From assembly GCF_014696315.1 (NCBI RefSeq), contig NZ_JACJPX010000027.1:1-64000 (forward strand): DNA of 64,000 nucleotides. Direction: 5' to 3'. The translations under genes and the position numbers were made by a program. Every line of letters starts with the position of its first letter. Position 1 is the first letter of the stretch. Source of the stretch: Calothrix membranacea FACHB-236. Its GTDB lineage: Bacteria; Cyanobacteriota; Cyanobacteriia; Cyanobacteriales; Nostocaceae. Shown here piece by piece: positions 1 through 64,000 of this stretch. Below the pieces are notes generated by a model. The model did not search any database and had not been told where the DNA came from. It worked only from the letters and a program-made list of their open reading frames with translations.

Positions 1-6
1 GATTCT

Positions 7-134
7 CCCCCAAACCCCCGATTGGGTGACGGTTGCGTCCCCCAAACCCCCTCCAAAATTATTGTTCTGTTTTTTGTTGAGTAACTAGTTTTTTGGTTTT
101 GATATCAATTAATTTTCTTAACTGAACTATATTT
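7..134. repeat. Left copy of a 128-bp inverted repeat
   Basis: Read on the other strand, this segment is almost identical to 2605-2733, with a few substitutions and one T-run length difference. It starts C-rich (CCCCCAAACCCCCGATTGGG) and becomes AT-rich. The two copies bracket two DUF2382 genes. The window starts at this copy, so its outer limit cannot be seen. It is probably a dispersed non-coding repeat or MITE-like element; it has no ORF. Confidence 0.75.
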
Positions 135-262
135 CCCTATAACTTGGTCTATTTAGGGCTTGTCAACTTCATATCCCCACCTTAAAAACGTTCAAACCTC
201 AAAACTTTGAGGGTTTTGAGGTTTAGAATTCAGAGTTTACAATTAATTCTCTTGCTAAAAGC

Positions 263-1177
263 TTATAATTCTGGCTTTGGTGGTTGACCTAAAGAACAAC
301 GGTCAAACCACTCTTGGTATTTTTGACGGTATTCCTCATCTTCCACAACAATAGACACTCTTACCTGCTTACAACCTTGTTGCTTTTCAAGTGCGATCGC
401 ATTCAAAAGTAGGCTAGCAATTTTAGGAGAGGTAAACAAGCCACTAACAGTTAAACCATCTTCTAAACTGGCAACTCCTGGTATTTCTCCTGCATTCAAT
501 GCAATCTCAGAAATTTCCTCTTGTCCTAAATCAATTTCAGCTAATTGTTTATGTTCTGGGCTAACTTGTTCCACAATTAGCTTTTCACGACGCACAGGAA
601 CTTGCACCATCCGGGTTTCAATTTCTTTGCGGACAATTATATCTCCAATTTTCCGCTTGTCACTATTAATTACCAAGCGTTCTTCTAATAATTTAATTGT
701 CTTCTCTTCAGTGACAGCGGAATAATTTTCGCTATCTATGGTGCCATTTCTAGTTTGACTATTACTGATTTCCCCAGTTGAGCCATTAGATGTTATTTGC
801 TCTGCTGGTTGCTGTATCCCTAAATTATCTGACATATTTTCTATTTCTGATTTTTCTAAATCTATAAGAATTGATTTAGTAGGATTATCAATTTTCTTGA
901 TTCTCTGGCTCCGTAAGAGAAATGACTTTGGCTGATCAGCAACTTGCTGGGAACCAGATTCTTCACTATTTTGGTTTATATGTTTAGATATTACTAAGTT
1001 TAGTCTATTTTGAGCATCTAACACTAAATCTTTGACTACACCAAGCAATTGTCCTTGCCTATCTATGACAGTAAAATTCCTCACTTTGCTTCCCAAATTA
1101 TCCAGCAAGTTGCTAATGCGTTTATTGATGGGTGGACTTGCTTGTGTGCTATTTTGTAACAAAGTTTGGCTATTCAT
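263..1177 (-). CDS. PRC-barrel-like / DUF2382 domain protein (paralogue 1)
   Basis: This 304-residue soluble protein has no signal peptide. Residues 35-70 (VIDRQGQLLGVVKDLVLD) resemble the start of a PRC-barrel. A variable acidic, Ser/Asn-rich linker follows. From about residue 160 comes a DUF2382-type region with the family signature of charged strands (EERLVINSDKRKIGDI, VQVPVRREKLIVEQV). DUF2382 proteins such as YsnF and cyanobacterial AvaK are linked to general stress or akinete formation, but their biochemical role is unknown. It is the most divergent of three paralogues here and ends in an extra 80-residue tail. The ATG at 1177 follows a gap of about 145 bp from the next gene, so it may have its own promoter. 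The family call is firm; function is not established. Confidence 0.8.
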   Translation of the reverse strand: MNSQTLLQNSTQASPPINKRISNLLDNLGSKVRNFTVIDRQGQLLGVVKDLVLDAQNRLNLVISKHINQNSEESGSQQVADQPKSFLLRSQRIKKIDNPTKSILIDLEKSEIENMSDNLGIQQPAEQITSNGSTGEISNSQTRNGTIDSENYSAVTEEKTIKLLEERLVINSDKRKIGDIIVRKEIETRMVQVPVRREKLIVEQVSPEHKQLAEIDLGQEEISEIALNAGEIPGVASLEDGLTVSGLFTSPKIASLLLNAIALEKQQGCKQVRVSIVVEDEEYRQKYQEWFDRCSLGQPPKPEL

Positions 1178-1323
1178 AAGGCAAATTTTATTTAACTGCT
1201 ATTGGAGAAGCTAACTGATATGTTGAGCTAAATAATGGAATATAAGTACAGGTAAAGCTATCAGTTAACTCTACCTGCACTTTGTTTAATTAGTTATTAG
1301 TAATGAGCTAATAACTAAGTCGA

Positions 1324-2250
1324 TTAGCGTTCTTCAATTGGTAAACCACCGGTGGTGTCTACATCTAATTCTTCACGACGTACTGTTGCTTGCGCTTCTG
1401 ATGTTTCTTGCTCAACAACTTTTGTCACTCTGACTTCTTCACGTACAAATGCTTCTTTGCGAATGTCAGGAGTTTCTTCATAAATTTCTACGCGAGCAAC
1501 TTCACCTTCACGGAAGTTAGCTTCACCTGGATTAACAGTAGCCCCAGCATCTGTTGGTGTAACACGCTCAATTACCACCCGTTCTCTTTCTACAGGAACT
1601 GCTATTCTTGCAGTGTCAGTTTCCACGTGCTTACCAATCGCTACTTCTCCAGTTTTCTGGCGTTTCTTATTAGCAATTAGGCGTTCTTCATATAATCTCA
1701 GAGTTTGATTATCCGCCTCGTTAATTCCGAACAAAGAAGGCTCGTGTTCGTAACGATAAGTATCGCGGTTGTAAGTTGGGGTTGGTGTAACTGCTGGTTG
1801 ATAATTTCTATCTATAGATGCAGAAGCTTCTAGAGGTGTTGCTGATTCTAAAGTAGACGTGCTGTCTACAGATCGGTTTGATGCTAGGTCACCAGGACGA
1901 CGATATACACCACGTACTCGCTCTTCATAGTCGTAATCAACCCCTGAGCGTTCATTAAACTCAGGTAAGTCTTCTGCTTGCTTTCTGGTCATCCCGATAG
2001 CATAGACGCGATCAATGTTATAGTCGATGCGCGCACGTCCAATGGGTAACAATACTTTTTTACCAAAAATCCAGAAACCCAAATCAACAACTAAATAACG
2101 GAAATGCCCTTCATCGTCTACTAAAACATCGCTTACACTACCAATCTTGTCATCGCTACCTTCTGCATAGACACCAAGTCCTTTAATCTCATCACCTTGA
2201 AAGGTATCTCTGTAGTTGGGATCGAAATCTTCTAGTTTATATAGAGCCAT
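1324..2250 (-). CDS. PRC-barrel and DUF2382 domain stress protein (paralogue 2)
   Basis: This 308-residue protein begins MALYKLEDFDPNYRD. It has an N-terminal PRC-barrel (residues 20-95, with VSDVLVDDEGHFRYLVVDLG), a Ser/Thr/Pro-rich linker (about 120-165) and a C-terminal DUF2382 domain (about 180-300, with VPVERERVVIERV and EEVRVTKVVEQE). It is closely similar to the product of 3010-3849 and more distantly to that of 263-1177. The domain pair is typical of AvaK-like cyanobacterial proteins expressed in stress or resting cells. No catalytic residues are recognised, and no membrane segment or signal peptide is visible. The gene lies inside the inverted-repeat bracket, unlike the third paralogue. 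Its role in this organism is inferred only from the family. Confidence 0.85.
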   Translation of the reverse strand: MALYKLEDFDPNYRDTFQGDEIKGLGVYAEGSDDKIGSVSDVLVDDEGHFRYLVVDLGFWIFGKKVLLPIGRARIDYNIDRVYAIGMTRKQAEDLPEFNERSGVDYDYEERVRGVYRRPGDLASNRSVDSTSTLESATPLEASASIDRNYQPAVTPTPTYNRDTYRYEHEPSLFGINEADNQTLRLYEERLIANKKRQKTGEVAIGKHVETDTARIAVPVERERVVIERVTPTDAGATVNPGEANFREGEVARVEIYEETPDIRKEAFVREEVRVTKVVEQETSEAQATVRREELDVDTTGGLPIEER

Positions 2251-2604
2251 TCTATGTTTACCTCAAATTTTTTCTTTCATCCGTTAATAACTAAGGTATA
2301 AATTTATATTTCTTTTGCCATCTGACTAACGACTGAAGTAAATCGAAAATTCTCTTATCTGAAGTGGTATATATTTGGTTTTTATGTAATTAACTTTTCT
2401 TAATTTCACCCAATATCAATTAAATTTATGAAATTATTAAATTAAAAATTTTAATATATTAATTTTAATTACATTTTTTAATTCTAAATAGACTAATTAT
2501 GGTTTTTATAAAATTAATTTTTAATTCCATATAGCGGTACTATTCATCTTGCCCAGTCCACAATAGTTATATGATTAATTTTTGTCTATCACATATCTAT
2601 AATC
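2251..2604. other. AT-rich intergenic DNA upstream of paralogue 2
   Basis: This stretch is very AT-rich, with many AATTAAA and TTAATTT runs, and has no credible ORF. It should carry the promoter of the minus-strand gene that starts at 2250. I see no strong regulatory motif. Confidence 0.5.
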
Positions 2605-2733
2605 AAATACAGTTCAGTTAAGAAAATTAATTGATAACAAAATCAAAAAACTAGTTACTCAACAAAAAAACAGAATAATAATTTTGGAGGGGGTTTGGGG
2701 GACGCAACCGTCACCCAATCGGGGGTTTGGGGG
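2605..2733. repeat. Right copy of the 128-bp inverted repeat
   Basis: This is the inverted partner of 7-134. The two match from AAATACAGTTCAGTTAAG through the G-rich end GGGGGTTTGGGGG, with only scattered differences. Just outside the repeat the sequences diverge. The copies are about 2.5 kb apart. Confidence 0.8.
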
Positions 2734-2850
2734 ATTCTCCCCCAATTGAGCTGGCTTCTTTATATAAGTGACAAATCAATCGCTAATGAGCTTAACCCAA
2801 GCGTATTGATATATAATCTGCTGTAAAAGCTTTATCCCCATATAAAATCA

Positions 2851-2885
2851 CAAAAGAAAATAGATGGGTTTATCATACCCATCTA
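2851..2885 (-). terminator. Rho-independent terminator of the 3010-3849 gene
   Basis: A perfect 9-bp stem (TAGATGGGT / ACCCATCTA, 2861-2869 and 2877-2885) has a 7-nt loop. On the minus strand it is followed by a T-rich tract (TTTTCTTTTG). It lies about 125 bp past the stop of the minus-strand DUF2382 gene. Confidence 0.7.
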
Positions 2886-3009
2886 CATTTTCTAGTGGTA
2901 TTTGTGAGTTTTTAACGTCAGTTTGCTCTCATTGGAAAACTCAATTTACCTGAGCATATTGCTTTCTTGTAAATTGAGCCCCGTAGCTCTCCTGGAATCT
3001 TGACTATGA

Positions 3010-3849
3010 TTAAATTAACTGATCTCTAGTAGGAGCAGTTTCATTGACATTCAAATTACCGGAAGTATCAATATCTAACTCTTCACGACGAATTGTGCCT
3101 TCTGCTTCAACGGTATCGTTATCAACTACTTTTTTCACCCTAACTTCTTCGCGTACAAAAGTTTCTTTACGAATATCAGGGGTTTCTTCGTAAACTTCTA
3201 TACGTGCTACTTCTCCTTCTTGGAACTGTGATTCTCTTGCATCCACTACAGCGTCTGCTGCTGTGGGAGTCACTCTTTCAATGACAACACGCTCTTTTTG
3301 AATAGGTACAGAAACTTGTGCAGTTTCTGTTTCAATGCGCTTTCCAACTGTTACTTCTCCAGCTTTAACCCGATTTTTGTTAGCAATCAATCTTTCTTCA
3401 TACAGTTTAAAAGTTTGATGATCTCGCTCATTCAAATCGTATAAATCAGGTTCTTGGTAATTATAGCTGTCTCGGTCGTAAGTGAATTGGCTATTGGATG
3501 AGCGATAAGCACTGCGAACATTCTCTTCATAGTCGGGATCTACGACTAAGCTATCTTTATATTCAGGTAATCTTGCTACTTGTTCTTTACTCAATCCATC
3601 AACATAAACACGTTTTTGATCGTAATTAATCCGAGACAGCCCTATCGGTAGTAATATCTTTTTATCAACAGAATCTAAACGTGTATTAATCACTAAATAG
3701 CGGAAACGACCATCTTGGTCAACTAAAGCATCATCAACTGAACCAACTCTTACTCCGCTTTCAGTGTATAGATCCAAGACTTTAACGTCTTCACCACCAA
3801 AAATTTCTTTATAATCGGGTTCAAAATCTTCAAGTCTGTAGAGAGGCAT
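3010..3849 (-). CDS. PRC-barrel and DUF2382 domain stress protein (paralogue 3)
   Basis: This 279-residue protein begins MPLYRLEDFEPDYKE. A PRC-barrel spans about residues 20-95 (VDDALVDQDGRFRYLVINT). A short linker is followed by a C-terminal DUF2382 domain from about residue 150 (EERLIANKNRVKAGEVTVGK, VPIQKERVVIERV). It is the closest relative of the 1324-2250 product, and the main difference is a shorter linker. The gene is separated from paralogue 2 by about 760 bp holding one arm of the inverted repeat and its own terminator, so the genes are not one operon. Family members are stress- or akinete-associated; the biochemical role is unknown. Confidence 0.85.
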   Translation of the reverse strand: MPLYRLEDFEPDYKEIFGGEDVKVLDLYTESGVRVGSVDDALVDQDGRFRYLVINTRLDSVDKKILLPIGLSRINYDQKRVYVDGLSKEQVARLPEYKDSLVVDPDYEENVRSAYRSSNSQFTYDRDSYNYQEPDLYDLNERDHQTFKLYEERLIANKNRVKAGEVTVGKRIETETAQVSVPIQKERVVIERVTPTAADAVVDARESQFQEGEVARIEVYEETPDIRKETFVREEVRVKKVVDNDTVEAEGTIRREELDIDTSGNLNVNETAPTRDQLI

Positions 3850-4666
3850 AGGTTATTCCAAAGTAGCTGCAAATATCTATGCTTTAGCCTAAAAATTATA
3901 AAATTATTTTTCCTCCTGCTGGCGACTGAATTCACAAAAAATCTTCATGCTTAATAGATGAAAAATCAGAAGTTTCAACTAATTAAATTGCCAATTGGCA
4001 TATAACTTAAGATATAGTAATCCGGTGTGATTGCTGAAATCAGTTGCGGAGTAAGGGAACAGGAAGGAATCAAGGTATACTGAATTTTTGCAAAAATCAA
4101 ATAAGAGCCATATATAAAACAGATTATTAGGTGAAGGATGTATTTGTAATCTAGGACACAAATTTTCCTAAGGTGAATTGTTAAGGTTTCTATGGATTTT
4201 GACCCATGAGGTCAAGTGCGATCGCAATATTAAATTATGACTACCTACTCTCAAGCCAAAGCCACTTACTTTAGGTTTAGTTGATAGAACTACAGCAAAC
4301 TTGTGTTGATTTATTTCTACTGAGTGATTTAATTGGCAGTTGGTTTAGAGTGAAGTTATTATTCCCGCCGACTTACTTAGAACAACAATTTAGTGATCAA
4401 CGCTGTCCATCTACAAGCTGCTAATCATACTGTAAATAGGTCAGCAAAAATAGAAATATATTAAGAAGTATATATTAAAAATTATAAAGAGTACGAGTCA
4501 CAAAAGCGATCGCTTTTTCCTTAGTCCATAAAATGATCAATGATCGTTTCTAAGCTCCAGCTTAGGAACGATCATTAAAACTTAAGGAAACACTAATATA
4601 TTGGAACTCTAGGACTTTAACTAATCCCTGCCGGCGATCGCAATTTTGCTGTTAAGACAACTTGAG
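3850..4666. other. Intergenic region without a convincing gene
   Basis: The short ORFs here lack family features. The stretch holds two HIP1-type octamers or near-octamers, a strong palindrome at 4539-4576, and presumably the promoter of the minus-strand gene starting at 3849. Confidence 0.5.
4539..4576. repeat. 18-bp palindrome / hairpin
   Basis: AATGATCGTTTCTAAGCT (4539-4556) is followed after CC by AGCTTAGGAACGATCATT (4559-4576). All 18 positions pair, one as a G-U wobble in RNA. No T-run follows on the plus strand. It could be a transcript-end hairpin for the minus-strand gene to its right, or a small dispersed palindrome. Confidence 0.6.
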
Positions 4667-4891
4667 CTATAGCTTCGATAAAGAAGCCTCAACTAATTTT
4701 TTAAATTTCAAGTATGCTTCTGGTGCGGTCAGACCTATTGAAGTGTCTTCATCAGGGATATAGAATACTGGGCTATCGGCGTAGTGACGAACAACAAAAG
4801 AAGGAATCAGCTTCAAATTAACTGCTTTTCTCCCCCATGATTCTGCTTGTTCTGCTAAGGTAGCTTCGTCGTGAAATGTGTAGTGGTTCAT
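4667..4891 (-). CDS. Small hypothetical protein
   Basis: This 74-residue protein begins MNHYTFHDEATLAEQAESWG. It has no signal peptide, membrane segment or metal-binding cysteines. The composition is balanced (mixed charged and hydrophobic residues), as in a real small globular protein. I do not recognise a named family. The gene stands alone between two gene-poor regions, with the palindrome at 4539-4576 about 90 bp past its stop. The ATG at 4891 is the only good start. Function unknown. Confidence 0.55.
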   Translation of the reverse strand: MNHYTFHDEATLAEQAESWGRKAVNLKLIPSFVVRHYADSPVFYIPDEDTSIGLTAPEAYLKFKKLVEASLSKL

Positions 4892-5571
4892 AACAATAAT
4901 AGAGGCTTGAGTTTCTTTATTAGAAATTACGTAGCACTTTGCGCTTACTGTGCGCCATTAGGCTTTCCTGTAAGGCAGGGTATTATGAATTAAGATTGAT
5001 TCAATTCGCAGCAGTTCGATAGAGAACACTTCAGCCGTGTTATATTCCGAATTGTCTAAGACCATTACCATTGTCTGATTTTCAAGAGAGTGAGAAATGT
5101 TGCATCAGACTTGGGCATTGGTTTGATGACAAGTTAGCATTATCTGGAATGATGAATATCAGTAGTTACCAGAGTTTTTAACTTCTGATTCTCATCTTAA
5201 TGACTTGTTATAAACATAAAATTTGAGGAACTTGTGAGGATTACTTATAAGGTCAGAAATTTTTAGATATCCAATTAATTACCATCAAAAACTCTATGGT
5301 TCTAACCTATTAAGGCCAATTTTATCTATCAATTAAAGTCACTTCACGAAGATTGGCAAAAGATACAAACTTAGAGTAATAATTCACTATTTCGTAAACT
5401 TTAGTAAAGCGCCAGATAAAATACATCTAATTTACATAAGTAGCCATCATGAACTGCGTACACCAGAACACATGAAAAATTCATTAATCCCCCTTGCTCC
5501 CTGCTCCCCTACTTTTTCAAGCTAGGTGTGCGTATCTTGTAACCTACGGCTGTAATTTATATGTTTTATTG
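4892..5571. other. Intergenic region, nothing recognised
   Basis: Mostly AT-rich sequence with no ORF showing family features on either strand. I found no RNA gene or clear repeat. Confidence 0.45.
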
Positions 5572-5607
5572 ATAAAAAATTCCCGTTGTCAACTTAGCAA
5601 CAACGGG
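5572..5607 (-). terminator. Rho-independent terminator of the 5635-6951 gene
   Basis: The stem CCCGTTGT / ACAACGGG (5582-5589 and 5600-5607) is followed on the minus strand by AATTTTTTATC. It lies about 28 bp past the stop of the minus-strand gene. Confidence 0.8.
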
Positions 5608-5634
5608 ATTCTATGGAATTTTATATAAATTAGA

Positions 5635-6951
5635 CTATCGATAAGCAACCTGTGGGCCTGCCCAAACTTCTGTTAGCTTTTGACCAAAAGTAATAGGCTC
5701 ATCTGTATCTGTATTTGTAGTTACAGTTTTACCATCACTTGCCACTTTTACTAAAGGCCAGTCTTCTTCACCTAGTTCACCAGCTCTAAATAGCACATGA
5801 TCGGGTTGGCTCTTACTCCAACCTAATAACACTGCAATCTTTTCATGTTCATCTTCTGCTTGTGTAGGAGAAACAGTGTTAGCAAGATTATTTTGCCGAT
5901 CCCAAATCACTGCACGATCTGTAGAGTCTGCTGTATTGAATATACCTTCAAACCGACGAGCTAAGAAGCGATCGCCTTTTTCTGACCAACTCACAGGAAC
6001 TAATACACCAATTGTTCCGTTTGGCTGGGTTGCTTCTCCTGACTGTGCTTTTGTTTGTAACAGTGGATCACTAAGTACAGAAGTTGAAGCAATTACCCGT
6101 AACTTTTTGGTTTGGACATCTTCAACAAACAAAACGCTAGTAACACGGCTGTTGTACATTTGGGGTTGTACTTCTAGGCGCACTCTACTATAAACCACAT
6201 ACTTACCATCAGGAGAAACTACAGGCACACTGCGGTAGTAACGGACTCCCGAACGTCCTTGAGAACCAAGAGCTTCTTGAGTCGCTGTGATCCATTTCCA
6301 AGGAATGGGATGAGGACTACCTATAGGATCTGCTTGTGCTGCTTGCTCTGGCCCTGGTTGTTCAGAAACAGGAACTTCCGTTGCGAAGTTTGGTTGTGAG
6401 TCTCTGGGAATTGGTTGAGTTGCTGTCAATGATTGAGCAATATTTAACTCTTTTACCTGAGAATTACCTGCTGCCAAAGATTTGATTTTCGAGTCTTTTA
6501 ATTTTTTTAATAAATTTAATTGACTAGAAGTCAGCTTTGTCGAAGGTGCAAGTTCCACTACTGATAATGGATCGCTTACAGGTACATTGCTGCTAGGTAG
6601 AGATTGAGAATTTGCTGCTACTGCCGAAGGATCAATTGCTTCTGGTGGTAATAATTGCGGTTCTCCAACAGTAGCCATTGCTTGTGGCTGAGAGTCAGAT
6701 TCTCCTGCCAAGGAGTCAATTGCAGCTGCTTTTAATAATTCAGTTACATTAGGTTCATTACCAGTAGCCATTTCTACTGGTAATGAACTTGATTTTTCTA
6801 GATCAGGAGTGCTATTTGCTACTTCTGATTGCTTAGCTGAGGTGGAGTGACCTGATGCTGCCACGAGAGGTGCGATCAGTATCGCAACGACAGCATATTT
6901 AACAAATGGTTGCACGCGGAACCATCCTGACAGCAAAAGAGGTTTAAGCAT
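5635..6951 (-). CDS. Probable secreted or anchored protein with TolB-like C-terminal region
   Basis: This 438-residue protein has an N-terminal hydrophobic segment (about residues 17-33, YAVVAILIAPLVAASG) that reads as a signal peptide or anchor. A long low-complexity Ser/Pro/Glu/Gln-rich region follows to about residue 215. The C-terminal part (220-438) has beta-rich stretches such as VPVVSPDGKYVVYSRVRLEV and VIWDRQNN, reminiscent of the propeller blades of TolB-type proteins. It is likely located in the periplasm or at the envelope. The function is unknown, and the propeller-like assignment is an inference from blade-like motifs only. A strong terminator lies just downstream, so it is probably monocistronic. 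Confidence 0.6.
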   Translation of the reverse strand: MLKPLLLSGWFRVQPFVKYAVVAILIAPLVAASGHSTSAKQSEVANSTPDLEKSSSLPVEMATGNEPNVTELLKAAAIDSLAGESDSQPQAMATVGEPQLLPPEAIDPSAVAANSQSLPSSNVPVSDPLSVVELAPSTKLTSSQLNLLKKLKDSKIKSLAAGNSQVKELNIAQSLTATQPIPRDSQPNFATEVPVSEQPGPEQAAQADPIGSPHPIPWKWITATQEALGSQGRSGVRYYRSVPVVSPDGKYVVYSRVRLEVQPQMYNSRVTSVLFVEDVQTKKLRVIASTSVLSDPLLQTKAQSGEATQPNGTIGVLVPVSWSEKGDRFLARRFEGIFNTADSTDRAVIWDRQNNLANTVSPTQAEDEHEKIAVLLGWSKSQPDHVLFRAGELGEEDWPLVKVASDGKTVTTNTDTDEPITFGQKLTEVWAGPQVAYR

Positions 6952-7919
6952 GGGTTGACTCTCTAGGGGGTGGCAGTTGCTGTGTGGGGAGCAAGCCTCT
7001 GCAGCAATGAAGTAGGCTATGAATATAGGTATAACAAGAAACTAAATACTTTAACGAGATAATTTGTTCAAATTTATGACTGCTTTACAAAAATTAAGTA
7101 TCATATTTAACTCCTTGCTTTCCTAGTATAGTGTTATCTGCGATCACAGCAATAATGCAGATTAACCAAGCAATATAAGACACACAATAAACTATTCAGT
7201 ATTCAGCATTTAAAACCATACTGTACCTAGGGGTATCAGCATACAGGTAATAAACGCCAATTCAGGCAGATAACAAATACAGCCAAGATTCAAATAACTG
7301 GGCTGTGAGGACTTTTTTTAAGGATAGCTAACCGATAGGCTGCTTCCTTATATAACCTGCGACAACAGCGCAGAAGCCGAATCTGAGGGAATTTGAGGCG
7401 TTAGTTGAAAAGCTAGCAAAGCTGACGCGCAACATAATTGACTACTCAAAAACCACTACTAGTATCTACTCAAGATCATAGTTTTGTCATCTGCTCTACA
7501 TTAATTGTGAGAAGACAGTGACATTTTAGCGATGTAAATACACCTACACCTAACTTAAAGGAAACACAAAGAAACGAAACTGATCTTGTAGATGCACAGT
7601 GGTGTGGCAGACCTGTAGCAAATTAACCTTCGTGATTGAGCATCCGAAGGCATTGTCGTCAGACATCGCCAAAGAATTAGGTTCGCTTCAGCAAAAGCTG
7701 TTACTACTAGCTTACTTGCTGTCTAACATAAACTTAATTATAAGTCTATCAAGGAACCTTGAATTTCACCAATACCAAAACACTTTAGCACCAAAAAACT
7801 TAATTTGTTAAAAGATTATGGTGTAAAAGACAAATATTAAAAGTCAAGTATCTAAAGTCTAAATTCCATCAGCCTTTGACACTTGACTATCCACCCTTGA
7901 CACTTAACTATTCACCCAG
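6952..7919. other. Long intergenic region between divergent genes
   Basis: This holds the promoter regions of the minus-strand 438-residue gene and of fmt. A 70-codon ORF at 7599-7811 has no family features and poor context. I saw no RNA gene. Confidence 0.45.
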
Positions 7920-8921
7920 ATGAAAATCGTATTTTTTGGTACTCCCCAATTTGCTGTTCCTACTTTAGAAAAATTGCTGCATCACCCAGAAATTGAGGTT
8001 TTGGCAGTAGTTACCCAACCAGATAAACGCCGAGAAAGAGGGAATAAACTAACACCTTCACCAGTCAAAACTCTTGCTACTTCTTTTAATATCCCAGTCT
8101 GGCAACCACAGCGGCTGAAAAAGCACACTGTAACCTTAACTAAACTTAAAGAATTAGATGCAGATGCGTTTGTGGTTGTGGCTTATGGGCAAATATTGTC
8201 CCAAGCAATCTTAGATATACCTAAGTTGGGTTGTATTAATGTACATGGCTCCATTTTGCCACAGTATCGAGGTGCAGCTCCCATTCAGTGGTGCTTGTAC
8301 AATGGCGAGCTAGAAACGGGGATCACAACCATGTTAATGGATGCAGGCATGGATACAGGGGACATGCTGCTTAAAGCCACTACACCTATTGAATTACTAG
8401 ATAATACCTATAATTTAGCCGAGCGGTTGGCGACAATTGGTGCCGATCTATTAGTGGAAACCTTATTCAAACTTAAACAGCAGGAACTTGTTGCTATTCC
8501 TCAAGATAATGCCGCAGCGACTTATGCACCTTTAATTCAAAAGCAAGATTATGGATTGGATTGGTCTAAAAGCGCTATGCAATTACATAACCAAATCAGA
8601 GGCTTTTATCCCAATTGCACAGGCAGCTTTCGCAACCAAGTTGTGAAAATTACGGCTACCGTTCCCCTTGGTTGTGCCTACAGCCATCAGCTACCACCAG
8701 AATTAGCAAAAATACTTGATAAATTGCCTGATTTGTCAACTTTATCCGGTAGTCCGGGAGAAGTGGTAAGCATTACCAAGGGAATTGGAGCTCTTGTCCA
8801 AACTGGCGAAGGTATGTTGTTGTTACGAGAGGTTCAGTTAGCTGGTAAACGTCCTCAGTCGGGATGGGATTTTGTTAATGGTACCCGCTTAACTGTAGGA
8901 GAAGTGTTTGTAAATGGTTAA
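7920..8921 (+). CDS. fmt: Methionyl-tRNA formyltransferase
   Basis: This cytoplasmic enzyme formylates initiator Met-tRNA using 10-formyl-tetrahydrofolate. The 333 residues match the family length (about 310-335). The start [20 protein letters not shown] is the typical Fmt N-terminus. The catalytic formyltransferase core is visible as [20 protein letters not shown] (Asn and His of the active site; SILP is the SLLP-type loop) and AGMDTGDM (catalytic Asp region). The C-terminal tRNA-binding domain covers about residues 210-330. The ATG at 7920 is the natural start. The next gene is convergent on the minus strand, 8 bp away, so fmt is probably transcribed alone. Confidence 0.96.
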
Positions 8922-8929
8922 GGGAGAAA

Positions 8930-9304
8930 TTATGTAGTCGGAAGTTCGTCCTTGCTCTTTTCATAAAAACGGCAAGAATTACAAGGGCCACTGGGATTGA
9001 CTGCACAACGTACAATTTCTGAATGGGCATTGAAACTACAGGTAGCATCGCCGATTACCCATCGTCCGGCTACCAAACTTTTCTCAGATGGTCTTTGAGC
9101 AGATTGTACGTAAAGGGCTATATTATGCAAGCGGTAGCGCCCTGCTTTTAATTGATATTTGTGGCGGCGCTCTAAAACTGCGTAGGTTTTACCGTCAAAA
9201 TCGAGATAGTTTCCGGGTTGCGGTGTCCAATCAAGTTGAGTTCTACCGAGGTACTGACGCGGATGCGTCAATATTACCTCGGTTGGTAAAGAGTCTGGCT
9301 CCAT
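8930..9304 (-). CDS. DUF6464-type cyanobacterial protein
   Basis: This 124-residue soluble protein has a C-terminal CxxxxxxSGPCNSCRFYE motif, with three cysteines (CAVNPSGPCNSCRFYE) that may bind a metal or a cluster. The N-terminal half contains the recognisable LGRTQLDWTPQPGNYLDFDG region. I recall this arrangement from an uncharacterised cyanobacterial family annotated as DUF6464. The gene is convergent with fmt. Function unknown; the family assignment is from memory and moderately certain. Confidence 0.6.
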   Translation of the reverse strand: MEPDSLPTEVILTHPRQYLGRTQLDWTPQPGNYLDFDGKTYAVLERRHKYQLKAGRYRLHNIALYVQSAQRPSEKSLVAGRWVIGDATCSFNAHSEIVRCAVNPSGPCNSCRFYEKSKDELPTT

Positions 9305-10181
<877 letters not shown>

Positions 10182-10255
10182 GTTTTTGAGGAATTCATTT
10201 TAATTTCTCATTTTGCTCGCAATCAGTTTCTTAATTAGCAAGCACCTTTAGCAAC

Positions 10256-10280
10256 GTAGGGTGGGAACTTGCCACCCTAC
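10256..10280. repeat. 9-bp hairpin after psaC
   Basis: GTAGGGTGG and CCACCCTAC pair perfectly around a 7-nt loop. No T-run follows directly, so it may be an mRNA-stabilising hairpin or a dispersed repeat rather than a terminator. Confidence 0.6.
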
Positions 10281-10310
10281 AGTATCGTTCTTTAAAAATA
10301 GTGACTATTA

Positions 10311-10335
10311 AAAGGAGTAATATGCTCCTTTTTTC
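10311..10335 (+). terminator. Rho-independent terminator of psaC
   Basis: AAAAGGAG (10311-10318) pairs with CTCCTTTT, and the downstream arm runs straight into a T tract (CTCCTTTTTTC). It lies about 130 bp past the psaC stop and about 75 bp before glmS. Confidence 0.75.
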
Positions 10336-10409
10336 TTTGCTAAAATGTCACATCTATGATACCAACTTAAACAGGTTGGAGTCATCCTCAACAGGGAATG
10401 GTGAACTAA

Positions 10410-12287
10410 ATGTGCGGAATTGTTGGCTATATCGGCACTCAAGCAGCAACAGAAATCCTACTAGCTGGACTAGAAAAACTCGAGTATCGTGGGTATGATT
10501 CCGCTGGAATCGCTACCATCTGGGAAGGTGATGTTCAATGTGTGCGGGCTAAGGGTAAACTGCAGAACTTACGTTCTAAACTAGAACATTTAGAAACCCC
10601 CGCCCAAATTGGTATCGGTCACACTCGTTGGGCAACACATGGTAAGCCAGAAGAATATAATGCTCATCCACACCTAGACACAGCCATGCGAGTGGCGGTA
10701 GTGCAAAATGGCATTATCGAAAACTACCGCGAATTACGAGAAGAATTGAAATCGAAAGGTCATCAGTTTCGTTCGGAAACAGATACCGAAGTCATTCCCC
10801 ATCTCATTGCAGAAATTATCAAAAAATCTCCCTCTTCTTTATTAGAAGCAGTGAGCCAAGCCGTAACCCGCCTAGAAGGCGCATTTGCACTGGCTGTGAT
10901 TTCTGCTGACTACCCAGATGAATTGATTGTAGTTCGGCAACAAGCACCCTTGGTAATTGGCTTTGGGCAAGGTGAGTTCTTTTGCGCTTCCGATACACCA
11001 GCGATCGTTGCATATACCCGAGCAGTACTACCATTGGATAATGGAGAAATTGCCCGTCTAACACCTTTAGGCGTTGAAGTTTATAACTTTGCTGGCGATA
11101 GGCTGAAAAAACAACCTAGGTTGCTGAACTTGAATCCCACGATGGTTGAAAAGCAGGGATTCAAACACTTTATGCTCAAGGAAATTTATGAGCAACCTGG
11201 AGTAGTCCGCGCTAGTTTAGAAGCTTACTTTAATAATGATGGTAATTCGGCTGGATCTAGCCATTCACCAATTAATCTCGGATTACCTGAATCATTCTAT
11301 GCAGATATAGAACAAATTCAAATCGTTGCTTGTGGTACTAGTTGGCACGCAGCTTTAGTAGGAAAATATTTGCTAGAACAATTAGCTGGTATTTCTACAC
11401 AAGTACATTATGCTTCGGAATATCGCTATGCACCATCACCTTTGATGGCTAATACATTAATTATTGGTGTCACGCAATCAGGCGAAACCGCTGATACTTT
11501 GGCAGCTTTAGCAATGGAAAAAGAACGCCGCCAAGGTAAAGAAGCTAAATATCAAGCGCGATTATTGGGTATTACCAATCGCCCAGAAAGCAGCCTGGGT
11601 CATCTAGTACCACATATTATTAATACATTGGCAGGAATTGAAATAGGGGTTGCAGCAACTAAAACCTTTATTGCTCAATTAATGGCATTTTATGCTTTAG
11701 CTTTAGATTTAGCTGCTCATCGTCAATCAATTTCTCCCGACAAGATTGCAGAGATTATTGAGGGACTGCGACAAATTCCCAAAGAGATTGAAGCAACTTT
11801 AGAAACTCAAGAAAGCTTAACAGAACAACTAGCCCACCAATTTGCTGAAACCCAAGATTTCATCTTTTTAGGAAGAGGAATTAATTTCCCCATTGCTTTA
11901 GAAGGCGCTTTGAAATTAAAAGAAATTAGCTATATTCACGCCGAAGGTTATCCAGCCGGCGAGATGAAGCACGGCCCGATCGCACTTTTGGATGCTAAAG
12001 TACCGGTAGTTGCGATCGCCATTCCTGGTAGTGTTTACGAAAAAGTTATTTCTAACGCCCAAGAAGCCAAAGCCCGAGATTCTCGTTTAATTGGTGTAAC
12101 TCCCGTCAAAGATGGCGAAGCCGCCGAAATCTTTAATGATTTATTGCCAGTACCAACTGTAGATGAATTGCTTTCCCCAATTGTATCGGTGATACCTCTG
12201 CAATTATTGGCTTATCACATTGCTGCCCGTCGCGGCTTAGATGTCGATCAGCCCAGGAACCTAGCAAAATCAGTAACTGTTGAGTAG
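10410..12287 (+). CDS. glmS: Glutamine-fructose-6-phosphate aminotransferase (isomerizing)
   Basis: GlmS makes glucosamine-6-phosphate from fructose-6-phosphate and glutamine, the first step to UDP-GlcNAc for the cell wall. The 625 residues match the family. The N-terminus MCGIVGYIG carries the catalytic Cys exposed after Met removal, within the glutaminase domain (to about 230). Two SIS sugar-isomerase domains follow (about 300-440 and 475-615; CGTSWHAALVGKYLLEQLAG, GRGINFPIALEGALKLKEIS, EGYPAGEMKHGP). The C-terminus ends DQPRNLAKSVTVE, the conserved stretch whose DNA is the TnsD recognition site in Tn7-type homing. The gene is intact although a transposon begins 25 bp after its stop. Its own terminator must now come from transposon sequence, or be displaced to about 46.15 kb. 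Confidence 0.97.
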   Translation: MCGIVGYIGTQAATEILLAGLEKLEYRGYDSAGIATIWEGDVQCVRAKGKLQNLRSKLEHLETPAQIGIGHTRWATHGKPEEYNAHPHLDTAMRVAVVQNGIIENYRELREELKSKGHQFRSETDTEVIPHLIAEIIKKSPSSLLEAVSQAVTRLEGAFALAVISADYPDELIVVRQQAPLVIGFGQGEFFCASDTPAIVAYTRAVLPLDNGEIARLTPLGVEVYNFAGDRLKKQPRLLNLNPTMVEKQGFKHFMLKEIYEQPGVVRASLEAYFNNDGNSAGSSHSPINLGLPESFYADIEQIQIVACGTSWHAALVGKYLLEQLAGISTQVHYASEYRYAPSPLMANTLIIGVTQSGETADTLAALAMEKERRQGKEAKYQARLLGITNRPESSLGHLVPHIINTLAGIEIGVAATKTFIAQLMAFYALALDLAAHRQSISPDKIAEIIEGLRQIPKEIEATLETQESLTEQLAHQFAETQDFIFLGRGINFPIALEGALKLKEISYIHAEGYPAGEMKHGPIALLDAKVPVVAIAIPGSVYEKVISNAQEAKARDSRLIGVTPVKDGEAAEIFNDLLPVPTVDELLSPIVSVIPLQLLAYHIAARRGLDVDQPRNLAKSVTVE

Positions 12288-12307
12288 TATTTATACTGAC
12301 AATCTCA

Positions 12308-12312
12308 GTAAT
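12308..12312. repeat. Target-site duplication, left copy (GTAAT)
   Basis: GTAAT directly precedes the first base of the left end (TGTCGAAA). The same five bases directly follow the right end at 46083-46087. Tn7-like elements make 5-bp duplications. Confidence 0.93.
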
Positions 12313-12380
12313 TGTCGAAACATAATAAAGTTGTACAATAAATAATAAAGTTGTACAACACATAATAAAGTTATACAATT
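12313..12380 (+). promoter_or_regulatory. CAST left end with three TnsB-type sites; likely tns promoter
   Basis: Three copies of ATAATAAAGTTGTACAA-like sequence start at 12322, 12342 and 12362, exactly 20 bp apart; the third reads ATAATAAAGTTATACAA. The first is joined to the terminal TGTCGAAAC. The sites end only 44 bp before the tnsA start, so the tnsABC promoter must lie in or beside them. A TTGTAC ... TATACA pair at 12351-12377 is a possible but short-spaced -35/-10. TnsB binding here could repress its own operon (inference). Confidence 0.85.
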
Positions 12381-12424
12381 TTTCCTATGGGTGAGTATCA
12401 TTCCATCTGTAGGAGATTGTCTTT

Positions 12425-13243
12425 ATGGCTAGAACCAAGCAAGAGTGGACACAAGCTAAGTTTGAGCGCTACATGAAGGAAGGTCGAGGTCAGGGTAGTG
12501 GAAAAAATTATCAACCCTGGATAAAAATTCAAGATTTTCCGTCGAAAGGTAGGGTTTCCAGACCACCCGGTTGGAAAACAAACCGAGAGCATCATTTATT
12601 TTCCGATCATGAGAAACGGTTATTTTATTTGTTTGAGTGGTCGGACAGCATTATTGATATAAGGGAGCAATTTCCTTTACTTGACTTAGACTTAGCCATT
12701 AATATTGCTACGGAAATGGGGATTGACTATCCCAAAGATCCTAATAATGACACTCCCTATGTTTTAACTACAGACTTTATGTTATCTGTGAAGCAAGGGA
12801 ATCAGATAGTTGAAAAAGCGCGCACTTTCAAACTGGTTAAGGATTTAGGAACTAAATCTGTTGCTGAAAAATTTGAGCTAGAAAAGCGTTATTACGCAGC
12901 AAAAGGGATTGATTGGGGAATTATTACAGAGAAAGAAATTCCCATGTTTTTAGTCAAGAATGTTGAGTGGATTCATTCTAGTTATAAGTTAGAAGCAGCC
13001 GCAGAAATCAAGGTTGATGAGTTACATAACATCGCAAATATTTTAAAGTCAAAATTGCAAGAGAGTGATTCTACCATTAATAAAATTACCAATTCCTTAG
13101 ATAAAGAGATGAATTTAGAAGTAGGCACGTCACTATACATTTTTAAACATCTCCTCGCCAATAAGAAAATAATAATGGATATGCAAACACGCACAATATC
13201 TAGTTCTATTTCGTCTCGAGAAATTAAAAAAATTATTTTCTAA
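12425..13243 (+). CDS. tnsA: TnsA transposon endonuclease
   Basis: TnsA cuts the 5' ends of the transposon and with TnsB gives cut-and-paste transposition. The 272 residues match the family. The N-terminal PD-(D/E)XK-type nuclease domain shows Glu63 (SDHEKRLFYLFEW), Asp117 (LTTDFMLSV) and Lys136 (ARTFKLVKDL) in the order of the Tn7 TnsA catalytic residues. The C-terminal half (about 170-270) would be the TnsC-contacting domain. An AGGAG ribosome-binding site lies 10 bases before the ATG. The gene is first of the tns operon, 20 bp from tnsB. Having TnsA separate from TnsB distinguishes this element from I-B1 types with a fused TnsAB. A remnant of a second tnsA start lies at 45777-45819. Confidence 0.93.
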   Translation: MARTKQEWTQAKFERYMKEGRGQGSGKNYQPWIKIQDFPSKGRVSRPPGWKTNREHHLFSDHEKRLFYLFEWSDSIIDIREQFPLLDLDLAINIATEMGIDYPKDPNNDTPYVLTTDFMLSVKQGNQIVEKARTFKLVKDLGTKSVAEKFELEKRYYAAKGIDWGIITEKEIPMFLVKNVEWIHSSYKLEAAAEIKVDELHNIANILKSKLQESDSTINKITNSLDKEMNLEVGTSLYIFKHLLANKKIIMDMQTRTISSSISSREIKKIIF

Positions 13244-13263
13244 AACTTTATATTGTTCTTCCT

Positions 13264-15492
13264 ATGAATAAGAATTTGTTTGTTAATGACTTAATTGAGT
13301 GGGTTGACGAATTAGGAAACAATTTTGTAGAGAGAATTCTTTGGATTGATGAAGGTTACGTCATTGCCTTTACGATAGATATAAATGTCAAAACTGGATT
13401 TCCAGTCTCTAAAAGAGTCTCCGATATTCAGGCAGCAATTAGTGAAGGTCATGCATTGAAGCTAAAAACAGACCCTTGGGCAAGAATAGTTAGAGATGAA
13501 GACTTATCTGCTAAAGAAAAAGAAATTAGAGATAAGTATTGGGATATTATTTCACCTATAGTAATTCAAGAACCATCTATATACTATCGAGATAAACGAG
13601 GCTCACTCATTAAACAAGTTGTAGAAAAATATAATCATAATAGAAGTGAAGGAAAAATAATTGAAAGAAGCGTTTATCAGATTATTAGGAGATACTGGCA
13701 ACGAGGGAAAGATAAAAATTCTCTTTTACCTGATTATGCAAATTCTGGTGGTAAAGGCAAAGTAAGAGCATCTGGAGAGAAAAAAAGAGGAAGACCTAGA
13801 AAATATGCTCATGAGCCAGAAATCGGTATAGGTATAAATATAACCGATGAAGATAAGAAAATATTTAGATTAGCAGTTACTAAGTTTTATCACAATCAAA
13901 AGGAAAATTTTTTGACAACTGCCTATGATTTAATGATTAAAAACTACTATTCAGAGGAAACTATTTATGATGATAATGGTGTCAAAAAACATATATTAAT
14001 TCCCCCAGATAAACGACCGACATTAACCCAGTTTAAATATTGGTATGACGTTGAACAAGGGGACATTAGAAAGAAAATAATTTCTCGTAGGGGAGCTAAA
14101 AAATATGCTCTGGAACATAGAGCAATTACAGGCAACTCCACAATGGAAACTATTGGCCCTGGTTCTAGATACCAAATAGATGCGACAATCGCAGACGTTT
14201 ACCTAGTTTCTGCGTACAATCGCAACTGGATTGTTGGTAGACCTGTTATCTATGTGGTCATCGATGTTTTTAGCCGGATGATAACAGGAGTTTATGTTGG
14301 GTTTGAAGGCCCTTCTTGGATAGGAGCAATGATGGCTCTAGCAAATGCAGCCAGTAATAAAGTAGCATTTTGCAAAGAATACGGTATCGAGATTACAGAA
14401 GATGAATGGGCTTGTCATCATATTCCTGATGCAATTTTAGGAGATCGCGGCGAGTTAGCAGGAATGAAAGTAGAAACACTAATTCCCAATCTCGGTATTC
14501 GTATCGAAAATGCTGCACCCTACCGAGCAGATTGGAAGGGTTTAGTAGAAAGACATTTTGGCATCTTCCACGGTCATATAAAACCATTTGTGCCAGGTTA
14601 CATAGACAAAGATTTTAGGGAAAGAGGAGCAAGAGACTATCGACTTGATAGCAAGCTTGATATAGAGCAATTTACTGAAATCATTATTAAAATAATTCTC
14701 TACCACAACAATGAAAATTACTTAGATAACTATGAAAGAGATGAGGCAATGATAGCTGATGATATTCTCCCCATACCTAGAGAATTATGGCAGTGGGGAA
14801 TTGCAAATCGTTCGGGTAGACTTAGGACTATTCCTGAAGATATTGTTAAGCTGAATTTAATGCCAACAGAAAACGCAACGATTACAGAACGTGGCATTAA
14901 ATTTAAAGGAATGTACTACACGTGTGAAAAAGCAAAAAACGAATTTTGGTTTGAGAAAGCTAGGAGCAATTCACTTTCTAAATTAGAGAAGAAATTAGAA
15001 ATTTCATATGATATCAGAAAACCTGACTATATATATCTTCGTTCGCCTGATGGTAGAGACTTTGAGAAATGTTTTCTTTTAGAATCAGAATCAAAATATC
15101 TTAATAAGAATTTACATGAAATTGAATATTTATTTGCTTTTGAAGAGTTGCAGAAACAAAAAAATAAGGGTTTGAAACAGCAACAGAAAGTTGATTTAAT
15201 CACAGAAATTGAAAGTGTTGTTAATAAAGCAAAAAAAATGACCGAGGAAACGAAAGATGATAAACTGAGCAATAGAAAAAGAACCGCTGGTATTCGAGAT
15301 AATAGAAGTGTTGAAAAATCTAAACGTCGAGAAATTGAAGGTTTTGAATTAGAAAAGAGTGATAATAAAAATACTAGCAATACTGTGGATACTGAAAGTC
15401 AAAAAGTAGAGCAGCCACAATCATTGCAACCTAATTATCTTGATATTCTTCGACAGAAGCGAGAGGAACGAAAGCGTGAACAAGATAGATGA
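13264..15492 (+). CDS. tnsB: TnsB transposase (DDE integrase family)
   Basis: TnsB binds the terminal repeats, cuts the 3' ends and joins them to the target. The 742 residues include N-terminal DNA-binding regions with a basic stretch (KKRGRPRKYA, about 173-182). The rve/DDE catalytic core has Asp306 (SRYQIDATIADVYL), Asp394 (AILGDRGELAG) and Glu429 (WKGLVERHFGIFHG). A beta-barrel-like region follows, and the C-terminal tail is charged and probably flexible (about 630-742, KREERKREQDR at the end). In Tn7-like systems such a tail contacts TnsC. The gene overlaps the tnsC start by about 17 bp, so translation is likely coupled. All three catalytic residues are intact. Confidence 0.94.
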   Translation: MNKNLFVNDLIEWVDELGNNFVERILWIDEGYVIAFTIDINVKTGFPVSKRVSDIQAAISEGHALKLKTDPWARIVRDEDLSAKEKEIRDKYWDIISPIVIQEPSIYYRDKRGSLIKQVVEKYNHNRSEGKIIERSVYQIIRRYWQRGKDKNSLLPDYANSGGKGKVRASGEKKRGRPRKYAHEPEIGIGINITDEDKKIFRLAVTKFYHNQKENFLTTAYDLMIKNYYSEETIYDDNGVKKHILIPPDKRPTLTQFKYWYDVEQGDIRKKIISRRGAKKYALEHRAITGNSTMETIGPGSRYQIDATIADVYLVSAYNRNWIVGRPVIYVVIDVFSRMITGVYVGFEGPSWIGAMMALANAASNKVAFCKEYGIEITEDEWACHHIPDAILGDRGELAGMKVETLIPNLGIRIENAAPYRADWKGLVERHFGIFHGHIKPFVPGYIDKDFRERGARDYRLDSKLDIEQFTEIIIKIILYHNNENYLDNYERDEAMIADDILPIPRELWQWGIANRSGRLRTIPEDIVKLNLMPTENATITERGIKFKGMYYTCEKAKNEFWFEKARSNSLSKLEKKLEISYDIRKPDYIYLRSPDGRDFEKCFLLESESKYLNKNLHEIEYLFAFEELQKQKNKGLKQQQKVDLITEIESVVNKAKKMTEETKDDKLSNRKRTAGIRDNRSVEKSKRREIEGFELEKSDNKNTSNTVDTESQKVEQPQSLQPNYLDILRQKREERKREQDR

Positions 15493-17230
15493 TTGGAGAT
15501 GGGTTGATATTCCAAATGGTGAATCTGCTGCTGTAGCTAAATATAATGACCATAAATTACCAGAGTACAATAATCACCCTTTGATTCAAGCATTGCCTCC
15601 AATCCTTTCTGGAGAAGAATTTATTGAAAAAGCAATAATACTTCCCAGTTACGCGCCTGAAGAGAGGGAATTGGCTGCACACCGTCGATTTCACTGCGTT
15701 GAACGATTATCTAGATACTTTCAACCTTTGAATAAAACAGTCAATTTACAGCAGGTTATGTGTGCATTATTAATGCAGGGCTACATAGCACGTAATATTT
15801 CTAAACCTGAATATGCACGCCGATCCCGACAAATTTATGAAGCAATAAAAGCGGGAGATGGTAAAAATTTAGATGTTTATGTAAATGTTCCTACATCCAC
15901 ATCCGCATCTGGTTTAACATTAATTGGCCCATCAGGGATGGGTAAATCTACTAATTTTATTAATATTCTTAATTTATATCCTCAAGTAATTCTGCATCCA
16001 GAATACAGTACTTACCAAATTGTTTGGTTAAAAGTCGATTGTCCTCATGCTGGTTCTCTCAAAGGCTTATGTACAGATATATTTGTTGGTATAGATAGGC
16101 TACTGGGAACCAACTATTTCAAGAAATTTGGTGCATCACGAAATTCTGAAGATTATATGCTGGCTCAAGTCGCTCAAATCGCTCATACCCACCATTTGGG
16201 AGTTTTAGTGATTGATGAGATGCAAAATTTAGTGACAGCAAGAAGAAGTTGCTCTGATATGCTGAATTTCTTAGTAAAAATGGATAACATCATTGGAGTT
16301 CCTGTTATTCGTATTGGTACCAATGAAGCTTTTCCAATTCTTCAAGGTAATTTTAGAAATGCTAGAAGGGGAACTGGTGAAGGAAGCGTTATTTGGGACA
16401 GGATGAGAAATGATGATGAATGGTATTTTTTCATGGAGACCATGTGGGAGTATCAATGGACAAAAATATCTACTGATTTTTCTGATGAGCTTAATGATGT
16501 TTTTTATGATGAAAGTCAAGGAATTATTGATATTGCCATTAAGCTTTATAAAATGGTTCAATGGAGAGCTATTTCATTGAGTGGGAAAGAGGAAATAAAT
16601 GTCATTAAGCTTTATAAAATGGTTCAATGGAGAGCTATTTCATTGAGTGGGAAAGAGGAAATAAATGTCAATTTAATTAAACAATCTGCCAAAGACGGAT
16701 TATTTTTAGTAAAACCAATGCTAAATGCTATCCGCTCTGGAGACAAGGAATGGATGATTAAGTATAAAGATATAGCTCCTATTGATACTACAGAATATTA
16801 CAATAATTGTTTATCTAATTTAGAAACTAAGGATTTAAAAGAAATTAGCAGATTAGCGAAAAAACAGCAAACTGAAAATGGACATTTATCAGCAACTCAA
16901 CGTCATATAATTCTTAAACTTTTAGAATTAGATGTAGAACCACAATTAGCCAAAGAATGTGCAGCACAAGTAATTAATTCTGGCGAAGAAGATGCTGATA
17001 TTCCTATTTTGGTAAAACAAGCTTACGCTTTAGCTTTGGGGGGGCGAGTTCAAGGGACTACTGTAACGAAAGTGAAAACTCGCATACTAAAAGCAAAGCC
17101 AAAATATCAAGTAAATGATATTAGACAAATTGCGGAAAAAGCAAAGAAAAATCAAACTAGTGCATATGAAGGATTGAAATCGATAGGAATTATCAAAGAT
17201 CCAGTGCAGAATTTTATCACTATCACCTAA
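15476..17230 (+). CDS. tnsC: TnsC AAA+ ATPase with an internal 22-residue duplication
   Basis: TnsC is the ATP-dependent regulator that forms filaments on target DNA and links TniQ/TnsD target selectors to TnsA-TnsB. I chose the GTG at 15476 (584 residues) because a GAGAGGA ribosome-binding site precedes it; an upstream TTG at 15440 is less likely. Walker A is GPSGMGKS (about residues 151-158) and Walker B is VLVIDE (about 243-248). In the lid region after the core, a block beginning IKLYKMVQWRAISLSGKEE is present twice in direct tandem (about residues 355-376 and 377-398), encoded by a perfect 66-bp repeat. The family normally has one copy of this KLYK-AQWRA-type segment. The frame is kept, but the fold may be disturbed. 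It is followed after 4 bp by tniQ. Confidence 0.9.
   Translation: MNKIDDWRWVDIPNGESAAVAKYNDHKLPEYNNHPLIQALPPILSGEEFIEKAIILPSYAPEERELAAHRRFHCVERLSRYFQPLNKTVNLQQVMCALLMQGYIARNISKPEYARRSRQIYEAIKAGDGKNLDVYVNVPTSTSASGLTLIGPSGMGKSTNFINILNLYPQVILHPEYSTYQIVWLKVDCPHAGSLKGLCTDIFVGIDRLLGTNYFKKFGASRNSEDYMLAQVAQIAHTHHLGVLVIDEMQNLVTARRSCSDMLNFLVKMDNIIGVPVIRIGTNEAFPILQGNFRNARRGTGEGSVIWDRMRNDDEWYFFMETMWEYQWTKISTDFSDELNDVFYDESQGIIDIAIKLYKMVQWRAISLSGKEEINVIKLYKMVQWRAISLSGKEEINVNLIKQSAKDGLFLVKPMLNAIRSGDKEWMIKYKDIAPIDTTEYYNNCLSNLETKDLKEISRLAKKQQTENGHLSATQRHIILKLLELDVEPQLAKECAAQVINSGEEDADIPILVKQAYALALGGRVQGTTVTKVKTRILKAKPKYQVNDIRQIAEKAKKNQTSAYEGLKSIGIIKDPVQNFITIT
16537..16668 (+). repeat. Perfect 66-bp tandem duplication within tnsC
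   Basis: The unit CATTAAGCTTTATAAAATGG... at 16537-16602 is repeated without any mismatch at 16603-16668. The flanking bases differ on the left, and two more bases match on the right. The unit is 22 codons, so the frame is preserved. Perfect identity suggests a recent event or an assembly artefact. Confidence 0.97.
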
Positions 17231-17234
17231 TTCT

Positions 17235-18182
17235 ATGCTTAGTTTTTTCCCAAACCTATATCCTGATGAACTGTTATATAGTGCTTTGGCTAGATATCAT
17301 ATCCGAAGTGGCAATAAAACCTTCAAGCAAACTGACTTAGAACTATTTAGTTACAGTTCTCAACAGTTATGTAAAGTTACTTTAACCAATAATTTGAATT
17401 ATTTAATTAAAAACTTGTCTTTATTTTCTCAGTTAACAGTTAGCGATTTGCTACAAAATCATACTCTATACCCTTTTTATTCAACTTTCTTAATACCCCA
17501 GCAAGCTTGGCAATTACAAGACTCTATGAAGAACAAGCTAAGTGGCTCTATTCTAGAGGTTGCAAAAGTAGCTAATTATCCTACTGAAAACTTAACAAAG
17601 TTTTTAAAGTTTTGTCCTGTGTGTCTAGAAAAAGATACACAGGAATATGGTGAACCATACTGGCATAGAATTCACCAAATACCAGGTATATTAGTTTGTC
17701 CCACCCATAGAATTATTTTGCATGATAGCTCTGTCGCTGTTGATTCTAAGGGTATACATTATCATGCTGCGAGTCCAGAGAACTGCCTGTGCAATCAAAA
17801 TCAAGTCAAATATACTGATAGCACTGTAGAAAAATTATTAATCTTGGCTCAGGATATTTGGGATACAAGTAATATCAATATTTCTTTTAAAGGTTTGGCT
17901 TGGCTCCGCAATCAATATCAGTCCTATTTAACTAATCAAAAGTTTATGAACCTCCTACCTGGGGGTAAATTTAGATTTAAACAAAAATCTTTTTCAAATT
18001 CCATCCGTGATTGTTATGGACAAGAGTTTTTAGAAATAATTAATCCAAATTTAATCAAAAATCCAGACAAATACTTTTCAAGTTATTTACTGGGTTGTGA
18101 TCTGAATCCAGTAATTGACCGGATTACACATATATTGATAATAAAATTTTTAGCTAATTCTGTAGAAAGATTTTTTACCTAA
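17235..18182 (+). CDS. tniQ: TniQ (short), Cascade-associated target adaptor
   Basis: This 315-residue TniQ-family protein starts MLSFFPNLYPDELLYSALAR, the family's usual N-terminus. A zinc-finger cluster covers about residues 131-157 (FCPVCLEKDTQEYGEPYWHR, then LVCPTH). In CASTs the short TniQ binds Cascade and recruits TnsC for RNA-guided insertion. It is homologous over its first 300 residues to the longer TnsD at 23736-25646 but lacks the TnsD C-terminal DNA-binding half. It lies 4 bp after tnsC and so is part of the same operon; a 160-bp gap then separates it from cas6. Confidence 0.92.
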   Translation: MLSFFPNLYPDELLYSALARYHIRSGNKTFKQTDLELFSYSSQQLCKVTLTNNLNYLIKNLSLFSQLTVSDLLQNHTLYPFYSTFLIPQQAWQLQDSMKNKLSGSILEVAKVANYPTENLTKFLKFCPVCLEKDTQEYGEPYWHRIHQIPGILVCPTHRIILHDSSVAVDSKGIHYHAASPENCLCNQNQVKYTDSTVEKLLILAQDIWDTSNINISFKGLAWLRNQYQSYLTNQKFMNLLPGGKFRFKQKSFSNSIRDCYGQEFLEIINPNLIKNPDKYFSSYLLGCDLNPVIDRITHILIIKFLANSVERFFT

Positions 18183-18342
18183 CATAATTGTTAGAGTATT
18201 TAATATACAAAAATATTTTTTGCTAAAAAATATATTAATTTACTTGAAATTGCATAAAAATTCAAGATATATCAATAGAGTATGGTGGAGAAACAATATA
18301 AATTAAACTCAGAAGTAGCGATTTTTGTGAGAAATGAAATAA
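18183..18342 (+). promoter_or_regulatory. tniQ-cas6 gap, probable cas promoter region
   Basis: This AT-rich 160-bp stretch breaks the otherwise tight spacing, so a separate cas promoter is likely here. No precise -35/-10 could be picked with confidence. Confidence 0.4.
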
Positions 18343-19011
18343 ATGAGTGATAATTTTCACGTATCAACTCAGAACCATGCCACAGAGGTCTTAAATCCTC
18401 AGTTAATGTATGTGGACTTAAGCTTTCGTGTAATTGGTCAGACTTTACCCATAGACCACGGCTATGGTTTATATGCTGCACTGACTCACTTACAGGACAA
18501 ACTTCATTCTCTAGATGACCTTAGTATTCAAACTATTCCTGGCATTCCTGATGGCAACGATTCACTTCATCTTAATAACCACTCTAGGCTTCGGATTCGG
18601 CTACCAGTAGACAAGATACCTTTAGTTTATCCGTTTGCAGGTAAATCACTAACAATTGGCAGGCATAAGATTCGTTTAGAAATTCCCCAAATGTATCTCC
18701 TTCAGGCAGTGGAGAAATTGCGATCGCGTATTGTGGTTATCAAAGGATATGAAGAACCAGACGCTTTTTTAGCAGCAGCGCAGCGTCAACTGGAAAGACT
18801 AGGTATCAAGGGAATAGCCAGTATACCTACTAAAGCTGATGGCAAACCAGAACGCAGAAGTATAAAAATTAAGAAATTTACAGTAGTAGGTTTTGGATTG
18901 GAGGTAACAAATTTAAGCGATGAAGATTCAATAACCTTGCAAAAATACGGTGTCGGCGGGAAGCAAAAAATGGGTTGTGGAGTATTTGTACCAGTTAACG
19001 AAAAGCGATAG
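18343..19011 (+). CDS. cas6: Cas6 crRNA-processing endonuclease (MYXAN/I-B type)
   Basis: Cas6 cuts the CRISPR transcript in each repeat to release crRNAs and usually stays on the crRNA 3' hairpin. The 222 residues match Cas6/Cmx6-type proteins. A Gly-rich loop near the C-terminus (KYGVGGKQKMGCGVFVPV, about 200-217) is the family signature. The likely catalytic His is in the N-terminal region (DHGYGLYAALTHL, about 38-50), as inferred from the family. It is the first cas gene, 17 bp before cas8. The hairpin in the repeat (GCC-GTTA-GGC) is a suitable substrate. Confidence 0.87.
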   Translation: MSDNFHVSTQNHATEVLNPQLMYVDLSFRVIGQTLPIDHGYGLYAALTHLQDKLHSLDDLSIQTIPGIPDGNDSLHLNNHSRLRIRLPVDKIPLVYPFAGKSLTIGRHKIRLEIPQMYLLQAVEKLRSRIVVIKGYEEPDAFLAAAQRQLERLGIKGIASIPTKADGKPERRSIKIKKFTVVGFGLEVTNLSDEDSITLQKYGVGGKQKMGCGVFVPVNEKR

Positions 19012-19028
19012 CAGTTGCTTAAAAGCAG

Positions 19029-20561
19029 ATGATAAATACAACAGCTAACTCCAAAATTCAGTTAAATCTGGGTGACTCTAGTACTACTTTATTACATCGC
19101 GCAGGAATAGCAGGATTTTGGATGACGCTTAAACAGTTGGAAAAAATATATCCAAATCCTGCTCAACGTACTGGTAATTTAACCTGGGTGCTAACACCCC
19201 ATAGCATCAGTCTTAACTGGGAAGGGCAGGATTTTGCAGCTTTAGACTGGTTGCTAAAGCAATCTTTTCAAATTAGTGATGAAGGTTTAATCTCCTTAAC
19301 AGGATTAAACCTATATGCAATGGATATTGAAAGACAAATAATAATCCATCAAGGTATTACAGGAACTTTTTTACAGCATAATAAGTTTTTCAAATCTTCA
19401 AACAAGAAATTAAAGCCTCTAATTGTTGACGGCAAAAAATTTGTGACTGAGTACAAAAGTGCTATATCTTATGCTCATCAACACTTTGCTATACAGTTGT
19501 GTGACGAATCCGGACAATTTTTACAAGAGCCAATTGGTATAGTAGGTTGGCTCTATCCAGGAGCAGTAGTTCGTCACTATGCTTTTAAAGAACAAACTCA
19601 ATTTGAAGAAAAACCAGAGTATGCCCTAGCTTTATTGTTTGCTCCTGTGGCTTGCCATTATTTCATTTTGAGATCGCACACCAAACCCCAATCTACAAAG
19701 TATATTCTGGTTGTCCCTGAAGTAAATAATTTAGAGCTTTACGCCCAGCATTACTGGACTCTGAGTAATTTGAGTTACAGAGATTTTCATGTATCTAGCT
19801 TAAGAGACGCTGGATTAAAATTACTGACTAATCAAGCAACAATACAGATAAAACAAAATTGTGTTAAGCGATGTCAGGTTTTTTCTTTTGGTAAGCTAAT
19901 TTGGTCAGGAAAGCAAAAAGTTCGTACAGAAACAGCAACATTAGAGCTAACGGAAAAAGTGAGCTTCTACTATAAGCTTAGTCGCAGTTGTTTCCCTAAT
20001 TACCGAATCGTTTACTATGGAAATCAACATTTTCTCCTTACAAGTCTATTTCAAGGAATAATTGCTAATAATTTAGGTTTGGGGTTGCCTTGGTGGAATG
20101 ATTTTGGAAACATACTTACATCTAGTAATTTGTTTAATCAAATAGCTGACGAAAATCAAGGTATTTATACGATGATTCAAGAGTCTGAATGGGACATAAA
20201 ATCGCAAAAGCTGTTTATCAAAGCTTGTCATGAAGCATTAAAGGTAACATACGCCAAAATTTATTCCCGAGCCAAGGAAAATGAATACGCTCAAATTGAA
20301 CGAGAAAATACAAAAATTATATCTCAACTAGGACGCTGCACTAATGCTGAAAATTTTAGGAAATTTATTGCGGAATTTTGGGGTAAAGCAGGGCAGCTTT
20401 CAATTCTACAAGAACACTGGGAAGAATTACTACCCATAACAACAGGTATGATGAATTGGAAAATGGCTAGGGATTTAACTTTTATTGCAATTGCTAGTTA
20501 TCCAAAAACTAAGAACATCAAGCCTGAATCATCAGAAATATCTCAGACAAGTAGTGAATGA
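19029..20561 (+). CDS. cas8: Cas8 (Cmx8-like) large Cascade subunit
   Basis: Cas8 is the large subunit of the type I effector, recognising the PAM and stabilising target unwinding. The 510 residues and the N-terminus (STTLLHRAGIAGFWMTLKQL) resemble Cmx8-type proteins of MYXAN I-B systems, which are poorly conserved. No nuclease motif is visible. The position between cas6 and cas7 supports the call more than sequence does. In CASTs this subunit also helps position TniQ. The next cas gene starts about 57 bp later. The C-terminal part (about 400-500) is alpha-helical and charged, as expected for a small-subunit-like region. Confidence 0.8.
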   Translation: MINTTANSKIQLNLGDSSTTLLHRAGIAGFWMTLKQLEKIYPNPAQRTGNLTWVLTPHSISLNWEGQDFAALDWLLKQSFQISDEGLISLTGLNLYAMDIERQIIIHQGITGTFLQHNKFFKSSNKKLKPLIVDGKKFVTEYKSAISYAHQHFAIQLCDESGQFLQEPIGIVGWLYPGAVVRHYAFKEQTQFEEKPEYALALLFAPVACHYFILRSHTKPQSTKYILVVPEVNNLELYAQHYWTLSNLSYRDFHVSSLRDAGLKLLTNQATIQIKQNCVKRCQVFSFGKLIWSGKQKVRTETATLELTEKVSFYYKLSRSCFPNYRIVYYGNQHFLLTSLFQGIIANNLGLGLPWWNDFGNILTSSNLFNQIADENQGIYTMIQESEWDIKSQKLFIKACHEALKVTYAKIYSRAKENEYAQIERENTKIISQLGRCTNAENFRKFIAEFWGKAGQLSILQEHWEELLPITTGMMNWKMARDLTFIAIASYPKTKNIKPESSEISQTSSE

Positions 20562-20618
20562 TTAGAATTTTTTCTATTTTTTTAAATCAATGATGTTAAA
20601 TTTTTGGGTAAATCCTCA

Positions 20619-21617
20619 ATGTCTCATCTGTTTGGTAATATTTTAACTATTTATGGTACTGCTGCTAATAATCGTGGTGAAAATGAAGGTAATATCACTA
20701 CCCTACAAAAAATAAACTGGAAGGGCGAAGTTCACACCACTGTCTCAGCAGAGGCAATTCGTTGGGCACTGCGGTACTACTGGCAAAATAATGGTCATGA
20801 AGTGAATCGGCGCTGGGATGAAAATGCCCAGCCACTCGCTGATCACATCTTGCAAGACCTTAACTTTAATAATGTTCGCTTCATTGATGATGATGTTTTA
20901 GGATTCATGCAAACAGAAGCCGCAAAAGTTGAAGCTGGTGATCAATCTGGAGGTGAAGTCCAGGAAGCATCCGCAGGAGAAATTCAAAATGTATCTCAAG
21001 ATGAAGAGGTAACAAGCTCTAAAGGCAAGCGTAAAAAAACTTCGCAACGCAAAGGACGAGAAAGACCACAAGGGAGAGTCACCGCTAAAAGAGGTGTACT
21101 AGAGGTTACTCGTGCAGTATCGTTGATTCCCTATGAAGGAAACATTACTTTTAATGCAGTCAGTGGAAAAAAAGGACGAACTTCTCTTTATGGTACAGAA
21201 GTTCATGCTACTCGTTATCAGTACGGTTTTGCATTGACACCTAACAGTCTTCAAGATAAATCTCGGATCAATGCAGTTTTAAATGGCTTAATTTCAATTG
21301 GAGAAGTGGGAGGAAATCATGCCCGTTTTTTATACGATTTTTCCCCAGATAGCATAATACTACGCTGGACACATGATTTCTCACCTCGTTTTTTGTATTG
21401 TTTTGAACAAGATGAATGGGGAAATATATCAGTTCCAGATTTGCTTAGACGGGTAGAAGCTGAAGATATTGACCCAAAGGAATTATGGATTGGAGGAGCA
21501 ATTGCTAGAGATTTAGGAAATTTGGGTGCAAATGTGTTCCCAGGTGTGAAGAAAGTAGTAGAAGAATTACTAAAAGTGATGACACGAGACTTACAATTGC
21601 CACCAAGGAGTTCATAA
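20619..21617 (+). CDS. cas7: Cas7 (Cst2/DevR family) Cascade backbone subunit
   Basis: Cas7 forms the helical backbone along the crRNA. The start MSHLFGNILTIYGTAANNRG at 20619 (332 residues) is the family's typical N-terminus; an upstream in-frame TTG at 20604 is less likely. Further signatures are TTVSAEAIRWALRYYWQNNG and SLYGTEVHATRYQYGFALTP. Residues about 105-150 form a basic, Gly/Ser/Lys-rich insertion (KGKRKKTSQRKGRERPQGRV), probably a disordered loop. The gene is joined to cas5 by a 1-bp gap, so the two are translationally coupled. Confidence 0.92.
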   Translation: MSHLFGNILTIYGTAANNRGENEGNITTLQKINWKGEVHTTVSAEAIRWALRYYWQNNGHEVNRRWDENAQPLADHILQDLNFNNVRFIDDDVLGFMQTEAAKVEAGDQSGGEVQEASAGEIQNVSQDEEVTSSKGKRKKTSQRKGRERPQGRVTAKRGVLEVTRAVSLIPYEGNITFNAVSGKKGRTSLYGTEVHATRYQYGFALTPNSLQDKSRINAVLNGLISIGEVGGNHARFLYDFSPDSIILRWTHDFSPRFLYCFEQDEWGNISVPDLLRRVEAEDIDPKELWIGGAIARDLGNLGANVFPGVKKVVEELLKVMTRDLQLPPRSS

Positions 21618-21618
21618 T

Positions 21619-22251
21619 GTGACAACTATTGCCTTAAAAGTAGAAGTCCCTATCGCTTGTTTTCGCCAGTCTCATGCTAGGGAGTATGTAGAAACCTATC
21701 CTGTACCACCACCATCAACAGTATATGGAATGTTACTGTCTCTTTTAGGGGAAGTTGATAGATACAAACACTGTGGGGTAAAGCTGGCGATCGCACTTAT
21801 ATCTGAACCAGCAAAGTCAACTGTAATTCGTACCTTTCACCGATTGAAGACGAAGAATATTCATAACCCTAAAAATAATAAACCTGATTACCAGGAGCTA
21901 CTTACTAATATTGAGTTTGTAGTTTGGGTAGACGCTGGACTAGATAAAGCTAAACCAAATTTAGTGCAACGTTTAGAAGAGGCATTTACTAACCCAGGTT
22001 CTATTAATAGATTTGGTGGACTATGTTTAGGTGAAAGTCGAGATTTAGTAAATGATATTACCCTCTTACCAAAAAATTACTATGCAGAATCAATGAGGTG
22101 GTTAATCCGGGATGAATACGGGTTGCTAACTTTACCTTATTGGGTAGACCATGTAGGTTCGCGGGGAACACGATGGTTAAGTTACGAGATTCAAGAATGT
22201 CAAGTATTGCAACCACCTGAATTATCTTGGACTTTAGTTCAAAGTGATTAG
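21619..22251 (+). CDS. cas5: Cas5 (Cmx5/DevS-like) Cascade subunit
   Basis: Cas5 caps the crRNA 5' handle in the Cascade complex. The 210 residues contain the RAMP features of the family: an N-terminal strand (ALKVEVPIACFRQSHAREYV), the PPPSTVYGMLLSLLGEVDR motif and a Gly-rich stretch (RFGGLCLGESRDLV). I use the GTG at 21619 because the ATG one base earlier is out of frame and meets a stop at once. It is the last cas gene; the array leader starts after it. No cas3 is present, consistent with an effector used only for targeting. Confidence 0.9.
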   Translation: MTTIALKVEVPIACFRQSHAREYVETYPVPPPSTVYGMLLSLLGEVDRYKHCGVKLAIALISEPAKSTVIRTFHRLKTKNIHNPKNNKPDYQELLTNIEFVVWVDAGLDKAKPNLVQRLEEAFTNPGSINRFGGLCLGESRDLVNDITLLPKNYYAESMRWLIRDEYGLLTLPYWVDHVGSRGTRWLSYEIQECQVLQPPELSWTLVQSD

Positions 22252-22528
22252 GGGTTATTATTTTATTTTGCAAGTACCTTTTCTTGAGAAATCTAAATAC
22301 CATGAGCAATAGTCTTGTCTTCTTATTTGACAAGCCTTTTATAGATTTTATATGAATCAAAGATGCTTGCGATTTCCTGGAACACTCTCAACACAAAAGT
22401 TGAGGGCTTTACAAACTTTCTTTGTGCTATGAATAGCTATTAATTTTTGCAACTGAACTAATCTTCAGTGATAGATGCTTGTAAAATTGAACTAGAGCTT
22501 AGGCAAGTCAACAAGTTTGGCGATTGCC
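22252..22528 (+). promoter_or_regulatory. CRISPR leader region
   Basis: This is AT-rich DNA between cas5 and the first repeat. A small hairpin CTCAAC / GTTGAG lies at 22387-22404. The array promoter is expected here, but I cannot mark it precisely. Confidence 0.5.
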
Positions 22529-22932
22529 GTGCTTCAACATTAGATGCCGTTAGGCGTTGAGCAGAGGATAAATACAATAATTGGGTGCAGCGGGTAAAAG
22601 ATGTGCTTCAACATTAGATGCCGTTAGGCGTTGAGCAGATTCTGGCATTCTCCTTAAGTACAGGCATGGTTCTTTCGTGCTTCAACATTAGATGCCGTTA
22701 GGCGTTGAGCAGAGAGCCTGGGGTGCTATCTGAGCCTAATGGCAGTTGTGCTTCAACATTAGATGCCGTTAGGCGTTGAGCAGCGGATTGCAATAGCTAA
22801 CAAAGGGGAAGAATTAGAAGTGCTTCAACATTAGATGCCGTTAGGCGTTGAGCAGTAGCTCCATGTTCCTTGTAAAGTCCTAAGCGAGAATCTGTTCTTC
22901 AATATTATTAGATGCTATTAGGCGTTGAGCAA
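22529..22932 (+). CRISPR. Short CRISPR array: 5 perfect repeats, 1 degenerate repeat, 5 spacers
   Basis: The 36-bp repeat begins GTGCTTCAACATTAGATGCC and ends GTTAGGCGTTGAGCAG. Copies start at 22529, 22603, 22677, 22748 and 22820 and are identical. A sixth, degenerate copy lies at 22894-22932, with a 3-bp insertion (ATTATTAGATG) and several changes. Spacers are 38, 38, 35, 36 and 38 bp. A GCC-GTTA-GGC hairpin inside the repeat would leave an 8-nt 5' handle after Cas6 cleavage. No spacer matches elsewhere in the window as far as I could see. Orientation follows the cas genes, with the degenerate repeat distal. Confidence 0.96.
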
Positions 22933-23047
22933 CAAGATAGGCTCAAGTATTTGCGTTCCATATACTGATATCTTTCACCAGTACAGATCAATTGCTTCCC
23001 TTAAAAGGCAATTGGTGAGTATAAATACGTTCTCACTGAGTACAAAA

Positions 23048-23442
23048 CTAGTCCTCTTGAGTCTCGTCTTTCCGAGAAATTTTAGCGATAATTTTTTTCC
23101 ATTCCTCAATTTGCTTCTGTATTTGTAATTTGCGATCGCTCACATCTTGACTATCATCAACAGACACATCCTGACTGCTCAATCGCTCACGGTACAGAGC
23201 AATCATTTCGGTTAGAGCTTTTTTATTGCTTGCTGATCCTCCAAGGTCAAAGAACTAACATTGACTGGAATCAGCTTTCTGCCAATTCTCTCCACAAACT
23301 CAGACCGACTTAAATCCATACTGTCGGCGATCGCATCTAATCCATCAATCCCGGTAGGAGTTAGGGCTAGGTTAACTCTCTTCTTTACCTCATCGTACAG
23401 TTCTGGTACGTCTTTTTGACCTTTTTGCCCTTTCTTACCCAT
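23048..23442 (-). pseudogene. Small possible ribbon-helix-helix regulator, frameshifted
   Basis: From the ATG at 23442 an intact 76-residue frame runs to a stop at 23212. Its second half (LDAIADSMDLSRSEFVERIG) looks like the helices of an Arc/CopG-type ribbon-helix-helix protein. At an A6 run (minus strand; T6 at 23219-23224) a 1-nt shift would continue the protein as ALTEMIALYRERLSSQDV and on to a stop at 23048, giving about 131 residues with a coiled-coil-like C-terminus. The gene is therefore truncated by frameshift, uses slippage at A6, or has a sequence error. It faces tnsD across two identical palindromes, which suggests a regulator. Small Arc- and Xre-type regulators are known in other cyanobacterial CASTs. 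Confidence 0.6.
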
Positions 23443-23525
23443 TGCCGTCTAGTTTTTAGATTCCTCCCAATCATAGTAAACATATTCAGCACTGAAGTTA
23501 AACATTAAAACTTCTTCCAAAAGTT

Positions 23526-23581
23526 TAGGTATTGTGTAATGCCTAATTTAGCTAGATAATATAGGTATTGTGTAATGCCTA
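23526..23581. promoter_or_regulatory. Two identical 20-bp operator-like palindromes upstream of tnsD
   Basis: TAGGTATTGTGTAATGCCTA occurs at 23526-23545 and again at 23562-23581, 36 bp apart. Each is a near-perfect dyad (TAGGnATT-n4-AATnCCTA). They lie between the divergent starts of the small regulator-like gene (23442) and tnsD (23736). They look like binding sites for a dimeric repressor; the neighbouring regulator-like protein is the obvious candidate (inference). Confidence 0.75.
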
Positions 23582-23735
23582 AATAAGGATTTTGTAGGGG
23601 TATGAGTAACTAATCCCACCGTTTGGCTTGTCAACATCTAAACGGCTTACTTTTCATGGGCAATCATTAATTGCTGGTTATCTAATTCAAATTAATCAAA
23701 ATCTGCTAAATGATTTTGTCATTTTTAACAACTAT

Positions 23736-25646
23736 ATGGTGAGTTTTTTTCCTCAACCTTATCCAGATGAACTTTTATATAATGTTATTGCTCGTTATCA
23801 CATTAGAAGTGGCAATACGAGTCCAAAAATTACACTTCAAGAATTATTTAATTCGCAATCTACTATAGCAACAGTGGATTTACCATCGAACCTGAATAAT
23901 TTAATTCAAAACATACAATTTATCTCTAATTACAAAGTTGATGACTTGATATATAAACATACTCTCTACCCTTTATATAGCCCTTTTTTGCCTGTAAACA
24001 GGTCTAGTCAGGTACTGGAATCTATGAAAGGAGATTATGGGGGAGATATTCATACAAGAGCCGGAATTATGGCAAGCTCAATTACTATGCCGAAATATTT
24101 TCAGTTTTGTCCCACTTGCTGGGAAGAAGACTTAAAAAATTATGGAGAACCCTACTGGCATCGCATCCATCAAATACCAGGAGTTTTAGTTTGTCCATTT
24201 CATGGTGAAGTTTTGCAAGATAGCCTAGCTCCTTTACACGGTTTTAATAAGCATGAATATTATGCAGCTAGTACAGACAACTGTTCTATTACTAAAGAAC
24301 CAAGTATTTTTAGCTCTGATACACTGAAAAAATTACTGGTATTAGCCAAAGATTTTTGGTGGTTACTCAATAGTGAAATACCTTGCCAAGAGCCACAGTG
24401 GTTTCGCAAACAGTACACCAATCTGATGATTGAGCAGGGTTTTGCAACTGCAACTGGTCGAATTTACCAGAAAAAACTACTAGATAATTTTTTGTTCTTT
24501 TATGGTCGAGAAATGCTCAGTGCCGTTGATTCAATTGTAAATCATAACGATTCAAACAACTGGGTTACTAGTATCGTCAGGAAACATAGGAAATCTTTCC
24601 ATCCTCTTAGACATCTGCTGATGATGCGTTTTTTGAAAACATCAGTAGAGGAATTTTTTCAACAAGATACTGAATACAAGCCTTTTGGTGAACCCCCCTG
24701 GTTGTGTCTCAATGCTGCCGCAGAACATTATCTACAACCAGTGATTACCAATCTAGTAATTACTCTATGCTGCGATACAAAAAAGCCTGTCGGTACTTTT
24801 TCTTGTTCTTGTGGAATGGTTTATTGCCGAACTGGGCCTGATGAAACGGATGATGACAAAGTTCGCATTGGTAAAGTCAAAACATTCGGTCAGCTATGGG
24901 AGCAAAAGCTGAAAGAGTTAGTAGAAGTTGAAAAGTTGGGTTTGCGGGAGACAGCCAGAAGATTAAATGTTGATGCTAGAACTATCAAACGCTATGTATC
25001 TTGTCTGAGACTGACAACTTATTGGCAGACTAGAAAGGAAAATGACTCTGTAGGCTTACAGGAATTACCAGAAATAGATCCCTATTTTGCAACTGAACTC
25101 AAATTGAAACACAGGCAAAATTGGATGGTTTTACAAGTACAGAACCCTGAAGCTTCAAAGACAACTCTGAGAAAACTAGCACCAGCCACCTATATTTGGC
25201 TATACAGGAATGACAGAGAATGGCTCAATCAAAACTCACCCGCTTTACAAGTTGCTGTTCCTTCCGTTGTGAGAGTTGATTGGCATGAGCGAGATCAGCA
25301 AATTCTCACTCAGGTTCAAGATGCAGTGCGATCGCTACTTAATGCAAATGAACCAGAGAGAATTTGTATTAGTAGGGTAGGAAAAACCATCGGCTTACTT
25401 GCATTACTCGAAAAACATCTCGACCAAATGCCTTTAACAAAGGCTTATTTGAAATCAGTAGTTGAAACGGTAGAAGAATTTCAAATGCGCCGAATCAAGT
25501 GGGCAATCAAGCTGCTTGATAAATGTGGAGAAGAAATTATGCGCTGGAAGGTAGTGAGAGTTGCTGCTTTGCGGGAGGATTGCTCCCAAAGAGTCAACGC
25601 ATTTTTGGACAGTGAACTTGAAAAAGCATACAAGAAAGAGAGGTGA
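23736..25646 (+). CDS. tnsD: TnsD, long TniQ-family homing protein
   Basis: TnsD binds a fixed chromosomal site and recruits TnsC; in Tn7 the site is the 3' end of glmS. I start at the ATG 23736 (636 residues) because MVSFFPQPYPDELLYNVIAR matches the TniQ start at 17235; the frame's upstream extension from 23628 has no matching part. The zinc-binding segment (about 132-158) reads FCPTCWEEDLKNYGEPYWHR and LVCPFH. The C-terminal half (about 380-636) carries a helix-turn-helix (LRETARRLNVDARTIKRYVS) and further DNA-binding helices absent from TniQ. Location of the element 25 bp after glmS agrees with TnsD-directed homing. It is transcribed apart from the cas genes. Confidence 0.93.
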   Translation: MVSFFPQPYPDELLYNVIARYHIRSGNTSPKITLQELFNSQSTIATVDLPSNLNNLIQNIQFISNYKVDDLIYKHTLYPLYSPFLPVNRSSQVLESMKGDYGGDIHTRAGIMASSITMPKYFQFCPTCWEEDLKNYGEPYWHRIHQIPGVLVCPFHGEVLQDSLAPLHGFNKHEYYAASTDNCSITKEPSIFSSDTLKKLLVLAKDFWWLLNSEIPCQEPQWFRKQYTNLMIEQGFATATGRIYQKKLLDNFLFFYGREMLSAVDSIVNHNDSNNWVTSIVRKHRKSFHPLRHLLMMRFLKTSVEEFFQQDTEYKPFGEPPWLCLNAAAEHYLQPVITNLVITLCCDTKKPVGTFSCSCGMVYCRTGPDETDDDKVRIGKVKTFGQLWEQKLKELVEVEKLGLRETARRLNVDARTIKRYVSCLRLTTYWQTRKENDSVGLQELPEIDPYFATELKLKHRQNWMVLQVQNPEASKTTLRKLAPATYIWLYRNDREWLNQNSPALQVAVPSVVRVDWHERDQQILTQVQDAVRSLLNANEPERICISRVGKTIGLLALLEKHLDQMPLTKAYLKSVVETVEEFQMRRIKWAIKLLDKCGEEIMRWKVVRVAALREDCSQRVNAFLDSELEKAYKKER

Positions 25647-25688
25647 ATGGAATCACCTCTCCAGGCGATGAGATAAATGATTTGTGTT

Positions 25689-26006
25689 TTATGCTACTTC
25701 GGCTATAAGTAAACCATTCACAGCAATGATGATTATTTGTGCTGCCAAAGGAGTGTCACAGGATTGCCTGTAATCGCTATTACAGGGTTGTGCTACCCAC
25801 TTACCCTCCAGACTTTGGTAGAAAGTGCCGAGAAGTTGGGAACCGTTCCAGACGCGGTAAAGTTCGCCAAAGACCTCTGATACTGAATCAATCTCAATTT
25901 CTGGTGCTACTAGGTCGGTAAGCTGGTCAATATATTCCTCAAACTCTGATTGAGCCGAGGTTTCGTTATCAAATTCATCTTGTACAATCATCATGAGTGA
26001 CCTCAT
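25689..26006 (-). CDS. Small acidic hypothetical protein
   Basis: This is 105 residues from the ATG at 26006, or 101 from the ATG at 25994, which has a better-placed AGG (AATGAGGTCACTC). It is acidic in the first half (EFEEYIDQLTDLVAPEIEID) and has a hydrophobic C-terminus (AAQIIIIAVNGLLIAEVA). No known family is recognised. It is convergent with tnsD, 42 bp away. A HIP1 hairpin lies just upstream of its start. Function unknown; it could be an accessory cargo gene. Confidence 0.5.
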   Translation of the reverse strand: MRSLMMIVQDEFDNETSAQSEFEEYIDQLTDLVAPEIEIDSVSEVFGELYRVWNGSQLLGTFYQSLEGKWVAQPCNSDYRQSCDTPLAAQIIIIAVNGLLIAEVA

Positions 26007-26020
26007 TAACGGGGTTGAAC

Positions 26021-26065
26021 AAAAGGCGATCGCATTTCTCTTGCCGGAGGGGCGATCGCCTTTTT
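26021..26065. terminator. HIP1-based hairpin, terminator-like
   Basis: AAAAGGCGATCGC and GCGATCGCCTTTTT (26021-26033 and 26052-26065) form a strong stem with a T-run on the plus strand and A-run on the other side, so it could act in either direction. On the minus strand it would end the Xre gene's transcript. A closely similar hairpin with matching left flank (AAACAAAAGGCGATCGCA) lies outside the transposon at 46142-46187. Confidence 0.65.
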
Positions 26066-26124
26066 AATTTCATGTTCATTTTAGCTACTAAAGTAACCAA
26101 TAATCAATATATGTATGGAAAACT

Positions 26125-26418
26125 TTATTCAGTCACTTCCACCGTGCTAAGAAAATCCTTTAAGGAAATACCCAAAGCCAAACAAATAGCCTCTAATACT
26201 TTCATAGAAACACTTTCGGATTCGGCATACTCTAATTTCTTTAAGTTTTGGTGAGAGCATTCCCCACCCTTAGCAGCAATCTCATCTACCAATTGCTGTC
26301 GGGACTTTTTCCCACGCAAACGCTTTAAAGTTTCCGCTCTGTCCTTATTCCAGTTAACAGAAACAACGTCTGCAACATAAATATACATTTTAGTTTCTCT
26401 ATTCCTCTCATTGCTCAT
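26125..26418 (-). CDS. Xre-family helix-turn-helix regulator
   Basis: This is 97 residues from the ATG at 26418, or 87 from the ATG at 26388 (MYIYVADVVSVNWNKDRAET), which follows a GAGGAATAGAG stretch. The helix-turn-helix core is RQQLVDEIAAKGG, then HQNLKKLEYAESESVSMKV and LEAICLALGIS, as in Cro/C1-type regulators. It lies between tnsD and the BREX locus on the same strand as BREX, 155 bp downstream of brxA. It may regulate BREX or transposon genes; its target cannot be told from the sequence. Confidence 0.8.
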   Translation of the reverse strand: MSNERNRETKMYIYVADVVSVNWNKDRAETLKRLRGKKSRQQLVDEIAAKGGECSHQNLKKLEYAESESVSMKVLEAICLALGISLKDFLSTVEVTE

Positions 26419-26572
26419 ATAATAGCTACAGCAGTAAACAAAAGTTATAAATTTCGGCTACTACAGTTTACAAATTATGGGAATAGAGGGAAGCGATCGC
26501 TTACTAAACCGCAATTTGGTAAAGCTAAATCATGGGATTCTTTATACGGAAGAGAGAAAGAATAATACTTAA

Positions 26573-27316
26573 CTAGCTCCGTAGCATCACCATCTTTTCA
26601 TCAAGACCCTGGCAGAAAAATTCTAGTCTTTGATTTTTTTCTAAATCTCTCAGGTTGATGGGGCTGACGATAAATGGAAATAATGCAGGGGTTTGGCTAA
26701 TTACACCTAAAGCTTGGGAATTAGAATTACTGGAAATTAAAATTGCTTCTATTAGCCATGCTATCAGTCTTCTGTTATCGACTAATTGCACTGTTGCTGG
26801 CTGATATATACCTTTTTCGTTAGTGTCTTGTAAGACTCCCCAATCGACAAAGCAGCGCAGTAAACGTTGAGTTGCCCGCGATACTGTTTCTCTTTCACCT
26901 AACTGTTCTTTGATGCGTCTTTGCACCGAAGCTGCGGCAAATAAACCCTGTAATCTGATTAATCGTCCAACATTTTCAGCAACTATCCCGAAAAATGGGT
27001 AAACAGCCATAGCCATACCCCAATGTATGACTATATGTTGATTAAATGGGCTGATTCTTAAAAGTTCCAAAGCTTCATTTCGCAAAGGTTCTAGGTTTGT
27101 TGGCACTCTGACCCAGATTTTCAGCAGTATCGAAATAGTTTTTCTGCGTCCACTAGATTTACTTTTACTGCCAACAGAGACCTTATCTTGTAAGAATTCA
27201 TCAAGCGCGGTTTGAATTTCTGAGCGTGTAGAACCAGCTAAAAGAAGGTTGGCTGTAAGTTCCAACCAATCAAGCTGAATGCGCTGACTAAAACCAACTT
27301 CTACCCGCCTACTCAT
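26573..27316 (-). CDS. brxA: BrxA, type 3 BREX protein
   Basis: This 247-residue protein is the last gene of the BREX-3 operon, 5 bp after pglZ. BrxA-family proteins are small, mostly helical, DNA-binding components needed in some BREX systems; the exact role is unknown. The sequence shows a wHTH-like stretch (LLRCFVDWGVLQDTNEKG, about 155-172) and a basic patch (KSKSSGRRKTISILLKIW). The call rests on its position at the end of the canonical brxF-brxC-pglX-brxHII-pglZ-brxA order and on general resemblance to type 3 BrxA. The ATG at 27316 is the natural start. Confidence 0.72.
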   Translation of the reverse strand: MSRRVEVGFSQRIQLDWLELTANLLLAGSTRSEIQTALDEFLQDKVSVGSKSKSSGRRKTISILLKIWVRVPTNLEPLRNEALELLRISPFNQHIVIHWGMAMAVYPFFGIVAENVGRLIRLQGLFAAASVQRRIKEQLGERETVSRATQRLLRCFVDWGVLQDTNEKGIYQPATVQLVDNRRLIAWLIEAILISSNSNSQALGVISQTPALFPFIVSPINLRDLEKNQRLEFFCQGLDEKMVMLRS

Positions 27317-27321
27317 CTAGT

Positions 27322-29340
27322 TCAATCTGAAATGTGAATTAATGGTACTACTAACTCTTCAACAGAAGTACCACCATGAGCCACTATTTTTTCTCCTTGT
27401 CTAATGAAAGCTTTGCGACTGGGTGCTAGAAGTGGTAAGTATTCTGGTGGTAGTCCTAAAGGTTGCCACTCAATTGCACTGGGAAATTGAATTTTAACCT
27501 GCGATCGCAAGATGGGGTTTGGGTAAACTCTCACACGTTCTCCACGTAAATCAGCGATCGCACCTTCTTTGGGTTCTCCGATACCAGTCGCTTCAATATT
27601 GCCGTGATCTGACGTGAGCAAGACTTGGAAACTGTTTTTCAGTAACAAGTCAAGTAAACTTGACATAAAACCCAGTTCTGCCCATTGGTAAACCTGGTTG
27701 TGCATTCCCGCAGTGCCGAGTTGCATCCCATGCATTATCTTATCGACTTTATCCACCACCAAACCCACCACCCGTACTTTGGGATGGGACAGTTTTTCTT
27801 GCAGTGCCAAAAGGCTATCAGCTTCGCCTAGCCCCTTGGCATAGGCAACTTCAATGGGATTTAAACCTTGGTCAGTCCAGAACTGTTTCCAAAGGGATTC
27901 TTCTTTGGCTGTGGTTTCTAGGCTATTGGGAAAATAAATTGGAGGTTTACCCGCAAATATTGCTTGTCTAGAGATGGAAGTGATGGTCGGTAGCCATGCA
28001 AATACGGTTTCATCACGGAAGTTTAATTGGGGACGTTGTGCAACCAGTACCTTTCGTAGCACTAACCACTGGTCGAAGGCTAAACCGTCTACTACTACCA
28101 AAGCTACTTTGTTAGTTTTTGATGCTTGCAAATGACGTGCTAGAAAACGCGGAATTTGGTGCAGCATCACGGGAGTTGTCGCTGGTTGATTATAAAGTGT
28201 CCCATAGCGCGAACTTACCCAGCCCAAAAAGGCATTGTCTACCTTTTCTTGCAGTGTGAGAAACTGTTCTTCCAAATTCTCTGTCTTCTCTTGGTACCAC
28301 AAAACTATTAGTTCTGCCCAAGTTTGCCCGAATTTTAGCCAATCTTGGTATTTTCCATCACTGGGCGGAACTGCGGAATCTAAGGATTTGAGTAATCCCT
28401 GTAACCGCCGTTGTCGATCAGTTTTTGGGTCAAGATACAAACCTACTGTCACCCAAGAGTTTAATTTCAGGTTTGCGGTTGTTACTCCCAGGTCATCAGC
28501 GTTTATTGGTTGGAGATAGCCTTCTAAGAATAAATTATCAATGTAAACGCGAATGTCTTGATGGTCAAAGGGTAAGCTAGCTGAAGTTATATAAGCACTA
28601 GTTGCTTCCGAAACTTGGTTTAACTTTACCAACTGTTGCCGAACAAAACCTGACCAATTTTGTTGAAGAAAGGCAAAGAAGGCTTTACGGTCAGGAATTA
28701 TGTTTTCTAGGGGTAAGCGGGGAAATAATTTGCGATCGCGCTTTGCGCGGCTCCCCTTGGGAGCATCGCGCAGAATTTGAATGAAGCGATCGCATAAAAT
28801 GTCTGGTAATCTTTGTCCCCGGTAGTGCCAACGTAAAAGAATTAGCAGTAAATCAGATGTTTGCTGGATTAAGTCGGGATCAATGTTGTAAACATACCGT
28901 AGGACAAAATCCTTAGTAGCATTTTCCCCTAATTCTTCTGGTTTATGTTGTCCCTGTGCTTGATATAGTGCATCAAAATCGCTGCGGTCTAGGGAATTAA
29001 CTACGCTGTAGCTAAGATTAGGAAATAAACTTCCTATGCTGAAAGCAAGTTGCCGTCCTGTTTGTAGCAAGTCATAGGGCAGCAAGCGGAACTCTTGTAT
29101 ATCCTTGTTTACGACGATTACTAAATCTAATACTGAACCTTGTTCTTGTTGGGGACGATATTGAGATTCGTAGAGATAGCGGAAGGCAATCGCATCCTCA
29201 AAGGGAAGAATCTCAAAACCCCTTGCTTGTATCTCTTGAGACATTCCTGCTTCCGCCAGCAAGCTATCTGGATCTGCCACCAGCGTCAGGGGTGCTACCT
29301 GGGGGGTGAATTCCTTTAATATTTGGTCACGCCAGTTCAT
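27322..29340 (-). CDS. pglZ: PglZ, BREX-3 alkaline-phosphatase-fold protein
   Basis: PglZ is a core protein of all BREX systems, with an alkaline-phosphatase-like domain thought to act as a nuclease or phosphodiesterase. I start at the ATG 29340 (MNWRDQILKEF, 672 residues), which overlaps the brxHII stop by ATGA; a TTG two codons upstream is less likely. The N-terminal half is helical. The PglZ domain contains KVALVVVDGLAFDQWLVLRK (about 410-430) with the metal-binding Asp, and QVLLTSDHGNIEATGIG with the Asp-His pair. Nothing looks broken. It is followed after 5 bp by brxA. Confidence 0.9.
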   Translation of the reverse strand: MNWRDQILKEFTPQVAPLTLVADPDSLLAEAGMSQEIQARGFEILPFEDAIAFRYLYESQYRPQQEQGSVLDLVIVVNKDIQEFRLLPYDLLQTGRQLAFSIGSLFPNLSYSVVNSLDRSDFDALYQAQGQHKPEELGENATKDFVLRYVYNIDPDLIQQTSDLLLILLRWHYRGQRLPDILCDRFIQILRDAPKGSRAKRDRKLFPRLPLENIIPDRKAFFAFLQQNWSGFVRQQLVKLNQVSEATSAYITSASLPFDHQDIRVYIDNLFLEGYLQPINADDLGVTTANLKLNSWVTVGLYLDPKTDRQRRLQGLLKSLDSAVPPSDGKYQDWLKFGQTWAELIVLWYQEKTENLEEQFLTLQEKVDNAFLGWVSSRYGTLYNQPATTPVMLHQIPRFLARHLQASKTNKVALVVVDGLAFDQWLVLRKVLVAQRPQLNFRDETVFAWLPTITSISRQAIFAGKPPIYFPNSLETTAKEESLWKQFWTDQGLNPIEVAYAKGLGEADSLLALQEKLSHPKVRVVGLVVDKVDKIMHGMQLGTAGMHNQVYQWAELGFMSSLLDLLLKNSFQVLLTSDHGNIEATGIGEPKEGAIADLRGERVRVYPNPILRSQVKIQFPSAIEWQPLGLPPEYLPLLAPSRKAFIRQGEKIVAHGGTSVEELVVPLIHISD

Positions 29341-32129
29341 GAGCAATCCTCTACCCGCATTAGCAGCAATGGTACTAATTCTGGAGTCACCTCCAAACTT
29401 TGCTGCATTGCTTCACTCCAGGCTTTTTCTTCCTGTGCTAGCTGCGTCAGTCGATAATCTCTCACCTGGGGTAGTCCAATACGTTCAATGGCACGTCGTC
29501 GTGCTGCAAAAGCATACAGACACTTTTCTTGCTCAAGCTCAAGCTGTTGCTGATATTTCCGCACCAGTTCTTCATAAATAGTTTTGCCCTGTAATGATGC
29601 TGCTTCCCAAACTCGTGCAAATGCCTTTGTTGCTTCTTCTACTGTCAGGTGTTTTTGAATTTCCACCTCGATGGTCAGTAATTGTTCCCAAATATAACGG
29701 GATGTAGGTAATAAAACTCGTCCGTTATCATGGAGAAACAGAGGCATGATTCGTTGTTGATTCCAATCTTCTGTAGAAATGGCAATACGCCACAGTGACC
29801 AAAAGCCTTGGACATCTCCAGGCAGTCCTGGTATAGAAAGATAGGGAATAGGTTGCCCTTGGGCAAGGCAGGTTTTTGCCATAACTATTCCTCGAATCCG
29901 GGAATCTTCCAGGGTTAAATGTTGGGCATGAGATGCTGCTGCTGCCTCTGTTGCAGTAAACACAACGTTATTTAATTGTTCCCCAGTGGGTAAAGTGAGA
30001 TTCCAGGTGTTACTGTGTTTTTCGACTGTGCCACCATGCGATCGCAAGTAATTGATGGTCATCCGTTCAACCCAGTGGGGGATGGGGTGGTCTATCAGTT
30101 GTTGGGCAGCAGTGGGATCTAATTTTTCGTTGGTTTGGTAGATAGCAGCGCTTTCTTTCACTGCTACCAGTTGTTGTTGTACCTTACTGACTACCTCTTC
30201 GACTTTGGTATCTAAAATCTCTGGGTTGATCAGGGTTTCGATGTACAAATCATCAAATATCTGTCCAGCTTGGGCGGAATCAAGTACATCCCCGGTTTTG
30301 TCTACACCGAAGTCGTTGAGGATTACTGCGAGTTTTTCTTCCAAGACTTCGCGGACGCGGTATTCTACTGTATCTTCAAAGACGAAGTTCAAAGCGCGGA
30401 CGGGATAGGTTTGTCCGATGCGATCTACCCTACCAATGCGTTGTTCCATTCGCATCGGGTTCCAGGGAATATCGTAATTAACTACAACGTGGCAAAATTG
30501 CAAGTTTAATCCTTCACCACCAGCGTCAGTGGAAACGAGGATGCGGGCATTTTTTGCAAAGGTATCTTGGACTTGTTTGCGTTCCTCCATGCCCATTGAA
30601 CCATTAAGACAAACGACGGAAATACCACGCTGAATTAAAAATTCCCGCAGCATCTCTTGGGTAGGCACAAACTCAGTAAAAATTAAAACTTTGATATCTG
30701 GATCGCTATCTTCCTGTTGCAAGCGATAAATCCAGTCTAGCAAGGCTTCTGCTTTGGGATCTGCACCTACAGATTCTGTGCGTTTGGCAGCTTCTAGTAG
30801 CAATTCTACTTCTGCTTTTTCATTCTTAAATGCCTTGATGCGGGTTGTCAGCAGTGACTCCACTTGTTCCTGTCCATCTAATTCCACCCATTCCTCCACT
30901 GAGAACATGGGAAACAAGGTTAATTGTTCTTCCGGTTCTCGCAGCACTTTTAATCGCCTTTCCAAGGTGGTGCGAATGGCACGGGTAGAGGAAGTGACCA
31001 AGCGTTGCATTAAAATCATTAAAAAACCAACATAGCTTTTTTTCTGCTTCAGTGCTTGGTTGTAACCTTCTCGCACGTAGTCGGTAACTGCTTCGTAAAG
31101 TTGGCGGTGCTGGCGATGTTTCCCTGACCAAGAAACTGGTACAAGCTGAGTTTGTCTTGGTTTAAATAAAGGTTCACCTTGGGCATTTATGGCACGACGT
31201 TTTTCGGTGCGGATAACGTATGGTTGCACCCGTTCCCGTGTGATGCTGTTAATGTCGGGAAAGGCTACGGGGTCTAAGAGGGAAATGAGGCGATAAAAAG
31301 CATCAGTTTTGCCTTGGTGAGGTGTAGCGGAAAGCAGTAGCAAGTAAGGTGCAGCTTCCCCCAGTCCTTGACCGAGTTTGTAACGGGCAACTTGGTCGGT
31401 ACTGCCACCTAAGCGATGGGCTTCGTCTACAATTACTAAATCCCAACCTGCGGCGATTAAATCTTCAAAGCGATCGCGATTATATTCTGCTAGTTGTTCT
31501 CCTGTCCAACCACGGCGTTTATCCATTGGTTTTACGGAGTCCATTGGACAAACAACTTGGTTGAAGACAGTCCAGGAATTTTGGTTTTCTTGATTTTGAT
31601 TTAAACGCTGTAAAGTCTTGAGGTCTTCAGGCAAAATAAGCTGAAATTCTTCATTAAAATGCAATCGCATTTCGCTTACCCATTGGGTGACTAAACCTTT
31701 AGGGGCGACTATCAGGATGCGTCGCACCATTCCCCGCAGTTTGAGTTCCCGCATAATTAGCCCAGCTTCTACGGTTTTACCCAGTCCAACTTCATCGGCG
31801 AGGAGGTAGCGGATGCTATTACTAGAAACTGCTTTTGATAATGCTTTGATTTGGTGGGGTAAGGGAATAACGGAAGATTCAATTGGCGCTAGGAGTACAT
31901 CTTGAGTCAGTGCGTCTGCTATACGCGCAGCTGTGGCGATGTAGGCAATACTAGCAGGAGTGGTGACTTCTGCGGCAGAGAGGGGTTTTAGTTTATCTGC
32001 GCGAACGCGAACTACTGTATCTTGAGCAGGTAGCCAGACGCGGTGAAAGGTATTTTCCCAAAGGGTTTGGGTTTCAATGACTTTGCAGATTTGGCGATGT
32101 TCTTCACTCCACAACCAAGCACCATCCAT
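29337..32129 (-). CDS. brxHII: BrxHII, SNF2-like DEAD/DEAH helicase of BREX-3
   Basis: This 930-residue superfamily 2 ATPase has Walker A at about 112-119 (DEVGLGKT), motif II DEAH at 235-238 (VIVDEAHRL), motif III-like LLLLSATPHQGKTDA and motif VI QRIGRVDRIGQTYP. The C-terminal extension (about 640-930) is long and charged. BrxHII is the helicase of type 3 BREX and resembles DrmD-like DISARM helicases; gene order decides for BREX. All core motifs are intact. Its ATG overlaps the previous gene's stop (TAATG), and its stop overlaps pglZ, so the genes are co-translated. Confidence 0.88.
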   Translation of the reverse strand: MDGAWLWSEEHRQICKVIETQTLWENTFHRVWLPAQDTVVRVRADKLKPLSAAEVTTPASIAYIATAARIADALTQDVLLAPIESSVIPLPHQIKALSKAVSSNSIRYLLADEVGLGKTVEAGLIMRELKLRGMVRRILIVAPKGLVTQWVSEMRLHFNEEFQLILPEDLKTLQRLNQNQENQNSWTVFNQVVCPMDSVKPMDKRRGWTGEQLAEYNRDRFEDLIAAGWDLVIVDEAHRLGGSTDQVARYKLGQGLGEAAPYLLLLSATPHQGKTDAFYRLISLLDPVAFPDINSITRERVQPYVIRTEKRRAINAQGEPLFKPRQTQLVPVSWSGKHRQHRQLYEAVTDYVREGYNQALKQKKSYVGFLMILMQRLVTSSTRAIRTTLERRLKVLREPEEQLTLFPMFSVEEWVELDGQEQVESLLTTRIKAFKNEKAEVELLLEAAKRTESVGADPKAEALLDWIYRLQQEDSDPDIKVLIFTEFVPTQEMLREFLIQRGISVVCLNGSMGMEERKQVQDTFAKNARILVSTDAGGEGLNLQFCHVVVNYDIPWNPMRMEQRIGRVDRIGQTYPVRALNFVFEDTVEYRVREVLEEKLAVILNDFGVDKTGDVLDSAQAGQIFDDLYIETLINPEILDTKVEEVVSKVQQQLVAVKESAAIYQTNEKLDPTAAQQLIDHPIPHWVERMTINYLRSHGGTVEKHSNTWNLTLPTGEQLNNVVFTATEAAAASHAQHLTLEDSRIRGIVMAKTCLAQGQPIPYLSIPGLPGDVQGFWSLWRIAISTEDWNQQRIMPLFLHDNGRVLLPTSRYIWEQLLTIEVEIQKHLTVEEATKAFARVWEAASLQGKTIYEELVRKYQQQLELEQEKCLYAFAARRRAIERIGLPQVRDYRLTQLAQEEKAWSEAMQQSLEVTPELVPLLLMRVEDCS

Positions 32130-34057
32130 TATGGAGCCTCTCTTGCTAAATCCAGTAAATGAGGTTTGAGCCGATACACCTCTGCTTCACAGTCAATCAG
32201 CATTTGTTTTTGTAGAGATTGACACATTACTATTACATCTTCGCTGTCAGTACCTGTCCCTGAACAAATAGTAGCCAGAGTCATTCCCGCAGGAGCATTA
32301 CCCAAAAGTCCCAGGATTTTTGCAGCTTCGGGGGTAATAGTGACTCCCAAACGCTGTTTCCAAAAAGTATCGGCGATGATTTTTAACGGACGAGAATCAA
32401 GTTCGATGCGGAAGCGGTTGTGTTGTTCGTCTGTTCGCACAATTGGAGGACGGCGTTTAGCATTGCGCCAGACACGGGAGACTTCCCGCAAGCCAGAACC
32501 ACCAAGATCTGCAAAACCAATTAATTTCAAAGCACGAGCAATTAGTGGATTGCGGGCGGTGCTGGTTCCACCATTCATCAGGTCTTCCTGTGATACCAGT
32601 GATGCACCTGCGTTGACCATAATTGTACGGTGTTCTTGAAGTTCGATTTGTGCCACAGTGCGTTGATCTGTATAATCCTGGTGAATAATTAAGTTAATTA
32701 AAGCTTCGCGGACAGCAATATAATCAGCAGAACCTGTTGATTGTTGGAGATTTTCTGTAGATAACCCTTCAATCGGGTTGTGTTGAGTAATAAAATCAAT
32801 TGCTTTCCGTAGTCCTTGGAGTACGTTGTCTGTTAATTCCTCCCGTTGATCCCAACGTCCTTCTGTTGTTAACCTTACCCGTAAATCGAGAATTTCCCGT
32901 CCGATTTTGCGGTGAATTTCTTTACTATTGCCAAATAGCAGGGTTAATTGGTGCAAATCATCGGGTGTTAATTCTCCCCGTCCATCAAGCAGTATTTGGC
33001 GAATTACTTCTATCGGGTTGTTCCAGTTAATATTTATTCCTTGAGTATTTAAACTATCTAAATCAACCTTTTTCTTTAAAATATTGCTGTACCATTGCAA
33101 AGTTTGCTTGTCTAAGTCAGTCCATTCTACGTTTAGAGAAATATTTGCTTTACCAGTAATAATAAGTTCTCGCCGTTCTTTCCAAGCCTCTAAAAAACTC
33201 CTGCCGTCATGCAGCATAATAGTCTCTATTGGCACAGATTCACCTTCTAGTACTCTCAGCAAATCATCTGGCATTGGTGGTTCTGTGGGTTGACTGAAGG
33301 CTACTAAGGATTTATAGTTAAGTTTTTCTGTAGCGATTTTATCTATAAGGTATATACCTTGGGCTGCCCGATCGCATTCTAAACCCCACACCAACATCGG
33401 GTAAAGTAACAGTGCGCCTTCTGTTGTGCCGATATACAACCTTTTTTCATCTGAAAACCAGTCTGAAACTGCAATCTCCTCTGGCATAGGTTCGCTTTGT
33501 TCCCCCATCAACAGCAGGCGAATGATATGGGTAACTTTTTGCTTACGCTTATGAGCATCAACTAAAAATAAAGGCAACTCACAGAGAGGGAGAATTCCTT
33601 GTAATACCTCTTCCAGAGTTGCTAATGGGTCTTCTGTATTTAAAGTTGTGGTGGCACTGGTTTCATTTAAGCCTCTTAAGTCGTGACCTATTTTATTTCT
33701 CTGTTCCAGTAATATTTCTAATTTGCCTTTGGCGGTACTTCTTCTATTTAGAAAGCACTGGGAAAATAGAGGCTGTAATGGATGGCGAGTACCAAGGTTA
33801 GAAACAGCTTGGAGAACACTGAGAAAGTGACCAAAAGCTAAATTCCCGCGAAATTCTGTTAAAGCTGGTGGTGGTGAAACTGTTGCATCTTCTCGCGCAG
33901 CAAAGGAAGCTATGGCTAGCGCACAAAGATAACGGGTGGTGACTTCTGCACAACGCAGAATTTGGTCTAATTGTTCTGCTGGAGAAAGAGTACGATAAAT
34001 GTTGCCATAGGCATAGGCTATAGGCTGGGGGTAAGTTTGCAGTACTTGGGTGAGCAT
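32129..34057 (-). CDS. Putative GHKL-type ATP-binding (HATPase_c_4) regulator-like protein
   Basis: This 642-residue protein has a C-terminal part (about 440-560) that resembles the HATPase_c_4 domain of AlbA_2/Schlafen-type predicted regulators: AVREALINLIIHQDYTDQR with the catalytic-type Asn, and ADLGGSGLREVSRVW as the Gly-rich motif. A winged-helix-like region follows (about 585-640). The N-terminal 200 residues are of no recognised family. It is not one of the six canonical BREX-3 genes but sits inside the operon, between pglX and brxHII. It overlaps brxHII by one base. It may be a regulator or a co-opted defence component. Function uncertain. Confidence 0.65.
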   Translation of the reverse strand: MLTQVLQTYPQPIAYAYGNIYRTLSPAEQLDQILRCAEVTTRYLCALAIASFAAREDATVSPPPALTEFRGNLAFGHFLSVLQAVSNLGTRHPLQPLFSQCFLNRRSTAKGKLEILLEQRNKIGHDLRGLNETSATTTLNTEDPLATLEEVLQGILPLCELPLFLVDAHKRKQKVTHIIRLLLMGEQSEPMPEEIAVSDWFSDEKRLYIGTTEGALLLYPMLVWGLECDRAAQGIYLIDKIATEKLNYKSLVAFSQPTEPPMPDDLLRVLEGESVPIETIMLHDGRSFLEAWKERRELIITGKANISLNVEWTDLDKQTLQWYSNILKKKVDLDSLNTQGININWNNPIEVIRQILLDGRGELTPDDLHQLTLLFGNSKEIHRKIGREILDLRVRLTTEGRWDQREELTDNVLQGLRKAIDFITQHNPIEGLSTENLQQSTGSADYIAVREALINLIIHQDYTDQRTVAQIELQEHRTIMVNAGASLVSQEDLMNGGTSTARNPLIARALKLIGFADLGGSGLREVSRVWRNAKRRPPIVRTDEQHNRFRIELDSRPLKIIADTFWKQRLGVTITPEAAKILGLLGNAPAGMTLATICSGTGTDSEDVIVMCQSLQKQMLIDCEAEVYRLKPHLLDLAREAP

Positions 34058-34253
34058 AGATAATTCAGTTTTACCCAGGAAAGTCTGCTAAATATTATAC
34101 AAACCAGCATCCAGATTAGGGTGAGTTAGGAACAGAGAATGCAGTATTTTTTAGTATAAAATTATCTGCATTTATATAAAAAGCAACTAATACCTACCGC
34201 ATAACAAATATAATTTCTCTGCAATAAACTACAACCCAGAATTCAAAATTGTG

Positions 34254-37200
34254 TTATTCCTCTAATCTGTTAAGAGCGTTGTCATACAACATAATTAATT
34301 TTTGGTCTTCTTGCAGTACAGTTTCTGGTATCTTTTTGGCTACATCAACAATTAGTTGATAATTGCGCTCCTGCCATGCTTTTTTAAAACCTACACGTAC
34401 AGCTTCTAAACGAAATATTTTGAGTTTCTTTTGCTTACTTTGACGATATTCCTCGAATTCTTTGAGTAAAGCTTTTTCACGCAATTTTTCTAAATCTATT
34501 GCTCTATTTGGGTCAGGGACATACCATCTATCTTTGGCAGCACTGATAAGAATTAGGTCATCTGTTTCCAAGCCATTTCCTGAAATTACGGCATTCTCTT
34601 CGATTTTGTTGATTTTATCGCGGTGGATAGATGAAAGTTTTAACCAAGAGACTATTTGCTTAGGAATTGCGTCTTTCCCTTCGTAAATAAGAAAGTTTTG
34701 TTTGAGAATTTCGGATAATTCTAAGCGTTGTTCTGCTTTTGACCATGCAGCTGTTACTTGCATAAACTGGGGTTGAATTTCTTGGAAAGTTTGGGGTTTT
34801 TTAGTAAGCTGTTGCTTTAGCCACTGAACGGCGGTTTCTTCGTTGATGACAACCAGTTCTAGTTGGAGAATTTCTTTTACTGTCATGCGTTTTTTATCGT
34901 ACTCTGCTATTTGTTCTTGCAGAAAGTACATTTCGTCTCTTTCATTAAAACGTTGTGCAAGTCCAGCGTAAAATTCAGAAGCGGAAAGGGGAACAGTAAA
35001 ACCGCGTTGTACATGGAAAGCTACCATGCGGTCAAATAATAGATAATTTTGGCGTTCAGCGATGGTTTCAGCTGTTCCATTTTTAGCGACGAATACAGGG
35101 AGTTGTTGTAAATGGTTACGGATAAATTCCCAACAGGCTTCTTCTGTTCCGGCTTCTAGTTGGAAGCTTTCTTCTAGTGCAATAGTAGGTTTATAAGCAG
35201 AAATAATTAAATCTTGTTTTACTGCATTACTGTTATTTACTTGCTTAAAAGTACCTTGCTGTTTATCTAAAGTACGTACATCTGCAATTACAAAACCTGC
35301 TTGTTGTAGAGATTCTTGAATAATATTCCATACATTATTTTTAGAATTGTGAAATTCAACTGTTATCCAACGTCCAGGTTTTAATAAACGATAGTACTCA
35401 ACAAAACATTGAAACATCAGTATTTGATAATCTACAAGGCTTTTTCCTTGAATTTTATTTTCAATGGCTTCTGCTTTATTATTTGTAAAAACTTTCAGCC
35501 ATGCTTCTAATAAAAAATTTAACTCTGAATACATTAAATTTCCCCCAAATGGAGGATCTGTAAAAATATAGTCAACAGAGTTATCAGGAATATTTTTAAT
35601 TTGAGAACTAGATGAGTTATTAATTAAGCAGTTACTATAAGTTTGTAATCTTAAAGAACGAGAAAATGTAGACAAACGGTTTTCTAATGCAAATATTGCT
35701 CGTTTCTCAGCAGATAAACTGGAGATATAAAGAGTACCTGCTAACCCCGGAATAAAAGGACCACCACCTCCCTTAAAATAGTGACTTACTTGGACTCGTG
35801 ACATTTTAGATATATCAGATGCAACTGCTGTCAATAGTGCTAAATATCTAGAATTTTTAACTAATTGATAGAAGAGAGCGGCTGTAATTAAATTACGGTT
35901 ACTATAAAAATGATGTACGTGAGTGATACCATGTGATATTTTAGGTTGTTCAGTATTATATCCATCAGGAATTTTATTTGCTGGATATGTATTAGTAACA
36001 TTGGTGTTTTTGATATGTTCTATAATTGCCAAATCATAAACATCTGGTATTTTATCAAAACGTTTATTGCCGTATATATAATTAATAATAACTGGTACTT
36101 GTTTAGCCTGTTTAATAGGTTCATTAATAACGTAATCAAAACTATTTGACCATGCTCTTTCAATGTTACGTTTTGTTACCTGAGCCTTACAATGAGGGCA
36201 GGAAAAATTATCTACAACTTTGCCAGCTACTTTATCGATAGCTGCTTCCCAGTAAATTATTTCTCCTGTACATTCAGGACAAATAAAAACATCAGACCAT
36301 ACTGTATAGTTAATTTGAAAACGCAGTGCATCCTGTGTAGCTTGAGTTCTGTTAGCACTGGTAATCAAAACATTAAAAGTAGGATATTCTGGTGCTTGGT
36401 CTGCAAAATGACTAGCCAAACAGCTAGAACCGAGGGAATTAAGCATATCCCGCACGTTAGCACGGGCACCACTTGCCACCCTAGAACCCTTCAACCATTC
36501 TAAAAAAGGTTTGGTTTTGCCTTGGTGGGTGACTTCAAAAGCTGTTGTCATGTGTTCTTGCAGCCACCTGACCAAGTTTTGCAGAAAACCCCTTGCTTTA
36601 TCCTCGTAACTTCTCTTCGCCTGTCCTGATGACGTTGAAGCCAAATCTAGCGCAGCTGCATACTTATCCAAATTCTGCCGGAAGGTATCATCTGGTTTGC
36701 TTAGTTGAAAAAACACTTCATCACTGTTCTTGTCTTTTTTGTAATGTGGTGGGTCGAAAGGTGGAATAAAGTATAGATAAAAATCTCGTGATGGCACAGC
36801 AGTAGAACGTTCATTTGGGGCACCAAAAAACAAATAACCTTGACGGGTAACTTTTTTAGTTGTCCACTCTAGTTCATGCTGCCAAATGCGATACCCACTG
36901 ACATAAGTTTGATCTGTACATTCTAAAACCTGTTTGAGAGCTTGAAAATAATACCTATCTAATTGGGAACTATCCAAACTCTCAGTTCGCTTTTCAATTA
37001 AAGCATCGAAATCATCGGTTTTCTTCAAGTCAATATAATATTGACGATTATCATTATTTGAGGAAATAAACTGACCACTGACAGTTTTGTGAATTTCCCG
37101 CAACACCGTTTCAATTTGGGAGAGCAAATCATCCGCAGCCTCACCTCCCAACTCCGCTACTATTGGATCGTAGAGACATAAGCTATCTCGTAGTTCATCT

Positions 37201-38210
37201 GGTGTGGCACCTAATGGCAAATAAATATCTCCCGTGGTCAAACGGTGTACTGATAATGCCGCAATAATTCGCAGTGCCATTGGCTTATAAGCAGGACGAG
37301 TGAAAGCTTGGCGAATTCGTGCTTCTAACACCTGCGAGCAATCAATCACTGCCCGAATATCAGGATCTGAACGAAAAGAAGGGTTTTCTTTGAGATTGTC
37401 CCAATAGCTATCGTAGGCAATTAAACCAGGTGATTCTTGAGACACATCCTGATTAATTAATTTCCGCATAGCCAAAGATAAAGTTTTGAGTACCTCCCGC
37501 CTTTCTGCAACAGTAATCCGCTCGAAGGTATCAATATAATCAGGATGAATAGGGAATAGTCGAACAAACTCATCCATCCGCTCATTCATATTGCCGTAAA
37601 ATTTGGCGAATGGTGTGAGATGTTCTCGAATTTTTACTAATTGGTCAGCGGTTTTCTTTAAAAGACGTTCTGCTACTACATATTTAATATCTCTACGGGC
37701 AATTAAAAGTTGTTCAAAACGGTCTTGAACTCGGCGAATGGCATCTGCAACAAATTCAAAACGTTGACTATCAAACAGTGTCTCTTGCAAGCCTGCAATG
37801 AAGCGAAATTTCAGGTCTTTACAGACTTCACCGATTTCTCGTAAAAAAGTCAGGTCGAGAATAATGGCTTGGTCTTTGCGGGTACGTAAATAATCTAGCA
37901 GTTCGTCTACCACAAACAGCAAACCTTGGTCTGGAAATTGCTGGTGGAATAAAACCATCATGTCTTCAAAGACACCTTTATGATTGGGAATTGTGTCTTG
38001 TGGCGGAAACTGAAATTTAATTCCCCATTGTTGGAGTGCTTCTTCTAACTGGGAACAAACGAACTCACGCAAGTCCATCGTTGTCGAACCAAGTTCTGTG
38101 CGAACTACCTTGAACTTTCCAGCGATGGGACGCGCACTTTCCGCAACTTGGGCATTTTGCAGATGGGTGGAGAGTTCAGCGTGTTCTGCGATCGCACTCA
38201 ATACTGACAT
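34254..38210 (-). CDS. In-frame fusion of BrxC (part) and PglX adenine methylase (part)
   Basis: This 1318-residue open frame joins two BREX-3 genes. Residues 1-630 are BrxC-like (DUF6079 ATPase family): [38 protein letters not shown] (Walker B type), and [20 protein letters not shown] near the end. From about residue 631 ([19 protein letters not shown]) it is PglX-like, with a CPEC...CPHC zinc motif (644-674), the methylase motif IV DPPFGG (885-890) and a C-terminal helical region. The joint is at about 36,321. Missing are the BrxC C-terminal part and the PglX N-terminus with its usual WWARRP-type region. The BrxC P-loop (GNYGTGKSH, coded just upstream at 38214-38240) is in this frame but before the first ATG. 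Probably non-functional or altered. Confidence 0.82.
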
Positions 38211-38245
38211 TAGGTGAGACTTACCAGTACCGTAATTTCCTACAA

Positions 38246-38437
38246 TCAGAATACCTTATTGTCCGCAGGCTGCTCAAACTGCAAATTAGGAAAAACCACA
38301 GTTGCAAGCCGCTCCCCCATTTCCTCAGAAATTACATAAGTAGTAACTAGTCGCTGTGCCTCAGCCAATTCGCTAGCATTCTGTAACTGAATTACAGTTT
38401 CAATAGGCTCAAATTGAATTAACTCACCGTATTTCAT
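38246..38437 (-). pseudogene. brxC: 5' part of brxC, cut off by a 1-bp frameshift
   Basis: The 63-codon frame starts [20 protein letters not shown], the expected BrxC N-terminus, and runs to [10 protein letters not shown] and a stop at 38246. Adding one G to the GG at 38254-38255 (minus strand reads AATAAGGTATTC) restores [20 protein letters not shown] and joins the downstream frame. So a G was lost from a short G run, directly before the Walker A motif. The stop (TGA) overlaps possible CTG/ATT restarts, but no good start exists there. It lies 22 bp after brxF. Confidence 0.85.
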
Positions 38438-38459
38438 AGCACCATCTTCTATCTAGTTA

Positions 38460-38984
38460 CTAGCTGAGGTCAGCTTCTGCCTGTTCTAGGTTAACCACTA
38501 AAAAATCCGCTGTGGGATAACGGCGGTATTCAGCATGACCTGGTTCGGCATAAATTAGTTGGTTGTTTTCAATTATACCGCTCCATACGGCAACAATGAT
38601 GCGATTGCGGGCTAACTTCTGGAGACACCGTAAAGGGTCGAGTTTGAGAGAGCTATCAAACAGAATCTCCAAATGCTCCAAAAAAATTACCTCATTAACA
38701 GTATTCCCAATTATGTCTTCTAGTAATCCTTGCACTTTTAGTGCTCTTTGCCGCTGCGTCAACTCCAACAATAGCCTGCTCAATTCTAGGTTGACGTTGA
38801 TATATCGGCTATTGCTGGACTGGGCAATTTGCTGGAAGTTGATTTTGGGAGTGCGATAACTTTGCCCAAAGCAGGCTTCGCATGAAACTATAATCAGCCG
38901 ATAGTATAGTTCTGCTACTTGGGGAAAGTAACTGCTAATTTTTGTGGATATTAATTCATACTCAACAATATTTTGGTTGTTCAA
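38460..38984 (-). CDS. brxF: BrxF, BREX-3 P-loop protein with a degenerate P-loop
   Basis: This 174-residue protein is first in the BREX-3 operon. BrxF is a small P-loop protein specific to type 3 systems. The family body is clear: YINVNLELSRLLLELTQRQR, VIFLEHLEILFDSSLKLDPL and LIYAEPGHAEYRRYP. The P-loop position (residues 35-42) reads CEACFGQS, where GxxxxGKS or GKT is expected. The first Gly and the Lys are absent (Gly to Cys, Lys to Gln), each explained by a single base change. ATP binding is probably lost. Otherwise the frame is intact, and it ends 22 bp before brxC. Confidence 0.8.
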   Translation of the reverse strand: MNNQNIVEYELISTKISSYFPQVAELYYRLIIVSCEACFGQSYRTPKINFQQIAQSSNSRYINVNLELSRLLLELTQRQRALKVQGLLEDIIGNTVNEVIFLEHLEILFDSSLKLDPLRCLQKLARNRIIVAVWSGIIENNQLIYAEPGHAEYRRYPTADFLVVNLEQAEADLS

Positions 38985-39324
38985 GCTGCGTCTTCACCTC
39001 AGACGATTCAACTTTGGAGGTAGAGAAAAAAGACTTATAGTATCTTAGCGATGAAATCCATTGTATCTCGGCTGGATGTGACCTATTGTTACCCACTCAG
39101 CACTTCAAAATGTCACATACTCACACTTCAATAATTATACCAAACTATGGTTATATTATTCAGTATTAATTCTGCTATTTATCATTGGTTATGCGTAGAC
39201 TTATCCCGCCGCAGACATCGCTATCTACCCTCCATCAGCCCAGTATGTGTAATTTTTGTAATTTTTGTATATTAAAAAATGAATTACAAAAAGTGGGATA
39301 GAATATTTCGCTGTATGTGAAAGG
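38985..39324. other. BREX upstream region
   Basis: This gene-free stretch carries the presumed promoter of the minus-strand BREX operon. Repeats of GTAATTTTT occur near 39245-39270. No other feature is seen. Confidence 0.45.
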
Positions 39325-39350
39325 GTTGTACAACTTTTTTATTTGCTACA
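39325..39350 (-). repeat. Internal right-end-like sequence
   Basis: GTTGTACAACTTTTTTATTT followed by GCTACA, read from the other strand, is TGTAGCAAATAAAAAAGTTG..., very like the true right end (TGTAGAAATATAATAAAGTT...). It includes the terminal TGTAG and a TnsB-type core. It looks like the right end of an older or second element. The five bases that follow are CTTTC, not GTAAT, so it is not paired with the current left duplication. Confidence 0.7.
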
Positions 39351-39398
39351 CTTTCTTAGCAGTGCTTTTATGCACTAATTACAGCTTCCTTAAACAGT

Positions 39399-39668
39399 TT
39401 GCTAGCAAATCTACCAGATAATTTGCTCATTGCACATTGTACTGTTAATAAAAAGGTATGGACTCCTCAACAGGAACTAGCTTACACCTTGCAAAGCTCG
39501 AATCTATCTCAAAAAACTGAATCTTTGGCAAAGCTAGTCGATCATTTACCACCAACCTTAAGAGAACTAGCACTTTCTAAAGCACTTACTCCTGCCAAAG
39601 GAATTCAGGATGAGTATAGTCGCGGCGATGCCCTTACGGCTCTAACCTTTACTGTGTGCTCTTCTTGA
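39399..39668 (+). pseudogene. Fragment of a repeat-containing protein
   Basis: This 89-codon frame encodes LREL-ALSKA and IQDEYSRGDALTALT motifs. These resemble the short helical repeats (...A-IQDEYSRA-ALTAL...) at the C-termini of large cyanobacterial NACHT- or TPR-type proteins. It starts 48 bp after the internal right-end-like sequence, so it may be the tail of a gene that was cut there. It has no good ribosome-binding site and is probably a remnant. Confidence 0.45.
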
Positions 39669-39906
39669 CTCAACATTTATTCAAGTGATTATGATGTTAC
39701 TTGATCATTGAAGAGAGATCGTGCATTAAAGCAAGCATCAACATTAGTAGGTAAATGAGAGAAATCCAGCTTAAGCATTTCTAAATTTAATCTTACGGGA
39801 ACTTTTCACCTTTAATAAACGTATTTACAATAAAGTTACCAGTAAATTTACTTGTAAAAGTTATTTGCTGATCGTTACTCTTCAAGCAATCTAAGCTAAA
39901 TTACGG
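39669..39906. other. Upstream region of the TPR-CHAT operon
   Basis: No gene is present; the operon promoter is expected here. No clear motif could be assigned. Confidence 0.4.
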
Positions 39907-41169
39907 ATGATTAACTCTCAGTTAGGCACAATCCTTGAGCGTTATAAGACGGAAATTGAGAGACTAAAAGTGACTGACACTTCCATAGATGCCGAACAGG
40001 TGTTAGAAGTATTAAATGCCAGGGATACTGTGCAGTTAGCCTTAAAGGGTTCAACATTTATTCCTACCAGTAGGTTAAAGCAGGTTCTAGAGTTAGATAC
40101 AGAACTCAGGAAACAGGCAATACAGATTAACAAAGTTATCAAAGCTGAACAATTTGCTCAGTGGAGAGAAAGTATACATCCCCCTGCTGAAGCTTGGTGG
40201 TGGAGATTAGAAAATCTTACCCCTCCCCACAAGTGGGATAGTTTAGATTGGTTGTGGAAGGGTCTAGTAGTTGCTGGCTGGACTGCTAACCTCAGTTTAC
40301 TGATTAATATTGCTACTCGCTTTTTCAGTGGGGGAGCAGGATTATTGGGAGCTTCTGCTGTTATTTTGCCGAGTATTTTGGCATTACTACAGGCAAGTAG
40401 TGAACTAACTAAAGCTGGTAAAGAAGGATTTGAAAAGTTACTGACAAAGCTAAATATTCCCCAACACTTACAAGAAGAAGCTAAGTTGGGATCAACTTTG
40501 TTAATGACAATATTTTTACTTAGTTTTTGGTTGCTTCTACCGTCAATTTCTCAGTTATATAACCGTAACGGGCTAAATAATTACTTACAGGGAAAATTAG
40601 GGGCAGCAGAACAAGACTACCTCAAAGCCATTTCCTTGGATGCCGATAATGCAGATGCTCATTATAATCTCGGCAATCTTTACGAGGATTTACAAGATTT
40701 TGAGAAAGCACGGAAGCATTATCAAATCGCCGTAGGAAGTGATATTCCTGATGCTTACAACAATCTAGCTCGCTTATATATCCAGGATAAAAAATATTCC
40801 CAGGCTAGAGCTTTGCTACAAAACGGACTGGTGAAAGCTAATGAGCAGAATAGCTCACCCGAAGTTAGATATAGCCTGTTTAAAAATTTAGGATGGGTGA
40901 GGTTTGAGCAAGGCAGATATGAAGAAGCACAACAAACCTTACAAGCAGCAATTGGGATTGCAAATAACCCAGAGGTTGCAAAGTATATCCAAAATACTGG
41001 TGCGGCACACTGTATCTTAGCTCAGGTAATGGAGCAGCAAAAACAACCAACTGCATTGGAGCAATGGCAGAAGTGCTGTGAACAAGGTTCTACCCTCAAT
41101 GCTGATGAAGACACATGGTTACATATAGCTCGGCAAAGATTAAAAAAAGCGGGAAGAGTATGCAAATAG
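39907..41169 (+). CDS. Membrane-anchored TPR protein
   Basis: This 420-residue protein has a coiled-coil-like charged N-terminus (about 1-85). Two or three hydrophobic segments follow at about 118-165 (LVVAGWTANLSLLINIA, LLGASAVILPSILALL) and 200-215 (LLMTIFLLSFWLLLPSI). TPR repeats run from about residue 225 to the end (NADAHYNLGNLYEDLQDFEK, DAYNNLARLYIQDKKYSQAR). The TPR part is probably on one side of the membrane as a protein-binding platform. It is the first gene of a three-gene operon and overlaps the next by 10 bp. Function unknown; its neighbour is a CHAT protease-like protein. Confidence 0.75.
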   Translation: MINSQLGTILERYKTEIERLKVTDTSIDAEQVLEVLNARDTVQLALKGSTFIPTSRLKQVLELDTELRKQAIQINKVIKAEQFAQWRESIHPPAEAWWWRLENLTPPHKWDSLDWLWKGLVVAGWTANLSLLINIATRFFSGGAGLLGASAVILPSILALLQASSELTKAGKEGFEKLLTKLNIPQHLQEEAKLGSTLLMTIFLLSFWLLLPSISQLYNRNGLNNYLQGKLGAAEQDYLKAISLDADNADAHYNLGNLYEDLQDFEKARKHYQIAVGSDIPDAYNNLARLYIQDKKYSQARALLQNGLVKANEQNSSPEVRYSLFKNLGWVRFEQGRYEEAQQTLQAAIGIANNPEVAKYIQNTGAAHCILAQVMEQQKQPTALEQWQKCCEQGSTLNADEDTWLHIARQRLKKAGRVCK

Positions 41170-42254
41170 ACCGGAAAATAATTAGGTTCGTTGCCATCTT
41201 ACTAAGCCTACCTTTTATAACGGTAGCAAGACCTGGGCTTACTCAACAGAATAGTCTAAGTTTTATCTCCGAAGTTAAGGGAGATGTCAAAATTAAATAT
41301 TCTGGACGCAAGAACTATCAAAAAGCATATAGCGGCGAAATACTAAGTTCTTCTGATTCTTTGCGATTGGGACAAGGTGCTTCTACAAAAGTTGTATGTA
41401 ATAACTTATCGATTTGGAATATTAAATCTCCAGGGGAATTTTCAGTTGCTAGTGGTTGTCCATCCACTGGAAAACCAGTTCTTGTCAGAAATGGTAGTAA
41501 CCGCGCTCCGACTCGCGCTCCCAATGACCCGACAATTCCCTACATCATTAGTCCGCGTGATACAGCAATTTTGAGTGATAAACCTACTCTGCGTTGGAAT
41601 GCTGTTAAGGGTGCAACTAGCTATAAGGTGACGTTACGCGGCCCTGGCGTTAATTGGACAACTAATGTGAAGCAGTCAGAAGTTGTTTTTTCTGGTCAAG
41701 AACCTCTACAGCCAGGTTCTCGTTATCGAGTAGTTGTGACTGCTGATAATGGAGCAACTTCTGAGCGTGAAGCACCTGTTGGATTCACTTTACTGAGTGA
41801 AGGGGAGGCTCAACAGGTAAAAGCTGAAATTACACAATTACAAAAGCAACCGCTAACCGATGAATCTAAAAACCTTGCTTTGGCATATCTGTACCAAAGC
41901 AAGAATTTAAATTCTGCGGCAATTGATTTATTAGCAGGCTTAGTTAAGCAAGAAAACCAAAGCACAGCCGTTTATCAACTTTTAGGTAGTCTCTACCAAG
42001 AAGTAGATTTACATCTATTAGCTAAAGAACATTACTTAACAGCACTGAAGTTAGCTAAGGCAGACAAAAATCTGGAAGCTCAAGCAACTATTCAAGCCAG
42101 CTTAGGGGAAATTGATATAGTTCTTGACAACTTGCAGCAGGCGTTTGAGTCATTGCAAGCTGCTCAAAATAACTATCGTGCCTTGGGAGATGAGCAACAA
42201 GTACAGCAACTACAGCAGAAACTAGATGACTTGAAAGGAAGGCTACCATCATGA
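41160..42254 (+). CDS. Secreted FecR-like protein with TPR-like C-terminus
   Basis: I start at the ATG 41160 (364 residues; MQIDRKIIRFVAILLSLPF), which gives a signal peptide and overlaps the upstream stop; the frame is open further upstream by chance. The region about 35-95 (SEVKGDVKIKYSGRKNYQKA) resembles a FecR-type domain. A fibronectin-like part follows (PTLRWNAVKGATSYKVTLRG, about 140-200). The C-terminal 150 residues contain TPR-like helices. It is probably periplasmic. Its last four bases overlap the start of the TPR-CHAT gene (ATGA), so the genes are co-translated. Role unknown. Confidence 0.72.
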   Translation: MQIDRKIIRFVAILLSLPFITVARPGLTQQNSLSFISEVKGDVKIKYSGRKNYQKAYSGEILSSSDSLRLGQGASTKVVCNNLSIWNIKSPGEFSVASGCPSTGKPVLVRNGSNRAPTRAPNDPTIPYIISPRDTAILSDKPTLRWNAVKGATSYKVTLRGPGVNWTTNVKQSEVVFSGQEPLQPGSRYRVVVTADNGATSEREAPVGFTLLSEGEAQQVKAEITQLQKQPLTDESKNLALAYLYQSKNLNSAAIDLLAGLVKQENQSTAVYQLLGSLYQEVDLHLLAKEHYLTALKLAKADKNLEAQATIQASLGEIDIVLDNLQQAFESLQAAQNNYRALGDEQQVQQLQQKLDDLKGRLPS

Positions 42255-45200
42255 ATAACCTGCGAACTAGACAATTAGTAACCCTAACAACTTTGGTAGC
42301 AACAGCTGGATTATGGGTGTTAACGCCAAAGCCCACAATTGGGCAATCAAACCCTCCTGTTTCTGCTGCTCAGTCTGCGGAATTGGCAGAAGCAGACCGA
42401 CTTGAGCAACAGGCAGGCAAACTTGAGAATCAAAGAAAATATAATGAAGCAATTCCTCTACGGGAACGTGTTTTGAATATCCGTAAAAAGGTTCTGGGGG
42501 ATAACCGTCTTGATTTGGTAACTAGCTTGAATTATCTGGCAGGTCTGTACCAAAGCCAGAGACGGTACACAGAAGCCGAATCTCTGTATCGCCAAGCTTT
42601 AGCAATTATAAAACGCCGATTGGGCGAGCAGGATCTTGAGGTGGCAAATAGCTTGAATTATCTGGCAGATCTGTACCAAAGCCAGGAACGCTATGCAGAA
42701 GCCGAATCTCTATATCGCCAAGCTTTAGCAATTATAAAACGCCAGCTGGGTGAGCAGGATCTTGAGGTGGTAACTAGCTTGAATTATCTGGCAGATCTGT
42801 ACCAAAGCCAGAAACTGTACGCAGAAGCCGAGCCTCTATTGCGCCAAGCTTTAGCAATTATAAAACGCGAGTTCGGGGAAAAGGCTCCTCTTGTGGCAGA
42901 TCACTTGAATCGTCTGGCAGCTCTGTACCAAAGCCAGGAACGGTACACAGAAGCCGAATCTCTGTATCGCCAGGCTTTAGAAATGAAAAAACGCCAATTG
43001 GGTGAGCAGGATCTTGAGGTAGCAATTAGCTTGAATGAGCTGGCTGGGGTTTACGACAGCCAGGGGCGGTACGCAGATGCCGAACCCCTCTATCGCCAAG
43101 CTTTAGCAATTATAAAACGCCAGCTAGGTGAGCAGCATCCTTATGTGGCAACTAGCTTGAATAATCTGGCATTGCTGTACCAAACGCAGGGGCGGTACGC
43201 AGAAGCCGAGCCTCTATTGCACCAAGCTTTAGCAATTATAAAACGCCAGCTAGGTGAGCAGGATCTTGAGGTAGCAACTAGCTTGAATAGTCTGGCTGCG
43301 GTTTACCACAGCCAAGGACGGTACACAGAAGCCGAATCTCTGTATCGCCAAGCTTTAGAAATGAGAAAACGCCAACTGGGTGAGCAGCATCCTGATGCGG
43401 CAACTAGCTTAAGTAATTTGGCAATGCTTTACGAAAGGCAGGGACGGTATGCAGAAGCCGAGCCTCTATTGCGCCAAGCTTTAGAAATCAGAAAACGCCG
43501 ACTGGGTAATGAGCATTCCGATGTTGCACAAAGCTTGAACAATCTGGCTGGGGTTTACTACAGCCAGGGACGGTACGCAGAAGCCGAGCCTCTATTGCGC
43601 CAAGCTTTAGAAATCAGAAAACGCCGACTGGGCAATGAGCATCCCGATGTTGCACAAAGCTTGAATAATCTAGCTGGGGTTTACAACAGCCAGGGGCGGT
43701 ACGCAGAAGCCGAACCCCTCTATCGCCAAGCTTTAGAAATGAGAAAACGCCTGCTGGGTGAGCAGCATCCTAGTGTGGCAAATAGCTTGATTAATCTGGT
43801 TTTTCTGTACTGGCAACAACATAACACAAGCCGCGCTCTTGAGTTTTTCACACAACAAATTACGGTTGAAGAACACAACCTCACTCCCAACTTGGCTGTT
43901 GGTTTTGAAAGACAAAAACGCGATTATGTAATACATAATATCTCTGGCACGACGAATGCTAGCATTTCCTTAAATCTAAATTTTGCCCCTAACAACCCTA
44001 TAGCTACTAGCTTAGCCCTGAATACAGTTTTACAACGCAAAGGACGCATTTTAGATGTCGTCACTAATAGCCAACAAATTCTACGCCAAAATCTCGACTC
44101 ACAAAGTCAAACTCTATTAACGAATCTAGAAAACGCCCAAACTCAACTAGCCAATCTATTTTATAACCGACCAGAGAAACTTCCTCTGGAGCAGTATCGG
44201 ACTCAAGTTGCCCAACTTGAAACCCAAGTAAAACAACTAGAAGACCAACTGAGTCGTCGCAGCCAAGAATTTCGTACTCAGTCACAGCGTGTCACCATTG
44301 AAACTATTCAAACATTAATTCCTGCTGATGCTGCTTTGGTCGAAATAGTCCGCTATCGACCTGTTAATCCTAAAGCAGCACCTGACGAAGGCTTGGGCAA
44401 ACCTCGTTACGCAGTATACGTCCTTTCTGCAAAAGGAGAACCCAAAGGTATTGACTTAGGCGATGCTGCAACAGTTGAGCAAACTCTAGTACAATTCCGT
44501 GATGATTTGCGGGATCAAAATACTCCTATCTCTCAAGTGAAACAGTCGGCTCGTGAGTTGGATAAAATTCTCATGCAGCCTGTACGCAAACTGTTGGGTA
44601 ATACTCGCAAAATTTTACTCTCTCCAGATAGTCAGTTGAACCTGATTCCCTTTGAAGCACTAGTAGATGAAAATAACCGTTACTTAGTAGAAAACTATTC
44701 TTTCACTTACCTCACCTCTGGACGAGACTTGCTCAGAGTACAAAACAAACCTGCCAGTAAACAGCCGCCAGTTATTATTGCTGACCCAAATTTTAATCGT
44801 CCTGGTGAATTAGTTGCACGTCAAACTCAGAGTAATGTTGATACCAAAAATACCCGCTCTATTGACCTATCCCAGAAAGTATTTTCCCCCCTCCCAGGTA
44901 CAGCACAAGAAGCCAAGGCCATTGCCAGTCTATTAAAAATCCAACCTCTTACAGACACTAAGGCTACTGAGGGTGCTGTGAAACAAGTTAACGGCCCCAG
45001 GATTCTGCATATTGCCACACACGGTTTTTTTGAAAATACCTCAGCAAACGAAGAGAAAACCATAGTTGATGATAATCCTCTACTGCAATCAGGATTAGTT
45101 CTAGCTGGCTTAAAACCTCGTCAGAGTAGTGGCGAAGATGGCATTCTCACTGCCCTGGAAACCACTGCACTTAATCTAGTTGGTACAAAACTGGTGGTAC

Positions 45201-45496
45201 TATCTGCCTGTGATACTGGTTTAGGTAACATTTTTGCGGGTGAAGGCGTTTATGGTTTACGTCGTGCTTTAGTCATTGCTGGTTCTGAAAGCCAAGTCAT
45301 CAGCCTGTGGAAGGTAGCAGATGATGCTACTAAAGATTTTATGGTGGCTTACTACCAAAGATTATTAGATAATCAAGGACGCAGTGAAGCACTACGCCAA
45401 ACGCAACTAGAGATGTTAAATGGTGAAAAGTATCAGCATCCCTACTTCTGGGCTGCTTTTATCCCTTCCGGTGATTGGAAACCGATGGGTAAGTGA
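42251..45496 (+). CDS. TPR-CHAT protein (caspase-like peptidase family)
   Basis: This 1081-residue protein has a signal-like N-terminus (about residues 8-26, LVTLTTLVATAGLWVLTPK). About eleven 42-residue kinesin-light-chain-type TPRs follow (about 50-520, with the motif YAEAEPLYRQALAI). After a coiled-coil linker (about 600-680) comes a C-terminal CHAT domain (about 730-1078) with the His-Cys pair His924 (LHIATHGFF) and Cys987 (VLSACDTGLG). CHAT domains belong to the caspase-like peptidase clan. Such proteins are common in filamentous cyanobacteria; some relatives act in antiphage defence, but this is not shown here. The TPRs are very similar at DNA level, suggesting recent duplication. It is the last gene of its operon. 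Confidence 0.88.
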   Translation: MNNLRTRQLVTLTTLVATAGLWVLTPKPTIGQSNPPVSAAQSAELAEADRLEQQAGKLENQRKYNEAIPLRERVLNIRKKVLGDNRLDLVTSLNYLAGLYQSQRRYTEAESLYRQALAIIKRRLGEQDLEVANSLNYLADLYQSQERYAEAESLYRQALAIIKRQLGEQDLEVVTSLNYLADLYQSQKLYAEAEPLLRQALAIIKREFGEKAPLVADHLNRLAALYQSQERYTEAESLYRQALEMKKRQLGEQDLEVAISLNELAGVYDSQGRYADAEPLYRQALAIIKRQLGEQHPYVATSLNNLALLYQTQGRYAEAEPLLHQALAIIKRQLGEQDLEVATSLNSLAAVYHSQGRYTEAESLYRQALEMRKRQLGEQHPDAATSLSNLAMLYERQGRYAEAEPLLRQALEIRKRRLGNEHSDVAQSLNNLAGVYYSQGRYAEAEPLLRQALEIRKRRLGNEHPDVAQSLNNLAGVYNSQGRYAEAEPLYRQALEMRKRLLGEQHPSVANSLINLVFLYWQQHNTSRALEFFTQQITVEEHNLTPNLAVGFERQKRDYVIHNISGTTNASISLNLNFAPNNPIATSLALNTVLQRKGRILDVVTNSQQILRQNLDSQSQTLLTNLENAQTQLANLFYNRPEKLPLEQYRTQVAQLETQVKQLEDQLSRRSQEFRTQSQRVTIETIQTLIPADAALVEIVRYRPVNPKAAPDEGLGKPRYAVYVLSAKGEPKGIDLGDAATVEQTLVQFRDDLRDQNTPISQVKQSARELDKILMQPVRKLLGNTRKILLSPDSQLNLIPFEALVDENNRYLVENYSFTYLTSGRDLLRVQNKPASKQPPVIIADPNFNRPGELVARQTQSNVDTKNTRSIDLSQKVFSPLPGTAQEAKAIASLLKIQPLTDTKATEGAVKQVNGPRILHIATHGFFENTSANEEKTIVDDNPLLQSGLVLAGLKPRQSSGEDGILTALETTALNLVGTKLVVLSACDTGLGNIFAGEGVYGLRRALVIAGSESQVISLWKVADDATKDFMVAYYQRLLDNQGRSEALRQTQLEMLNGEKYQHPYFWAAFIPSGDWKPMGK

Positions 45497-45776
45497 GTTA
45501 GTTTTGCGAGGTTTGGCGATCCTTTCATATTATCGGCTCAACATGAAATAGAGTGCGATCGCTATCAAGTTTCTTTTTGTATTGTATGCAAATCATTGGA
45601 AGTTGCTTAGGGTTGCGATCAGCTCATTAGCTTAATTGCGATCGCATCTTTGTCGCACAACAGAACTTTCCAAGATAATTTTGAACTTATGAAATTACTC
45701 AAAACCTTTATTAGTAAAGTGTTTACAAAATTGCTCATTGGGGATAGATATTGCGATCGCCTTCAAGAGATTTCTT
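45497..45776. other. Region before the tnsA remnant, possible decayed left end
   Basis: No gene is present. The stretch 45705-45776 aligns in spacing with the left-end-to-tnsA DNA: TTAGTAAAGTGTTTACAAAA resembles a degraded TnsB site (ATAATAAAGTTATACAA), and the AAGAGATTTCTT before the ATG resembles AGGAGATTGTCTTT. Confidence 0.45.
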
Positions 45777-45819
45777 ATGGCTAGAGGAATGCGAGAGTAG
45801 ACGCAAGCTCAGTTTGAGC
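45777..45819 (+). pseudogene. Remnant of a second tnsA start
   Basis: The 43 bases match the first 43 bases of tnsA (12425 onward) at 35 positions, starting ATGGCTAGA and ending CAGTTTGAGC. The frame reads MARGMRE and then a stop (TAG where tnsA has TGG), followed by TQAQFEL. Similarity ends abruptly after 45819. This is a decayed piece of another tnsA, in the same orientation as the intact one. Confidence 0.75.
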
Positions 45820-45944
45820 TTTAACTCTTGCAGTTCTCTAGTAATTTTCCTAAGTGTGTTATGACTGCTTAGGGAGGTTTTTTCAACAAATGATCAACTG
45901 AAAATATATTGCCTGAAAAGCCTATATGGTAAGCTTTTGATAAA

Positions 45945-46082
45945 TTGTATAACTTTTTTATTTATCAATATGAAGAATACTTCGGAAAATGTACAACTTT
46001 ATTTTTTGAGGTTAAGATAAGTAGTAATGCTAATATAAGAGTTGTAGATGTTTAAATTGTAGAACTTTATTATATTTCTACA
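45945..46082 (-). promoter_or_regulatory. CAST right end with TnsB-type sites
   Basis: Sites read toward the element are at about 45945-45962 (TTGTATAACTTTTTTATT), 45990-46006 (TGTACAACTTTATTTTT), a weak one at about 46042-46058, and 46057-46073 (TTGTAGAACTTTATTAT). The last joins the terminal TTTCTACA. The inverted orientation relative to the left end and the final ACA followed by GTAAT define the boundary. Confidence 0.85.
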
Positions 46083-46087
46083 GTAAT
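46083..46087. repeat. Target-site duplication, right copy (GTAAT)
   Basis: Directly follows the terminal ACA of the right end and equals 12308-12312. Confidence 0.93.
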
Positions 46088-46141
46088 TGCAACAATAAAA
46101 AAGTTGGAAAATAAATACTTATAACCGTACTAATGGGATTA

Positions 46142-46187
46142 AACAAAAGGCGATCGCAATCTTTAAAGAGAGGGCGATCGCTTTTTT
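46142..46187 (+). terminator. HIP1-based terminator, perhaps the displaced glmS terminator
   Basis: AAGGCGATCGC (46148-46158 region) pairs with GGGCGATCGCTTTTTTT (ending at about 46188), with a T7 run on the plus strand. It lies 60 bp past the right duplication, so before insertion it would have been about 85 bp after the glmS stop. It is nearly the same as the hairpin at 26021-26065 within the element. Confidence 0.65.
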
Positions 46188-46349
46188 TGTATTTTATACT
46201 AATACCAATTGAAAAAATGATACTAACTTGAAAAAAGAATGTGACACATACACAAACCCAAAGAATTTTGAATTTTGAATTGGTATGATTTATTGTTAGG
46301 AAAAATTTAAAGAGTAAAGGTTTTTATGGTTTACCTTTACCCTTTTTAA

Positions 46350-47072
46350 TTAAGCTAAAGTTTCTGGTTCTACACCCAAAGCCCTTAATCTTTCTTCTAG
46401 TATTCGCGCTCTTGTTTCTGCTAGTACACGCTTTTGTTCTTCAAAACTCGCTCGTTCTTCTGCTTCTTGAATGCATTCTTCGAGTGAGAGTAACCTTTGA
46501 CCTTCCTCGTCATACCAATACAACCATTCCCGCGCAATTCCTTGATAAATTCCCCGATGTCTCCCAATACCTAAACCAATTTCTGGGAACCATACAGGAC
46601 TACCTGACATGAGTATATATTCCCCATCCACGAGACGATACACTTCCAAAGGGGATTTTTTCCGCCGCAGAGGATTATATACAACATAGTATAAAATTCC
46701 TAATTTTTTAGCGTACAACTCTTTTTTACTACTATATTCTCCCCGATGTATTTGGGAAACAACTTCTAATGCCAAAATTGGTAACTCTTTTTCTTCCCAC
46801 AGCACATAACTCAAGCGTAAATCTTCATCAATAAAACGCTTAACTCCCAAGCAAAGAAATCCATCAGGGACAAGGACTGGTTGGTTAGGGTCATAATAAA
46901 TACCCATATTGACACCAAAAAACCAATCCCAACGTTCTGACCAAATTATAGCCAGAGTACTTTCAAGCAAGGCTGGTATGAGATGCTGTAATTGATTATC
47001 CACAGGGGTATCGTCAGAGTTGGGTAATTCTTCGGAAGATGGCAAGCAATGCAACGGGTTGTAGTTTAACAT
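46350..47072 (-). CDS. Uma2 family (DUF820) endonuclease-like protein
   Basis: This 240-residue protein belongs to the large cyanobacterial Uma2/DUF820 family, which has a PD-(D/E)XK nuclease-like fold of unknown role. The core motifs are visible: VPDGFLCLGV (Asp), ILALEVVSQIH (Glu) and YSSKKELYAKKLGILYYVVY (Lys). The C-terminal 45 residues are a charged coiled coil (EECIQEAEERASFEEQKRVL). It is transcribed toward the transposon and ends 268 bp from the right end, so it is a host gene rather than cargo. It stands alone. Confidence 0.85.
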   Translation of the reverse strand: MLNYNPLHCLPSSEELPNSDDTPVDNQLQHLIPALLESTLAIIWSERWDWFFGVNMGIYYDPNQPVLVPDGFLCLGVKRFIDEDLRLSYVLWEEKELPILALEVVSQIHRGEYSSKKELYAKKLGILYYVVYNPLRRKKSPLEVYRLVDGEYILMSGSPVWFPEIGLGIGRHRGIYQGIAREWLYWYDEEGQRLLSLEECIQEAEERASFEEQKRVLAETRARILEERLRALGVEPETLA

Positions 47073-47384
47073 GAGCGGTATGGCAAATGCTGACTCTGGA
47101 TAGATTGTAGGAAAAGAATTTCAGTCAGGTGTGTAAATAGTCCGTCGCTTTTTTGTTGAGAATATCAGCAAAATTGAGGTTTAAGTGAAAATCAAGCTAG
47201 ATAGCAGCAATATCTAATTTTATAAAAATATTGTTAAATTTAATACAGCTAATTCTGTTTATAAACTATTGAAACAATCTTAGATACCAATTTGAAAAGT
47301 GAGTGTGGCAAATGGATTTACATAAACCTGATTCAGAAGGCAATTCTCAGGAAAATCCAAAAATAAAATATTCCGTATTTAGAT

Positions 47385-47420
47385 TGTTGAGCGTTGACTG
47401 TTCACAGTCAACGCTCAACA
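47385..47420. repeat. Perfect 16-bp inverted repeat
   Basis: TGTTGAGCGTTGACTG and CAGTCAACGCTCAACA pair perfectly around a 4-nt loop (TTCA). No T-run follows. It is probably a dispersed palindromic repeat of the type common in Nostocales. Confidence 0.8.
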
Positions 47421-47489
47421 GTTAACAATAACATTTGGAATATTTTTTACTTGGAATACCCTCAATCCAAAATCTGTCTTACAAAGTTT

Positions 47490-47640
47490 GACGGCAGTTG
47501 CTACAAGTCGGGGAACCCGCCCAACGCACTGCCTCCTCAACAGGAGAACCCCCCTCCGGGTTCACCACTTTGCTTATGCCGGGAAACCCGTCCACCGCAA
47601 GTGGTTCACCGCACGCAACTTTCCGCAAAATCTAAAATTC
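47490..47640. repeat. GC-rich dispersed-repeat-like sequence
   Basis: This stretch is markedly richer in G and C than its surroundings. It has short inverted segments (GAGAACCCCCCTCCGGGTTC, GGGAAACCCGTCC). It resembles repeats scattered in filamentous cyanobacterial genomes. The limits are approximate. Confidence 0.5.
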
Positions 47641-47694
47641 AAAATGGTATAACATGACGATTCAAGAATCGATATGGATTTTTGCTTTCATTAA

Positions 47695-47723
47695 TAAAAA
47701 AGAGCGGGTATATAACCCGCCCT
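47695..47723 (-). terminator. Rho-independent terminator of ndhD
   Basis: On the minus strand, GGGCGGGT pairs with ACCCGCTC around TATAT and is followed by TTTTTT. It starts about 35 bp after the ndhD stop. Confidence 0.85.
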
Positions 47724-47757
47724 TTAATTAATAGTCATATCAACTATCAATCTTTTT

Positions 47758-49332
47758 TTAGTTACCAATTTCTGGCGCAACTAAAGAAACTTTTGGTAAT
47801 TCTTTTTGTTGTGCTAAGGTTGGCACTGAATCCCGCAATCTTGCTGTTAACTGCACTGTTGTAGAGTCATACATCTGAGTTAGTAGCTTGGGATAGAAAC
47901 CAATACCAATAATTGGCACTAACAAACAAGCAATGATAAAGACTTCGCGCGGTTCAGCATCAATCAATGCTTGGTGAGAAACTAATTCTTCGTTCTCTTG
48001 ACCGTAGAAAATTTCACGTAACATTGAAAGCAAATAAATTGGAGTTAAAATTACTCCAACTGCCATCAAGAATACCACGATGACTTTAAATGTGGAGTTA
48101 TATGCATCGCTGGTAGCAAAGCCTACAAACACCATTAATTCTGCTACGAAACCGCTCATTCCTGGCAAAGCTAAAGAAGCCATTGAACAGGTAGTAAACA
48201 TAGCGAAAATTTTCGGCATTCTCTTGCCGACACCACCCATTTCATCCAACATCAGGGTATGTGTCCGGTCATAAGTTGCACCGACAAGAAAGAATAAACT
48301 TGCCCCAATCAAACCGTGGGAAACCATTTGTAATACTGCCCCACTTAATCCCAAATCTGTGAAGGAGGCAATACCAATCATGACAAAGCCCATGTGGGAA
48401 ATTGAGGAGTAGGCGATTTTCCGCTTCAAGTTACGCTGGGCAAAGGATGTCAGGGCGGCGTAGATGATATTTACCACCCCCAATACCACTAAGACGGGCG
48501 CAAAATAAGCGTGGGCATCGGGTAGCATTTGGGCGTTCATCCGAATTAAGGCATAACCACCCATTTTCAGCAGAATACCTGCCAATAACATATGCACCGG
48601 GGCTGTAGCTTCACCGTGAGCATCTGGGAGCCAGGTATGCAAAGGGATGATTGGCAACTTAACGGCGTAGGCAATCAAAAATCCAGCATATAGTGCTAGT
48701 TGGAAATTGAGAGCGAAGTCCTTAAGAGCCAGCGCCCTCATATCAAAAGTTACTGTATCGCCGTAAAATCCCATTGTCAGGGCAGACAGCAAAATAAACA
48801 GCGATCCGCCAGCGGTGTACAAAATAAACTTTGTCGCTGCATATTGCCGCTTTTTGCCTCCCCAAATTGACAGCAGGAAGTAGATTGGCACTAGTTCCAG
48901 TTCCCATACCAGGAAAAATAACAGCATATCCTGGACGGCGAACACGGCAATCTGACCGCCATACATTGCCAAAATCAAGAAGTAAAATAACTTTGGCTTA
49001 AAGGTTACAGGCCAGGCTGCTAAAATCGCCAGCGTGGTAATGAATCCAGTCAAAATAATTAGGGGCATGGATAAGCCATCTGCCCCTACTGACCAATTCA
49101 AATCCAGCTGTGGTAACCAGGGGTAACTCTCCACCAACTGCAAATCGGGATTTGAGAAATCGTACCCAGTATAAAAAGCGTAAACAATTAGTGCAAAATC
49201 TATCAGCCCTACGATGAGGGAGTACCAGCGCACTGTTTTGCCGTCTTTATCTGGGATGATAGGAATCAGTAGCGACGCGGCTATTGGCAACAGAATAATC
49301 GTCGTCAGCCACGGGAAATTAGCTGTATTCAT
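47758..49332 (-). CDS. ndhD: NAD(P)H-quinone oxidoreductase chain 4 (NdhD1-type)
   Basis: NdhD is a membrane-arm, antiporter-like subunit of the cyanobacterial NDH-1 complex, which takes part in respiration, cyclic electron flow and, in some forms, CO2 uptake. The 524 residues contain about 14 hydrophobic helices. Signature stretches are [20 protein letters not shown] (with the conserved Glu) and [20 protein letters not shown], plus [13 protein letters not shown]. The pairing with ndhF and the LysR gene rbcR nearby suggests the NdhD1/NdhF1 set. It is co-oriented with ndhF, 269 bp downstream of it, and ends at a strong terminator. Confidence 0.95.
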
Positions 49333-49601
49333 CGCAATTCGTCTGCAATCAAAATCATGTTTGGCAAAAAGTCACTAGCTATTAAGTAGCAGCTTTTTTG
49401 AGATTTGGTCTCCCTTGTTAGGTTGATTTAACAAAAATGAAGAAAGATGAAGGTAGGTAAATGGTTTAGCCCGCCTTCATCTCTATTAAACACAATATTT
49501 CACTATTCACTAGATACGAAGCTATCAGAAGTGATTAATTGCTCAAGGAGTGCTGATTCCGAATTCTCTTATTAATCAGAACTCAGCACTCAGAAATCTC
49601 C
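49333..49601 (-). promoter_or_regulatory. ndhF-ndhD intergenic region
   Basis: This gap of 269 bp may hold a separate ndhD promoter. An imperfect inverted pair (ATTCACTAGATAC, AGTGCTGATT) is seen, but nothing decisive. Confidence 0.35.
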
Positions 49602-51704
<2,103 letters not shown>

Positions 51705-52259
51705 TGACGCGTACTTTTTAGGATTCTTGACTAAGTTAAAACAGTGCTGCTGACGGTCTTCAGAGGACTAGAACAGAGAAAGAAGTTGAGAGACACTGCT
51801 GTGGCTTCCCCCAGGATGGGTCTGAACCGCAGGGACTTGTAGACATTATCCAGGGGGCTTCCCAAAGAGTAGCAAACAAGTTGCATTTTCCCAACCCAGG
51901 CAACTGCTGTGAGTGCTGGGTTTCTCGTAGTTTCCCGAATGGCTTGCCGTTGGTTAGGGTACATATCTTAACTTTCAAGCAATCTCCATTACGGTCAACT
52001 GTCCGTCCTCAGGCAACTGTCAGGTCGAACTGTTAATAATTGTGACACACACCCTTTAGCATAAAATACCCCACCGACAGGTATTGCGGTGGGGTGTTAA
52101 GCTTGGTTTTAGATTTGCTTTATCAAATTAATCATCAATAGTCAACAGTCAATCAATTTTGGATTTGGTATTTGGAATTTTCGATTGATTCCAAGGATCA
52201 ATCCAGGGGCTTATACTCAACAGTTGAAAAATTTTGCTTCAAAAATTTGGTAATCAAAC
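51705..52259 (-). promoter_or_regulatory. Long, possibly structured upstream region of ndhF
   Basis: Unlike most spacers here it is not AT-rich. An imperfect 10-bp inverted pair (CCCCCAGGAT 51808-51817, ATCCAGGGGG 51848-51857) could form a stem. Another stem, ACCCCACCG / CGGTGGGGT at 52068-52095, is followed on the minus strand by ATTTTATG and may end the upstream thioredoxin transcript. Short ORFs here are not convincing. It may be a regulated 5' leader. Confidence 0.45.
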
Positions 52260-52640
52260 TTAGCGACAGCCTAAGTCTACGGTTTTGGGGCTATTGTAAC
52301 TACCAGAGCGATCGCTGTAGCTCACTTTAATTTCTTCTAGAGCTCGACGTAAATCGTCTCTACCACGGAAACCTTCAAGACGATGCTGGATGGTGCCATT
52401 TTCAATCAACAGTAAAGTTGGCAGTGACTTCAAGCGATAAGTAGTAGAGAGTTTAAAATTTTGGTCAGCGTTAACACCAACTAATTTTATTTGATCCTGA
52501 CATTGGTCTTGAAATTGCAATAATAAGGGGTGGATAATGCGGCACAAGCCACACCAGGGTGCTTCAAAATTTACTAAAACCGGAATTGGAGATTCTAAAA
52601 CTTCTTGAGTAAATGTCCGCTCACTAACCGACAACACCAT
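52260..52640 (-). CDS. Thioredoxin-family protein with CGLC active site
   Basis: This 126-residue thioredoxin-fold protein has the active site WCGLC (Cys30, Cys33) in place of the usual WCGPC. The cis-Pro loop is present (SLPTLLLIENG). The changed dipeptide should alter the redox potential or partner choice. A C-terminal tail (about 105-126) ends in DLGCR with a third Cys. It is probably cytosolic and redox active. It sits upstream of ndhF on the same strand but 555 bp away, so co-transcription is uncertain. The ATG at 52640 gives the usual N-terminus length. Confidence 0.85.
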   Translation of the reverse strand: MVLSVSERTFTQEVLESPIPVLVNFEAPWCGLCRIIHPLLLQFQDQCQDQIKLVGVNADQNFKLSTTYRLKSLPTLLLIENGTIQHRLEGFRGRDDLRRALEEIKVSYSDRSGSYNSPKTVDLGCR

Positions 52641-53050
52641 GATGCCTCTAGAATTATAGGGTTTTTAATCAAACTAATTATCAGCAGTAGTGGTATTGGC
52701 AAGCAAGTTACTGCCGATAGACGCTCTGTTAGACACAAAGATAGTTGTTTAGACAAAATCGAGCGCGTTGATTGCGGCGCTGATATCAAAGCCAGCGCGA
52801 CATTCACGGTTACTTTCTTGGATGTTCAAGTCTTGATAGCCACCATTGTCTGGCAATTCAGACTGAATTTGCTATTTACTTCCTAGCACAATTTATTTTC
52901 TAGCAACTACCAACTTAAAATCTCAAACCGACTTCATACACCCCCACTCGCAGCTATTTGAATTTATCCTACATTGATTTGGTAGCAAAGGATAATTTGA
53001 TATTTTCATCTATTTGGGTAGTATCTTCTGATATCGGGGATCATCTAAAG
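52641..53050. other. Intergenic region, nothing recognised
   Basis: Contains the promoter of the minus-strand thioredoxin gene. A short ORF on the plus strand (52605-52886) overlaps the thioredoxin start and lacks support. Confidence 0.4.
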
Positions 53051-53767
53051 CTACCATGTTAACTTACTAGTTGCTGCCAATAACAGGGGGTGCGACCACC
53101 AAAGCAAAGCTACAAAAATGGCTACTCCTAAATAGGCAGGACGGAGAAATTCTTGCAATTTAAGAGATTGACGACCGTCAATAATTGCTAAAAAGGGAAT
53201 AATTGAAGTCCGCTGTTTCACAACTTCAAAAGCTTCACCATAACGTTGAGTGAGGCGGCGATCCCCGTGCCAAACACCAAACAAGTGATGCAGCACCAAA
53301 CCAATTGAGGTAACTAGGGTAAAAGTAGTACCTAGCCAAAGGGTATGGGCAAAACACCAAATAATTTGTCCTACCATTTGGGGATGACGGGAAATGCGAA
53401 TGATTCCTGTTTCGTAAAGATGAACCTCAGGCTTTTGGATGGCGGCAATTTCTAGTAAATTGAAGGTAGCAGGATATAAAAATATAAAAGAAATCGCCGA
53501 CAGCACCCAAACTAAAATTTGTACACCAGGTACATCTTTTACCTGCCAAAGTTGCAAACCATCATAACGGTGATTAAAAAAGTAAATAATTAAGATTACA
53601 GCCAAAGGCAGGCTGACTAAGGCAAATAAAATCCGGTAAAGCCTTGGCCCAAGGTATTTTTCTGCCACAGGCCGTAAAGCAGCACCTCCACTGTGCGCGA
53701 TCGCAAAAACTAACTGTAACCCCAATATGACAAAATGACTGGGGGTTAACCAAGAAATCGGCATCAT
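53051..53767 (-). CDS. NnrU family integral membrane protein
   Basis: This 238-residue protein has about six hydrophobic helices (FVILGLQLVFAIAHSGGAAL, VSLPLAVILIIYFF, VWVLSAISFIFLYPAT). The motif ISRHPQMVGQIIWCFAHTLW contains the conserved His residues that bind heme in the related plant zeta-carotene isomerase Z-ISO. NnrU proteins are bacterial relatives, earlier linked to nitrite/nitric oxide metabolism; the role in cyanobacteria is not settled. It is divergent from rbcR, 217 bp apart, so they share an upstream region. Confidence 0.85.
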   Translation of the reverse strand: MMPISWLTPSHFVILGLQLVFAIAHSGGAALRPVAEKYLGPRLYRILFALVSLPLAVILIIYFFNHRYDGLQLWQVKDVPGVQILVWVLSAISFIFLYPATFNLLEIAAIQKPEVHLYETGIIRISRHPQMVGQIIWCFAHTLWLGTTFTLVTSIGLVLHHLFGVWHGDRRLTQRYGEAFEVVKQRTSIIPFLAIIDGRQSLKLQEFLRPAYLGVAIFVALLWWSHPLLLAATSKLTW

Positions 53768-53984
53768 AACTTATACGTAGGTGAAGTAAATTAAAGAAAA
53801 CTTAGATCAGTACCACAAATACCACAAAGTATTCAAAAGAGGACTTTAGTCAAGATGTTGTGCTACTGTCTTTTTCGAGTCAATCTTCCCAGTTTAAGAT
53901 GCAATTAATCACACTAAGCTAGCTCAGTGTGAAATGCTGATTTCTTGCTAAAGCCGCTCCTTTCTTGTTTGCAGGTTTAGCCTT

Positions 53985-54998
53985 ATGTCTGACCTTCCTT
54001 TCACTTTAGATCAGTTACGTATTCTCAAAGCGATCGCCCTAGAAGGGAGCTTCAAGCGCGCCGCTGATAGTCTTTATGTTTCCCAACCTGCCGTTAGTTT
54101 GCAAGTGCAAAACTTAGAACGGCAGCTAGATGTACCTTTATTTGACCGTGGAGGACGACGTGCCCAATTAACTGAAGCTGGACATTTACTTTTGAGTTAT
54201 GGGGAAAAAATCCTCAGTCTGTGTCAGGAAACATGCCGTGCTATTGAAGATTTGCAAAATCTCCAAGGTGGCACTTTAATTGTCGGTGCTTCTCAAACCA
54301 CCGGTACCTATCTGCTGCCAAAAATGATTGGGATGTTTAGGCAAAAATATCCTGATGTGGCGGTGCAATTACATGTCCACTCGACTCGTCGCACTGCTTG
54401 GAGTGTAGCTAACGGACAGGTAGATTTAGCCATTATTGGCGGTGAAATTCCTGGTGAATTAGCCGAATCTCTAGAAATTCTTCCCTACGCTGAAGATGAA
54501 CTGGTGCTGATATTACCTGTGTTTCATCCCTTAACCAAACTGGAAACTATACAAAAAGACGATCTTTATAAACTCCAATTCATTGCTCTAGATTCCCAAT
54601 CCACCATTCGCAAAGTCATTGACCAAGTGCTAGCACGCTGTGAGATTGATACTAGGCGGTTTAAAATCGAAATGGAATTAAATTCCATAGAAGCCATTAA
54701 GAATGCTGTGCAATCAGGTTTAGGGGCTGCGTTTGTTTCCACATCCGCTATTGCTAAAGAGTTACAAATGGGCGTATTACACTGCGCCCCAATTGAAGGG
54801 GTTGTTGTCAAGCGCACACTGTGGCTGATTTTTAATCCCAATCGCTATCGCTCTAAGGCAGCAGAGGCATTTAGTCAGGAAATTTTGCCCCAGTTTGCTA
54901 CCCCTGGATGGAACCACAATGTGTTAAAATTGGCACAAAAAAATTTAATGGTCAATACATTGGATGCAGTAATACCCAACTCCTCTGACGAAGACTAA
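53985..54998 (+). CDS. rbcR: LysR-type regulator, RbcR/CmpR/NdhR group
   Basis: This 337-residue LysR-family activator has an N-terminal winged helix (about 8-66; [37 protein letters not shown]) and an effector-binding domain from about 95 ([20 protein letters not shown]). It is typical of the RbcR group that controls carbon fixation and, in some strains, NDH-1 genes. The neighbouring ndhF-ndhD pair fits such a link but does not prove it. The exact subgroup (RbcR, CmpR or NdhR) cannot be fixed without a tree; RbcR is my best estimate. A 7-bp tandem repeat starts 8 bp after the stop. Confidence 0.82.
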
Positions 54999-55005
54999 AC
55001 TCTGG

Positions 55006-55040
55006 TCATTAGTTATTAGTCATTAGTCATTAGTCATTAG
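55006..55040. repeat. 7-bp tandem repeat (TCATTAG x5)
   Basis: Five units of TCATTAG, the second altered to TTATTAG. Short heptanucleotide tandem repeats of this kind (STRR) are typical of filamentous cyanobacteria. Confidence 0.9.
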
Positions 55041-55222
55041 TTAAAACGACTATTACCGCTGCCTGAGAAATCCAAAGAGCCAGTGCGTTAGGTCACTTGA
55101 TTTTGAAAAACTGACACTCACAAGACTTTGATTCTAGGCTCTACCACTGTGTTGAAAAATAACTTGATTTACGCACGCTGTACTATGGACTACTGACTAT
55201 GGACTATTGACGAATAACTAAA

Positions 55223-56623
55223 ATGGAAGTTTACTGCACTCGTCCACGCTGTCCACGTCCTCAAAACTATTTTGCGGATTTGGATGATCACACGACCCTG
55301 AAAACAGCACAACAAAAATACTGCACTGCCTGTGGAATGCCATTGATGCTAGATGGTCGATATGTACCCATCAAGTTGTTAGGTAGAGGCGGTTTTGGAG
55401 CAGCATTTTTGGCACTAGATCGCCGGATTCCAGGAATGCGCCAATGTGTAGTGAAGCAGTTTCAACCTACAGGCAATTTAACATCTACTCAACTGCATCT
55501 AGCACAACAGTTATTTGAAAGAGAAGCAGAAGTTCTAGCCCATATAGGCAACGAACACGACCAAATACCTGATTTATTTGCTTTTTTTCCCATTACAGTT
55601 CAAAGCTTACAACCAGGACAGCAAGACCAATTTTTCTATTTAGTACAAGAATATATTAACGGGCAGAATCTTGAGGAAGAATTAGTTGAAAAAGGTAGAT
55701 TTTCCGAACCAGAAATTTTCGAGGTACTGCAAGAAATCCTCAAAGTACTAAAGTTTGTTCATGAACGAGGCATTATCCACAGAGATATTAAGCCATCTAA
55801 CATTATGCGCCGTCGTGATGGCAAACTTTTTTTATTAGATTTTGGTGCAGTTAAGCAAGTGACTAATTCCCCAGCTGCTTCTTCCACAGGAATTTATTCT
55901 ATGGGATTTGCACCGCCTGAGCAGATGGCTGGGAATCAAGTTTTCCCCTCTACAGATTTATATGCTTTAGCTGTAACTGTTTTGACTTTACTAACTGGTA
56001 AGGAAGCAACTAAGTTATTTGATGGCTATAGTAACCAGTGGATATGGCGCACCCTAGTAAATGTTCAACCGCGCCTAGCTGATATTTTAGATAAAATGTT
56101 ACTCCCTGCTGCTAATCAACGCTTTCAGTCAGCACAAGAAGTTTTAAATGCACTAGCTGAAATCAACCCATCACAGTTGACACCACCAACACAAATTTCA
56201 CCCAAATCGCGGACATCACCACCAGCCGTAAAAAGTTCGCGTGCTGCTGTTTCACCTTCGTTACCACCAGTAGCAGCTTTTTCGACATGGGAATTATTAG
56301 CGGGAGCAGCTTTTAGCGGGTTTGAAGGTGCATTAATTGCGATCGCTGTTTTTAGTTTGTTACATAACTTAATTACTACTCTCAGCATTTCCGCTGTAAT
56401 TTTGGGAATGCTAATTTTCGCCCAAACTAGAAGGTGGATTGAAAAGTTAGATTTATTAATTATTCCGGGAATTAGTTTTGCAATTATCTTTTTTCTGCCT
56501 TTATTACGTAGTGAACTTGGTATTCAGCAGGTAGTTGTATTAGCAGTTGCTGCTGCCTTAGTCAGTATTGCCTTAACAGCTTTATTTCGGTTGATTTACA
56601 AATTACTTTCTTTAATTCTGTGA
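55223..56623 (+). CDS. Serine/threonine protein kinase with membrane C-terminus
   Basis: This 466-residue protein has an N-terminal zinc-ribbon-like part (CTRPRCPRPQNYF ... CTACGMPLML, about 4-42). A kinase domain follows (about 50-310), with LLGRGGFGAAFLA, the ATP-anchoring Lys in VVKQF, HRDIKPSNI (catalytic loop) and LDFGAVKQV (DFG). After a Pro/Ser linker come four hydrophobic helices (about 360-466). The ribbon-plus-kinase layout is common in filamentous cyanobacteria. The substrate is unknown. The two PstS-like genes directly follow on the same strand. The ATG at 55223 gives a complete ribbon. Confidence 0.92.
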   Translation: MEVYCTRPRCPRPQNYFADLDDHTTLKTAQQKYCTACGMPLMLDGRYVPIKLLGRGGFGAAFLALDRRIPGMRQCVVKQFQPTGNLTSTQLHLAQQLFEREAEVLAHIGNEHDQIPDLFAFFPITVQSLQPGQQDQFFYLVQEYINGQNLEEELVEKGRFSEPEIFEVLQEILKVLKFVHERGIIHRDIKPSNIMRRRDGKLFLLDFGAVKQVTNSPAASSTGIYSMGFAPPEQMAGNQVFPSTDLYALAVTVLTLLTGKEATKLFDGYSNQWIWRTLVNVQPRLADILDKMLLPAANQRFQSAQEVLNALAEINPSQLTPPTQISPKSRTSPPAVKSSRAAVSPSLPPVAAFSTWELLAGAAFSGFEGALIAIAVFSLLHNLITTLSISAVILGMLIFAQTRRWIEKLDLLIIPGISFAIIFFLPLLRSELGIQQVVVLAVAAALVSIALTALFRLIYKLLSLIL

Positions 56624-56829
56624 ACTATTAACAATCTGATGAAATTCATTTCAGAGTTTAGCTATTTTACTATTGATTACACTTTATTAAAGCAGCTTAT
56701 TAAGCTGCTAATTATTGATTTTTTAATATTTACTGCAGCGAATAACAATCAAAGCTTAACCTTCTGTTAACCTCTAAATATTTTCAAAATGGGACATTGC
56801 CTGTATATCCACAAATCAAAACTACAACT

Positions 56830-57870
56830 ATGTCGCCACGGAACGGAACGAATGAAACTGGTGTTTTGGTTTTAGCTTTGACGATCACACTAGGGTTAGT
56901 GGGCGTTGTATTTTGGTAGTTGGCTAATAACTCTGGTGTAATTAATAGTTTTACTAATAATCCATCCCGCCAAGTTTTTCAGCCGCAGGATGACATTGCT
57001 CAAAAAACAAATCCTTTTCCTTCCGGCTTATTTAGCTATGGAGGAAGTACTACTTGGGCCCCCATTCGCAAAGAAGTAGAACCTGGAATGCAGAAGCTTT
57101 GGCCCCAGTTTCAATTACGTTATACAGATCCCACGACTGGTGCGCCTGGATCTGGTACTGGGATTAAAATGCTTTTGGATAACCAGCTGGCTTTTTCTCA
57201 ATCATCTCGCTCATTAAAAGATGAGGAATACCAAAAAGCGCAACAACGAGGTTTTAAACTCAAAGAAATTCCAGTGGCAATTGATGGGATTGCGATCGCA
57301 GTTCACCCCAGCCTCAAAATTCTTGGTTTAACTCTGACACAGCTTAAAGATATATATACGGGTAAGCTAACTAATTGGCAACAGGTGAATGGCCCCAATT
57401 TACCAATTACAGCTTACTCTCGCCGTTTAGAAGAGGGAGGGACTATCGAATTTTTCGATCAAAATATTATGGCAGGTGAAAAATTTGCTGCCAATATCAA
57501 GTTTATTGCCACGACAACTCAAGCTTTAAAGGAAGTCTCCAAGAATCCTGGCGCAATTTATTATGCTTCTGCTCCGGAAGTAGTTGGACAATGTACTGTT
57601 CAACCTTTACCCCTGGGACGGACATCCGATCAACTCATCCCCCCTTATCAAGAACCTTTTGTTCCTCTACAACAGTGTCCGCAACAGCGTAACCAAATCA
57701 ATGCAGCCGCCTTTCAAAAAGCTGAATACCCGATTACTAGGCGATTATTTGTAATTGTGAAACAAAATGGACAAGGCGATCAGCAAGCAGGAGAAGCTTA
57801 TGCTAATTGGCTACTGACACCTCAAGGTCAAGAATTAATTGCTAAAGCCGGATTTGTCAGAATTCGCTAA
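56830..57870 (+). pseudogene. PstS-like substrate-binding protein gene with an in-frame TAG
   Basis: From the ATG at 56830 the frame encodes MSPRNGTNETGVLVLALTIT and a hydrophobic anchor, then meets TAG at 56917-56919 (codon 30). The body then continues in the same frame without further defects to 57870 (about 317 codons). The paralogue at 58184 has FWWF where this gene has FW-stop, so a TGG to TAG change explains the stop. The body matches the phosphate-binding PstS family (SYGGSTTWAPIRKEVEPGMQ; SAPEVVGQC). A TTG restart at 56920 would give a protein with no signal or anchor. It may be a fresh pseudogene, a read-through case or a sequence error. Confidence 0.8.
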
Positions 57871-58183
57871 TAAAATATTTGTTATTTAAACTACAGTCTC
57901 AAACAGCCAATCAATTTTGGATATTAAATTTACTCTCAGCCTTCTTAAAGGTTTGCAGCCCAAAATGTAATTGAAGATTTCGGTTATTCCATAGTTAAAA
58001 CTATAGCGGTTCTCTTTTCAGTGTCATACACTCGGGCAATAGAAAGAAACTAGTGCAGTAGGGACTATTCAACCCTAAATCAGTCCACTGGCTACAGCAT
58101 AGGGAAACGCCGCAACACAGCGGCTCCAAAATCGAAAAATTCGTTCACTACTTGTATTTAATCGACATACAGGCGAATGTGCT
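57871..58183. other. Intergenic region between PstS-like paralogues
   Basis: No gene. It contains a plausible promoter for the 58184 gene and short GC-rich inverted bits (GCCGCAACACAGCGGC). Nothing firm. Confidence 0.4.
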
Positions 58184-59230
58184 ATGTCTCAAAAAAATGA
58201 AACTCCTATTCTGGTTTTGTCTCTATTAATCACCGTTGGGTTAGTAGCTGGTGCTTTTTGGTGGTTTACCCGAAATAATAATTTTAATCTTAATCAAAGT
58301 ATTTCTCGCAATACAAATCAGCCCCAGACAACAACAGAAAAATCTAGCAGCAAAAGTTTTGCTACTGTCCAAAATGTCCCTACAGGATTATTTAACTATG
58401 GAGGTAGCACATCTTGGGCACCAATTCGGCTGACGGTTGACTCAGCAATTACAGCTACCAGACCTGAGTTTCGCTTGCGTTATGTAGAGCCTAGCAATGC
58501 AACTCCTGGTTCTAGTACTGGTATACAGTCACTCATCGATGGTCAACTAGCATTTGCCCAATCCTCTAGACCACTTCTTGATCAAGAATTAAGCCGGGCC
58601 CAGCAACGTGGTTTTAGCCTCAATCAAATTCCCGTGGCAATCGATGGATTAGCTGTAGCAGTTAATGCCAACCTCAATATACCAGGGCTGACTTTAGACC
58701 AACTGAAGTCTATTTACACTGGCAAAATTAACAATTGGAGCCAAGTTGGTGGCCCAAATATTCCAATTAAAGCTTATTCTCGCCGCATTACTGATGGCGG
58801 TACAGTAGAGCTTTTTGTCCAAGACATCTTGGGTGGTCAATCTTTAGGATCGCAGGTGGAATTTATTTCCACAACCACCCAAGCCTTACAAAAATTGGCT
58901 GGTAGTCCTGGCGGTATCTATTACGCTTCTGCCCCAGAGGTGGTTACTCAATGCTCAATTAGACCCTTGCCGTTGGGGCGGACGCAAGGGGCATACGTTG
59001 CTCCTTACCAAGAACCATTTGTCCTCCCGACTGAATGTCCTGGTAAAAGAAACAAATTGAACATTGAGGCTTTCCAATCCGGAAAATACCCGATTACACG
59101 CAATCTGTTTGTGGTGGTCAAACAGACTGGTCAAACCGAGCAGCAAGCAGGTGTTGCTTATGCCAACTTACTTCTAACTGAGCAGGGGCAGGAATTGATT
59201 ACCCAAGCTGGGTTTGTCAGAATTCGCTGA
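58184..59230 (+). CDS. Membrane-anchored PstS-like substrate-binding protein
   Basis: This 348-residue protein has an N-terminal membrane helix (about 8-29, ILVLSLLITVGLVAGAFWWF), which acts as anchor or signal. A linker and a periplasmic binding domain of the PstS phosphate-binding type follow (SSTGIQSLIDGQLAFAQSSR; PGLTLDQLKSIYTGKINNWS; GGIYYASAPEVV). It closely resembles the interrupted gene just upstream, a tandem duplicate. There is no transporter gene near by, so it may act as a sensor partner, for example with the upstream kinase (inference). The ligand is not shown. Confidence 0.87.
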   Translation: MSQKNETPILVLSLLITVGLVAGAFWWFTRNNNFNLNQSISRNTNQPQTTTEKSSSKSFATVQNVPTGLFNYGGSTSWAPIRLTVDSAITATRPEFRLRYVEPSNATPGSSTGIQSLIDGQLAFAQSSRPLLDQELSRAQQRGFSLNQIPVAIDGLAVAVNANLNIPGLTLDQLKSIYTGKINNWSQVGGPNIPIKAYSRRITDGGTVELFVQDILGGQSLGSQVEFISTTTQALQKLAGSPGGIYYASAPEVVTQCSIRPLPLGRTQGAYVAPYQEPFVLPTECPGKRNKLNIEAFQSGKYPITRNLFVVVKQTGQTEQQAGVAYANLLLTEQGQELITQAGFVRIR

Positions 59231-59259
59231 CACCTGCTATTGATTAGCAGATCTGAGCT

Positions 59260-60018
59260 TTAGCTAGCTCGATTAATGGACTCTGCTGGTAAGCAAATCA
59301 AATTATCCCCTTGGGTCAGGATTAAGCCACGCTGACGTAATTTGCCCATCAAACGGGTAACAGTAACACGAGTTGAACCAATGGCACTACCAATTTGGGC
59401 ATGGGTCAGGGGGAAAGGCAGGCAATAGCCACGAATTACATCGGGGTCAGTTTCGCTCATTGCCGGCTCGCCATATTCCTCAATTAACAAGGTGAGGAAT
59501 CCTAAGAGTCGGTCAATTGTGCGGCGTTGTCCCAAAGCACTCAGCCACAGCAACTTACGTTGGTGCTGATAGCGGAAGGCATCCATCACTTCGCGACGGA
59601 AGTGGGGCCAGTTATCTAAGTCGTGCCAGTACATCCACAGCACCGCTGTTTGGTCTACATGAGCGTAAGCCTGGAGTGTGAATGGAGATTGAGCAACAAT
59701 TTCAAACGGTTGTCCGGCTCCAACAAAACCCAAGAAAGCTTCTTCTGGGGTTCTGTTAATGCGTCGAGATGTTAACTGACTAGCAGTAGCGCTGACTTGA
59801 GCGGTTCCTACCATCCGGATCGCACCCCTTTGCACCAAATATAGCAATCCAGGGCGAGCTGGAATGCGCTCATCTTTGCTGAAGGTGCGGCAGCGGTAGT
59901 GTTCTTGAGCCCAATCAAGAATTCGTTGCCAAGTCAAAAACGGACGTGAAGCCTCGGAAAAAGAGGATGGAGATTGCATAGGTAACAAAGAGCGTTCGGC
60001 TGAAGACAAAGACGACAT
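59260..60018 (-). CDS. Crp/Fnr family transcription regulator
   Basis: I start at the ATG 60018 (252 residues, MSSLSSAERSLLPMQS); a TTG four codons upstream is less likely. An N-terminal cyclic-nucleotide-type beta-barrel covers about 40-135 (GLLYLVQRGAIRMVGTAQVS). A C-terminal winged helix follows (about 180-245; PLTHAQIGSAIGSTRVTVTR). The family includes NtcA, SycrP and DevH; the long N-terminal segment sets this one apart from NtcA, and I cannot name it more closely. It is convergent with the PstS-like gene and divergent from the DALR gene. Confidence 0.85.
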   Translation of the reverse strand: MSSLSSAERSLLPMQSPSSFSEASRPFLTWQRILDWAQEHYRCRTFSKDERIPARPGLLYLVQRGAIRMVGTAQVSATASQLTSRRINRTPEEAFLGFVGAGQPFEIVAQSPFTLQAYAHVDQTAVLWMYWHDLDNWPHFRREVMDAFRYQHQRKLLWLSALGQRRTIDRLLGFLTLLIEEYGEPAMSETDPDVIRGYCLPFPLTHAQIGSAIGSTRVTVTRLMGKLRQRGLILTQGDNLICLPAESINRAS

Positions 60019-60238
60019 AAAAAGGTGCAAGGAGTGTCTTTGTGTTGGCGAGTTCGGCTTAACGCCTAACAGCGCCAGCCATTCAAAGAATAGAAAGGAA
60101 ATTACTCCCTACTCTTTTGTTATACTTCTTACTGTACAATGATGGTAGTAAAGTTTACCCTCTATTCATTGAATATTCATCAAATTTTATTCTACTCTCA
60201 TTTTTCTTTATCTAGAAGAAACTTATAACTTTTGATAG

Positions 60239-61198
60239 ATGACAGAAAATCGATACATTGGCGATAAAGCTGTCTTCATTAATAACTACGTGCATTTTAA
60301 TTTACTAGTTAGCAAATACACAGCTATAAAACGGTTAATATACAGTTATCTGTGGAAATCACTGAGTGTTTATACCTGGAATACAGAATTAGACAGCATA
60401 AAAGATGCGAAATTTCCTCTATATAAAGGTAGAGATGATAAAAGAATTTTATATATTTCGGGTGTAGCTCTCAAGTTAGAAAAATCTCAGAATCAAAAAT
60501 CTTTAGATATAGCTCAGGCGATCGCTGCTAATTTATCAGAGTTGGATGGGGACGTTTTTCGTATCCAAATTGTTCCCCCTGGCTGGATTCATTTGGAATT
60601 GACTCACTCTGCTTTAGCGGCTTGGTTACAAAATCTCGCTATGGGAATTTTTAGTGAACGGAAAATTGCCAGCGATAAACATCTCCCCATCAACAATTCA
60701 GATAGCTTATTTGCTGTACAAAACGCCCATGCGCGCTGCTACTCGATGTTGCAACAGGCGCACCGAGAAGGATTAATTCAACTGCAAGAAGTGCTTTTAG
60801 ATACAGACAAAAATATTGCCCAGCAAAAAACATCACTAAGCAATTTAGCACCAGCTTATTTGAGTGTTGCCTGTCCCACCCCCATACCTTGGCTAGATAG
60901 CGAGCAAAAACTTCGCCTCAATCACTTAGCTGAAGGTCATCTAATTGGAGAGTTGGTGCAAGTGGTGGATGATTTAGAGTGTCATCCTATTAACAGCACA
61001 GTTAACTGGCCAAAAGCGGCGCTGAATTTAAGTCAAGCCTTTGAAAACTTCTGGCGCGAGTGCCGCATTTGGGGCAAAGTTAAAACTGCCTCACCAGAAC
61101 TAGCTCAAGCCAGATTGGGATTATTGATGGTGACTCAATCTGTGTTCAGGTTTTTACTAGAAGAAAAACTGGGGTTATTTGCTCCCAGAGAATTATGA
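60239..61198 (+). CDS. DALR anticodon-binding domain protein (ArgRS-like, no catalytic core)
   Basis: This 319-residue protein resembles two parts of arginyl-tRNA synthetase. About residues 80-130 (SLDIAQAIAANLSELDGDVF, VPPGWIHLELTHSALAAWLQ) look like the N-terminal add-on domain. The C-terminal part (about 170-319, with AVQNAHARCYSMLQQAHREG and LGLLMVTQSVFRFLLEEKLG) is the DALR anticodon-binding domain. The HIGH and KMSKS catalytic motifs are absent. Such stand-alone proteins occur in cyanobacteria and may bind tRNA. The first 70 residues are atypical, so a later start is possible. Confidence 0.75.
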   Translation: MTENRYIGDKAVFINNYVHFNLLVSKYTAIKRLIYSYLWKSLSVYTWNTELDSIKDAKFPLYKGRDDKRILYISGVALKLEKSQNQKSLDIAQAIAANLSELDGDVFRIQIVPPGWIHLELTHSALAAWLQNLAMGIFSERKIASDKHLPINNSDSLFAVQNAHARCYSMLQQAHREGLIQLQEVLLDTDKNIAQQKTSLSNLAPAYLSVACPTPIPWLDSEQKLRLNHLAEGHLIGELVQVVDDLECHPINSTVNWPKAALNLSQAFENFWRECRIWGKVKTASPELAQARLGLLMVTQSVFRFLLEEKLGLFAPREL

Positions 61199-61510
61199 GA
61201 AAGTTTTCTTAATATACTTATTAGCAACAAGAAAGGTAAAAAGTGTTCAATAGAAAGCTGTTCGCTTTTTCTCAAACACAAAGTTATTAAAAATAGGACA
61301 ACATTCTGAACTAGAAAATTTGTTGATTTCTCAGTAAACTCACTAAAGAAATAAATAAAAATTTACAAAGCAGATATTGACTCAATCAATATCATCGGAT
61401 ATATTATCTGGTGTGTGAGGAGCGAACCAGCAGGGGCACCGAGACGAAACACGGCCAGTCGTCGGTGTCCTTTCTGATTTTATACAGAATTAGATTTTAA
61501 GAGTTTGCTC
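61199..61510. other. Intergenic region with a GC-rich hairpin
   Basis: No ORF. It holds the hairpin at 61432-61470. Confidence 0.5.
61432..61470. ncRNA. Possible structured RNA or terminator hairpin
   Basis: GGGGCACCGAGACG and CGTCGGTGTCC can pair with one small bulge, around AAACACGGCCAGT. The plus strand then reads TTTCTGATTTT. It lies between two convergent genes, so it may simply be a shared terminator; its GC content is high for the region. An independent small RNA cannot be shown. Confidence 0.4.
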
Positions 61511-62386
61511 CTAAGATAGTAAAAATTGTTCAATTGCTACAGCCGCTCCATCTTCCTCTACAGTAGGAGCTACCCACTTAGCGATCGCTTGCACTCCTGC
61601 GGGAGCATTACCCATAGCGACACCAATGCCAGCATACTCTAACATTTCTACATCATTGAAGTTATCTCCAATAGTCATGACGTTAGCAGCTTGTAATCCT
61701 AGTAATTCTTCGGCTAGGTAACGCACTGCGGTTCCCTTATTTACAGAGGCGTGAGTCGCCTCAAAGAAGGTTGCAACTGATGTTGTGAGGTAAAGTTCAG
61801 CGGGGGTGTATTGGCTGCGTAAATTGCCTAATATCCTGTCTATGACATCGGTGTCATCACACAAAGCCAAAACTTTTGTGGGTTCATTTGTTAAAACTTG
61901 ACGTAAATCGCCCACAGGAGTTGCGGTAATCCCAGAACGTTGAGCGTAAATTTTGGTTTCCCTGGTTAATTCCCGCACATACAGCTGGTCATTGATATAA
62001 AAATGCACAGATAACAGCGATCGCAACTCTGGCTGCTCAAAATAATCTAGTAGCTGGTGAGCAATTTCCCGAGAAACAGTCAAATGACGATGAATGTTTT
62101 GGGTAGCAGGGTCTTGAATCCAAGCACCCTGATAAGCTGCTAAGGGTAAGACAGAACCAATAGCTTCGTGAAAGCGTAAAGCTGAACGATACATTCTACC
62201 AGTTGCGATCGCCACTTGAATTCCTCTTGCTTGTGCGGCGGCGATCGCTCGCTTTACGGGTTTGCTAATAGTGTTAGACTTGCCAGAAATCGTACCATCG
62301 ATATCTAGAACCAATAGTTTAATCTCTGCTTGAGCTACAGACTGATTATCAGTAGATGCAAGATTCTGAGCAGATGCTTTAGACAT
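61511..62386 (-). CDS. Cof-type HAD-IIB family phosphatase
   Basis: I start at the ATG 62386 (291 residues, MSKASAQNLAST). The HAD nucleophile motif is LLVLDIDGTISG (Asp-x-Asp). Motif II follows (VAIATGRMY), and motifs III/IV are TIGDNFNDVEMLEYAGIGVA. The Cof/IIB cap lies about 95-210. Such enzymes dephosphorylate sugar phosphates or cofactors such as pyridoxal or flavin phosphates; the substrate is not predictable here. Upstream is an intergenic region with a heptad repeat. Confidence 0.92.
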   Translation of the reverse strand: MSKASAQNLASTDNQSVAQAEIKLLVLDIDGTISGKSNTISKPVKRAIAAAQARGIQVAIATGRMYRSALRFHEAIGSVLPLAAYQGAWIQDPATQNIHRHLTVSREIAHQLLDYFEQPELRSLLSVHFYINDQLYVRELTRETKIYAQRSGITATPVGDLRQVLTNEPTKVLALCDDTDVIDRILGNLRSQYTPAELYLTTSVATFFEATHASVNKGTAVRYLAEELLGLQAANVMTIGDNFNDVEMLEYAGIGVAMGNAPAGVQAIAKWVAPTVEEDGAAVAIEQFLLS

Positions 62387-62398
62387 AAAAATCCCCAA

Positions 62399-63000
62399 GA
62401 TTTGAACTTATCATCAGACATTTTGAAATTGTATTAAAATCTTCACCTAATTCTGCTCAATCTTTGGGATTTAATTTGCACTCAATAGTTAAAGCTTTAA
62501 TTTAGTTTTTACATGACAGGCAATTGTGATGACAACACTATTACAACTGCAAGATAGTAATTCTTCTCTAGTAGCTATTTTGAAAATAGAATTTAAATTA
62601 AGTAGATTTGCGAAATTAAAGATAACTGGCTGATGCTGTCATTGGTCATTGGTCATTGGTCATTGGTAAGAATTTTAAACTTATTTATGTTTATTAACAT
62701 AGTTGGGTTGATTGGTTTATTTTTACCGACTTACTTAATATGCTGGTAAATATGCAAAGACCCAGATTAGCTAAAATCCGGGTGTATGAGATGATATTTG
62801 AGTATCAAAAACTGGAATATCTAAATTGCAGATCTACTTTCTAACTGCGTAATCAGATGATTTACCTATAAGTGAGGGATACGATAATTCTCTAATCATC
62901 AAGATATTGGTAAGTTACTAAATTTAATTTACTGAATTAATTTATCTCATCAGCAATCTAGGATTTAGTAATCTTGGTGAGCAGAAAACTTTATGTAAGT
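62399..63000. other. Intergenic region with STRR repeat
   Basis: No credible gene. It contains the ATTGGTC tandem repeat at 62641-62667. The HAD gene promoter should lie just right of 62386, and the terminator of the PEP-CTERM gene near 62950. Confidence 0.45.
62641..62667. repeat. 7-bp tandem repeat (ATTGGTC, nearly 4 units)
   Basis: Three full units of ATTGGTC followed by ATTGGT. A heptad STRR like that at 55006-55040. Confidence 0.9.
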
Positions 63001-63699
63001 CTAACAACTTGATGTTTTGACTCGGTTTTTTTTGGTATTTAATAAAATACCAAGTCCTGCAATTAAGCCAAGTCCAAGAACAGCAGAAGATTCAGGTACA
63101 GACTTTGATGTCTCATTATATTGATATGTGACTTCAAGCATTCCCTGAGCAAATGTATTGATTTGAGATGAGACGTTACCTGATCCCATGACTACAGAAG
63201 TAGCCAAGGCTGTAAATAGAAAATCTACATTTGCATTCCCAATAAAAGCATTTAAATTATCTAGACCTTTACTTAAAGTCTTAGTTTCTACTCCTGTAGC
63301 TACTAGTTCCGGAAGTGCAACTGTAGAAGAACCAGCAACTTGAAAAGTGGAAGTTTTTGTAGGACTGAGATTAAGTTGAAACTGGTCTTTTAGTGCCAAA
63401 CCCAGATTACTACCAAAAGTTTCTCCACCTAAAATGATTTTCGCCTGAGTTTCGCTGGTGCCTTTATTTGTAAAGCTGCCATTTGCTTTAATACCAGCTT
63501 CGTATTTGATAGTGACACTCTGAAGTTCACCAAGAGCAGAGTTAAACTGTTGGAGACTTAAGGTTTTCTTGAAATCTGTAGGCTCAAAATCTGTAGAAGC
63601 TGAGAAAGAAAGTGAAGCTGCATTAGCTACTCCACTTGTAGCGATAATACCTGCAAAGGTTGTAGCAGTAGCTAAAGCTTGAAAAAATTTGGAATTCAT
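63001..63699 (-). CDS. Exported PEP-CTERM protein
   Basis: This 232-residue protein has a cleavable signal peptide (about 1-27, ATTFAGIIATSGVANA). Its C-terminal sorting signal has the VPES motif (a variant of VPEP), a hydrophobic helix (SAVLGLGLIAGLGILL) and a basic tail (NTKKNRVK). PEP-CTERM proteins are processed by an exosortase and go to the cell surface or extracellular matrix. The middle part is Ser/Thr/Gly-rich and beta-like, with no known enzymatic domain. Role unknown. The start at 63699 gives the expected signal peptide. Confidence 0.9.
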   Translation of the reverse strand: MNSKFFQALATATTFAGIIATSGVANAASLSFSASTDFEPTDFKKTLSLQQFNSALGELQSVTIKYEAGIKANGSFTNKGTSETQAKIILGGETFGSNLGLALKDQFQLNLSPTKTSTFQVAGSSTVALPELVATGVETKTLSKGLDNLNAFIGNANVDFLFTALATSVVMGSGNVSSQINTFAQGMLEVTYQYNETSKSVPESSAVLGLGLIAGLGILLNTKKNRVKTSSC

Positions 63700-64000
63700 A
63701 GATGATTTTCTCTGAAACTATGATTGCACTATTCCTGATTTATTTCTAACTTTGAAATGCTAATTATTGGTTTGATGAATATACCTAATTTTATGTAAAT
63801 ACTTTATGAAGTAATGAAAAATAACGTAACTGTAAAAGTAATATTTAAAAGCTTAATGATGAGAACGGTAAAATTTCTGAATTAGTCAAATGAGCGTAAA
63901 TTTTCAGTTTTTACAGTTTTTGTTCTACTAGAAGCGCTGATACAATGATTGCTCTTGCTCAAAAAGAGCCATGTCTACGCCGCACTGTACTTGTGCTACA
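63700..64000. other. End of window, nothing recognised
   Basis: AT-rich sequence upstream of the PEP-CTERM gene, presumably with its promoter. No ORF or RNA gene is evident. Confidence 0.4.

Follow-up and report, generated by a model that had tools for sequence, protein, structure and literature searches.

The window analysed in this work is a 64,000-nt stretch of DNA (NZ_JACJPX010000027.1 of GCF_014696315.1, positions 1 to 64,000, forward strand) from a Nostoc-like cyanobacterium, and all coordinates are positions within it (Table 1). Beside glmS, 25 bp past its stop codon, we found an intact Tn7-like CAST of 33,770 bp (12313-46082), in which tnsA, tnsB, tnsC, tniQ, cas6, cas8, cas7, cas5 and tnsD are all present with open frames, together with a CRISPR array. 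This agrees with the original prediction of a complete CAST with exact ends at glmS, carrying TnsD and TniQ-Cascade genes. The element reads TGTCGAAA from 12313 on the glmS side and ...TTTCTACA up to 46082 at its distal end, so that its ends are TGT...ACA. Tn7 has TGT/ACA termini and duplicates 5 bp of its target, and the exact cut points follow from this rule together with the 5-bp duplication. Both copies of the predicted perfect GTAAT duplication were found, but the string common to the two sides is really 9 bp, CAGTAATTG. The TnsB-type sites at both ends are of one sequence type. An empty site, also predicted, is present in a genome of the same genus, N. linckia FACHB-104, where the joined flanks match in 427 of 453 columns (94%) and the alignment runs straight over the CAST junction. 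The five bases there are GGGAT rather than GTAAT, so it is collinearity, and not an identical duplication, that confirms the empty site.

Table 1. Features of the CAST and its attachment site in the window.
Feature	Position	Strand	Basis or remark
glmS, attachment gene outside CAST	10410..12287	+	translation
Target-site duplication GTAAT, glmS side	12308..12312	.
CAST end adjoining glmS (Tn7 right-end equivalent)	12313..12379	.	three abutting 20-bp TnsB-type sites
tnsA	12425..13243	+	Pfam TnsA N and C domains; aligns to Tn7 TnsA
tnsB	13264..15492	+	Pfam; PDB match to Tn7
tnsC	15440..17230	+	Pfam; PDB match to Tn7
Change of nearest relative: N. linckia on the tnsC side, N. carneum on the tniQ side	17208..17327	.	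identity in 60-bp steps
tniQ, CRISPR-route target selector	17235..18182	+	Pfam; PDB match to Tn7 TnsD
cas6	18343..19011	+	TIGR02807
cas8	19029..20561	+	TIGR03485/03486; PDB I-B Cas8
cas7	20604..21617	+	TIGR02585
cas5	21619..22251	+	TIGR02586
CRISPR array	22529..22937	+	five repeats of 35-36 nt plus a degenerate one
Regulator gene, between array and tnsD	23048..23442	-	zero frame and -1 extension
Palindrome TAGGTATTGTGTAATGCCTA, proposed operator 1	23526..23545	.
Palindrome, proposed operator 2	23562..23581	.	36 bp from operator 1
tnsD, glmS homing	23736..25646	+	TnsD Pfam E 6e-127
brxA	26573..27316	-	PADLOC
pglZ	27322..29346	-	Pfam, PADLOC
brxH helicase	29337..32129	-	Pfam, PADLOC
Protein with RecG C-terminal-like domain	32129..34057	-	Pfam
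Damaged brxC/pglX	34254..38437	-	PADLOC
brxF	38460..38984	-	PADLOC
TPR protein	39907..41169	+	Pfam
Protein of no clear family	41115..42254	+
TPR-CHAT protein	42251..45496	+	Pfam
CAST distal end (Tn7 left-end equivalent)	45942..46082	.	three spaced TnsB-type sites
Target-site duplication GTAAT, distal side	46083..46087	.

The predicted assignment to subtype I-B2 did not stand. In the available sections of two reviews (PMC11406308, PMC12719977), I-B1 CASTs have separate TnsA and TnsB and a glmS TnsD, and I-B2 CASTs are defined by fused TnsA-TnsB and a TnsD targeting tRNA genes. In the window TnsA and TnsB are encoded by two separate ORFs, and the att site is glmS rather than a tRNA gene, with a TnsD assigned to it on the basis of site and gene. 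Since it combines separate TnsA and TnsB with a TnsD and a glmS att site, the element is, by its gene content, a type I-B1 CAST and a member of an already known class. Its TniQ, which has a TniQ and a partial TnsD domain, fits a selector derived from a shortened TnsD and accompanies a type I-B Cascade (cas6-8-7-5). Its transposase is close kin to that of Tn7, the best PDB matches of TnsB, TnsC and TniQ being Tn7 proteins and TnsA aligning to Tn7 TnsA. A Pfam scan of all 18 ORFs of at least 174 aa, with those of 80-117 aa scanned in part, found no Cas3, Cas1 or Cas2 in the CAST. Among Nostocaceae, the closest elements that turned up are inserted at glmS or in comM. A type I-B2 element would be favoured by the resemblance of Cas8 to an I-B Cas8 in the PDB, presumably that of the I-B2 PmcCAST structure, but is highly improbable given the unfused TnsA and TnsB, the full TnsD with insertion at glmS, and a TniQ without a PDB match besides Tn7 TnsD even at E<=10. 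PmcCAST shares with the window CAST a type I-B Cascade and two TniQ-domain proteins, and differs in its TnsAB fusion and tRNA att site (PMC11406308, available sections).

In tnsC a 66-bp segment is tandemly duplicated, exactly and in frame (16537-16602, 16603-16668). The two close relatives aligned do not have this duplication, and the predicted 22-aa repeat may impair TnsC. For tnsD, the ATG at 23736 is a more likely start than the TTG at 23628 that opens the longest ORF. The cargo is a BREX cluster with a damaged brxC/pglX, plus TPR-CHAT genes. The brxC reading frame shifts near the Walker A motif, and the remainder is joined in frame to a 5'-truncated pglX, so that the BREX order BrxF-BrxC-PglX-BrxH-PglZ-BrxA is without intact BrxC and PglX. 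The original prediction had mentioned neither this broken cargo nor the mixed module relationships and the regulator described below.

Different parts of the element have different nearest relatives. For tnsABC this is the comM-inserted element of N. linckia (TnsA/B/C 96/99/93% identity), for tniQ-cas6-8-7-5 it is N. carneum (92-98%), and for TnsD N. parmelioides and a genome designated G473 (92-93%). The nearest relative changes from N. linckia to N. carneum within two 60-bp steps spanning the end of tnsC and the beginning of tniQ. In trees, the window groups with N. linckia for TnsABC (100/99; grouping with N. carneum rejected, p-AU 2e-88), with N. carneum for TniQ-Cas (100/99; grouping with N. 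linckia rejected, p-AU 1.5e-6) and with N. parmelioides and G473 for TnsD (100/99; grouping with N. carneum rejected, p-AU 5e-50). These trees were built under a plain LG+G4 model, the TniQ-Cas set drew a long-branch warning, and the groups for the AU tests were picked after the identity table had been seen. The different relationships indicate that the modules (ends with tnsABC; tniQ-cas; tnsD) were swapped between I-B1 lineages. There is a little under an even chance that the window CAST itself is the original combination, the N. linckia and N. carneum elements being the recombinants. Dendronalium, whose host glmS DNA is only 80% identical, pairs the same tnsABC and tniQ-cas at 89-95% protein identity; against this, the tnsB-tnsC DNA of the window is near 100% identical to N. 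linckia versus 92-98% to Dendronalium, and its tniQ-cas is mostly nearer N. carneum than Dendronalium. Given this greater closeness, one or more of the exchanges may have happened recently. That no exchange took place and the conflict reflects unequal evolutionary rates among modules is scarcely credible: we found no point in its support, the order of relatedness flips between neighbouring 60-bp steps, and the AU tests reject the alternative groupings.

AvCAST (Tn7743) of Anabaena variabilis, also I-B1, resembles the window CAST in its separate TnsA/TnsB, TnsC, TniQ, Cas6-8-7-5, TnsD to glmS and gene order. This layout recurs, together with the regulator and the palindromes, in G473, which is probably the AvCAST strain. 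The window differs from G473/AvCAST in its tnsABC (only 62-67% identical), end-site type and tnsC duplication. The I-B1 CASTs of N. linckia FACHB-104 and Nostoc sp. WHI are instead inserted in a gene that, from its N-terminus, we take to be comM; the N. linckia element has the same TnsB-site type as the window. Each comM-CAST genome (G004, the N. linckia strain, and G408) has a single TniQ-family match, and hence lacks TnsD. Neither of the two comM-inserted elements (L070 and L071) showed the palindromes, and a close regulator was not found in either genome, G408 having a 42% match at another place. Spacer 3 of N. linckia agrees with the comM-like gene at 33 of 36 positions, next to ATG and 50 bp from the element end.

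The regulator gene is arranged in two frames. The zero frame starts at ATG 23442 and encodes 76 aa, its stop ending at about 23212; a heptamer A_AAA_AAG begins at 23224, and a -1 frame extension of 56 aa ends at 23048. In all 12 close copies the second half is offset by -1 relative to the frame of the first, the zero frame ending at 76-79 aa and the extension, of 47-64 aa, being open. The heptamer follows the X_XXY_YYZ pattern in the zero frame, reading A_AAA_AAG in 11 copies and the imperfect C_AAA_AAG in one. Every copy has GGAGG exactly 13 nt before it, within the 9-14 nt upstream at which published -1 frameshift stimulators are placed, and A_AAA_AAG is the slip site of E. coli dnaX (PMC5009743, available part). 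The regulator shares this heptamer and an upstream Shine-Dalgarno sequence with dnaX-type sites (PMC5009743, available part). Unlike them, it would gain its longer form through the shift and presumably serves to regulate a transposon, and its 3' hairpin is uncertain. A hairpin downstream of the slip site had folding z-scores from -1.5 to -4.1 in the four sequences folded and lacked covariation across an alignment of 10 of the 12 copies. In the first 17 codons of the extension, pN/pS came to 0.35 for the -1 frame, against 1.07 and 0.94 for the zero and +1 frames; it was 0.55 over the whole extension and 0.23 over the N half. By this measure, selection preserves the -1 frame. The copies are kin (N half 71-98% DNA identity) and so do not represent 12 independent events.

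In these twelve copies, reading through the whole regulator coding sequence seems to depend on a one-base backward slip of the ribosome. It is unlikely that the halves are translated separately by an internal start and coupling, without frameshifting. Overlapping coupled genes are common and GGAGG could act as an initiation Shine-Dalgarno sequence, but from the last upstream stop to the slip site the -1 frame holds no ATG, GTG, TTG or CTG in any of the 12 copies (30 codons were covered in the one copy without an upstream -1 stop), and GGAGG stands at -1 frameshift distance, adjoining a slippery heptamer. RNA polymerase slippage on the run of six A found in 11 copies is a quite improbable source of the long form: six A is a short run for such slippage, the G378 regulator has only five, and the fixed 13-nt GGAGG spacing would lack a role. 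Slightly less probable again is a pseudogene whose frame was lost once before the copies diverged; one shared ancestor would account for the same position in all copies, but pN/pS over the first 17 extension codons is 0.35 in the -1 frame as against about 1 in the other two, with the values given above for the whole extension and the N half, and all 12 extensions are open.

A ribosomal slip remains our preferred reading of the gene. The regulator matches Pfam RHH_1 weakly (E 0.015, below the Pfam cut-off) and its modelled structure is of low quality (mean pLDDT 65.5), so a ribbon-helix-helix-like protein is weakly suggested by profile. The Arc_1 and Arc_2 repressors of type V-K CASTs are small ribbon-helix-helix proteins, likewise reverse-encoded beside a CAST gene; they have 53-72 aa and adjoin cas12k, whereas the window regulator adjoins tnsD, and the word frameshift is absent from the main text on them (PMC9938897). 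Upstream of 10 of the 12 regulators is a pair of palindromes, set 34 or 36 bp apart and each with 0-3 mismatches; with up to 2 mismatches allowed, the rest of the window has no such pair. The pair was not found at the G432 regulator, where the contig ends after 165 nt, or at that of G436, where no tnsD was found in the 13.5 kb covered. A consensus sigma-70-like promoter was not found in the regulator-tnsD gap. In one relative that carries tnsD, Calothrix L068, another gene occupies the regulator position.

On the observed anatomy, empty site, conflicting module trees and conserved frame arrangement we base a model in which the CAST is presumed to be mobile. TnsA and TnsB would excise and join it, and TnsC would connect them to either of two target selectors: TnsD, which would direct the element to the att site at glmS and so have brought the window CAST to its present position, or TniQ, which together with the Cas6-8-7-5 complex and crRNAs from the array would direct it elsewhere. 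The regulator gene, divergent from tnsD, would yield a short ribbon-helix-helix-like protein, with a longer form arising in the cell when ribosomes undergo programmed -1 frameshifting at A_AAA_AAG. One or both would bind the two palindromes, which lie between regulator gene and tnsD, and repress tnsD and the regulator itself, limiting TnsD homing. We consider it very probable that an I-B1 CAST, exchanged modules and a frameshifted two-form regulator repressing tnsD hold jointly. We lean only somewhat towards the broader proposal that I-B1 CASTs choose between homing and RNA-guided spread through this two-isoform repressor of tnsD, with repressor, operators and tnsD forming a homing module; such a module would let a near-same core pair with either glmS/TnsD or RNA-guided comM insertion.

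No description of type I-B CAST control was found in those parts of the literature that were searched. Taking TnsD out of an AvCAST assay is reported to increase RNA-guided insertion by a factor of three (PMC12719977, available sections), and a frameshifted regulator next to tnsD, with its paired palindromes, could be put to a direct test in that assay. The window CAST adds one member to the I-B1 CASTs, in which tnsABC with the end sites, tniQ-cas and tnsD appear to act as exchangeable modules; this exchange, with a near-identical core in TnsD-homing and RNA-homing elements, suggests which parts to keep together in engineering. If the proposal is true, a near-same transposase core would have TnsD homing to glmS here and RNA-guided insertion into comM in the closely related N. 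linckia.

The original prediction described a complete CAST with exact ends, and these ends were upheld: the element begins 25 bp past the glmS stop codon and GTAAT is found at either side of it. TnsB-type sites are present as three abutting 20-bp copies at the glmS-side end and as three spaced copies at the far end; abutting versus spaced end sites represent the right/left pattern of Tn7. The empty site proposed as a check was found in N. linckia FACHB-104 (G004), where the flanks joined without the element match uninterrupted over 427 of 453 columns. The five target bases in this empty site are GGGAT, versus GTAAT in the window. The joined-flank query matched somewhere in all eight same-genus genomes, own genome included, and the alignment across the insertion junction covers G004 only. 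A lone TnsB-type site followed by ...GCTACA, which resembles the outermost part of a distal end, was observed in the cargo stretch that separates the BREX cluster from the TPR genes. The two inner sites of a transposon end were not found around it. The site may be a fossil of the end of another element, either an earlier one or one in tandem.

The core genes are arranged in the order tnsA, tnsB, tnsC, tniQ, cas6, cas8, cas7, cas5, array, tnsD. The stretches of Tn7 TnsB and TnsA that contain what we take to be the catalytic residues align to the window proteins with conserved letters. A Pfam scan identified neither cas3 nor cas1/2 among the 18 element ORFs of at least 174 aa, and an Rfam scan of window positions 9000–50000 gave no match. 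When TniQ was searched against the PDB, Tn7 TnsD was the sole match even at E ≤ 10. The tnsC gene contains an exact 66-bp in-frame tandem duplication, missing in the N. linckia and Dendronalium copies, that may be an assembly error. In two reviews, type I-B1 systems are Tn7-like with a glmS TnsD, and type I-B2 systems have a TnsAB fusion and tRNA sites (PMC11406308; PMC12719977). The CAST interpretation stands, except that the predicted subtype, I-B2, is wrong, being rejected on anatomy, the review definitions and the PDB matches; the window fits I-B1, with its glmS TnsD, a class assignment based on these three lines, the trees holding no I-B2 reference. The genome of Myxacorys californica (L084), tried as such a reference, gave no TnsC match. 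By class this is an ordinary, well-delimited I-B1 CAST, and it is informative on module exchange.

In the cargo, the BREX cluster includes a damaged brxC/pglX region, in which brxC has a frame change near the Walker A motif. The brxC ORF matches its profile to position 701 of 1231 only and is fused in frame to pglX, which matches from 237 of 919, the fusion spanning missing sequence. The cluster is expected to be inactive as BREX. Of 217 family genomes searched for a BrxC–PglX relative, 3 gave a match: that of the window, plus two in which the match is partial. Tn7-like elements are already known to carry defence cargo (PMC8649781).

Coordinates of features in the window and of a related remnant
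Feature	Position	Remarks
CAST element	12313-46082	
tnsC tandem duplication	16537-16668	
Degenerate sixth repeat	22897-22937	
Regulator	23048-23442	minus strand
BREX cluster	26573-38984	brxF, brxC, pglX, (RecG C-like), brxH, pglZ, brxA
Damaged brxC/pglX	34254-38437	
Lone TnsB-type site	39326-39350	
TPR and TPR-CHAT genes	39907-45496	
glmS-adjacent I-B1 remnant	7758-17810	L246 (G417)

With the whole array as query, matches occurred in 12 of 72,556 plasmid records and in 42 of 50,697 phage records, all weak or repeat-driven, and comparison with eight same-genus genomes returned repeats and weak matches only. Viral contigs were searched with 22–25-base stretches of five spacers, two of which had one or two free positions; the single match overall, to spacer 1 (28/38 bases), has no AT or ATG where expected and was judged to be chance. 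The degenerate sixth repeat and the spacer preceding it are common to Dendronalium (L065) and probably represent the oldest part of the array, an end in decay. A homing crRNA in this degenerate repeat was rejected by eye, the sequence that follows being unlike glmS or comM.

The modules of the element have different nearest relatives. TnsA, TnsB and TnsC are 96, 99 and 93% identical to those of the N. linckia comM element, whereas TniQ and Cas8 are only 61 and 62% identical. Against the glmS element of N. carneum, identities are 61, 66 and 70% for TnsA, TnsB and TnsC, and 95, 94, 92, 98 and 97% for TniQ, Cas6, Cas8, Cas7 and Cas5. For TnsD, identity is 92–93% with the G473 and N. parmelioides proteins, compared with 64% for N. 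carneum. In 60-bp steps, the reversal of nearest relative is located at the tnsC stop/tniQ start: the step from 17208 is 95% identical to N. linckia and 80% to N. carneum, and the following step 78% versus 97%. Near-identity with N. linckia spans approximately 13423–16602; from 16668 to 17267 it drops to 82–98%, not above Dendronalium. Trees (17 rows for TnsABC, 16 for TniQ-Cas, 10 for TnsD and 14 for GlmS, L076 and others having been dropped for low coverage) are concordant with the module identities with strong support, and AU tests, for groups picked after the identities had been seen, reject alternative groupings. The type of TnsB site, compared by eye, tracks the tnsABC clade, and both window ends share their type with the N. 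linckia left end; a flank-pattern search did not find the far end of the N. linckia element.

Since glmS DNA places N. linckia nearest to the window (98.0%, compared with 94.6% for G007, 92.0% for G003, 91.8% for N. carneum and 80.1% for Dendronalium), the likeness of tnsABC to N. linckia, 98.5% in DNA across tnsA to the front of tnsC, is expected from host kinship, but the tniQ-cas likeness is not. Dendronalium, a far more distant host, has the same module combination at 89–95% on a contig that terminates within tnsD, and therefore the element or parts of it crossed from genus to genus. It may be the window lineage that keeps the older combination, N. linckia or N. carneum carrying the recombinants. 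Differing module relationships also occur elsewhere: N. parmelioides and G473 are sisters for TniQ-Cas and fall in separate clades for TnsABC, and the N-terminal half of the window regulator is nearest to G473 (97%), whereas its extension is nearest to Dendronalium (91%, versus 65% for G473). In the G417 remnant, cas genes are present along with the regulator and tnsD, but neither tnsABC nor the first part of tniQ was found.

The N. linckia element interrupts a gene that we take to be comM. Spacer 3 of this element matches the adjoining part of the interrupted gene (33/36) beside ATG, 50 bp from the element end. A single TniQ-family match was obtained in the N. linckia genome, and no regulator was found in it. 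The spacer match fits the RNA-homing subgroup of a review (PMC11406308). Therefore, in two close hosts, nearly one and the same transposase core is paired with different homing modes.

The array–tnsD gap carries, on the minus strand, a regulator gene that starts with 76 codons (from 23442) for a ribbon-helix-helix-like protein, followed by 56 codons in a frame shifted back by one base. The same two-frame layout is present in all 12 copies of at least 72% identity (217 family genomes searched; the window is one copy). GGAGG lies exactly 13 nt 5′ of the heptamer in 12/12, the heptamer being A_AAA_AAG in 11 and C_AAA_AAG in one, and in none of the 12 does the −1 frame contain a candidate start codon within the stretch preceding the slip site. 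For the hairpin downstream of the slip site, no covariation was seen among 10 of the 12 copies aligned, and folding z-scores in four sequences run from −1.5 to −4.1. For the first 17 extension codons, pN/pS is 0.35 in the −1 frame versus 1.07 and 0.94 in the other frames; over the full extension it is 0.55 (pN is lower than pS for 64 of the 66 pairs), and for the N-terminal half 0.23. By these ratios, purifying selection acts on the extension in the −1 frame alone. A further copy next to tnsD (L165, genome G161) is interrupted by approximately 2 kb. Ten of the 11 long TnsD-like matches listed at E 1e-61 or better adjoin a regulator by coordinates (one is the split G161 copy), the exception being in Calothrix. 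A wider search matched the regulator at E ≤ 1e-14 in 27 of 388 order genomes, sampled from a larger group, including four known copies (G000, G417, G378 and G161). Among 18 weaker relatives listed (L193–L210), A_AAA_AAG occurs near the end only in L193, the interrupted G161 copy. The wider cyanobacterial family (L195, L196 and similar) has the N-terminal domain with other, single-frame C-terminal parts. A fold model of the 76-aa form was of poor quality. We found no published account of a frameshifted CAST regulator in the open-licence literature searched.

Paired palindromes, 34 or 36 bp apart with 0–3 mismatches each, are located upstream of 10 of the 12 regulators; the pair was not seen for G432 (contig end) and G436 (no tnsD found). 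Within the window they occur nowhere besides the regulator–tnsD gap, and 2 of 100 shuffles gave two matches. The regulator is proposed to repress its own divergent promoter and tnsD, and the tail of the long form, helical-looking by eye, could allow oligomerization or contact with another Tns protein. In AvCAST, an I-B1 system, removing TnsD is reported to raise RNA-guided insertion threefold (PMC12719977). A repressor of tnsD would therefore shift the balance between residence at glmS and crRNA-guided spread.
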